Below, piece after piece: positions 1 to 28,742 of a stretch of DNA of 28,742 nucleotides. The notes below the pieces were generated by a model. The model had not been told where the DNA came from, did not search any database, and saw only the letters and a program-made list of their open reading frames with translations. This DNA is from a virus, in the IMG/VR virus record IMGVR_UViG_3300046516_001101, positions 1 through 28,742 of that record. One strand, 5' to 3'. A program made the translations under genes and the position numbers. Numbering within the stretch: the stretch's first letter is position 1; every line of letters starts with the position of its first letter.

Positions 1-259
1 GGCAAACAGCGAGCATAGCATCACCCCAAATACTTGGTCGACCATTGATAACGGCAATATTTTGCATCGCCTGCATAGGCTTTAAACCAAGTTCTTGACC
101 CATCTGAAGACAGACAAGAATATCACCGGGCTTTCCTTTTAAGCTTGTTGGGCAAAAGTTACTAGCCGCTAACAATTCGCTAACCTTTATAGCTTGCTCT
201 ATGGTAGATACAACCATAAATCCTTGATTCTTGTCTGATGCAATTATTTCGTTACTCAT
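1..259 (-). CDS. RecT-like single-strand annealing protein, 3' part cut by window edge
   Basis: The first 86 codons are visible; the rest lies beyond the left edge. Residues 50-80 hold a run with CLQMGQELGLKPMQAMQNIA followed by VINGRPSIWGD. I recognise this as the conserved core of phage proteins usually labelled RecT-type recombinases, which coat and anneal single-stranded DNA during recombination. The start is set by AGGAG six bases before the ATG. It is the last visible gene of a minus-strand unit that begins with a RecE-like nuclease (666-1478), with two tiny genes between. A nuclease and annealing-protein pair is the classic phage recombination arrangement, and this supports the call. 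The family assignment rests on motif memory, so a related annealing or DNA-binding family remains possible. Confidence 0.65.
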   Translation of the reverse strand, partial: MSNEIIASDKNQGFMVVSTIEQAIKVSELLAASNFCPTSLKGKPGDILVCLQMGQELGLKPMQAMQNIAVINGRPSIWGDAMLAVC

Positions 260-280
260 TTTATACTCCTGTTTTAAGTA

Positions 281-451
281 TTATATCAAATCTTGACCAT
301 TAATGAAACCACGGAATGGTTCAGGTATTCTTGCTTGCTGTCTTTCATCTTTAATAACAGATTCCTGATTAAGAAGCAAAAAACCGACCTGTTCCATTTT
401 CACCATGAAATCGGTAAAACCATTCTTTTGTTGTGTACTTACTTCTTTCAT
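281..451 (-). CDS. small unrecognised protein, 56 aa, in recombination operon
   Basis: I do not recognise this protein. It is charged, has no membrane segment, and lies between the RecE-like and RecT-like genes. I start it at 451 rather than the longer in-frame start at 514. At 451 the ATG overlaps the stop of the upstream 49-aa gene as ATGA, which suggests translational coupling, and a GGTAG sequence lies just upstream. The 514 start would overlap that upstream gene in another frame and has its purine run touching the ATG. The RecT-like gene starts 21 bases after its stop with its own AGGAG. A role as accessory or modulator of recombination is inference from position only. Confidence 0.5.
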   Translation of the reverse strand: MKEVSTQQKNGFTDFMVKMEQVGFLLLNQESVIKDERQQARIPEPFRGFINGQDLI

Positions 452-597
452 TTTGGAACTACCTTTACAATCCCGCGCTTTAAATCGGACTCCAAAAGGC
501 CATCCAATTTGCATCCTCTCGCTTTCATTAATAAGAGTCCTTTAGCCACTCTCTTCTCTTGGGATGGATAATTCCAATCCTCTATCATCTCGTACAT
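448..597 (-). CDS. tiny unrecognised protein, 49 aa, first gene behind a strong promoter
   Basis: The reading frame starts MYEMIEDWNYPSQEKR and ends with a basic, valine-rich tail. It has a strong site, CTAGGAGAAAGAG, directly before the ATG, and lies 35 bases downstream of a near-consensus promoter at 632-660. Its stop overlaps the next start (ATGA). It has no recognised domain, signal peptide or membrane helix. Together with the 56-aa and RecT-like genes it appears to form a separate transcription unit from the RecE-like gene, although read-through from that gene is likely. The good ribosome site, promoter and coupling make it a credible gene despite its size. Confidence 0.55.
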   Translation of the reverse strand: MYEMIEDWNYPSQEKRVAKGLLLMKARGCKLDGLLESDLKRGIVKVVPK

Positions 598-622
598 CTC
601 TTTCTCCTAGTTACTACTGCCT

Positions 623-644
623 ATGTATGACATTATGCATACGT
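623..644. promoter_or_regulatory. inverted-repeat operator candidate over the -10 box (copy 1)
   Basis: GTATG (625-629) and CATAC (638-642) form a perfect 5-bp inverted repeat around an 8-base spacer that contains the -10 box of the promoter at 632-660. Bases 623-642 match 18 of 20 bases at 1504-1523, where a second promoter has the same geometry. A repressor dimer bound here would block the promoter; this is inference. Confidence 0.45.
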
Positions 645-660
645 TTTCGGTTTATGTCAA
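632..660 (-). promoter_or_regulatory. sigma-70 promoter candidate for the small genes and RecT-like gene
   Basis: On the minus strand the sequence reads TTGACA, 17 bases, CATAAT, with the -35 at 655-660 and the -10 at 632-637. The -35 is a perfect consensus and the spacer is ideal. It lies between the end of the RecE-like gene (666) and the 49-aa gene start (597). Confidence 0.65.
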
Positions 661-665
661 GCTTT

Positions 666-1478
666 TTAAATCAATTCTTCTTCCTGAATTGCATATGCCG
701 GTATCGATATTTCTTGGAAACATTCCTCATAACCGGGCCATTCACCTGTGCTCATGCACTCATGGTATATAGCTGCAGCATCTAAATACTCTCTTCTACC
801 CTGTCTAATGGTCGGTTCATTTAACACGAAGCAAGCGGTCAGATATGGCGCCTTGTTCTCAACAACCATAAATCCGAAAAACCGGTCCTTTCCGTCATGG
901 TGCTTCAAGCCGTCAATTTGCATAGCTGCCTGTCTGTGATAGCCGAAGTTATGAATAGACTTTGAAAAGCTCTTAATAGAGTCAGTCGTCTTTATATCGA
1001 CAATCATGGTGTCATTATAAAAGTCAGGCCTAGCCCGAAGTCTAGTGTTATAAATGCCCGTATCCCAAAGAACTGAATGCTCAACGTTTCCGGGAATTAT
1101 TTTGTTCCACGTGGCGCTGCCCTTGATAGAATCAGCCATATCAACTGCCTGTTCCCATGTTCCCTTCCGCATAATGGTTCTGCCGTTAGCATCTACTTCT
1201 GCTTTAGCTAATGCTTCCTTGCCAGCTTTAGTTCTCAGGTCGCAAGACTCTCTCATAAGATAATAAGTCTTATTGAATAGCTCTGGCTCTAGGACCAGCA
1301 TATGGACCGCGCTGCCAAGTTCCATAGCGGTTGTAGGTTCACTTGGAGCTTTTTCTACGTACTTGTGGAAATATCTTTTAGGACAGTCTATAAGTAGTGT
1401 AATGCCACTTGAACTAATGCCTTCAGATGAGTGATACTCAGTAATAGATAAGTCGGTGTAAATGCCTGCGTCTCTCAT
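666..1478 (-). CDS. RecE-like PD-(D/E)XK exonuclease (DUF3799 type)
   Basis: This is a 270-aa protein resembling the C-terminal nuclease part of RecE (exodeoxyribonuclease VIII), which chews the 5' strand of double-stranded ends so that a RecT-type partner can anneal the exposed strand. Visible signatures are the N-terminal Y-H-S-S-E-G-I-S-S-S block (15-24), G55-to-H59 in ELGSAVH, D152 in RARPDF, D161-x-K163 in IVDIKTT, and Y180/Q183 in the motif YHRQAAMQ. Together they make a complete-looking active site. The start at 1478 is chosen because CCAGGAGAACATC precedes it; an in-frame start at 1544 would overrun the promoter. The gene has its own promoter at 1513-1541. The RecT-like gene follows after two small genes. 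Confidence 0.85.
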   Translation of the reverse strand: MRDAGIYTDLSITEYHSSEGISSSGITLLIDCPKRYFHKYVEKAPSEPTTAMELGSAVHMLVLEPELFNKTYYLMRESCDLRTKAGKEALAKAEVDANGRTIMRKGTWEQAVDMADSIKGSATWNKIIPGNVEHSVLWDTGIYNTRLRARPDFYNDTMIVDIKTTDSIKSFSKSIHNFGYHRQAAMQIDGLKHHDGKDRFFGFMVVENKAPYLTACFVLNEPTIRQGRREYLDAAAIYHECMSTGEWPGYEECFQEISIPAYAIQEEELI

Positions 1479-1505
1479 GATGTTCTCCTGGTTAATGTAG
1501 ATGAT

Positions 1506-1523
1506 GTATGTCATTATGCACAC
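1506..1523. promoter_or_regulatory. inverted-repeat operator candidate (copy 2)
   Basis: GTATG (1506-1510), an 8-base spacer, then CACAC (1519-1523) repeat the arrangement at 623-644 with one mismatch between the arms. The spacer again contains the -10 box. The same regulator probably reads both sites. Confidence 0.4.
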
Positions 1524-1541
1524 CTTTTGAAATCCTGTCAA
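1513..1541 (-). promoter_or_regulatory. sigma-70 promoter candidate for the RecE-like gene
   Basis: On the minus strand TTGACA (1536-1541), 17 bases and CATAAT (1513-1518) lie 35 bases upstream of the ATG at 1478. Hexamers and spacing are identical to the promoter at 632-660. Confidence 0.65.
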
Positions 1542-1576
1542 CAATTATTTCCATTTAAAAGAAATCCAGCCAGCCC

Positions 1577-1605
1577 TTGCACCCGTTACCTAATCCTGAT
1601 AAGAT
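1577..1605 (+). promoter_or_regulatory. promoter candidate for the plus-strand small-gene island
   Basis: TTGCAC (1577-1582), 17 bases and TAAGAT (1600-1605) sit 45 bases before the first plus-strand gene (1650). Position and spacing are good and the hexamers are moderate. It diverges from the promoter at 1513-1541, so 1479-1649 is a shared control region. Confidence 0.4.
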
Positions 1606-1649
1606 ATGTCAAAGGGATAACATCATATACACGAAATGAGGTAACTAAA

Positions 1650-1904
1650 ATGGCATATAAAGATACGTTGACACTATATGACGAGCTTGTGGCTACTGGC
1701 ACTCCATCGGAACAGGCAAAGATAATAGCGCATCAACAAGGTAAATTGGCGAGCGATATGGAAAATGGTTTTAATGGATTGAATTTGACTCTAAACAAAA
1801 TAGAAAAAGATTTGAGTTGGATGAGAATCATTGGGGCCGGCATGGTAGCCGCTTATCTTACTAATGTAGCAGCAATTTTTGGACTTTTTGTATTATTTAA
1901 ATAA
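1650..1904 (+). CDS. small membrane-anchored helical protein, paralogue family A member 1
   Basis: This 84-aa protein has three parts: an N-terminal helical motif (residues 3-29, YKDTLTLYDELVATGTPSEQ then AKIIAHQQG), an amphipathic linker (30-57, including KIEKDLSWMR), and a hydrophobic segment (60-82) that should cross the membrane once. Four other genes here share the N-terminal motif (1918, 3495, 3694, 15467). It is closest to the 3495 protein, with which it also shares the KIEKDL-WMR-IGA stretch. The layout resembles small bacterial coiled-coil proteins with a C-terminal anchor (DUF1640 or Bdr-like), but I cannot confirm homology. GAGG lies about eight bases before the ATG; a longer in-frame start at 1527 lacks a ribosome site. 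Function unknown. Confidence 0.7.
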   Translation: MAYKDTLTLYDELVATGTPSEQAKIIAHQQGKLASDMENGFNGLNLTLNKIEKDLSWMRIIGAGMVAAYLTNVAAIFGLFVLFK

Positions 1905-1917
1905 TTTGGAGTTAAAA

Positions 1918-2073
1918 ATGGCGAAAATAGATACTTTAACAATGTATAAAGAACTTCTTAGTTCAGGCGCTACAAAAGAAGTGGCAAATACAATAGTAGT
2001 TCTCATAGATGAAATGCGTAAGGAACTTGAATCTAAAATTGATGCCCTGAATGATAAATTAAATAGGCGATAA
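1918..2073 (+). CDS. small soluble helical protein, paralogue family A member 2 (no anchor)
   Basis: This 51-aa protein starts with the family A motif (MAKIDTLTMYKELLSSGAT), followed by a charged helix rich in E, K and D with leucine and isoleucine at heptad-like spacing (residues 29-48). It stops before any membrane segment, so it looks like a soluble version of its neighbours. The ATG has GGAG six bases upstream and follows the stop of the previous gene by 13 bases. It could pair with the anchored members through the coiled coil; that is inference. Confidence 0.6.
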   Translation: MAKIDTLTMYKELLSSGATKEVANTIVVLIDEMRKELESKIDALNDKLNRR

Positions 2074-2076
2074 TCC

Positions 2077-2298
2077 ATGAACGAAAAAGACCCAGACGAA
2101 TGCCTTACAGCTCGCCTCAACGTAAAATGTCACCCAGACTTGTTGAAGTCTATTCGAAAGATTGCCAAGAAATCTGGAATCTATAAGACGTCTACAGTTG
2201 TCAGAATGTGGCTGACGGAATGCGTAGAAAGAGAACTGGCTAAGGATAATCTGGATGATAAAGGACAAAAGCCTAGAAAAGGTTATGTAAACCATTGA
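2077..2298 (+). CDS. small DNA-binding candidate, ribbon-helix-helix-like, 73 aa
   Basis: The segment at residues 10-55 (TARLNVKCHPDLLKSIRKIA, a KKSG turn, then a helix with TSTVVRMWLTECVERE) fits a ribbon-helix-helix pattern: a short strand, helix, turn and second helix, as in CopG/Arc or MobC-like proteins. Proteins of this fold bind operators or act as relaxosome accessories. The ATG comes three bases after the previous stop with only a weak purine stretch, so coupled translation is likely. It is the only obvious regulator candidate in the window and could act on the inverted repeats near 630 and 1515, but nothing in the sequence proves that. Confidence 0.55.
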   Translation: MNEKDPDECLTARLNVKCHPDLLKSIRKIAKKSGIYKTSTVVRMWLTECVERELAKDNLDDKGQKPRKGYVNH

Positions 2299-2301
2299 TA
2301 A

Positions 2302-2505
2302 ATGAATAGAGAAAACAAAATTGATTTAGTTGAGAAATTATTGCGATATCATTTTGAAGGGCACAACGCTACTTTAATGATGAATTGGTACTATGTGGCA
2401 AATAAAATAGTGTTTATGTTAGAGGCGTTTAATAAAACAGCATTACATGACAATGAAATGGAAATTTGCGAAAAGATTGCTGATACATTAAAGTGTGAAG
2501 AATGA
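2302..2505 (+). CDS. small unrecognised protein, 67 aa
   Basis: I do not recognise it. The protein looks wholly helical, with a central aromatic and hydrophobic stretch (NWYYVANKIVFMLEAF, residues 28-43) and an acidic C-terminus. It starts three bases after the previous stop and has no clear ribosome site, so it probably depends on coupling. Its stop overlaps the next start as ATGA. Membership in a five-gene chain with tight overlaps supports a real gene. Confidence 0.5.
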   Translation: MNRENKIDLVEKLLRYHFEGHNATLMMNWYYVANKIVFMLEAFNKTALHDNEMEICEKIADTLKCEE

Positions 2506-2771
2506 CCGATACTAAAAAACTAACAAAATGGCTAAACAATACTCAGGCTGTAATAGACATGTATTATATCGGTGAGAAATTTTATAGTCCTGATGAGTCA
2601 ATATGCCCACAAGAAGTTATTAATATTAAAAAATTAATTATAGAAGAGCTTTCTAAAATACATCCTATGATTTCTGACTCTTTATTAAACGAAATAAATG
2701 AACAGATAAGGATAGGGGTTTTTAATGCAAACGATTTACAAGTGTTTTTTAATTTAAATCTTAATGGATAA
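2502..2771 (+). CDS. paralogue family B member 1 (MTD-type helical protein), 89 aa
   Basis: No known domain is recognised. It begins MTDTKKL and contains KKLIIEELSKIHPMIS around residues 43-58, a pattern repeated in the next two genes and in the 5523-5723 gene (K-K-L-I-x-E-E-L-x-K-x-x-P-x-I-S). This copy is the longest, with an extra C-terminal segment ending in FFNLNLNG. It is probably a cytosolic helical protein. The start overlaps the previous stop (ATGA). Confidence 0.55.
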   Translation: MTDTKKLTKWLNNTQAVIDMYYIGEKFYSPDESICPQEVINIKKLIIEELSKIHPMISDSLLNEINEQIRIGVFNANDLQVFFNLNLNG

Positions 2772-2777
2772 AGAAGA

Positions 2778-2969
2778 ATGACCGACCGTGAAAGACTTCA
2801 ATGTGCTAAAAATATTTTAGATAAAATCATGATTGTTAATGAAAAGCTCAGCAGAAGTGAAAAGTTACTTAAAATTAGAGAATTGATTAAGGAAGAATTA
2901 GCTAAACCGGATCCTGTAATTTCAGGTTTATTGTCAAAAAATTCAAAAATTTGGGAGCGTAATGAATGA
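2778..2969 (+). CDS. paralogue family B member 2, 63 aa
   Basis: The family B pattern is clear: MTDRERL at the start, then SRSEKLLKIRELIKEELAKP and DPVIS (about residues 25-50). The protein is highly charged and helical with no membrane segment. AAAGAAG lies just before the ATG. The last bases overlap the next gene (ATGA). The tandem arrangement with members 1 and 3 points to local duplication followed by divergence. Function unknown. Confidence 0.55.
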   Translation: MTDRERLQCAKNILDKIMIVNEKLSRSEKLLKIRELIKEELAKPDPVISGLLSKNSKIWERNE

Positions 2970-3163
2970 CCGACACTGAAAAGCTTAAGCTAGCTATTAA
3001 AGCGGTTGATATAATGCTTGCCATGGAAAAATTGAAAGAAAATAAAAAATTACTTAAAACTAGGAAGCTAATTTTAAAATCTCTTTCCCTTGATGAACCT
3101 ATTATACCAATTTCACTTCCTGCACCAATAGACTACCTTGTAATGTATGCACAATTTTCATAA
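2966..3163 (+). CDS. paralogue family B member 3, 65 aa
   Basis: It begins MTDTEKLKLAIKAVDIMLAM and carries ENKKLLKTRKLIL followed by an E-P-I-I-P stretch where members 1 and 2 have D-P or H-P. The C-terminus is less charged and ends in an aromatic tail. GGGAG lies eight bases before the ATG, and the start overlaps the previous stop. It is the last gene before a 178-base gap with inverted repeats. Confidence 0.55.
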   Translation: MTDTEKLKLAIKAVDIMLAMEKLKENKKLLKTRKLILKSLSLDEPIIPISLPAPIDYLVMYAQFS

Positions 3164-3178
3164 TTAGAATTATTTTTT

Positions 3179-3209
3179 CGTAATATAATACATAATATGT
3201 AATATTACG
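3179..3209 (+). repeat. long AT-rich hairpin after the family B genes
   Basis: CGTAATAT (3179-3186) pairs with ATATTACG (3202-3209), and inside it TACAT pairs with ATGTA around an AAT loop; two unpaired A bases interrupt the left arm. That gives about 13 base pairs. It follows the 3163 stop by 15 bases, so it may end or stabilise the upstream transcript, but there is no clean U-tract after it. A protein-binding site is equally possible. Confidence 0.4.
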
Positions 3210-3230
3210 TATTATTATGAAATAACGCTA

Positions 3231-3276
3231 CCCGAAAAAATAACGATTATTACCAGCGATAATTGGGGTTATCGGG
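3231..3276. promoter_or_regulatory. CCCGA...TCGGG inverted repeat in gene gap
   Basis: CCCGA (3231-3235) and TAAC (3241-3244) pair with GTTA (3268-3271) and TCGGG (3272-3276), the left arm being split by AAAAA. It lies 65 bases before the 46-aa gene at 3342. It may be an operator; the rest of the 3164-3341 gap shows nothing clear. The string ATAACCCC of its right arm (reverse strand) recurs in the divergent gap near 5453. Confidence 0.25.
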
Positions 3277-3341
3277 AGTAAATGAATTTTGTGAAATCGA
3301 AGTAGTGTAATATAGTAGACAACTTAGAAATAGGAGTGAAA

Positions 3342-3482
3342 GTGACTCAAGATGAAATAATTAAGTTACTAGATAGGGATACGTTAAAAGTAGTCAAAAG
3401 AACTCTCATTCTTGCAGAATTGACACTTATAATATCAGTGGTATCCATCATAATTTCTGTATATAGAATAGTAAATGACTAA
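3342..3482 (+). CDS. tiny single-pass membrane protein, 46 aa, GTG start
   Basis: This frame was found from its ribosome site: TAGGAG five bases before a GTG. The product has a charged N-terminal half (residues 1-20) and a strong hydrophobic segment (about residues 22-42, with LTLIISVVSIIISV), ending YRIVND, so it should be a bitopic inner-membrane protein. It is followed after 12 bases by family A member 3, which has a near-identical ribosome site (ATAGGAGTAAAA); together they suggest one transcript. Size and shape fit a small holin-like or exclusion protein, but there is no motif to decide. Confidence 0.5.
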   Translation: MTQDEIIKLLDRDTLKVVKRTLILAELTLIISVVSIIISVYRIVND

Positions 3483-3494
3483 ATAGGAGTAAAA

Positions 3495-3689
3495 ATGGCT
3501 TACAAAGACTCGCTAACATTATATGAAGAGCTTATCGCAACTGGCACACCGGAAGCACAAGCTAAAACAACAGCTCATCAATTGGGGGATGTAACTAATA
3601 TTCTTGTGAAAATAGAAAAGGATTTAATGTGGATGCGAGTTATAGGTGCTGCCATGGTCGTGGCTTTCATGGCTAACTTTTTTAGGTGA
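3495..3689 (+). CDS. small membrane-anchored helical protein, paralogue family A member 3
   Basis: This 64-aa protein is the closest relative of the 1650 gene product: MAYKDSLTLYEELIATGTPE, then a short linker with KIEKDLMWMR, then a hydrophobic segment (47-62) ending in NFFR. Compared with member 1 it has lost about ten residues of linker and the last part of the membrane segment. AGGAG lies before the ATG. The following gene, also family A, starts five bases after the stop codon. Function unknown; a membrane-facing role is inferred. Confidence 0.65.
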   Translation: MAYKDSLTLYEELIATGTPEAQAKTTAHQLGDVTNILVKIEKDLMWMRVIGAAMVVAFMANFFR

Positions 3690-3693
3690 AAAA

Positions 3694-4032
3694 ATGGAAT
3701 ATAAAGAATCGTTAAAACTATATCAAGAATTGCTTGAATCAAGTAAGAATGATGAACAATCTATTATTCATGCCCATATTATCCATAACATAAATTCAAA
3801 GTTAATTGAAAAATTAGATTTGTTGCAAACTGAAATCTCGAATTCATCGCATGTTATGAATGAAGCACTTATCAATCTATATTCGCATATTAACAAATCT
3901 CATATTGATAATTTTATAACATTAAATAGAATGGATAAAAAATTGTATTGGGCTTATGTTGTATGGATGATAATGGGGATAGTGGGCACTGTTAGTATTA
4001 TTTTGAGGTTATGTGGGTTAACTAGCTCTTAG
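3694..4032 (+). CDS. membrane-anchored coiled-coil protein, paralogue family A member 4, 112 aa
   Basis: This member keeps the N-terminal motif (MEYKESLKLYQELLESS), has a longer helical middle (20-80) and a hydrophobic C-terminal segment (about 85-106) with WMIMGIVGTVSIIL. The sequence TTTAGGTGAAAAA, which includes the previous stop, serves as ribosome site for the ATG at 3694; an upstream start at 3646 would lie inside the previous gene. Its last 11 bases overlap the convergent gene at 4022-4240. It is the last gene of the plus-strand island. Confidence 0.6.
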   Translation: MEYKESLKLYQELLESSKNDEQSIIHAHIIHNINSKLIEKLDLLQTEISNSSHVMNEALINLYSHINKSHIDNFITLNRMDKKLYWAYVVWMIMGIVGTVSIILRLCGLTSS

Positions 4033-4240
4033 CTTTATATTTTATTAACTCTTTTTCTGTTTCTTCATTAATTCGTTTAATCTCTTGATCACGTTTCGTT
4101 AGTATTTCTTGCATATCTTCGAAACTGAAAGCCATTAATATTTCTTCGGCTACAATATCATATTCACGTTCTATTTTATATGCTTGCAACTTTAGAAGAG
4201 ATTGAATAAGATCATCTAAAATTGAGCTTTCGTTCTCCAT
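4022..4240 (-). CDS. small helical protein, 72 aa, end of a five-gene run
   Basis: The product is almost entirely charged helix (for example KRDQEIKRINEETEKELIKY, residues 49-68), probably a coiled coil. Its start overlaps the previous stop by one base (TAATG). No family is recognised; it is more distant from the other four genes of this run and may not be their paralogue. It overlaps the convergent plus-strand gene by 11 bases at its end. Confidence 0.55.
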   Translation of the reverse strand: MENESSILDDLIQSLLKLQAYKIEREYDIVAEEILMAFSFEDMQEILTKRDQEIKRINEETEKELIKYKAKS

Positions 4241-4587
4241 TAAAACCCATCATATATTCCTGGCTTTATGCCTTTACGCTCGTAGTTATCAAACTTTTTC
4301 CAATTAGGGTCTTTCTCGCATTCTTCTAACAATTCTTTATGGCAATCTTTTAGTTCTTTAATCATTTTAAATGTAAATGGGTTCTCTTCGTCATTAAATT
4401 TAGAAAAAACATCCATAAATTCTCTATATTCCTTTTGATCAACCCAATGATTCTCAATATATCCAAGAGAATCCAAAACAATATAAAAGATGTTCATAAC
4501 GGCATGTTGGTCTAATGAATCTTCATATGGGTTAGAACAAATAACATCCAATATTGCCGATCGGATGATTTCTAGATATTTACTCAT
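4240..4587 (-). CDS. paralogue family C (M-x-x-Y-I-E-I type) member, 115 aa
   Basis: It opens with MSKYLEIIRSAILDVI, nearly the same as the next gene upstream (MNKYIEIIQSALQNAL) and the distant gene at 25883 (MYRYIEILKKIL). The remainder is acidic and helical, with several aromatic residues and a basic, glycine-containing tail. The start overlaps the preceding stop as ATGA. There is no membrane segment or catalytic motif, and the function is unknown. Confidence 0.6.
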   Translation of the reverse strand: MSKYLEIIRSAILDVICSNPYEDSLDQHAVMNIFYIVLDSLGYIENHWVDQKEYREFMDVFSKFNDEENPFTFKMIKELKDCHKELLEECEKDPNWKKFDNYERKGIKPGIYDGF

Positions 4588-4835
4588 TCCGAATCAACTG
4601 TTTCCTTTAGATTAACAAGCATATCCATAATGTCACTATTATTTCTAGACTCCTCTCTAATTGTATTTACAATCTCATGAAATCCTTTATTGCAATTGTA
4701 TGCCAAATATTCCATTGCGACATCAACAGTAGCAATTAACTTTATAGTCGTTTTTTCATTAATGGGATCTGAATAATCCTTACTTATTAGTGCATTCTGT
4801 AATGCAGATTGTATGATCTCGATGTATTTATTCAT
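4584..4835 (-). CDS. paralogue family C member, 83 aa
   Basis: The start at 4835 (MNKYIEIIQSALQNAL) is chosen because it aligns with the other family members and has GAGG about nine bases upstream. The in-frame starts at 4856 and 4844 would extend further into the upstream gene and have no good site. Even so it overlaps that gene by eight bases. The protein is acidic and helical, with no recognised domain. Confidence 0.6.
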   Translation of the reverse strand: MNKYIEIIQSALQNALISKDYSDPINEKTTIKLIATVDVAMEYLAYNCNKGFHEIVNTIREESRNNSDIMDMLVNLKETVDSE

Positions 4836-5148
4836 CTTCTTCATCCTCGTTTTCAATAGAAATAATATCTTGCAATTTGTCTAGCTTTTTAGATGTTCTT
4901 TTGGTTGATACTAGAAGTGATTTTAATTGTTGCATGGCAATTAGATAACTCTCTTCTCCATCTTGGTTCATATGATAACAATCAAAAAATTCAATAAAAG
5001 ATTCTATAATTTCGCCTTTAAGGTTATAAAGGCATATTGCCTGTTCAAGATCACCATAATCCGTCAAATCTAAAGTAGTTACTAGAGATTGTAAATCAAG
5101 TAAAGCTTTATGCAAAATTTCGATAAAAATTTCTAAACGAGTATTCAT
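4828..5148 (-). CDS. acidic helical protein, probable family C member, 106 aa
   Basis: The N-terminus (MNTRLEIFIEILHKALLDLQ) has the same spacing of hydrophobic residues as the M-x-x-Y-I-E-I genes downstream, so I place it in the family with less certainty. The C-terminus ends in a very acidic run (IENEDEEDE), which encodes the ribosome site of the next gene. Its start shares one base with the previous stop (TGATG). Function unknown. Confidence 0.55.
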   Translation of the reverse strand: MNTRLEIFIEILHKALLDLQSLVTTLDLTDYGDLEQAICLYNLKGEIIESFIEFFDCYHMNQDGEESYLIAMQQLKSLLVSTKRTSKKLDKLQDIISIENEDEEDE

Positions 5149-5429
5149 CAGTTCACCGTGACCGGTCTTTCATTGCTCTCTATCAAATCAATGACATCTT
5201 GTATAATCTTTTTATGTTCAACTAATCGTTCCATAGCTTCAACATTAGCCGCACTTCCACAATCAGAAAATTTACCCAAATATAATAACAATTCATTTAT
5301 AACTAATAATTCAAGTTTATATAAATGTAATCGAAGTGTAATATCTATATCATCTAGCGATTCGATATTAGGCATATGGGCATCAATCAATTCAATTACC
5401 TGAAGACAGGCTGGCATGTACCTATGCAT
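5148..5429 (-). CDS. helical protein, possible family C member, 93 aa, first gene of the run
   Basis: This leucine-rich helical protein contains an L-Y-K-L-E-L-L-V-I-N-E-L-L-L stretch in the middle. AAGGTGAATGAATT stands before the ATG at 5429. It heads the run 5429 to 4022, in which all genes overlap by 1 to 8 bases, so they are surely co-transcribed. A divergent promoter region (5430-5522) lies upstream. The relation to the other family members is weak and rests on size, helicity and position. Confidence 0.55.
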   Translation of the reverse strand: MHRYMPACLQVIELIDAHMPNIESLDDIDITLRLHLYKLELLVINELLLYLGKFSDCGSAANVEAMERLVEHKKIIQDVIDLIESNERPVTVN

Positions 5430-5522
5430 AATTCATTCACCTTACTTTCTGTTAATAACCCCGAAAATCTATTATACTAATTTTAGGTGACACAAACCAA
5501 ATCATCGGCAAAGGAGAGCGTA
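5430..5522. promoter_or_regulatory. divergent promoter region between 5429 (-) and 5523 (+)
   Basis: On the plus strand TATACT (5473-5478) has TGTTAA 17 bases upstream (5450-5455). On the minus strand TATAAT (5471-5476) has TTGGTT 18 bases upstream (5495-5500). The two -10 boxes overlap, so polymerase could start in only one direction at a time. The -35 matches are weak. Confidence 0.35.
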
Positions 5523-5723
5523 ATGACTGAGTCTGAAATATTATCTGATTTAGAGTTTGTTGTTGATAGGCTGCTAGAGCTTAGAGAGTGGGATTGCTCT
5601 AAAAAAATAGAATGTATAAAAAACTATATTGTGGAACAAAGCGTGGAACAAGTCCCAATATCTATAAATCTAGAATATGAATTTAATTCTTTACGGAGGA
5701 GTCAGGCTTCATCTCGCGCTTAA
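5523..5723 (+). CDS. paralogue family B member 4 (MTE-type), 66 aa, isolated on the plus strand
   Basis: MTESEILSDLEFVVDRLLEL, followed by KKIECIKNYIVEQ and a P-I-S motif, matches the family B layout of the tandem at 2502-3163. The start at 5523 has AAGGAG seven bases upstream; the frame is open further back to 5487 without a site. Its 3' end overlaps the convergent gene at 5683-5997 by 41 bases, so one gene's tail encodes the other's. It is a lone plus-strand gene between minus-strand operons. Confidence 0.5.
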   Translation: MTESEILSDLEFVVDRLLELREWDCSKKIECIKNYIVEQSVEQVPISINLEYEFNSLRRSQASSRA

Positions 5724-5997
5724 AATCCATTTCATATGTAGGATATCTAAACTCAATTATAGGAATAATAGGCTCAACTTCTTCCTCTGCTTCATAAAAA
5801 TTCACAGTAATTCCAGTTTCATGCTCTATGATTTTTTCAGCATAAGTTTCTATTAACTTAGCATTTTTATTCCCTTTAAAAAAGTGACCAGCGCAATATC
5901 CGGTACATAGAGCAAGAAGTAAAATCACGAAGAAAATTATCAAATGATTCCCAGGAGAAATAAGTTCTTTAAGAATTCTAGGTATTAACTTTCCCAT
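5683..5997 (-). CDS. single-pass membrane protein next to the lysozyme-like gene, spanin- or holin-like candidate
   Basis: The 104-aa product has a short basic N-terminus, one strong membrane helix (about residues 18-40, with LIIFFVILLLALCTGYCAG), then a charged 60-residue tail with a proline-rich acidic middle (EEEVEPIIPIIEF). It overlaps the end of the lysozyme-like gene by 13 bases. A one-helix protein directly after the endolysin is the usual place for an inner-membrane spanin (Rz-type) or a holin. The tail is not a clear coiled coil and I see no embedded Rz1-type lipoprotein frame, so the role is provisional. Confidence 0.5.
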   Translation of the reverse strand: MGKLIPRILKELISPGNHLIIFFVILLLALCTGYCAGHFFKGNKNAKLIETYAEKIIEHETGITVNFYEAEEEVEPIIPIIEFRYPTYEMDFKREMKPDSSVKN

Positions 5998-6464
5998 ATG
6001 TGAGAAGCATATTTATTGTAGTTTTCTATATATTCCTCTGGAGTAGCTTTCCCCATAATAGTATTGTAATACTTTTTATAATAAGCGGCCTGCCCTGGCA
6101 AATCTTCAGGAATTTCAGCTGGAAATCTATGATAATGTAGCCTACAAACAAGGCACATGAGTTTCATATTCCAAAGCAGAGTATTAAATTCTGGAACAAT
6201 CTCTAAACTCAATACGGATAGGAACCTTTGTTTCAAGTTTATATCAAACATAAAAGAATCAGTTATTACATTTTTATAAGTATTATATTCACATTGAAAA
6301 AAACCTAGAGCAGGCCCGGTGCCTTCTTGATGTATGAACGTAAATTGGCTTTCTTGACATCCAGTTCCAATGATAAGCTGGCAAGCTTCTTTTGAATAAA
6401 GTCCAACAGATTGTAATGTTGGTACTAAGATTAAGTCATTAAATTGTTTTATATTGATAGACAT
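5985..6464 (-). CDS. lysozyme-like endolysin candidate (phage muralytic enzyme)
   Basis: This 159-aa protein has the pattern GTGCQES at 33-39, then G-T-G-P-A-L-G-F-F-Q (48-57), a CRLHYHR block, and AAYYKKYYNTIMGKATPEEY towards the end. I recognise this layout from many podovirus proteins annotated as endolysin or peptidoglycan hydrolase with a lysozyme-like fold; E38 would be the catalytic acid. It has no signal peptide, so it would need a holin or act inside the virion. It starts directly after the stop of the 85-aa gene with no strong ribosome site, and the next gene overlaps its end. The other option is a structural muralytic protein. Confidence 0.6.
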   Translation of the reverse strand: MSINIKQFNDLILVPTLQSVGLYSKEACQLIIGTGCQESQFTFIHQEGTGPALGFFQCEYNTYKNVITDSFMFDINLKQRFLSVLSLEIVPEFNTLLWNMKLMCLVCRLHYHRFPAEIPEDLPGQAAYYKKYYNTIMGKATPEEYIENYNKYASHIWES

Positions 6465-6722
6465 TTAGGTATCTATATTAGAGCCAGTTCCAGGGATTCC
6501 AGAAGTTTTTTTTTCTGAAACAATTTCTTCTCCAACGGAAACAACATCGCTAATAACACCCACAACATTCTTAGCGGCTAAGTCCTGCTCAAATTTTTCC
6601 ATTTGCTGAAGCATAAATTGAGCCTCACTAAGTCTTCCAACTAACGCGTTATGTTGGGCTAAGGAATTCTCTATTGCTTTGCTGATTTCTGAAATTCGTT
6701 CAACTACTGCTTGTTTATCCAT
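6465..6722 (-). CDS. coiled-coil protein at the head of the lysis block, 85 aa
   Basis: Residues 5-50 read as one long amphipathic helix (RISEISKAIENSLAQHNALV and onward), followed by a valine-rich stretch and a flexible G/S/T tail. It has no membrane helix strong enough for a holin. GGAG lies before the ATG. It follows a probable terminator (6745-6763) and is contiguous with the endolysin-like gene. Chaperone-like or small structural roles are possible. Confidence 0.5.
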   Translation of the reverse strand: MDKQAVVERISEISKAIENSLAQHNALVGRLSEAQFMLQQMEKFEQDLAAKNVVGVISDVVSVGEEIVSEKKTSGIPGTGSNIDT

Positions 6723-6744
6723 GTGTACTCCAATTATGAATTAA

Positions 6745-6763
6745 GGGGGAAATCAATCCCCCC
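6745..6763 (-). terminator. terminator candidate after the 437-aa fibre gene
   Basis: On the minus strand GGGGGG-A-TTGAT-TT-CCCCC folds into a stem of five G-C pairs plus G·T and A-T, followed by TTAATTC. It starts 16 bases after the fibre stop. The tail is only partly T-rich, so termination may be incomplete, allowing read-through into the lysis block. Confidence 0.5.
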
Positions 6764-6778
6764 GAGCTCGAGTTACGA

Positions 6779-8092
6779 TTATACCATAGGAACAATCATG
6801 TAGTTAACAGCCCATCTGATTGAACTTGTGCCACCATTAGCTGTAAATGCACCTGTATCATTTGATAAGAATACACCTAAAGCTGTGGTCGTTGATGATG
6901 CTGTGGTTGCAATATTGGCACCATTCGCCAAGGTAGTCCATTGATTAACTGCCGCTGTTGTCGCAAATGTCGCAGCTACTGTCAAAGTACCACCGTTAGC
7001 AATAGTATTTACACCAGCACCGTGCACTGTATTTCCATATTGGAAAATAATTGCACCACCACCTGCGGGAGCCGCTGTAGCAAATACAATCTCAAGATAA
7101 GCGCTTAATACAAGAATTCCAAAACCGGCACCTGGTGTAGGAATCAATTGTACTGGAGTTGCATACATCCCTTGGAAATTAACATCAGTAATTGTTCCAG
7201 AGGCATTCAACTGAAGGCCGGCAACCGATACTCCAGAATCTACAATTTGACCTGCAACTCCGGAAGCCTTAATGAAGTTATTAGCCACTGTAGCGCCAGT
7301 AGTCACAGCTATATTTGATGTAGCAGCGCCAGCATCTGGTAGTGAATATACCGTACTTTGTCCAATATTTGCATTACTAAGAGTTGCAGTGAAATTACCT
7401 GCAATATTAAGAGGTATAATTGAAAAGCTACCATTAGCTGCAGTAATTGGGAATATGGTCAATGATGATGCATGTCCAGATGAACCTAGAGTTAGAGTAC
7501 CAACAGTTAAAGCTAAATTTCCAGTTGCTATAGTTTGAGTCGTACCACTATTAGTTAGTAAGAAGTTTGAACTAGCTCCCCCATCGGGAATAGTATATGT
7601 GCGCGCAGCAGCTTGAGAAGCATTTGTGATTGTAGTTATAGTATCACCCGCGCTAACAGCACCCACAATTTGAAGTGACCCTCTAGCGGCAGTGGCGGGA
7701 AATGAAATTAAAGCGCCAGCAGTACCACTTAATCCAGCCTGAATATTTCCACCATTGATAGCTGTAGCTGCATTTTCGCTAATGGTTCCAATGGTATTCG
7801 TAAAGGTCGCAATATGATTAGCTATCGTTGGCAGAATTACACTACTAGAATTAGCTGGTGACACCAAACTATGATTTGTTCCAACCAAAGAACACTGTAA
7901 CCACAATGGACCCGTAGATGATAAGACAAGCGCCATAGCACCGTTAGTAAATTCCATACCATCTTCAACAGATTTGTTTAAGTAACCTGCAGCGGTAATA
8001 GTTGCGAATGTATCATTAGTATCAATATAAATTAGTTTTGGAATAATACCTTCAAAACCGGTTACTTCAGTGGTCCATGATAAAACAGCCAT
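6779..8092 (-). CDS. tail fibre or appendage protein with internal repeats, 437 aa
   Basis: This is a beta-rich, alanine-, threonine- and glycine-rich protein. Residues 15-45 (GIIPKLIYIDTNDT onward to SVEDG) match residues 15-45 of the 674-aa fibre with 14 of 31 identical, so both probably share an attachment domain. A repeat of about 83 residues follows, each copy with FP-x-TAA-x-GS and a YTIPDGGASSNF-like end (128-178 and 211-262). The C-terminal 130 residues look like a distinct receptor-binding or oligomer domain. AGGAG precedes the ATG. Catalytic residues are not evident. The role as an adhesin or fibre comes from composition, repeats and neighbours. Confidence 0.7.
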   Translation of the reverse strand: MAVLSWTTEVTGFEGIIPKLIYIDTNDTFATITAAGYLNKSVEDGMEFTNGAMALVLSSTGPLWLQCSLVGTNHSLVSPANSSSVILPTIANHIATFTNTIGTISENAATAINGGNIQAGLSGTAGALISFPATAARGSLQIVGAVSAGDTITTITNASQAAARTYTIPDGGASSNFLLTNSGTTQTIATGNLALTVGTLTLGSSGHASSLTIFPITAANGSFSIIPLNIAGNFTATLSNANIGQSTVYSLPDAGAATSNIAVTTGATVANNFIKASGVAGQIVDSGVSVAGLQLNASGTITDVNFQGMYATPVQLIPTPGAGFGILVLSAYLEIVFATAAPAGGGAIIFQYGNTVHGAGVNTIANGGTLTVAATFATTAAVNQWTTLANGANIATTASSTTTALGVFLSNDTGAFTANGGTSSIRWAVNYMIVPMV

Positions 8093-8116
8093 TTTCTATT
8101 CTCCTAAATTAAATAC

Positions 8117-8197
8117 TTAAAGTTGGTAACCCTTTTTTTCCTTTGTTTCCTTTTTCTTCATATCCTTTTTTTTGTCTCTCATTCTCTGTTCCTTCAT
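8117..8197 (-). CDS. tiny lysine-rich peptide, 26 aa, doubtful
   Basis: MKEQRMRDKKKDMKKKETKE followed by KKGYQL. The start overlaps the previous stop as ATGA and AAGGGG lies nine bases upstream. Half of its residues are basic. It could be a genuine nucleic-acid binding peptide or a chance extension of a purine-rich run. Confidence 0.3.
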   Translation of the reverse strand: MKEQRMRDKKKDMKKKETKEKKGYQL

Positions 8198-8355
8198 TTC
8201 TTTTTCCCCTTTTTACGTTTAGATTTACCTTCCCCTGCTTGCGAATACGCTATAGCTACTGCCTGCTTTTGGGGTTTCCCTGCGTCCATTTCCGCCTTAA
8301 TATTCTGTGAAAATCCTTTCTTACTTTTTGCAGCCTTACCTTTTAAAAGTGGCAT
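8194..8355 (-). CDS. small basic phage protein, DUF6496-like, 53 aa
   Basis: MPLLKGKAAKSKKGFSQNIK is followed by AGKPQKQAVAIAYSQAGEG and a lysine-rich tail. The KPQKQAVAIA core is one I know from many small phage and bacterial proteins of this size. It starts directly after the stop of the related upstream gene, with GGGGAAG as ribosome site. It is likely a DNA- or virion-associated basic protein; its function is not established. Confidence 0.65.
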   Translation of the reverse strand: MPLLKGKAAKSKKGFSQNIKAEMDAGKPQKQAVAIAYSQAGEGKSKRKKGKKK

Positions 8356-8502
8356 TTACTTCCCCTTCTTCTTACGCTTACTTGTACCCGAATTTTTAAC
8401 AGCAATTGCTATTGCAGCTTTTTGTTTATCTCCAGAACCGCCTTTAACATTCTTGGAAAATCCTTTCTTGGTATTTTTCTTAGCACCTTTCACTAAAGTC
8501 AT
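8356..8502 (-). CDS. small basic phage protein, paralogue of the next gene, 48 aa
   Basis: MTLVKGAKKNTKKGFSKNVK is followed by GDKQKAAIAIAVKNSG and a K/R tail. It aligns with the 53-aa protein (KKGFS-N-K, KQ-A-AIA), so the two arose by duplication. AAGGGG precedes the ATG, which overlaps the stop of the transglycosylase-like gene (ATGA). Confidence 0.6.
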   Translation of the reverse strand: MTLVKGAKKNTKKGFSKNVKGGSGDKQKAAIAIAVKNSGTSKRKKKGK

Positions 8503-9227
8503 TTTGCACCCCTTCCTAGATTATAGTACTCTCTTGCTCCCGTTCCATATGCATCACGTGGATTAGCACCGCTGAACATCTTTTTAACTCCACCTGGACC
8601 TGCCAGATGCGCTGCAGCAAGCATTCCATTAATAGCTTGTTGAGGTGTATTTGGATTAATCATACCCATTTTTTCTAATGTTTTTTTATTGGAAGCCATC
8701 AATCTGCGCATAGCCTCATCCTGGATAGCGGGGTTGGACATGTACTGTTTAAGGCCTCCGGGTATTGTCCAATTGTCAGGATTGCTTAAGGCTTTGTTTC
8801 CTTGACTTCCAGTACCCTTCTTAAGATACCCTACCGTTTCAAGAGCTGGCGCCCCGAATTGATAGGCACCCGAATATCCAAGGCTATTTTTAGCGCCATA
8901 GTTTCCACCGGACTCACGCTGACGTAATTTTGACATTAAGTCGCCAGTATCTTGCCCCTCAAATCCTGACATGGAATTCGGAAAAAGAGATGGTCTACGT
9001 TCTCTAGCTAACATTTGTTCTTGGCTTCCAAATGGTGCATAAGGCTCGTTTCCTTGTTCACCTTCTTGTGCCAATAGATATTGAAGATAATCTTCAGGAA
9101 CTTGTTGTTGTGTATCCTGTATGCCTTGTTGTTTCTTTTTCATGGAAAGTAAAGCCATTACCAATGGTGATATCTGGTTTTTCGGGTCTTGATATTGGGG
9201 TTCCATGAAGTTTATGGCTTTGAACAT
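8499..9227 (-). CDS. lytic transglycosylase-like virion protein, 242 aa
   Basis: Residues 99-140 (SKLRQRESGGNYGAKNSLGY, then SGAYQFG) have the ES-GG and GAYQF signatures of lysozyme/SLT-type peptidoglycan-cleaving domains, with E105 as the probable catalytic acid. The C-terminal MLAAAHLAGPGGVKKMF stretch (about 204-220) is typical of this phage group. The N-terminal 95 residues are low-complexity and Gln-rich. Lying among the fibre genes it is more likely a virion enzyme that opens the wall during DNA entry than the lysis endolysin. The start at 9227 has GGAGAG upstream and overlaps the fibre stop (TAATG); the start at 9260 lies inside the fibre gene. Confidence 0.7.
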   Translation of the reverse strand: MFKAINFMEPQYQDPKNQISPLVMALLSMKKKQQGIQDTQQQVPEDYLQYLLAQEGEQGNEPYAPFGSQEQMLARERRPSLFPNSMSGFEGQDTGDLMSKLRQRESGGNYGAKNSLGYSGAYQFGAPALETVGYLKKGTGSQGNKALSNPDNWTIPGGLKQYMSNPAIQDEAMRRLMASNKKTLEKMGMINPNTPQQAINGMLAAAHLAGPGGVKKMFSGANPRDAYGTGAREYYNLGRGAK

Positions 9228-10828
9228 TATCTGACTCTCCGAGCATATATTCCGCCACATATAGTAGCTGAACCAGCGCCAAACACAACATATGCTGAAA
9301 TATAATATGTGGTTGTGGAAGAAATTGATGCTCTAACATACGGAACACATAACCCTAAATCTTGCGCACCTGCATTTACATTGGCAACAACATAAAGCGA
9401 TTGATCGGGAACCGTAGCACTTGTAGCCGAAATCCAAGCTTTATTATTAAGCATATTCAATCCTGAAGCATCAAAAGTAACATTTCCAAATATATCCCAA
9501 TCTCCAGCAGTTAAAGAAATTGATGTTAAATTTGTTGCTCCACCCGTTCCTATGTTAACAGCACTCGCAAATGCTATTCGACTTGAAATAAGCTCTCCAA
9601 CATAACCCGCAGCAGCATTTCCACCTGCTGTTGTTCCTTGAATGGAGCACCCAGAGTTTCCTTTACCGTTTAATGTCAATAAAACATTAGTGTCAGTACC
9701 AGTAGCTGCTATAGTTGGCGTATTTGTTGCTGAATTATTGGTAATGTTAATGTAATTAACGGCCGATGCTGTAACGGTAAATAGCAACAAACTATTTCCG
9801 TTATTATCCTGTATTCCTTTTGTTGTATTGAAGGGGATATTATTAGCAGCACCAACGGAAAGCTGGGAACTAGCAACAGCCAGACCTTGCCCAAAAGTTG
9901 TGGCTATCGATGGAACACCTGCCCCACTCGTAACCAAAATACCGTTATTTCCAGAAGTAAGACCACTTACGGCAGTTCCGCTTGTCGCATAATAGGCTAA
10001 TTGGTTTGCTGTTCCGCTATTTACAGTTCCTGAACCACCAGCCGCAACCCAAGTTCCATCACCTCTCCAAAATGTAGAAGAAGAGGCGCCAGTGCCTGAA
10101 TTTAAACTATTGACGCTAACCTGTACTGCTGAAGGTAGAGTTGTGGTTAATGAAGGAACTCCACCAGCGCTCGTAGCTAATACAGAGTTATTAGCAGTAG
10201 CCAATCCAACAATAACATTGTTACTACTAGAATAAAGCAATTGGTTTATTGTAGTAGTGGCGGGATATGTAGCAGTACTCCAAGCTGGTGCAGTATTAGA
10301 ACCGCTAAGTAAAGCCTGATTAGCAGTTGCGGTACCAGCAAGAATAGCGCCGGCAGAAGCCGTGCTATAGAATATTCCACCGTTTGATGCGGTCAAATTA
10401 GCATTCGTACCACCATACGTAAGCCCGATAACCGACCCATTCCAAGTTCCACTAGTGATTGTACCGACGCTAGTAATATTTCCTTGAACTGCAGCAGGCA
10501 ACGTTTGGCTTAAGCTTGGTATGCCACCGGCTGATGTAATTAATACAGAAGAGTTAGCTGTAGCGAGCCCTACGACATTATTAGCAGCGCTAGAATAAAG
10601 TATCTGATTGATAGTTGTTGTGGCTGGATAAACAGCTGTAGTCCATGTAGGCAGCGCACTAGCACCTTGTGAGGTTAAAATAGTGCCTGTAGCGCCAAGG
10701 CTTGCTAATGTCTGTATTGGATTAATAACCGTTGTGCCGGCACAGAGTATCCCATATGCGGTTGTCCAAGTTTTTACTTGAGTGCCACCTTCAATGACTG
10801 GAATTGGAGATATGCGCTTGTATGACAT
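9227..10828 (-). CDS. repeat-rich tail fibre protein, 533 aa
   Basis: The N-terminus (IEGGTQVKTWTTAYGILCAG, about 13-32) is a common phage-fibre start. The middle repeats a unit of about 110 residues: YPATTTINQ-LYSS, VGLATAN-SVL-TSAGG-PSL, TLP-AVQ. The C-terminal 130 residues (from AGYVGELISSRIAFASAV through SISLTAGDWDIFGNVTF to the last IYARRVR) match a C-terminal beta domain I know from many phage fibres, probably a trimer or receptor-binding tip. AGGGA precedes the ATG. It lies between the transglycosylase-like protein and a second fibre, all co-directional. Confidence 0.75.
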   Translation of the reverse strand: MSYKRISPIPVIEGGTQVKTWTTAYGILCAGTTVINPIQTLASLGATGTILTSQGASALPTWTTAVYPATTTINQILYSSAANNVVGLATANSSVLITSAGGIPSLSQTLPAAVQGNITSVGTITSGTWNGSVIGLTYGGTNANLTASNGGIFYSTASAGAILAGTATANQALLSGSNTAPAWSTATYPATTTINQLLYSSSNNVIVGLATANNSVLATSAGGVPSLTTTLPSAVQVSVNSLNSGTGASSSTFWRGDGTWVAAGGSGTVNSGTANQLAYYATSGTAVSGLTSGNNGILVTSGAGVPSIATTFGQGLAVASSQLSVGAANNIPFNTTKGIQDNNGNSLLLFTVTASAVNYINITNNSATNTPTIAATGTDTNVLLTLNGKGNSGCSIQGTTAGGNAAAGYVGELISSRIAFASAVNIGTGGATNLTSISLTAGDWDIFGNVTFDASGLNMLNNKAWISATSATVPDQSLYVVANVNAGAQDLGLCVPYVRASISSTTTYYISAYVVFGAGSATICGGIYARRVR

Positions 10829-10837
10829 TATTTTTCC

Positions 10838-12862
10838 CTACCAAATTTCATAACTAGTTCCATTAAATATGACATTTGCTGCCTCATATGCTGTGTTCAT
10901 AACAAATGTAGTTGCCCCATCAATCGTTACAGCACCACCTACAGTTGTTATAGTAATATTGCTTGTTGCCGCTAATCCGACTTTGTCTTTAATAACAAAT
11001 GTTCTCCCCGTTGTAGGTGCATTGGGTAACAAAACACTTATTACTCCGGCCGTCACATCACAAGAAATATAATAATCAGTAGATATTGCAGTATAAGGAG
11101 TTGATGCATTTGTTATGCCTGTGTATGACACAACATCTGAGCCAGAAAGAGCGGAAATAGTTATTGTATTATTTCCATTTACTATAGTAACGTTCGGTCC
11201 AGCTATAAGTGCTGCAGCAGCTGGAACGCCTATGGAACTCCCTATTACAATTTGACCGTCAGTCATTCCAGACGTCACACCAATAGCACTTACGCCATTT
11301 CCATAAAGCATTCCATTTTGTGTAAAGCTTGTTGCTCCAGTTCCGCCAATAGGAACTGTCACAGGTGTGAAGCCTGCCACTAAACTTCCAGCTGAAAGAG
11401 CGCCAACGCTTGTGATGTTCAATTGAACGGCAGAAGGTAATGTTTGGCTTATTGATGGAATTCCAGCAACATCCGTAACTAAAGTTGCATTAACAGCTGT
11501 AGCAATTTGTCCTACAACATTAGTGCCACTTGAATACAAAATATCATACTGAGTAGTTGTTGCAGGCCACGTTGCAGTAGACCAAGCGGGAGTAGAGGAA
11601 GCACCTGATTGCAACATTTGTCGAGCTGTTGCAGTTCCAGCAAGTATTTGCATCTGTGTAGCATTCGACCAAACTATGCCGCCATTTGATGCCGCTGCGG
11701 AAAGATTGGCACTTGTGCCACCAAATTGCAGAGAAATTACTGAAGCATCCCATGTTCCCGTGGTGATAACGCCCAAAGTGGTGATACTGGCCTGCCCAAC
11801 GTACAGAGGGTCAATATCGATTACTGGGTTCATTCCGCCAGTACTGGTTATACGTCCTGCAGTTCCAGTTACGCTTTGTACGCCTAAAGTTCCAAACTGA
11901 GACCAAACAACCGGGTCTGTACCTACAACCGTAATGGCAGCAGTTTCTATCCAAGCGCTATTAGCATTAACTGTTCCATTATTAACGATAATGAAAGAAC
12001 CTGGAACCATTGTAGCAGGAGTATTAAAATCAGTAGCCCGCGTTAATACCCAATTAGAAGCACCTGTGCCAACAGTCGTTAGAGTATAAATACCGTTCTC
12101 AGCTGGTGAAGACTGGTTTTTAATTAAGATTCTAGAATTTATTGGAGGTGAAGTTCCATCAATAGAAAAAGCAGCTTGAACTCCGGCATTTGTTAATGTT
12201 GCTCCAACTCCGGCAACACCATTATTGTATGTAGAATTAAGTGTACCTGTTGAGCCCGCATAAGCTGGAGATTTAAACGTAAACCCAGATGCAATACTAT
12301 CAACATATTGCTTAGTTGCCGCTTGTAATGGCAAGGTTGGGTTAGTGTTTAAAATCAAATTTCCGGTCATTGTTCCGCCAGCAATTGGCAGTGCGCCTAA
12401 ATTCGTTAATGCATTTGGCGCTGTTGTTGCACCTGTACCGCCATGCAAGATTGCAACAGTTGTTCCAGACCATGTTCCAGTAGTCACGACTCCAAGAGTG
12501 GTGATGGATGTCTGGCCGGGATACGTAGGAGAAATTGAAATCGTATATTGATTGGGAAGAGTTAGTGTCGCAACAATCTCATTAGGTGTTCCAAGAATTG
12601 AAGTAACAGTTCCCGGAGAACTTAAGGTCAAAGAATAGACTTCATTTTGAATAACAATATTATACCAACTCGGACCTTTATCTGACGTATTTACTAATGC
12701 CAACTGATAACTTGATAGGGCTACAAGCCCATCTTGTACCCAGCTACTTAGATATCCAGTCACTAATACTTGAGCTTGAGTATCATCCGTATTAATGAAA
12801 ACCATGGTAGGCAATATTCCTGCCTGACCGATTGGATTAGTAAATATCGATTTAATTGGCAT
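10838..12862 (-). CDS. large tail fibre protein, 674 aa
   Basis: Domains in order: an N-terminal domain (about 15-75) shared with the 437-aa fibre; a GTWSGTTVAILHGGTGAT repeat; the widespread fibre module with GGTMTGNL and ATKQYVDS (about 161-190) and SRILIKNQSSPAENGIYTLT (about 240-260); then repeats like those of the 533-aa fibre (STPAWSTATWPATTT, PSISQTLPSAVQ); and a C-terminal beta domain with RTFVIKD and ITITTVGGAVTIDG. I choose ATG 12862 over the adjacent GTG 12865 because AGGA is better spaced from it. It follows the 128-aa gene directly. The mosaic make-up suggests module exchange between fibre genes. Confidence 0.75.
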   Translation of the reverse strand: MPIKSIFTNPIGQAGILPTMVFINTDDTQAQVLVTGYLSSWVQDGLVALSSYQLALVNTSDKGPSWYNIVIQNEVYSLTLSSPGTVTSILGTPNEIVATLTLPNQYTISISPTYPGQTSITTLGVVTTGTWSGTTVAILHGGTGATTAPNALTNLGALPIAGGTMTGNLILNTNPTLPLQAATKQYVDSIASGFTFKSPAYAGSTGTLNSTYNNGVAGVGATLTNAGVQAAFSIDGTSPPINSRILIKNQSSPAENGIYTLTTVGTGASNWVLTRATDFNTPATMVPGSFIIVNNGTVNANSAWIETAAITVVGTDPVVWSQFGTLGVQSVTGTAGRITSTGGMNPVIDIDPLYVGQASITTLGVITTGTWDASVISLQFGGTSANLSAAASNGGIVWSNATQMQILAGTATARQMLQSGASSTPAWSTATWPATTTQYDILYSSGTNVVGQIATAVNATLVTDVAGIPSISQTLPSAVQLNITSVGALSAGSLVAGFTPVTVPIGGTGATSFTQNGMLYGNGVSAIGVTSGMTDGQIVIGSSIGVPAAAALIAGPNVTIVNGNNTITISALSGSDVVSYTGITNASTPYTAISTDYYISCDVTAGVISVLLPNAPTTGRTFVIKDKVGLAATSNITITTVGGAVTIDGATTFVMNTAYEAANVIFNGTSYEIW

Positions 12863-12864
12863 CA

Positions 12865-13251
12865 CTATTCCTGTATTGCGTAGAATTCGATTGTTACATT
12901 AGGAGTTACACCCGAAATAATATGGATAACATCTCCCGCTTGCACTACTCTTCCCCAAGGATTGTTGGCTGGAACCATTGCTGACGTTGTAGCTGCCAAA
13001 GTTCCACCAACAGGCTTTGCAGCTGTTGCATTGATGCATGCAAATACGGTTGCATCAGTTGTAATAATAGCCATGAACTTATTATTTACGGTTGCACAAA
13101 TATTACCCATAGCAGCAGTTAAAGGAACAGCTACTGTCGCTTCAGCATTAGCCGCTAAAGTTGTAGAAAATACATTTCCACAAAAATTTAACCCAAAACC
13201 ATCCACGCCTTTGTGGAACTTATCCATATTGTATTCTGTAACTTTTGCCAT
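12865..13251 (-). CDS. small virion-associated protein, 128 aa
   Basis: The protein is rich in alanine, threonine and valine with a beta-type pattern (TTLAANAEATVAVPLT, residues 30-45; VVQAGDVIHIISGVTPNVTI near the end). AAAGGAG precedes the ATG. It lies between the 701-aa appendage gene and the large fibre, so it is probably a fibre-linking, decoration or virion surface protein. No named family is recognised. Confidence 0.55.
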   Translation of the reverse strand: MAKVTEYNMDKFHKGVDGFGLNFCGNVFSTTLAANAEATVAVPLTAAMGNICATVNNKFMAIITTDATVFACINATAAKPVGGTLAATTSAMVPANNPWGRVVQAGDVIHIISGVTPNVTIEFYAIQE

Positions 13252-13268
13252 TTTTTAAACTCCTTTAT

Positions 13269-15374
13269 TTAAACACCAAGCCTTGCATCGGCGGTATAGT
13301 TAAAAATTATTCCATCTCCCAAAGCAGAGCCTACATTAGATGTTGCAGATACATTAAATTGCCTAGTAGTAGTTTGGTTAACAATTGTAGTGTTACAATC
13401 TGCCGTTATTGTCTTATCCCACATTTCATTATTGTTATTAACCGGATTATATATAATAATTGCCGGAGGAGTTACTTTAGTTGTTATAAAAGTATGACTA
13501 GGCGCATATATAGTTGACGCTGCAACATTAGCTTGAGCAAATGAATTAACTCCAACTAAAATACCTGTAGCTGGAACGGTTCCCGGTTCAAAGGACATTT
13601 CATAGTAATGCATACATCTTTGTTGGGCTATGCTTCCTGTTTCAGGAGCGGGTCTAGTTGGAACATTTCCTGGAACTAAAGAAATAGAATCTATATTTAC
13701 AACATTGGCTGCCGTTAAGGATGCAGTGCCAACCACTATCGCAAAGAATGTCGCAGTATTGGTTGCTGCAATACCATTCAAATCCCAACCACTAAACCCA
13801 TAGTTATTGAAATTAGTGGTATTAGGGCTAGCCCCTATTGTAAATGTAGCATCTCCAAGACCACTTCTAGGAACTTCAGACCAGTTTCCATGGAATGTTG
13901 CCGGCTTTCCTGTTGCGCTTAAGGTAGCAACAATAGAGTTATTAGCGGCACAGCTAGGTAACGCAGCATCAGTTGTATACCAGAGTGAGATTTTAGCTTG
14001 AAGACCTGCGACTTGATTAGTAAATGCAGCTACATTAACAGAATTACGGTCATTCAAAATCATTCGAGCTACAGATTGCTCGAGATATTGAACTAAAGCA
14101 AACTGTGTCGTATTAGTTGCCGTTATGGTCAAGCATCCATTAGTTCCACGTGAAACCGCTGGTCCACTATTGGCAGTCTGGAATACGATTGTCTGGTCCC
14201 ATACATATCGAGATGTGTTAGCACCGGCAGCACTTGCAGCCAGAGTAGGGCCTAAGAATTGCGTAGGGTTTAAGGCAAAGTCCCATCCAACTAGATAGCT
14301 AGAGATAGGCTTATAGGCCAAATCTGGAACAATGATATCGATTAAATCGGATTGCTGGAATCTAACTGGTACTTGCTGATAAGGAACGTTTTGAATGTTC
14401 GTTTCAATCCCTACAACCTGAATGCTTGTGATGCTAGATGGATTAACGGGAGATAAGACTACGTTAATATTAACAAAACCATTAAGACCAGTATCCGTAT
14501 TGGCAGCTGGCAATAGTTGAACAGTATTGGTGAACTGCCTATAGGCGCCAGATAAATTGGTAGTCGTTAACAACGTCTGAGGATTACCGGCAGTCACTTG
14601 AGATGGTGCATATGTAATGGTTGCTGTCGTATTGTTACCAAGGGTTATATTCGTTGCGATATAACCATTCATACCTCCAGTTGCTGGACTCCAGATGTCA
14701 GGCGTATGGTTTAAAGTCTGAGTAAGCGTCACCGCTGTAACATTGGATATAGGTGTAATATCCAATGTATAGGGAGGATTGGTTGGATATTGCGAAGAAC
14801 CTGCTACCGGCGTTTGGGCGACAGTAAGAGAGCCCGCGGCACTAAAAGTTACTGACAAACTCCACTCTGGCGCAATAGGTGTAACCACTGTTCCGGCGCC
14901 CCCTGATGATATCGTCAGGGGCGCGCCGGGCACAAAGGAAATAAACGCAAATTGAGGATTAGCGATTAAATTAGGGAGATATACACCAGATGCACCACCA
15001 TTACCCTGCTCACCGAAATAGTTCGGCCAAGCTTCACGAGTAAACTGAGGTACGGCTAAGGAATTCTGAACAACCACATAATATTGTTCGAGCACTGCGT
15101 CTGCAGCCGTTGAACTCCAAGGGAAGTAATAAAGAGCTACATTATCGCCATTATTGTTCTGGATGGTTCCCAGAGCGCTTAGTACGATTGGGTTAGGCAA
15201 TGCCGTGTAGGTATAGTTTGGAGGCGCGCCAGTAAGTTCGTAAATCGGTTTTAACGTATTGCGTGCAAGGTCTTGGTAAAAGTAGACGAAGCCACCAGCT
15301 AGAGGAGCACCTGTATCTTTGTCTAGTAGAAGAGGTTCCAGATCGCGGGATATTACATATCTACTGTCAAGCAT
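13269..15374 (-). CDS. large tail or appendage protein, 701 aa
   Basis: The N-terminal 125 residues (LEPLLLDKDTGAPLAGGFV and later PNYTYTALPNPIVLSALG, VPQFTREAWPNYFG) form a conserved head domain that I know from podovirus-type fibre proteins in metagenomic phages. The remaining 570 residues are beta-rich with several jelly-roll-like stretches (for example DIWSPATGG and the segment near VARMILNDRN), consistent with carbohydrate-binding appendage domains. No hydrolase motif is visible. AGGAG is seven bases before the ATG. A divergent plus-strand pair of genes (15467-15828) separates it from the ejection-protein block. Confidence 0.65.
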   Translation of the reverse strand: MLDSRYVISRDLEPLLLDKDTGAPLAGGFVYFYQDLARNTLKPIYELTGAPPNYTYTALPNPIVLSALGTIQNNNGDNVALYYFPWSSTAADAVLEQYYVVVQNSLAVPQFTREAWPNYFGEQGNGGASGVYLPNLIANPQFAFISFVPGAPLTISSGGAGTVVTPIAPEWSLSVTFSAAGSLTVAQTPVAGSSQYPTNPPYTLDITPISNVTAVTLTQTLNHTPDIWSPATGGMNGYIATNITLGNNTTATITYAPSQVTAGNPQTLLTTTNLSGAYRQFTNTVQLLPAANTDTGLNGFVNINVVLSPVNPSSITSIQVVGIETNIQNVPYQQVPVRFQQSDLIDIIVPDLAYKPISSYLVGWDFALNPTQFLGPTLAASAAGANTSRYVWDQTIVFQTANSGPAVSRGTNGCLTITATNTTQFALVQYLEQSVARMILNDRNSVNVAAFTNQVAGLQAKISLWYTTDAALPSCAANNSIVATLSATGKPATFHGNWSEVPRSGLGDATFTIGASPNTTNFNNYGFSGWDLNGIAATNTATFFAIVVGTASLTAANVVNIDSISLVPGNVPTRPAPETGSIAQQRCMHYYEMSFEPGTVPATGILVGVNSFAQANVAASTIYAPSHTFITTKVTPPAIIIYNPVNNNNEMWDKTITADCNTTIVNQTTTRQFNVSATSNVGSALGDGIIFNYTADARLGV

Positions 15375-15466
15375 GGAGAGACTCCTTTAGAAATAGTTTG
15401 CAAAGGTTGACCAATGGTGATACTATGGTTGATAGATAATTCAATATTTTTAAAGGAGCACTTATT

Positions 15467-15754
15467 ATGGCTGCTATTGACATTTTTAAACGATATGATG
15501 AACTGCGCGCGTCAGGTATACCCGACGAACAGGCTAGAGCCCAGTTAAACGTTATGGAAGATATGTTATCTACTATTGTGCAAAACATGGTTACAAAGAA
15601 CGATGTAAATTTAATGTTAAATTCTTTTTCTAAAGAATATAAACTAGAGACTATAAATGTTAAGTTAAATTTAATATTGTGGATAATAGGTCCTTGCGCT
15701 TTAAGTATTATTGGCGCTTGCATAAAATACATTTCAATAAAATATGGTTTATAG
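15467..15754 (+). CDS. membrane-anchored helical protein, paralogue family A member 5, inside the virion gene block
   Basis: This 95-aa protein has the family A motif (IDIFKRYDELRASGIPDEQA, residues 4-23), a helical linker (24-66) and one membrane segment (about 68-88, with ILWIIGPCALSIIGACI). AAAGGAG precedes the ATG. It is on the opposite strand to the surrounding virion genes and is followed by a 20-aa membrane peptide. A lone, oppositely oriented gene inside the late block fits a moron: an added gene, often expressed on its own to change host properties such as exclusion of other phages. A weak promoter may lie at 15400-15430. Function unknown. Confidence 0.65.
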   Translation: MAAIDIFKRYDELRASGIPDEQARAQLNVMEDMLSTIVQNMVTKNDVNLMLNSFSKEYKLETINVKLNLILWIIGPCALSIIGACIKYISIKYGL

Positions 15755-15765
15755 GAGTAGATACA

Positions 15766-15828
15766 ATGTTTTTGTTTATTATTGTCTGCATAATTGGCGG
15801 CTACATAGGTTATCATTGGTGCGATTAA
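15766..15828 (+). CDS. 20-aa membrane peptide
   Basis: MFLFIIVCIIGGYIGYHWCD is a nearly pure membrane helix with a short polar end. ATAGGAG lies eight bases before the ATG, as strong as its neighbours' sites, and the start follows the family A gene by 11 bases. Its stop lies just before the end of the convergent ejection gene (15830). It could regulate or partner the 95-aa membrane protein. Confidence 0.4.
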   Translation: MFLFIIVCIIGGYIGYHWCD

Positions 15829-15829
15829 C

Positions 15830-17275
15830 TTATTCATGTTCACCGCCAAAAAATGATTTGTATCCCGCATAACCTGTACCTAACACTGCTGGCACTCCTG
15901 CTGTACCTATTGCTACATTTCTAATATTTTTTTGACGTTTTAGGTATTCTGGTAGAAGTTCTCGATGTTTCAATTCGGGAATTGCTCTACCAGCATTATT
16001 CATAAAAGGTTCTTCTTTTATTAAAGCATTTACAAAAGCTTTTTCGCCAATTGGGTTTCTTTTAGATAAATGTTTTCTAAAAGCTGGGCTGTCTAAATAT
16101 GGACCCATTATTACCCCATAATCTTTAAGCGTATTTCTATATTCTTTTCCTAATCCAGGATGAGTTTTTTCTAAGGCAGATGTTAAGTCAGATAAAACTT
16201 TCTTTTCGGTTTTCCTTAGTCTCTTCAATCTCTGTATTTCAGGATCTAGCAATCCTCTTTTCGCTTCTGCACTTTCTAATCGATGAATTTGTTTCCCTAA
16301 ATTACTTTGATATTTATGTGCTAGCTGTGGAGTTGGATTTTCCGCATATCTTTTGGCAATCGTTTTTGATTTTTTAAAATTATTTACAGATTCAATTGGT
16401 TCTGTAACATGCTGCAATCCACCTTTTTTTGAAGTTTCCCAAATATTTTCAAATCTATTATTAAAGTTCCCCTTATGTCCTTTTCGCATGCCCTTTACTA
16501 GAGGTGCAATTTCCTCAAAAGGAAGGCTACCTGTTTTTATATTTTTACGTAAGTTCATATATGGCTCAAGAACTTTACCGCCTGCTTTAATAACTGATGG
16601 TATGGCTAAGCCTAATCCTGCACCTAATTCTCTATTATTCCCTTCGCCGGCCATTGCATATCCAGCACCTCCACCTTTTAATGCATTTTCGAAAACACTA
16701 ATATTACGCAGGTTCAATGCATTTGATGATTGTCCAAATAAACCCCCTATTCCCAGACCACTTGCCAATGAACCGGTAAAGTTACCAAGTTGAGAAGCTA
16801 ATTCTTTTTCGGTTCCCGGTCGGAAAGCTTTATTTAAGTCTGAATAGGGCAATTGAGGCAGTTTCTTTCCAGTTACTTTCTCTCCAATATAGCTGGGAGT
16901 ATTTAAAATAGAAATGGGAATATTCATAGCGCCACTTAAAGCACCGCCTGCAAATTCAGGAATTCCAGAGCGCTCAAACATTTCGTTTGTAGGTTTAACA
17001 AGGTTTCCAAAAAATTCTGTAGCGCGACCGACGTCAGTGTCAGCTAATTTTCCAAGAAAGTTTGCTATTCTTGGATGGCGAGCTTGTATGTTTTGCCCGA
17101 GCATTTGATTTTCGTTAGGCTGAGGAGATTGCAGTTGAGCATTATAACCGACCTTGCTGTAAAACTCTTCCTTTGGCATTTTAGAATAGTATTTGGAATG
17201 AAAAGCATCTAATAACTTTTCATCACCGATGTTTTCGTATTGAGGATATTTTTCTCGAATTTGTTGTATATTCAT
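15830..17275 (-). CDS. ejection (internal virion) protein, 481 aa
   Basis: The N-terminus (QQIREKYPQYENIGDEKLLD, residues 4-23, then FHSKYYSKMPKEEFYSKVG) is a conserved segment of large phage internal proteins. A glycine-rich hydrophobic region (about 165-190) and a second near the C-terminus (VAIGTAGVPAVLGTGYAGY) could enter membranes; between them is a long basic helical region. Proteins with this layout leave the head with the DNA and form a channel across the cell envelope, as the P22 gp7/gp16/gp20 group does; I cannot tell which it matches. The start overlaps the previous stop (TAATG). Confidence 0.6.
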   Translation of the reverse strand: MNIQQIREKYPQYENIGDEKLLDAFHSKYYSKMPKEEFYSKVGYNAQLQSPQPNENQMLGQNIQARHPRIANFLGKLADTDVGRATEFFGNLVKPTNEMFERSGIPEFAGGALSGAMNIPISILNTPSYIGEKVTGKKLPQLPYSDLNKAFRPGTEKELASQLGNFTGSLASGLGIGGLFGQSSNALNLRNISVFENALKGGGAGYAMAGEGNNRELGAGLGLAIPSVIKAGGKVLEPYMNLRKNIKTGSLPFEEIAPLVKGMRKGHKGNFNNRFENIWETSKKGGLQHVTEPIESVNNFKKSKTIAKRYAENPTPQLAHKYQSNLGKQIHRLESAEAKRGLLDPEIQRLKRLRKTEKKVLSDLTSALEKTHPGLGKEYRNTLKDYGVIMGPYLDSPAFRKHLSKRNPIGEKAFVNALIKEEPFMNNAGRAIPELKHRELLPEYLKRQKNIRNVAIGTAGVPAVLGTGYAGYKSFFGGEHE

Positions 17276-18291
17276 TAAAACAATCCTAATGGGTCATCGG
17301 TACTCTTAGATGACTGTTCTGACTCGACCTTCTTTATCGCTTCTTCTTTTCCTTCTTTCCCCAAATATGGTTCAGTACTAGTTTGAGCCTTTTGTATTGT
17401 CCGTAACTCTCTTCTAATTATATCTCTATATTTCTCCAACATTAATGCTGCCGTTTCTGGACTTTTACCAATTGATGCTGGATTAGTAAGGGCTTCTAAT
17501 TCCGTAGCAAGCTTTTCTCTTACAGATTCACCAAGCATTTGCCTTAGTTGCTTAGCTTCCATTTTAGCTGCAACTACTGATTCTTGATATTTCTTATATT
17601 CTACGGGAGCTTGCCCCATCAAATCTAATACTTGATCTCTTTTTAGAGCTAAAGCACCTTCTGGGCCAGAATATCTAGTAATGGCTTGTATATCTATAGC
17701 ATCCATAGATTGTTCTAATTGAGTAGCCTGTACAGCCCTGTTTCTTATTGATTCGTCAGACCTTAATTTGTTTGCAGCTAATTCTAAATTTTTTGTTTCT
17801 GGTGAATTAGGGTCTTTTTCTCTGGCTCTTGCTAACTCTTGATCAACTTTTGTGGTTGGAGAAGGAGCAAACCTGCCTTCACCATGAGAATAAATATGAT
17901 TTTCCATGGCTTGCTTATAATATTTAGCCTCTTCGGAATCTTTTCCATACTTTTTAACTGCATCATTATAATCTTTACGCAATTTAAATGGTTCAGTAGG
18001 AGCATATTGATTTTCGCCTTTAGCCTGTTGAGCATGATGAAGTGCCTGAGCATGTTCAAGCTTTAACTTTGCTATTATCTGTTGTTCTTTATATTGCGCC
18101 TCTAATTGGTCCATAAAAGACTTTGACTGTGCTTGCGCATATTTCTGAGCTTCATTTTGTGGTGCGAATAGAGCTTCTGCACCAAGAATATCGTTCATAT
18201 GTTCCGAACGTTGCATTCCTTGGGACCTTTCAAAGTATGATGGCTCTTGTTGATTTATCTGAGATGGAAATTGTATGCCTTGAAAAGCCAT
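17275..18291 (-). CDS. coiled-coil ejection protein candidate, 338 aa
   Basis: The protein is almost all charged helix, rich in Gln, Glu, Lys and Ala (SFMDQLEAQYKEQQIIAKLK, about residues 58-77, and further heptads), with no signal peptide or membrane helix. It lies in the middle of three co-directional genes typical of an ejection-protein set, and both ends overlap neighbours (TAATG). The assignment relies on position and composition. Confidence 0.55.
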   Translation of the reverse strand: MAFQGIQFPSQINQQEPSYFERSQGMQRSEHMNDILGAEALFAPQNEAQKYAQAQSKSFMDQLEAQYKEQQIIAKLKLEHAQALHHAQQAKGENQYAPTEPFKLRKDYNDAVKKYGKDSEEAKYYKQAMENHIYSHGEGRFAPSPTTKVDQELARAREKDPNSPETKNLELAANKLRSDESIRNRAVQATQLEQSMDAIDIQAITRYSGPEGALALKRDQVLDLMGQAPVEYKKYQESVVAAKMEAKQLRQMLGESVREKLATELEALTNPASIGKSPETAALMLEKYRDIIRRELRTIQKAQTSTEPYLGKEGKEEAIKKVESEQSSKSTDDPLGLF

Positions 18292-19163
18292 TAGAAGTAA
18301 CTCCCATTACCGCTGCCATAGCCACCACCAGTAGGAGGCGTAAATCCACGACTAGCGCCACCCCATCCACCATAGTTACCACCGCCGCCTTGACCCATCA
18401 TTGCGGGGCCAAACATATTCATAGAGCCTTGGAGCCTATTACCAAGACCTTCCCATCCTCGTATATTATTCTGAGCATCTTCACGACGTCTCATAGCGCC
18501 TTGATATTCATTGCTAGCTCTAGTTCCGGCAAGATTAGCCAGACTATTCGATAATTCCGTAGAGGCGTTATAACCTCGACCCATATGTCCTTCTTCACCA
18601 GATAATGCAGCCTGAAGCGCTCTCTCCCGACCAGCCAGCCTACCTTCCTTACCTAATAATCCTGCCTGAGTAATTCCTAGTGCATTCTGTAGGTATTGCT
18701 GCATGTCACTGCCAAGTAATCCCTGAACCGTTTCTGCTTGTTGTTGTTGATTAAAAGGAGTTCCTGCAAAGCCTCCAGCTGATGCCGAGTTTCTCATGGC
18801 ATCTAGCATTTGTTGCTGTTTAAATCTATAACCGACAGATGGGTTATATCTTTCCATCAGTGAGTTCATAAAGTCTGTGGGATTATGAGCCATTCGTTCA
18901 TATTGATTGGGTAAAGCGTTCGGGTCTATTCCCGGACTGTCGTATAGATTGTTGTATTGTTGATTTAAATTTTGACTTCGACCATAGGCTTCGTTACCGC
19001 GCTGAATGAAAGGGTCGTAGTATGGTCTAACTGCACCGGGAACAGCTGCTAGTTGAGCTTCAGCCGCTCTAGAAGGATTATTTCTGCTGCTTCTATTTGC
19101 GCGATTGCTTGCTACCTGGCTACCAACGCCTAAAGCTAGCTGTGCTAATGAACCAAATGGCAT
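18291..19163 (-). CDS. ejection or virion protein with glycine-rich tail, 290 aa
   Basis: The N-terminal 25 residues (FGSLAQLALGVGSQVASNRA) form a small-residue hydrophobic helix. The middle is helical and Gln/Asn-rich. The last 45 residues are Gly- and aromatic-rich (GGGGNYGGWGGASRGF). AGGGAG precedes the ATG. Gene order after the gp10-like protein matches where P22-like phages place their DNA-ejection genes. Confidence 0.55.
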   Translation of the reverse strand: MPFGSLAQLALGVGSQVASNRANRSSRNNPSRAAEAQLAAVPGAVRPYYDPFIQRGNEAYGRSQNLNQQYNNLYDSPGIDPNALPNQYERMAHNPTDFMNSLMERYNPSVGYRFKQQQMLDAMRNSASAGGFAGTPFNQQQQAETVQGLLGSDMQQYLQNALGITQAGLLGKEGRLAGRERALQAALSGEEGHMGRGYNASTELSNSLANLAGTRASNEYQGAMRRREDAQNNIRGWEGLGNRLQGSMNMFGPAMMGQGGGGNYGGWGGASRGFTPPTGGGYGSGNGSYF

Positions 19164-19173
19164 TTAAATCTCC

Positions 19174-19419
19174 CTACACACTTGTAATCGTTTCTACGAC
19201 TCCGGGCGCCGTACAAACTTGCATCTTCGCTATAGTTATATTAAACCAAAAAGCGCCAGTTGGAAAACTTGCAGTGAGCGTTACTACTTGAGCAGCAGTT
19301 AATCCTTGTGGCAGCCACCAATTATCGTTTAAAAATTCTCTCAAAGTTTCGTTTAGCTCGATTTTGTAGTTTTCTTGATCAGCATCTTGAATATATGTTG
19401 GTAATGTTAGGTTTGTCAT
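19174..19419 (-). CDS. small tail-region protein, 81 aa
   Basis: MTNLTLPTYIQDADQENYKI is followed by ELNETLREFLNDN and a beta segment with FPTGAFWFNITIAKMQV and VVETI. I know this pattern from small proteins beside gp10-like genes in podoviruses. The start at 19419 overlaps the upstream stop (ATGA); an in-frame start at 19440 lies inside that gene. It is probably a minor tail or fibre-linked component. Confidence 0.6.
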   Translation of the reverse strand: MTNLTLPTYIQDADQENYKIELNETLREFLNDNWWLPQGLTAAQVVTLTASFPTGAFWFNITIAKMQVCTAPGVVETITSV

Positions 19420-20930
19420 GAGTAAATATCCAATACACAACTGTTAACAATCACAGAGTTTGTAGACCAAAATCTGAACTTAAATGTTAAAGAATTCGAC
19501 TGACCCATCTTTTCCCATGTCAATTGATTTCTTCTATATCCTATAGGGTTTAAATCCCTTGATACATAATTACTCCATGTAATTCCCTCATCTTGAGATA
19601 TTGCTAAATCTACCCTTGGTATATATGGAGGAGGGTTTGGAATATTGTTTATAGGCTCTGGTAAACCGATATATGCTGGGTCATTTCCCTGGTCAATCAT
19701 TAAGACCAGCGAATTAGCAATAAAACGACTAGTGTCAGGAAGCCTAACCGTATTAGTAACTCTTGCTCGTGGTATGACATAATTTAAAAGTGGGTCTACA
19801 GCACCTATACTTTCATTATAGGTTGTATAATTGGTATTACTTTCATATATTGAACCATTATTTAACGATACAAAATATGTCTTCTTATTAAAGTAAACAT
19901 AGTTTCTTGCGGGATGATAGTTTTCATAATGGTCAGTTAAATCGAAAAATTTCTGTGTAGTAAAGTCATAAGTTAAAGTTAGATTATCTAGCGGATTATA
20001 AAATGTGAGCTGATAAAATAAATGACCTTCAGACCTTACAAACATTGCTGTTGACTGTGCCGGAAAGTTGATGTTGCTTAAAACGTGGTCTATGCCATCA
20101 GTAGAAATTGGCTGATATCCTTGACCCGTATAAACCAGAATGATAGGCGCATTATTTTCGTTTGATGCAAGCCATGCCACATACTTATCTGATGTTGCAA
20201 TGGTCCTTATAGATACACAACCATAATCGATATTGATTGTATTGTTTCGTCTATAGTTCTGTAATCCACCAACATTGGTAAATACTTCGCAAACGGATGT
20301 TCCAAAAACCAACACATTAGCGGCCTGACCGGGGAGCCTTACTACGGCAATAGGATAGTCTGGCTTTGTCTGCAAAGCAAACGTATTAGACGCTGATGTA
20401 GAAATCGTAGTAGGTGTGGAAAAAGAGTAAGCGTACCAAGAAGCGCCGGTCCCTGTGTTAATTCCATTTCCAAATAAGAAGAAAGTATTGTGATATACAA
20501 CATAATTTGGAATAAGAGGAGTCGTTACTTGAACGGTAAGATTTGGAAAACCTAAAGAATAATTGTAGATATAAGCATTAACGCCATCTACAATACATAT
20601 CTGAGCGCTTAGATTCTCATCAATAAATACTTCGCCGTTAGCGGTAGCAATATTTCCTATGAAAGTTGTACCAAGTACAGTACTAATGCTGTAGACGCTA
20701 GCATTCACAACAACAAGCATGAAACCGCCACGAATAGAGTTGAATATCCCTCGACCTTCACCCGTTGGAAATATCTCTAGTATCCTCTGGTATCCTGCAG
20801 TATTAATTAACCATTCGTCACTTATATAGAGATTATAAGTACGCTCGCTTGAAATTTTCGGGAAGCGACCGAAAATACTGCTACCTGATACAGCAATGGG
20901 GACTTGCGACGACCCGGGAGTTTCTCTCAT
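19416..20930 (-). CDS. packaged-DNA stabilisation / tail hub protein, P22 gp10-like
   Basis: This 504-aa beta-rich protein starts MRETPGSSQVPIAVSGSSIF and has the phrases RTYNLYISDEWLIN, GRGIFNSIRGGFMLVV and YVVYHNTFFLFG. These are typical of the P22 gp10 family, which forms the tail hub under the portal and gp4 and keeps packaged DNA inside. Its length is close to that of P22 gp10 (about 470 aa). AGGG precedes the ATG, which follows the gp4-like gene without a gap. That adjacency, gp4 then gp10, matches P22. Confidence 0.8.
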   Translation of the reverse strand: MRETPGSSQVPIAVSGSSIFGRFPKISSERTYNLYISDEWLINTAGYQRILEIFPTGEGRGIFNSIRGGFMLVVVNASVYSISTVLGTTFIGNIATANGEVFIDENLSAQICIVDGVNAYIYNYSLGFPNLTVQVTTPLIPNYVVYHNTFFLFGNGINTGTGASWYAYSFSTPTTISTSASNTFALQTKPDYPIAVVRLPGQAANVLVFGTSVCEVFTNVGGLQNYRRNNTINIDYGCVSIRTIATSDKYVAWLASNENNAPIILVYTGQGYQPISTDGIDHVLSNINFPAQSTAMFVRSEGHLFYQLTFYNPLDNLTLTYDFTTQKFFDLTDHYENYHPARNYVYFNKKTYFVSLNNGSIYESNTNYTTYNESIGAVDPLLNYVIPRARVTNTVRLPDTSRFIANSLVLMIDQGNDPAYIGLPEPINNIPNPPPYIPRVDLAISQDEGITWSNYVSRDLNPIGYRRNQLTWEKMGQSNSLTFKFRFWSTNSVIVNSCVLDIYS

Positions 20931-21980
20931 TTAATACCCTGCAGTTGTCCAACCTCTACCGATATTGACCTGTCCGTAAGATATGTATCCCGCTTCATCA
21001 GTTAAGGTAGTGATTGTTGCATTAGTTAAATCCATCGGTGCTGAACGCTTTGTGATTAACTCTTCATAAGCTAATAACTGTTTGTCAGCGCCTTCGGGAA
21101 TCGTATAGTTAAATTCTTTACACAAACGAACGGCAAGTGCATATTTCAAATAGTTTATGTAGAACCGTTCCAATCCCTGGGGAAAAAAAGTAACATTATT
21201 TGGCCCAGTAGTAGTGCTGAAATTTGAAAAATTAACATTATTAACATTTCCTTCAGTTCCTAAAGTAGTGATGTTGATGTTATGGCTACCAATTGAAAAT
21301 CTAGGAGCCGCTGCAATCAAATGAACCTCTGTTCCGATTAAGGCTGCCGATATATTAGGAATAATACCAGTGTTTATAAAGGCAACCAAAGCCGCGACAG
21401 TTGCATATGTGCCTTGCAAATCTATTCCATTAATCACAAGTTGACCGGCACCGAAGTTTCCAGTGCCAGTCACAGTAGCTGTTCCAAGATTAGCGACAGT
21501 CTCTGTTAAATCTAACTGCTGATTCAGCGTTACATCATACAACCTAAATAAACCCGATATTTCCATCGTGTAGTTTTGCTGCGGAAAGAAATAGAGGAAT
21601 ATATTTACACCACCCAATGTTCTTTCCTGATGCCATGTAAATGGGAGAGATTGAATGTTCTCTGCCCTTGCTGAGCCAAGATATCTATCTCGTGGAACTT
21701 CTGAAGTGTTATACCTAACGGTGTTTATAAAAAATACCAAAGTTTCGACTCTGATAAGATTAGGTATGAAATACTTTTCTTGATTTACAGTTGCCGGAAA
21801 TTGAAACTGAGTAGTCCAATAAGGAACCATATCCGTTTCAATAACTTTATCTGCCAAGATATCATTAAGAACTTCCAATCCGGTAGACAATTGAGAGCCA
21901 GATAGCGTTTGAAAATCACGACCAACAATACTGGCAACATAATATGCATTGGTAATAAGATTCAATACGCTATATGACAT
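20931..21980 (-). CDS. head-to-tail adaptor, P22 gp4-like, with a large insertion
   Basis: Residues 1-155 (ITNAYYVASIVGRDFQTLSG at 9-28, then STGLEVLNDILADK) and 268-349 (QGLERFYINYLKYALAVRLC onward) read as a gp4-like tail accessory factor, which binds the portal base after packaging. P22 gp4 has only 166 residues. The difference here includes an extra beta-rich segment at about 160-265 with a GAGQLVINGIDLQG...TVAALVAFIN...VHLIAA pattern, resembling small beta domains such as the flagellin hook-IN motif. AAGGGG precedes the ATG. It lies between a virion protein and the gp10-like gene, as expected. Confidence 0.75.
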   Translation of the reverse strand: MSYSVLNLITNAYYVASIVGRDFQTLSGSQLSTGLEVLNDILADKVIETDMVPYWTTQFQFPATVNQEKYFIPNLIRVETLVFFINTVRYNTSEVPRDRYLGSARAENIQSLPFTWHQERTLGGVNIFLYFFPQQNYTMEISGLFRLYDVTLNQQLDLTETVANLGTATVTGTGNFGAGQLVINGIDLQGTYATVAALVAFINTGIIPNISAALIGTEVHLIAAAPRFSIGSHNINITTLGTEGNVNNVNFSNFSTTTGPNNVTFFPQGLERFYINYLKYALAVRLCKEFNYTIPEGADKQLLAYEELITKRSAPMDLTNATITTLTDEAGYISYGQVNIGRGWTTAGY

Positions 21981-21991
21981 TTAGCTTCCCC

Positions 21992-22873
21992 TTACACTTC
22001 GTCAAAATAACTTTGTAGAACCAAAGTTACAGCATCGGTACCAGCAGTTAACTTATAGTCAATGCTTGTGACACCAGCAACTGTAACGCCAGTTAAAACT
22101 TCCATCATGTCAACGTGAACAACAGCGGCCACATCACCACTCATTACAGCAGTACCTATAGTTGTCTGAAGTCCTGCTAGAGCGTTAGTAGGCCTTAAAG
22201 TAACGCTATCACCTGCAGCATTAGGAGTAAGAGACGCCCTAAACACAACTGTAGTTGCTAAAGGAGGCAATAGACCCGTTAATACAACAGCTGCATATGC
22301 ATTAGATGTTCCTGCATTCAATGCGATTAATGCTGCAATACCATCAGTACAATAAGTCATTAATCTTCGTGCGCTATTAGGCGAAACTTCTTGGAAAAAT
22401 GGAATAATGTGACTGGGAGCTGCAGTGGTATCGGTGCGTACGCAGCCAATCCTACGATACATATCATAGTTTTTTGGCAGTGTAGGAGCGCTTGCGCTTA
22501 AAGACAACATAACGCTTGGCAAATTGCTTGGGTCAAACCCTGGCTGTGATGGGCTGTTATTGTTACTGTTACCAATTGCATAAACATAATACAAAGTACT
22601 AGCTGCAATTCCAGCAACAGGAAGTATATCTAATCCCAACGCACCGCTTTGAGCCGTATTAATGATATACGTAGGCGTAATCGTTGTTGGAGTAGCTGTA
22701 GGTCCATAAGTGATAGTAGCTGGTAGCTGAATATCATTTTGGTCTGTATGGTCTCTACATTGTCCTGGTGACACTTGTATTGTTGAAGTTGTTAACCAAG
22801 TTAAATTCAATCCACTTATATACAGATTGCCAAGGTTAACCATAGGGATATTGGGTCCTAAAGGTGCTGTCAT
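21992..22873 (-). CDS. virion protein, possible head fibre or decoration protein, 293 aa
   Basis: Visible signatures are LYISGLNLTWLTTSTIQVSP near the N-terminus, IAASTLYYVYAIG (about 90-102), the phrase LPKNYDMYRRIGCVRTD, and a beta-rich C-terminus. Similar phrases occur in phage structural proteins next to coat genes that I remember as hypothetical or capsid-associated. GAGGA precedes the ATG. It follows the coat gene behind two hairpins (22924-23007), which may lower its expression relative to coat. Confidence 0.6.
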   Translation of the reverse strand: MTAPLGPNIPMVNLGNLYISGLNLTWLTTSTIQVSPGQCRDHTDQNDIQLPATITYGPTATPTTITPTYIINTAQSGALGLDILPVAGIAASTLYYVYAIGNSNNNSPSQPGFDPSNLPSVMLSLSASAPTLPKNYDMYRRIGCVRTDTTAAPSHIIPFFQEVSPNSARRLMTYCTDGIAALIALNAGTSNAYAAVVLTGLLPPLATTVVFRASLTPNAAGDSVTLRPTNALAGLQTTIGTAVMSGDVAAVVHVDMMEVLTGVTVAGVTSIDYKLTAGTDAVTLVLQSYFDEV

Positions 22874-22923
22874 TGTTTCATTCCTCTAAAAAATTTGTTC
22901 ATTAATCTTTCAATCCTTTTACC

Positions 22924-22964
22924 TCTCTCCACTCAGCAATCATGAATCATGCCTAATGGAGAGA
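22924..22964 (-). repeat. 8-bp inverted repeat between coat and next virion gene
   Basis: TCTCTCCA (22924-22931) pairs with TGGAGAGA (22957-22964) across a 25-base loop that contains ATCATG twice. With no T-run after it on the minus strand, it is more likely an mRNA stabilising or processing element than a classic terminator. Confidence 0.4.
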
Positions 22965-22980
22965 TTGCAATCACGGACAA

Positions 22981-23007
22981 TTCTCGCTCGAATTTTTAGA
23001 GCGGGAA
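22981..23007 (-). repeat. hairpin overlapping the coat stop codon
   Basis: On the minus strand TTCCCGCTC pairs with GAGCGAGAA (nine positions, one a G-T wobble) around TAAAAATTC; the stop TAA is the first part of the loop. It has the position of an attenuator or 3' end protector for abundant coat mRNA. The following bases (TTGTCC) are not a U-tract. Confidence 0.5.
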
Positions 23008-24234
23008 GATGACGGAGATAGCATACTCGTCGACTAGAGTCGATCCCCATATACAATCATGGACCATTCCACGCTGATTTTGGCCAAATAAACTTCCATA
23101 ATACTGACGAATACTTACGCCGGTATCAGGGTCATGGTCACTGCTTGTTGGGAATGGAACTTCTTCTGGTAACTTAGGCATTGCTAAGTAAAATGCATCT
23201 CCAGAATAAATCATTCCAGCTCTATGAGATGGAAGCGCTAGAACCTGCATACCGGGTTGGATTGCATTATTCAAGTTCTGGTCATTCGTAGGCGCAATTT
23301 GTAATGCTGGGAAGATATTGACCGTAACCTGACTACCACCAGTTGAACCAGCGTCAGCAGTTGCGCGGAATTGCACAGGGACAGCCGAAGTTTGGTGACC
23401 AACAAAGGTAAGGAAGCGCATATTAGGCTGACCAGCAACTCCGTCTTGGAATTGGAACTTGTCATATTGCTTAACAGAGTTAGGGTCAAGAGCTGCGCTT
23501 GTACCACTAAATGTGATAGCAATGACAGCACCATTAGCATCTAGAGTAGTAGAAACTACTGTTAGAGTTGTTTGAGTTTGACCTTCGGTTCCTGCTATGT
23601 GAACAGGCAACAAGTTAGAGGTAAACCATTCGCAATTGCTGAAATTACCTAATTCCCAACTGTTAGCGGTTATATCATTTCGTTTTTCAGCGAACTGTGC
23701 CAAACCTGAGTTGATGATGTTAGGAATTGCAGTATCTTGCAAGAAGCCTTTAGCCATACCTTTAGCGGAACCGTAGTTACGTAATTGGGCAAGCGCTTGG
23801 GCTAGCTGCTGATAAGAGTTAATCGCTGTTAATCCGTTACCAAAGAATCTGTAAGTATTGGTTACACAATTCTGAGCAACATTAGCTTCTATTTTGGCAC
23901 CTAACTCTTCGATAGCCGATTTTCCGAAGCGACTCATGTAATCTTCAACGTTGAATATGAACTGTTGAGCAGTAAAGCTATAAGCCGTATTAGCAGCTTG
24001 AGAAACAGTTAAACTCTGTACTCTTTGGTCAGCGGATTGGAATGCTGCGACAAGAGTATTCGTTGTCGTGAAACGAGGAGGCAAATCAAAGGTAACAGTG
24101 TCACCTAAATTTGCGACTAAGTTTTCGAAGTTCTTGAACTTTGTATTAGCTTCATGAACGAAACAATTCAAATTTTGTAGATATGCCAAACCAGACATTT
24201 GGTAGGTTTGGACTTGTTGTAAAATATTTGGCAC
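22996..24234 (-). CDS. major capsid (coat) protein, P22 gp5-like
   Basis: At 412 aa it is near the length of P22 coat (430 aa). The N-terminal block (LAYLQNLNCFVHEANTKFKN, then LVANLGDTVTFDLPPRF) and the late phrases RAGMIYSGDAFYLAMPKLPE and VSIRQYYGSLFGQ are characteristic of this coat family, which takes the HK97 fold with an inserted domain (about 220-320 here). The frame begins at a GTG with GAGG nine bases upstream; the family N-terminus fits this start, so the GTG is accepted. The scaffold gene lies just upstream, the normal order. Confidence 0.85.
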   Translation of the reverse strand: MPNILQQVQTYQMSGLAYLQNLNCFVHEANTKFKNFENLVANLGDTVTFDLPPRFTTTNTLVAAFQSADQRVQSLTVSQAANTAYSFTAQQFIFNVEDYMSRFGKSAIEELGAKIEANVAQNCVTNTYRFFGNGLTAINSYQQLAQALAQLRNYGSAKGMAKGFLQDTAIPNIINSGLAQFAEKRNDITANSWELGNFSNCEWFTSNLLPVHIAGTEGQTQTTLTVVSTTLDANGAVIAITFSGTSAALDPNSVKQYDKFQFQDGVAGQPNMRFLTFVGHQTSAVPVQFRATADAGSTGGSQVTVNIFPALQIAPTNDQNLNNAIQPGMQVLALPSHRAGMIYSGDAFYLAMPKLPEEVPFPTSSDHDPDTGVSIRQYYGSLFGQNQRGMVHDCIWGSTLVDEYAISVIFPL

Positions 24235-24297
24235 GATAAAAACCTCACACGCTAGAAAAAAATCCTAGACGCAGTAAAGATATTTATTGCTTTGAGA

Positions 24298-25032
24298 TTA
24301 CCCTCGTAAGAGTGGAGACTTCTTTAAATCCCTAAGCGACTTGATACCTGTATCTGCGCCGACTGTAGAAGATTTAAGTCTGGATAAAGGCTCTTTAACG
24401 CCCGGATTTTGCTGCATTGCTTGCTTATTTTCTAAGATGGATTTAGATAGAGTTTGCATCATTTCCCGAGCCATATCAGGATCTGTTTTAGCCATCATAT
24501 CTATCTGCGCCAATTTGTGCGGGTTCTTTCGAAGCTCGTACATAACTTCAGGTGTATTATCCACTTCAGAGGCAAGAAACACAGTGTTAGCGAAATTTGC
24601 TGGTTTAAAGTCTTTCATTACTTCATTAAAATCATCAAAGAGTTCAGCACCCCTTCCGACCTTTAAGAAGTAATTCTGGGCTACCTGTTCCATGGCAGAT
24701 TTGTGCTCGGCATCCATTTGGGCTTGATATGCACGCTCTTGCTCTTCACGCATTTGTTGCATGATTTGATTTTTAATTTCCTCTGGGTTCATACCTTGTT
24801 GCGGAATACCGCCTTGTGGTAAAGGTTGACCTTGAGGTTGTGATTCATCAATTGGGCTCATCCCACCCATAGCTTGAGCTTGTATCGCTGCTTCCATTTC
24901 CTGCCTTACTTTCTGTTCTGTAGCAAATTTAGCTTTCCGAATAAGTTCGTTGACTCTAGATTCTGGAAGCATCTTTTCTGACGCCACCTCAACTGGAGCT
25001 TCTAAACTTTCAGCAACTACACCTTCTTCCAT
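24298..25032 (-). CDS. scaffolding protein, P22 gp8-like
   Basis: This highly charged helical protein has MLPESRVNELIRKAKFATEQ near the start, a Gln/Pro-rich middle (QPQGQPLPQGGIPQQG), a helix-rich central part and a basic C-terminus with SLRDLKKSPLLRG. A short basic C-terminal helix is what P22 scaffold uses to bind coat. The frame is open to a GTG at 25125, but I start at 25032: GGGAAG stands eight bases before this ATG, the GTG has no site, and the 31 codons upstream are far richer in G/C at third positions than the rest. With the longer start it would be 275 aa, closer to P22's 303, so the start is uncertain. Confidence 0.75.
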   Translation of the reverse strand: MEEGVVAESLEAPVEVASEKMLPESRVNELIRKAKFATEQKVRQEMEAAIQAQAMGGMSPIDESQPQGQPLPQGGIPQQGMNPEEIKNQIMQQMREEQERAYQAQMDAEHKSAMEQVAQNYFLKVGRGAELFDDFNEVMKDFKPANFANTVFLASEVDNTPEVMYELRKNPHKLAQIDMMAKTDPDMAREMMQTLSKSILENKQAMQQNPGVKEPLSRLKSSTVGADTGIKSLRDLKKSPLLRG

Positions 25033-25371
25033 TCCTTTGTCTTCCCACGTTTGCCCCGTGACGGTGTTCACCTCTGTTACGCTGAGTTCATGCGACCATT
25101 TATACCCCATTGGCTGGGTGTTCACCGGGATTAATAGGCCCGTCCTATTACATGAGTGTATATAGTCTTATTTAGAAAAGCAAGTAAATGCACTAAAATA
25201 TTTTATGATATGATTTTGAGTATAGGGACAAATGGTTTATTACACTTCGTCTATATGAATCGTCCCTGTAACGGACTCATAGCTTAAATGGAAAGCATAT
25301 TGATAAAAGGTAAGAACTAGGTCCGACACCTAGTGGGCCCGTTAATAGTTATCTAACATAATGAGTGACTT
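25033..25371. promoter_or_regulatory. scaffold leader and divergent control region, 339 nt
   Basis: Contents: two identical sites GGTGTTCACC (25063-25072 and 25117-25126), each with GGTG/CACC arms; a weak minus-strand promoter TTTACT (25183-25188), 18 bases, TATATA (25159-25164); an inverted repeat AGGGAC/GTCCCT (25224-25229 and 25262-25267); and the tRNA-like fold at 25273-25340. If scaffold starts at 25125 the first 93 bases are coding. Confidence 0.4.
25273..25340 (+). ncRNA. tRNA-like cloverleaf candidate with a degenerate anticodon arm
   Basis: The acceptor GGACTCA (25273-25279) pairs with TGGGCCC (25334-25340) in six of seven positions. T8 and A9 follow. The D-stem GCTT/AAGC (25282-25285, 25293-25296) closes a loop AAATGGA that keeps A14, G18G19 and A21. 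The T-stem CTAGG/CCTAG (25317-25321, 25329-25333) closes TCCGACA, one base from the TTCGANN form. The anticodon arm is poor: four weak pairs (TATT/GGTA), loop GATAAAA without U33. The acceptor pairing runs on for four more pairs outside (TAAC with GTTA), and no CCA follows. It is therefore probably not a working decoder: a tRNA remnant, a tRNA mimic or another structured RNA. Confidence 0.35.
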
Positions 25372-25518
25372 ATGGACAAGTACGAATTCATGTTTCATTA
25401 TTACGAAGAAACCGGAGAGTGGCTTTCTAAGTATGATTTAGATGAGGCTTACAAGGAATTTCTTAAAAAAGAGATTGAGTATATAGATTCTATGGTGGAG
25501 CAATTGAAAGATGATTGA
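25372..25518 (+). CDS. small acidic protein, 48 aa
   Basis: MDKYEFMFHYYEETGEWLSK is followed by a charged helix ending MVEQLKDD. A weak AGTGA lies just before the ATG. It overlaps the next gene by eight bases, which favours coupled translation. It is the first gene of a two-gene plus-strand island between scaffold and the portal-side genes. No family is recognised. Confidence 0.5.
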   Translation: MDKYEFMFHYYEETGEWLSKYDLDEAYKEFLKKEIEYIDSMVEQLKDD

Positions 25519-25813
25519 TAAATCTGTCGATGAAAATGACTTAGAAATAAAAAGAAAACTATTCCATGAGAATTATGTGAAAGAATTAAACGAGCAAAAG
25601 AAAAGACAAACGCTTGGTAAAAAAGAATTTAAGTTTTATATATTGAAAAATACTGGATGCATGCCTTACGGAGATTTTTTAGAATCATTATATGAAGATT
25701 ATATTAAAAGAGTTGAACTCTATAGAAAAACTCATGGCAACAATGCTAATTTATCAGAAGTTCCTTTGATTATGGTAATTCAATCAATCTCCACCATCGT
25801 AGACCAGCAATAG
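25511..25813 (+). CDS. small charged helical protein, 100 aa
   Basis: The N-terminal half is very basic and acidic helix (IKRKLFHENYVKELNEQKKR), followed by KEFKFYILKNTGCMPYGDFL and a helical C-terminus. GGAG lies ten bases before the ATG inside the upstream gene. Its last 30 bases overlap the convergent 31-aa membrane peptide gene. I recognise no domain; the function is unknown. Confidence 0.55.
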   Translation: MIDKSVDENDLEIKRKLFHENYVKELNEQKKRQTLGKKEFKFYILKNTGCMPYGDFLESLYEDYIKRVELYRKTHGNNANLSEVPLIMVIQSISTIVDQQ

Positions 25814-25879
25814 CACACTGCCATAGACAACAATAAAGATTAAAAAACCATATATCATGAACTTTAAGCGAAGGTCCAT
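25784..25879 (-). CDS. 31-aa membrane peptide
   Basis: MDLRLKFMIYGFLIFIVVYG is followed by SVLLLVYDGGD: a basic start, one membrane helix (about 7-26) and an acidic end. The ATG is three bases after the previous stop, with TTAGGA upstream. It overlaps the end of the convergent plus-strand gene by 30 bases. A tiny phage membrane peptide of holin or inhibitor type is possible. Confidence 0.45.
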   Translation of the reverse strand: MDLRLKFMIYGFLIFIVVYGSVLLLVYDGGD

Positions 25880-25882
25880 TCT

Positions 25883-26188
25883 CTAATGTCCTAATATCAC
25901 ATATTCTTTAGCGTCATCAATTTCATTGCGAAATTCATATAGAGTTTTTTCTATCTTTCTATAATATTTTTCAACTTCTTTATGATTATACTCGCCGTCA
26001 TATGGCTCAAGGTCATAAACAGCAGTCTCTAAAATCTCCCTTTTAAGGAATATTAATTCTTCAAAATCGTCACGATCAAAGCTGTCATATTCATCACGCT
26101 TATCAACATTAGCCTCCTTATACTTTTGAATTAAATCTTCTGGGAAATGTGATAATATTTTCTTAAGTATTTCTATATATCTATACAT
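25883..26188 (-). CDS. paralogue family C member at a distant site, 101 aa
   Basis: MYRYIEILKKILSHFPEDLI at the N-terminus matches the M-x-x-Y-I-E-I opening of the genes at 4240-4835, about 21 kb away. The rest is very acidic and tyrosine-rich helix, ending AKEYVILGH. The start at 26188 lies one base after the stop of the 71-aa gene, with AAGTGA before it; the frame is open back to 26356 but there it overlaps that gene completely. Function unknown. Confidence 0.6.
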   Translation of the reverse strand: MYRYIEILKKILSHFPEDLIQKYKEANVDKRDEYDSFDRDDFEELIFLKREILETAVYDLEPYDGEYNHKEVEKYYRKIEKTLYEFRNEIDDAKEYVILGH

Positions 26189-26189
26189 A

Positions 26190-26405
26190 TCACTTCGATT
26201 TCTTATTTCCAAGTACCTTGCGAGCCTTCGCATCAATCTTAGCCTTGGTAGATTCTGATATCTTTCCTTTATGTTCCATCTCAGATGCGCGGGCCAACGC
26301 ATTACGGGCGTGAGCCTTGTCTTCAACCGGATATTTACGCTCACCGGGCATTGCAAACATTTTCTTTGGTAACTTCTTTCTATCTTTTTCGGTCAATTTA
26401 GCCAT
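26190..26405 (-). CDS. small basic protein, DUF6582-like, 71 aa
   Basis: The core FAMPGERKYPVEDKAHARNA followed by LARASEMEHKGKIS and KAKIDAKARKVLG is one I know from small phage and bacterial proteins labelled DUF6582. It is strongly basic. ATAGGAG precedes the ATG. In phages it is common near portal and head genes; no function is established. Confidence 0.7.
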   Translation of the reverse strand: MAKLTEKDRKKLPKKMFAMPGERKYPVEDKAHARNALARASEMEHKGKISESTKAKIDAKARKVLGNKKSK

Positions 26406-26430
26406 TTCTATCTCCTATAAGGTGCCCAGC

Positions 26431-26490
26431 ATATGGGGTAAGTTAAGATCAATTACCTAGCTATTAATACCGGTATTTGCTGTCCCCCAT
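26431..26490. repeat. nested inverted repeats before the DUF6582-like gene
   Basis: ATGGGG (26433-26438) pairs with CCCCAT (26485-26490); GGTAA/TTACC (26437-26441, 26453-26457) lies inside; and AATACCGGTATT (26466-26477) is a perfect 12-base palindrome. They occupy the 99-base gap 26406-26504 and may bind a regulator or fold in the mRNA. No clear promoter was found here. Confidence 0.35.
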
Positions 26491-26504
26491 GCGCCAGACA
26501 TAAA

Positions 26505-26699
26505 CTATTTTAATCTCTCGCTTTCTGCTGCATCTACTGTAATTCCAAGTTGATCAAACATCTCTAAAGCACGATCATAAAAGTCAGGATATTTAGCGCC
26601 AAGATACCCCATAATCATTAATATACATGCTTTTGTACCGCAAATATTACATTCATTTATTTTGCTTTCGATTAAACTTTCAACTTCTTCTCTATTCAA
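26505..26699 (-). CDS. small protein after the portal gene, 64 aa
   Basis: MNREEVESLIESKINECNIC starts an acidic helical protein with a C-N-I-C-x-x-x-x-C cluster (residues 17-25), three cysteines that could bind metal or form a disulfide. Its start lies eight bases inside the end of the portal gene, so its translation is probably coupled to portal. No family is recognised. Confidence 0.55.
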   Translation of the reverse strand: MNREEVESLIESKINECNICGTKACILMIMGYLGAKYPDFYDRALEMFDQLGITVDAAESERLK

Positions 26700-28742
26700 T
26701 TACGTCTACCTCCATATTCTGACCTTCTTGATGATGCTTTGCAATATCAAGTGCCACATCAATTGCCTCACGTGCCATTTCGGCATCTACACGCTCTTGT
26801 TCGATGGCTTGCTTAATCTTGCCGCTTTCAATATCGGCCATTAGCTTAATAAATTGTAACTGCACCTTTTCTTTCTCGACAGCAATCTTAGCGGCTTCAA
26901 CAGACATCTTGCCTTGGTCTGCCTCACGGCGTTGTTCGGTCTGCATCTGGGTCTTTTCTAATTCCATCTTAGCGAACTGTTCAGCATCACTTGGAGGAGG
27001 AGGCTGTTGCTTCATCGCTTCTTGTTCTTTCATGAACTCTTCGGCCTGGACCTTAAGATGGTCAATGCCTCTGATGTCCATGTTGTCAAGAAGCGTCTCC
27101 AGACCTTTCTCATTAATGAAGGCTGCAAACATTGGGCTAGCTTGCATCATTGCAGTTATTTCCTCAAGAGCCATTTGTTTTTGGATATTAGAGTTAACGC
27201 CAGCTTCTACCTTAACGCATAAGTCATTCGGGTCATAGTTCATCATGATAGCATCACGCAAGGTTGCATCATTTATTAGTTGATAAGAGCGTTTCCCATT
27301 AGACTTCATTATTGGAAGACTTCTAGGTGTCCTGTAATACTTTGGAATCAAGTCAAGCATCACTTGAGCAATTCTATTAAGACCCTTAATGTACCCCATG
27401 AGATAAGGCATTGCGGCACCATTTGATTGGAGTGCGCCCTGTTGTATGGCTTTGCCGCTTAGAGCATCCGAATTAACTGCAAGTGCCGTATCATAGCTTC
27501 CTAGAATCATTTGCGTAGTTTGGTCAGAGCCGTTGAATATCGCCTGTACAAGAGCTGGAGTTTCCGACCTTTGAATCTCTTGGGGCGGAGGTAAGGGGAC
27601 GTCTGGATTCTTGTCGAAAAATGCGTTGTAGACCAACACTGACATAACCTGTACATTCTTATACGCATCTTTGTATTCCTCTGGAATTGACTCAAGAGCT
27701 ACCTTGAACTTATGCATAACCATGTTCTGAATTTCAGCACCGATGGTTTGACCTGCAAAGTTCTTGAGCTTTTGCATGCCCATAGCGTGAAAAACGAAGG
27801 GTCGAGTCATCTGATAAGTAGCACCATTTTCCCCATCACGCATATTGATAGAGTTACCGTCTATAAATATAATTGGCAAGAATTTGAAATCCGTTTCAAC
27901 ATAATCCAATATGCCAAGTTCACAGAATCGGTATCTACAAATAGTTTGAATGACGGTTCGTCTTTCTTCAATCACGATTGGACATTGCTCAATGAAGCCT
28001 GCATCAGCCCACATTGTTTGTAGAAGCTTATAGTCATGCTTTGTAATAATGTGACCATTAGATAACTTAACAATAGTTACCTTTTTATCTTTCTTCTCAT
28101 AATAATCACAAACAAGAACAATCTCTTGTTCAGCATTCTTATAAGACCAGTTGAAGTTACTATCTAGGTTTCTTGAGAAGTTAAAGCCTTTAGTTTGGAT
28201 GTCTGGAAATTCGGCGTTAAATTCTTCAACAGTCCATGGAACTATCTTGAAGCAATAGCGACCATCGCCCTTATGAGATTCTCGAGCTAATGGGTCAAAT
28301 CCGGTTAAGGTTGGGTCGAATACGCGCTCTACTCTAATCTTTTGTTCAAATGACATTTCGTTTATATAATCTGTGTATACTTCCACAGCAGAATAACCGC
28401 CTGCAAGTAAATCAGAATAAATATTATATTCAAGAGAATCATTAGTGGCATCAAAAAATACCTCACGAAGATGAGCCTCTAAGACTTCCATCGTTGCTAT
28501 AAATTCTGGAGTTAAAGAATCAACTCGTATTCCATCTGCTGCTCTGACATTAACAGACGGTTCTTGTTTGGCAAACTCTCCTCGAAGTCTAGATATAATT
28601 GCCTCTAAGATATTAAATTCAATTGGTGGTTTTTGTAATGTCTTTAGGTTCTGAATCGTTGGGTCGTCAAGTGCCGTTTTAAAAACAAATCGTACAAACA
28701 TATGATAACGCTTTGCGTTCTCTTCAAAGTATCCGTGGGCAT
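26692..28742 (-). CDS. portal protein, P22 gp1-like, 5' end cut by window edge
   Basis: 682 codons are visible and the frame stays open to the right edge (AHGYFEENAKRYH precedes the first internal Met at 28701), so the start lies outside. The phrases EFNILEAIISRLRGEFAKQE and PSVNVRAADG, then YFDATNDSL-type and VEVYTDY segments, and FEQKIRVERVFDPTLTGFDP are those of P22-type portals (725 aa), the dodecameric ring through which DNA enters and leaves the head. The C-terminal 110 residues form a long charged coiled coil (EKEKVQLQFIKLMADIESGK), like the portal barrel. Terminase genes would be expected just beyond the right edge. Confidence 0.85.
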   Translation of the reverse strand, partial: AHGYFEENAKRYHMFVRFVFKTALDDPTIQNLKTLQKPPIEFNILEAIISRLRGEFAKQEPSVNVRAADGIRVDSLTPEFIATMEVLEAHLREVFFDATNDSLEYNIYSDLLAGGYSAVEVYTDYINEMSFEQKIRVERVFDPTLTGFDPLARESHKGDGRYCFKIVPWTVEEFNAEFPDIQTKGFNFSRNLDSNFNWSYKNAEQEIVLVCDYYEKKDKKVTIVKLSNGHIITKHDYKLLQTMWADAGFIEQCPIVIEERRTVIQTICRYRFCELGILDYVETDFKFLPIIFIDGNSINMRDGENGATYQMTRPFVFHAMGMQKLKNFAGQTIGAEIQNMVMHKFKVALESIPEEYKDAYKNVQVMSVLVYNAFFDKNPDVPLPPPQEIQRSETPALVQAIFNGSDQTTQMILGSYDTALAVNSDALSGKAIQQGALQSNGAAMPYLMGYIKGLNRIAQVMLDLIPKYYRTPRSLPIMKSNGKRSYQLINDATLRDAIMMNYDPNDLCVKVEAGVNSNIQKQMALEEITAMMQASPMFAAFINEKGLETLLDNMDIRGIDHLKVQAEEFMKEQEAMKQQPPPPSDAEQFAKMELEKTQMQTEQRREADQGKMSVEAAKIAVEKEKVQLQFIKLMADIESGKIKQAIEQERVDAEMAREAIDVALDIAKHHQEGQNMEVDVIE

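Follow-up and report, generated by a model that had tools for sequence, protein, structure and literature searches.

Five related genes on the plus strand

The window analysed here is the whole stretch of 28,742 nucleotides of the virus record IMGVR_UViG_3300046516_001101. Five small genes (A–E, Table 1) lie on its plus strand, opposed to the minus-strand virion genes for the portal, the major head protein and head closure (assigned with PHROGs). All five open reading frames (ORFs) translate at the coordinates given, and a Shine-Dalgarno-like sequence could be read by eye 5' of each. An earlier note on this DNA had proposed that these genes form one family, run against the virion genes and include one copy embedded in the late block, all of which was borne out, E being an antisense island there. 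The note had ascribed the N-terminal motif D-x-L-x-x-Y-x-E-L-x-x-[ST]-G to all five; A, B and C match it without deviation, E differs at one position (F instead of L) and D at two (E instead of D, S instead of G). When a profile of any four members was searched against the 796 stop-to-stop ORFs of the window, the left-out member was recovered in each case (E-values of 3.3e-18 for A, 8.5e-6 for B, 5.2e-17 for C, 1.5e-8 for D and 1.7e-6 for E), with the best non-family ORF at 0.0041 in the search without A and at 0.26 or worse in the other four. Similarity of the N-termini, whose absence would have spoken against the set according to the note, was significant: over the first 30 residues, 8 of the 10 pairs scored above all 5000 shuffles, the exceptions being B-D (reached by 1 of 5000) and D-E (10 of 5000). 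On the basis of these comparisons, A–E are paralogs belonging to one homologous family.

Table 1. Positions of the family genes and associated features in the window
Feature	Position	Strand	Description
A	1650..1904	+	84 aa; head, short stalk and C-terminal hydrophobic anchor; divergent from exoVIII
B	1918..2073	+	51 aa; anchorless (soluble) paralog immediately 3' of A; PF07798 sub-threshold, E 0.0057
C	3495..3689	+	64 aa; minimal head and anchor, marginal hydrophobicity (1.68)
D	3694..4032	+	112 aa; head motif altered; long stalk and C-terminal anchor
E	15467..15754	+	95 aa; head, neck-like MVTKND, stalk and anchor; antisense island in late block
Promoter-like element	15398..15426	+	TTGCAA-N17-TACTAT; 40 nt 5' of E; post hoc pattern
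Micropeptide ORF	15766..15828	+	20 aa; single predicted helix; last gene of E island
Antisense ORF	15367..15870	-	long ORF antisense to E
Lysis-like cassette	5683..6722	-	clear holin not recognised (translations)

Relationship to CCDC90-like proteins

The CCDC90-like family has mitochondrial and bacterial members and is best known from mitochondria. Its proteins (DUF1640, PF07798; MCUR1, CCDC90B, yeast Put6/Put7 and prokaryotic relatives) have in common with those of the window a head, a coiled-coil stalk and a C-terminal membrane helix. As an authentic pair we used a Ca. Megaera plasmid protein that scores over the Pfam cut-off and a phage relative annotated as CCDC90-like. Against this pair, hhalign gave a probability of 72% for A (E 3e-5), 88% for B (3e-6) and 95% for the E type (4e-8), compared with 1.2% or less for nine control families. 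A profile of ten neck-bearing phage copies matched the pair at 97.8%, and A, B and the E types at 98.5, 95.6 and 99.3%, respectively (controls 0.9% or less). D had no direct profile match to the pair (0.3%) and was linked through its paralogs only (96% to the A type and 94% to the neck-bearing copies). What the earlier note had offered as an impression of layout thus proved, for DUF1640, to be real homology, and A–E are almost certainly homologs of the CCDC90-like/DUF1640 proteins that form a divergent branch in phages.

Direct scans of A–E against Pfam and PHROGs yielded sub-threshold matches only. PF07798 was listed for 19 of the 35 family proteins scanned, mostly with alignments starting at profile position 1-9, and its curated score of 33.5 bits was reached by none of the five window proteins (best 17.0) and by none of the 35 overall (best 23.2). 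It should be noted that PF07798 also matched at E<=1 in 12 of 14 control genomes, and that unrelated coiled-coil families scored equally for some proteins (CoV_S2 at 6e-4 for D; Baculo_PEP_C at 5e-4 for the copy E1 of contig G001). Among PDB sequences, a profile of ten members retrieved coiled-coil noise, MCUR1 and CCDC90B not being found, and the Megaera protein itself reached CCDC90B (6h9m) at E 0.15 only. The beta-layer neck motif of DUF1640 published in PMC4786415, [aliphatic]-A-T-K-[polar]-[DE], could be identified exactly in the E-copies of contigs G001 and G002 (MATKEE); the L048 copy has FATKKD, and the sequence in window E is one residue off.

Unlike the known CCDC90-like proteins, those of the window are far shorter (51-112 aa), fall below the Pfam cut-off and occur as several paralogs in a small phage genome, with the neck missing in A–D and the anchor missing in B. 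Likewise small and phage- or plasmid-borne are UXM65466.1 of OP381185.1 (MAnkyphage_25.80) and the Ca. Megaera plasmid DUF1640 proteins. However, the record OP381185.1 has one annotated CCDC90-like copy, and the window proteins are remote from UXM65466.1 in sequence, the link being made by profiles and not by tblastn.

The likeness to Borrelia Bdr, the other part of the layout impression, is suggestive only. Matches to a Bdr profile were weak (A 21%, B 30%, E 15%; nine controls 0.21% or less), with 1-27% for the head alone. With one relative copy (L048:7455-7763) as query, tblastn retrieved bdr at 35% identity across residues 5-102 (E 0.02), and no KID-repeat family was listed by Pfam for A–E (E up to 10). 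The Bdr proteins of cp32 prophages are described as small inner-membrane proteins, also with a stalk of variable repeats, a C-terminal helix and multiple copies per cell.

Membrane anchors and anchorless copies

By sequence, the family proteins are modular. A helical head at the N-terminus (D-T/S-L-x-x-Y-x-E-L-x-x-S/T-G) is followed by a coiled-coil stalk, which differs in length between copies, and by a hydrophobic helix at the C-terminus; some copies have a beta-layer neck ([aliphatic]-[AV]-T-K-x-[DE]) between head and stalk. Hydropathy was measured as the Kyte-Doolittle maximum over 19 residues, with a cut-off of 1.6 for the label 'TM'. Of the four membrane helices previously noticed, those of A, D and E were clear (2.11, 2.16 and 2.07, close to the C-terminus) and that of C was marginal; B, with a maximum of only 0.99 that is not C-terminal, has no anchor, as had been stated. 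A-type anchors are weak, the majority of those outside the window being below 1.6. The proposed soluble variant of a duplicated family also recurred: the first 13 contigs contain six anchorless copies, all directly adjoining an anchored-type copy, a count that includes A-type neighbours with weaker C-terminal helices (three of the six neighbours are anchored by the 1.6 cut-off). B orthologs adjoin an A-type copy in G001, G002, G003 and G011. Single-chain models were of low to middling confidence (pLDDT 60 and pTM 0.32 for E; 74 and 0.35 for A), and Foldseek searches with both gave no match at E<=0.001.

Sequence comparison thus established homology, a modular architecture, repeated duplication and the recurrence of anchorless copies beside anchored-type ones, and the pattern is compatible with the assembled membrane system suggested earlier. 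An oligomeric, tail-anchored state is probable: the proteins would form coiled-coil oligomers with the C-terminal helix in the inner membrane and the heads in the cytoplasm, and the anchorless copy may join or cap the same oligomer via its head and stalk.

Such proteins might also be holin-like or antiholin-like components of a lysis module that is regulated by the anchorless copy and the 20-aa peptide. The stalk and C-terminal hydrophobic helix of two relatives weakly resemble XhlA (PF10779; E 0.0031 and 0.016), and a clear holin could not be recognised in the lysis-like cassette of the window. However, the scores of 18.1 and 15.8 bits are far below the cut-off of 34.7, coiled-coil bias explains such matches, the copies are not part of a lysis operon and Pfam did not list XhlA for A–E. 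Lysis appears improbable, being less favoured because the window copies are located outside the cassette and on the other strand.

Copies in related phages

In related P22-like phage contigs, up to seven family matches each could be identified, and five contigs had 5-7. Copies often lay next to exoVIII or formed antisense islands within the late block. Among the best 80 of 106 portal relatives, many of which are short fragments, 31 matched the family HMM. Eighteen of these 80 are contigs of at least 31 kb; four were previously known carriers, 7 of the 14 others matched, and no match was found at E<=0.1 in the other seven. In 50,697 phage records, tblastn gave no match to A, G001 E1, the L048 copy or the L061 copy, and an A-type scan of genome contigs gave 28 pattern matches and no confirmed relative. 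Two metagenome-assembled records were obtained by a portal scan of genome contigs for the host; neither had a family match, an empty answer that shows little there.

The A ortholog in a sister phage (L005:8485-8709) has 63-65% amino acid identity. The sister copy of C is 97% identical but has an in-frame stop, and that of D is interrupted by an insertion; some copies therefore appear dispensable. The D relative in G003 (L046:17234-17542, minus strand) has a degenerate head. Broken copies, as well as the seven large portal-related contigs without a match, would suit selfish or neutral duplicates, that is, moron-like antisense genes which bring little benefit while they duplicate and decay. Against this explanation, which we consider very improbable, dN/dS was 0.05-0.39 in 10 of 13 comparisons of orthologs and paralogs (the other three were not computable, dS being saturated), the head is conserved in the A-type copies of ten sequences, and copy positions are retained between phages with about 56-58% portal identity.

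Between phages that share 95-100% identity in most virion genes, identity is 63% for A, 67% for B and 32% for E. Small genes outside the family vary as much (g4828 35%; g2302 and g3336 without match) and C is 97% identical, so the variability is not specific to the family, and we rejected variability alone as a sign of an arms race. A may be a chimera, its head being nearer to sister A and its anchor nearer to sister C1. Together with the expansion of paralogs, the soluble partners adjoining anchored-type copies and the exchange of alleles, this might reflect counter-defence or host takeover by decoy coiled-coil/anchor proteins, which would mix with and disarm membrane-acting defence proteins of the host or a prophage. 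The chimera signal, however, amounts to only a few percent of nucleotide identity, and we regard such a role as rather unlikely.

The position of many copies raises another explanation, in which tail-anchored oligomers would serve as a membrane platform that keeps the complexes of phage replication or recombination at the inner membrane. exoVIII lies within 1 kb of a copy in 10 of the 14 contigs in which both were mapped, and is divergent from it in nine of these ten. The CCDC90-like gene of OP381185.1 adjoins the replication initiator, near bet/exonuclease, and every cp32 prophage, as described in PMC10016077, has one bdr adjoining the replication locus. On the other hand, other copies are late-block antisense islands far from replication genes, the variable copy number and the broken copies speak against an essential role, and some closeness to exoVIII is to be expected with several copies per 37-kb genome. 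A platform seems rather unlikely.

The island in the late block and a possible exclusion of competing phages

The antisense position of E is also occupied in G001, G002 and G008, the last of which keeps it though its portal identity is only 56%. E is flanked by g15830 and g13269, whose roles were assigned by gene order only. Two hypervariable virion genes, g15830 (28% identity) and g17275, border it at the position of the P22 ejection genes, an assignment that likewise follows gene order, PDB and PHROGs searches having given no informative match. The promoter-like element was found with equal spacing and distance in G001 and G002, and G003 also has one (4 of 5 contigs examined); it is missing before the island in G008, and a generic sigma-70 scan listed no plus-strand site at the element.

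Exclusion of competing phages is tentatively the most likely option for the main function, to which the divergence of A, B and E, the ejection-gene neighbours of E, the island position in G008 and the promoter-like element may point. The islands would be expressed independently of the late operon, and early-made inner-membrane assemblies would hinder the DNA entry or establishment of competitors, as in SieA-like superinfection exclusion; turnover of paralogs and alleles may then reflect changing targets. For the reading as a whole, in which CCDC90-like phage paralogs form inner-membrane oligomers hindering competing phages, we see the chances as evenly balanced. P22 SieA is alike in its proposed working principle alone, as an inner-membrane protein encoded beside ejection genes. 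It lies between genes 16 and 9, whereas the E island lies between gp20-like and gp16-like genes, and it comes from temperate phages, whereas no tyrosine integrase was found in the 13 contigs searched. As an HTH_3 repressor was present in only one of these 13, an exclusion role expressed from a prophage is not indicated, and exclusion of the temperate kind was weakened as a candidate.

The identity of the family is well supported, and its function we infer. It may be, though this is unlikely, that a P22-like podophage clade has made a dedicated inner-membrane system out of the multi-gene CCDC90-like family, with head-stalk-anchor rods, anchorless partners and the 20-aa micropeptide, expressed from antisense islands, co-evolving with the neighbouring ejection proteins and gating genome entry. 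If true, such a system would be the first assayable prokaryotic function for CCDC90-like, and possibly Bdr, proteins; the function of Bdr is given as 'yet to be discovered' in PMC10016077. Phages and prophages with a single DUF1640 gene have already been described (PMC5291501 and PMC3326045), and we found no report of multi-copy phage arrays of CCDC90-like genes in the open-access literature. Natural variants of one fold in length, neck and anchor, in small phages, make the function testable in a simple setting.

Micropeptide-like ORFs of 19-27 aa were predicted in all six contigs examined. The hydropathy of the one in the window is unremarkable, as the level that it exceeds is also surpassed by 7 of the 11 window ORFs of 18-30 aa that start with ATG and bear a Shine-Dalgarno sequence, and the case for it is purely positional. 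The minus-strand ORF antisense to E is open in the window and in its counterparts in G001, G002 and G008, and this frame may be coding as well. All its matches among the fetched ORFs were at this location, except for a weak one antisense to A. Because the plus frame of E, unlike the antisense ORF, also matches copies at other loci, it is the plus frame that belongs to the family.

The CCDC90-like family in the window and its relatives

The window is a 28,742-base virus record whose genes include exonuclease VIII (exoVIII), a major head protein, and portal and head-closure genes of P22 type. The five small ORFs of the earlier note, designated here A to E (see table), are present and form one family, as an HMM built from any four finds the fifth in a search of 796 window ORFs; they lie on the plus strand and the virion genes on the minus strand, as had been described. 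The proposed N-terminal motif is exact in A, B and C, with one deviation in E and two in D. By hydropathy, B indeed lacks the C-terminal hydrophobic helix, and the helix ascribed to the other four is clear in A, D and E and marginal in C. Megablast of window bases 1-25000 against 50,697 phage records gave no match.

Coordinates of the features discussed
Feature	Location	Strand
A	window 1650-1904	+
B	window 1918-2073	+
C	window 3495-3689	+
D	window 3694-4032	+
E	window 15467-15754	+
Long ORF antisense to E	window 15367-15870	-
Swapped block (g15830, g17275)	window 15830-18291	-
Further island, between scaffold-like gene and g25883	window 25372-25518, 25511-25813	+
Insertion in D-like gene (G001)	L005:10272-10490	
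MPLVKGKSKK... protein	L005:14742-14891	-
MPLVKGKSKK... protein	L044:3367-3513	+
Outer-membrane beta-barrel gene (G003)	L047:6049-6669	
Outer-membrane beta-barrel gene (G001)	L005:3871-4629	
Outer-membrane beta-barrel gene (G002)	L044:12250-12975	

Iterated HMM searches identified 37 ORFs (E<=0.1) in 13 contigs (G000, the window, to G012), 4 of which are pieces of two broken genes in the sister contig G001, giving 33 family copies; intact copies number 1 to 5 per contig, several contigs being fragments whose ends cut copies in G007 and G012. Six copies are anchorless (B of G000, G001, G002 and G003, the second E-position gene of G001, and one in G011), and all six directly adjoin an anchored-type copy; A-type anchors are weak by hydropathy. 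The family was also present in 31 of the best 80 of 106 loci from a portal scan and in 7 of 14 further contigs of at least 31 kb, five of these 7 having 5 to 7 matches each (E<=0.1). Copies read from multi-copy contigs showed the complete layout of helical head, beta-layer neck, coiled-coil stalk and hydrophobic anchor. The family HMM also weakly matches (E 0.03-0.05) the head region of a small basic protein, MPLVKGKSKK..., which was excluded from the member count.

G001 (36,359 bases) is probably complete because it carries a 127-base direct end repeat. It has orthologs of A and B and an additional C-like copy; its C copy contains an in-frame stop and its D copy is broken by ~220 bases. This insertion has a terminal hairpin-like end and gives the impression of perhaps being a small IS605-type element. 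Two genes occupy the E position in G001; one encodes 135 aa with a repeated stalk and an anchor, the other 64 aa with no anchor.

Homology to CCDC90-like proteins and possible kinship with Bdr

The earlier note had an impression of DUF1640 likeness. A Pfam scan of 35 family proteins gave PF07798 (CCDC90-like) for 19 of them, never above its cut-off; taken alone this is weak, because at the same leniency the domain also turns up in 12 of 14 control genomes, and other coiled-coil families reach similar scores. Profile comparison bore the impression out. By tblastn, a G011 copy matched (E 0.01) a gene on a plasmid of Ca. Megaera that bears the annotation DUF1640; its product exceeds the Pfam cut-off (34.8 bits) and is 62% identical to a protein of phage OP381185.1 annotated CCDC90-like. 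The profile of this authentic pair scored 72% against A, 88% against B, 95% against the E types and 97.8% against ten neck-bearing phage copies. Those ten in turn matched the A, B and E types at 98.5, 95.6 and 99.3%, and nine control families encoded by these phages stayed at 1.2% or below. D scored 96% against the A-type, 94% against the neck-bearing copies and only 0.3% against the authentic pair directly. Several relatives carry the exact beta-layer neck motif published for DUF1640 (PMC4786415); window E differs from it at one residue, and A-D lack it. These comparisons make the family a divergent branch with homology to CCDC90-like proteins. A-D are not textbook members, falling below the curated cut-off and lacking the neck.

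Sequence comparison only hints at kinship with Bdr proteins. A copy from locus L048 matched 93 plasmid records, 92 of them from Borrelia or Borreliella, and all 20 matches listed were annotated bdr (best, 35% over nearly full length, E 0.02). A profile of three Bdr proteins scored 15-30% against the window types (controls <=0.21%), much of the L048 match being stalk.

CCDC90-like proteins are already known in phages as single genes. What appears new here is their occurrence as several minimal copies per phage, with versions that lack the neck or the anchor, encoded in antisense islands; literature searches in an open-access library turned up no earlier description of this.

Gene islands, exchange and possible function

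Their architecture suggests that the family proteins assemble into tail-anchored coiled-coil oligomers in the inner membrane, the heads facing the cytoplasm; anchorless subunits may join these oligomers. Of the 14 contigs in which exoVIII and family genes were both mapped, 10 have a copy no more than 1 kb from exoVIII, and in 9 of these the two genes diverge. This nearness would suit a platform for recombination or replication, a possible but rather unlikely role; counter-defence, which like the platform is a close rival of the exclusion role favoured below, is also doubtful, and lysis is less likely than either.

In several multi-copy contigs, antisense late-block copies precede the portal and scaffold-like gene, and one precedes the scaffold-like gene in G012; the copies in G006 and one in G011 are exceptions, running with the virion genes. 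At the junction of the scaffold-like gene and g25883, where the window has a further plus-strand island, relatives carry CCDC90-like copies. Between g15830 and g13269, at the E position, antisense copies are present in G000, G001, G002 and G008, a headless stalk-anchor protein in G011 (its g15830 counterpart assigned by place, at 22% identity) and micropeptides only in G003; in 6 of 6 contigs the last ORF of the island is hydrophobic, 19-27 aa long and equipped with a Shine-Dalgarno sequence. TTGCAA-N17-TACTAT, a post hoc pattern not listed by a generic promoter scan, precedes E and is kept in G001, G002 and G003 with the spacer mostly changed. The long ORF antisense to E is also open at the corresponding site in G001, G002 and G008. 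Its matches map to that site, apart from one weak match antisense to A, and it is possibly a by-product of codon use.

Most virion genes are 95-100% identical between the window and G001 (g9227, 89%), as is C (97%). Identity is 63% for A, 67% for B, 32% for E, 28% for g15830 and 72% over part of g17275. The exoVIII and CopG-like genes adjoining A and B are 98-99% identical (dS ~0.04), whereas dS is saturated for A and 0.85 for B; several unrelated small genes are comparably variable. The g15830 segment was exchanged by recombination, because window g15830 is closer to G003 (60%) than to G001 (25%) and its flanks show the reverse. The virion genes g15830 and g17275 have been swapped together, as one block, between phages that are nearly identical elsewhere. 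Gene order places g17275, g15830 and g13269 at P22 ejection-gene positions, a putative assignment for which no family or PDB match was found.

We tentatively favour exclusion of competing phages, by analogy with SieA (PMC10883804), because the proteins would form rods in the inner membrane and be produced independently of the late genes, their paralogs turn over, and an island lies beside exchangeable ejection-type genes. An integrase was sought and found in 0 of 13 contigs, which counts against exclusion. Three contigs also encode a predicted outer-membrane beta-barrel protein; the G003 copy matched PF13505 (E 1.3e-9), and those of G001 and G002 were assigned by sequence likeness only.

Follow-up and report, generated by a model that had tools for sequence, protein, structure and literature searches.

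Many phages carry tRNAs, and opinions on what these are for remain divided. Among described systems, phage tRNA-Asn genes (RF00005) resemble the RNA element analyzed here in their cloverleaf layout, in the signature of the D and T loops, and in being short insertions in a phage genome. Unlike these genes, our copy is without an anticodon arm, has C instead of U at position 55, carries one acceptor mismatch, and has no CCA. The tRNA fragments and noncanonical tRNA genes of mobile elements are likewise low-scoring and probably not decoding, but the present element is full length and does not lie at a recognized integration site (PMC9897764). Phage tRNAs with altered anticodon loops have been proposed to resist anticodon nucleases and remain able to decode (PMC10264068); changes concentrated in the anticodon arm are common to these tRNAs and our element, in which, however, the stem and U33 are gone. 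The tRNA-like structures of plant RNA viruses, and tmRNA, also combine an acceptor and a T arm without a decoding anticodon arm. Here, the difference is that the element is not at a genome 3′ end, has no pseudoknot, and shows no tag frame. Literature searches on phage tRNA-like RNAs that are degenerate or have long arms turned up no pertinent report.

The DNA analyzed (the window, 28,742 bases of a virus record) is a contig of a phage with a P22-type portal, which also encodes a head-closure protein. The element lies between the portal gene and a scaffold-like gene, on the strand opposite to the head genes (Table 1). The label “scaffold-like” is based on position beside the major head gene and a Q/E-rich composition; the product is without a match in PHROG. 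We consider the element to be a diverged, degenerate phage tRNA gene that no longer decodes, with a probability of roughly 0.6. Judged from the ortholog described below, the ancestral tRNA was probably of the Asn type.

Table 1. Window coordinates of the features discussed in the text
Feature	Position	Strand	Remarks
Major head protein gene	22996-24234	-	PHROG 283
Scaffold-like gene	24298-25125	-	Other flank of the element; syntenic anchor; relatives found
Putative -10 element TATGAT	25209-25214	+	TATAAT or TAGAAT in relatives; position kept in all
Hairpin TATAGGGAC/GTCCCTGTA	25221-25270	+	Stems 25221-25229/25262-25270; presumed transcript 5′ end
tRNA-like cloverleaf	25273-25341	+	Acceptor, D, and T arms fold; anticodon arm degenerate
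Acceptor stem, 5′ strand GGACTCA	25273-25279	+	6/7 pairs with 25334-25340; third pair is an A-C mismatch
D arm GCTT-AAATGGA-AAGC	25282-25296	+	4/4 pairs
Degenerate anticodon arm and variable region	25297-25316	+	Without 5-pair stem; mispaired in model alignment
T arm CTAGG-TCCGACA-CCTAG	25317-25333	+	5/5 pairs
Acceptor stem, 3′ strand TGGGCCC	25334-25340	+	Pairs with 25273-25279
48-aa ORF	25372-25518	+	3′ of the element; starts MDKYEFMF
100-aa ORF	25511-25813	+	Second of the gene pair
P22-type portal gene	26692-28701	-	PF16510, E 1.6e-75; bounds one side of the interval

Detection and fold of the cloverleaf

When the local stretch was searched alone, the Rfam tRNA model (RF00005) gave 31.5 bits, against a cut-off of 29. 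A covariance model was also built from the tRNA of one relative (L033, see below) and four tRNA-Asn genes, leaving the window out. With this model, the cloverleaf was the best site of the whole window, with 28 bits and an E value of 6e-7, and the runner-up site reached 12.7 bits (E = 0.06). A first-pass annotation, made from the sequence of the window, had proposed tRNA finders and covariance models as a check. ARAGORN at default settings did not report the site, and neither did a whole-window Rfam scan with fast filters. Taken alone, these misses would have led to a verdict of chance. The folding energy of the site is mildly unusual (z = −1.8), which is weak evidence by itself. No Rfam family, tmRNA included, reached the cut-off in the window scan, and tmRNA was also absent among the weak local matches.

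The annotation had recognized acceptor, D, and T arms with T8, A14, G18G19, and A21, as well as a degenerate anticodon arm, and both observations hold (Table 1). The residues U8, A14, G18G19, A21, T54, C56, and A58 are all present. The T loop reads TCCGACA, with C at position 55 where a canonical tRNA has TTCRA with U55. The discriminator base is G25341, and CCA is not encoded. In the anticodon region, ARAGORN found four weak stem pairs at most, at a relaxed threshold, instead of the canonical five, with a 7-nt loop, GATAAAA, that has A at position 33 and thus no U33; at this threshold only, the program labels the copy Leu-UAA. The acceptor stem had been described as extending to 11 positions. 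The four added pairs (25269–25272 with 25341–25344) do exist in the window, with a probability of about 0.03 of arising by chance, but L033 retains only the first of them, and the extended form of the upstream hairpin takes up positions 25269–25270 as well. A reading of the T arm as a terminator on the minus strand was dropped, since no such terminator is kept in L033.

An orthologous tRNA and pairing in the two copies

Relatives were gathered by scans of viral contigs with the window proteins and with DNA patterns, and the interval between the portal and scaffold-like genes could be read in eight close relatives. L033 (contig IMGVR_UViG_3300020580_000005, to which the handles L004 and L073 also refer) has a tRNA at exactly the same position, which the Rfam model recognizes with 56 bits and an E value of 1.4e-11. 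The other close relatives have no tRNA at this place, and the element is known from two sequences only, those of the window and L033. Against phage records, BLAST searches with the region and with 10.8 kb of the window gave no match; with just the tRNA-like part as the query, there were only weak partial matches in phages and none in plasmids. The conserved hairpin-loop sequence TACACTTCGTCTAT occurs in 79 stretches of viral contigs, of which only that of L033 resembles the element. The 3′ flank GTTAATAGTTAT is common to the window and L033; of 81 stretches retrieved with a pattern for this flank and checked by BLAST and a cloverleaf scan, the element was found only in the contig of L033. Pattern searches with the promoter region and the gene start yielded no additional ortholog.

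ARAGORN names the L033 tRNA Ile(AAU). Its best full-length matches in phage records are mostly tRNA-Asn genes; it is 76% identical to the tRNA-Asn of Bacillus phage Grass and carries G73. Instead of the GUU of tRNA-Asn, it has the anticodon AAU, and pairs 27–43 and 28–42 of the anticodon stem are broken, which points to decay or release of the anticodon arm in both copies. AsnRS reads GUU and G73, and IleRS wants A73; the L033 tRNA would be a poor substrate for either enzyme. That the window copy would not be a normal tRNA, and might be a decayed one, had been suggested in the first-pass annotation, and the comparison bears this out: the syntenic tRNA in L033 is recognizable, and the window copy has lost its anticodon arm.

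The backbone of the window is nearest to that of L030, with a divergence at fourfold-degenerate sites of 0.10, versus 0.53 for L033. L030 nevertheless has no tRNA at the site and a hairpin different from that of the window, so the leader segment has been exchanged, gained, or lost among close relatives.

Within the acceptor, D, and T arms, window and L033 differ by seven substitutions in 32 stem positions. These touch five of the 16 pairs, two of which changed on both sides in a compensatory manner, two on one side with pairing kept, and one of which is broken. The compensatory changes, which the annotation had named as a thing to look for in relatives, affect the fourth pair of the D stem (T-A in the window and C-G in L033) and one pair of the T stem. 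When substitutions were placed at random in the stems, the chance of breaking so few pairs while also obtaining two double changes was 0.003 to 0.013 for the transition biases assumed. Pairing of the stems was hence probably under selection for at least part of the time since the two copies separated, in contrast to that of the anticodon arm. Of 20 aligned sites in the anticodon and variable region, 10 differ, and there are two gaps; in the rest of the element, 13 of 49 sites differ. By itself, this contrast falls short of significance (Fisher P = 0.09).

More pairs have been retained than would be expected if the element were decaying freely, in agreement with a possible maintained function. 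The flanks, on the other hand, are more conserved between window and L033 than the element itself, which favors relaxed selection. Since the fourfold-site divergence from L033 ranges from 0.28 (scaffold-like gene) to 0.61 (portal gene), we do not claim stronger conservation of the arms than of neutral sites. In the lineage of the window, the stems may have escaped selection at a late stage, and the two sequences are compatible with recent decay of a tRNA in this lineage and with a maintained mimic alike.

Leader hairpin, presumed promoter, and proposed history

The cloverleaf is placed in the leader of the gene pair that encodes the 48- and 100-aa ORFs. The former has no confident family match and the latter none. 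The 48-aa ORF is kept in four relatives (L030, L033, L034, and L036), and a related version is found in two more (L009 and L032). Across relatives anchored on the head protein, the interval between the portal and scaffold-like genes measures anything from about 215 to several thousand bases, which indicates that extra genes accumulate there.

The annotation had also pointed to a hairpin, AGGGAC/GTCCCT, just upstream of the element. This hairpin is real, it can be extended to the form given in Table 1, and it recurs: hairpins with different stem sequences occupy the same place in seven relatives (L030, L009, L033, L034, L036, L032, and L035), and L037 is the sole close relative without one. Over the eight phages, 80 of 81 listed positions are paired despite the sequence differences; because the stems were read from folds, pairing is partly given by construction, and the evidence lies in the differing sequences. 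Compared with shuffled sequences, the fold has a z of about −4 in three relatives and is weak in L032 and L035. L035 keeps the hairpin although the 48-aa gene was not seen there. A AAAGGTTA-like motif recurs in the 5′ half or the loop of the hairpin across these phages. The hairpin leader is thus the older part, and the tRNA was either gained by it or lost again.

The hairpins begin just past a −10-like element, TATGAT in the window, whose position is kept (Table 1). There is no good −35 element, and a sigma-70 scan does not list the site, so that we refer to it as a putative promoter.

In the reading that we propose, a tRNA gene lies downstream of the 5′-end hairpin and ahead of the ribosome-binding region of two small genes that are transcribed independently. 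The anticodon arm, the Ψ55 position, and one acceptor pair of the window copy have decayed, with the acceptor, D, and T helices still able to form. Transcription of the leader would start from the promoter at approximately 25209. The tRNA-like part would fold and may be cut by RNase P on its 5′ side, which would part the hairpin from the mRNA; the resulting RNA would presumably be neither charged nor codon-reading. The remaining fold may be at most an RNase P substrate. The element seems dispensable, since close relatives are without it.

A second hairpin was seen immediately upstream of the scaffold-like gene, at 25125–25142 (plus strand, CCGGGATTAATAGGCCCG). Here, L037 has CCAGG/CCTG and the others have CCGGG/CCCG, which is a compensatory change.

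Distant relatives and alternative explanations

A different tRNA-like RNA was observed in the portal–scaffold interval of L202 (IMGVR_UViG_3300019886_000014), whose major head protein is 67% identical to that of the window. It spans 106 nt followed by CCA (positions 4901–5009 of L202) and is codirectional with the head genes, that is, on the opposite strand relative to the window element. The acceptor (7/7 pairs), D (4/4), and T (5/5) arms are perfect, and the T loop has TTCGA. In place of an anticodon arm, there is a 16-pair helix, in which one A-C mismatch separates two blocks of eight pairs. Only one of 500 shuffled sequences folds as well as this RNA or better (z = −3.5), and a strong hairpin at about 4862–4893 (z = −3.9) ends seven bases upstream of it. 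ARAGORN detects the RNA only when an intron is allowed, as tRNA-Trp, and the Rfam tRNA model does not report it. Five other distant relatives (L039, L040, L041, L043, and L044) have a normal tRNA-Asn(GUU) with an encoded CCA in the same interval. The absence of a tRNA from close relatives, together with normal tRNA-Asn genes in distant ones, indicates a turnover of tRNA genes at this place. Clusters of tRNAs occur elsewhere in several phages of the group.

Several other explanations of the window element were weighed. A chance fold, or inverted repeats at the DNA level without tRNA ancestry, would agree with the merely mild folding energy, but is contradicted by the E value obtained with the window-free covariance model and by the syntenic tRNA in L033, and we regard it as extremely improbable. 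Hardly more credit is given to a piece of a host tRNA gene left behind by integration, an option raised in the first-pass annotation. Integrated elements do leave partial tRNA genes (PMC9897764), and a relative lies in a Legionella maceachernii contig. The cloverleaf, however, is complete and sits among head genes, a better copy occupies the same site in another phage, no integrase was recognized in the genes scanned, and close relatives are without the element. In the one Legionella genome that holds a relative, which may not be the true host, there is no near-identical stretch. A working tRNA with an odd anticodon arm, which would supplement host tRNAs or evade anticodon nucleases, is somewhat less far-fetched but still improbable. 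The assignments made by ARAGORN (Leu-UAA in the window, Ile-AAU in L033) speak for it, as does the resistance to host anticodon nucleases proposed for phage tRNAs with changed anticodon loops (PMC10264068). Against it stand the missing U33, the weak anticodon stem of the window copy, and the fact that the isotype guess differs between the two orthologs. Both tRNA-Leu and tRNA-Ile have A73 as an identity element, and the G73 of the window suits neither.

More weight, though still that of a minority view, is given to a maintained, nondecoding mimic of tRNA, in which selection preserves the acceptor/T and D helices for recognition by tRNA-binding enzymes and leaves the anticodon arm unconstrained. 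Proposed roles are cleavage of the leader by RNase P or action as a decoy for host enzymes that target tRNA. The annotation had listed such mimicry among its options, and it gains some plausibility from the retained pairs, two of them compensatory, and from L202, where a nondecoding RNA with CCA again follows a strong hairpin. The anticodon arm is, moreover, abnormal in both the window and L033. What counts against mimicry is that U55 and one acceptor pair are gone as well in the window copy, that close relatives lack the element, that the element has diverged beyond its flanks, and that the L202 RNA is a single case and on the other strand. We therefore favor the reading as a degenerate tRNA gene. 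A broader idea, which we put forward as doubtful, is that this phage family carries a “hairpin plus tRNA-like” RNA in the portal–scaffold interval, with the acceptor, D, and T arms kept as a scaffold recognized by enzymes and the anticodon arm dispensed with or replaced by a long helix. If true, such RNAs would be natural nondecoding mimics that target host enzymes handling tRNA or serve in processing of the leader. A series within one interval, in which a normal tRNA-Asn is followed by a tRNA whose anticodon arm is spoiled and then by tRNA-like RNAs unable to decode, would allow a direct test of whether tRNA bodies are retained in phages for purposes beyond translation.

Two minor observations concern the surrounding genes. 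In most comparisons with relatives, the scaffold-like gene shows a fourfold-site divergence clearly lower than that of the portal and head genes. The relative in the Legionella maceachernii contig (L227) has a head protein 64% identical to that of the window, which hints at a gammaproteobacterial host.
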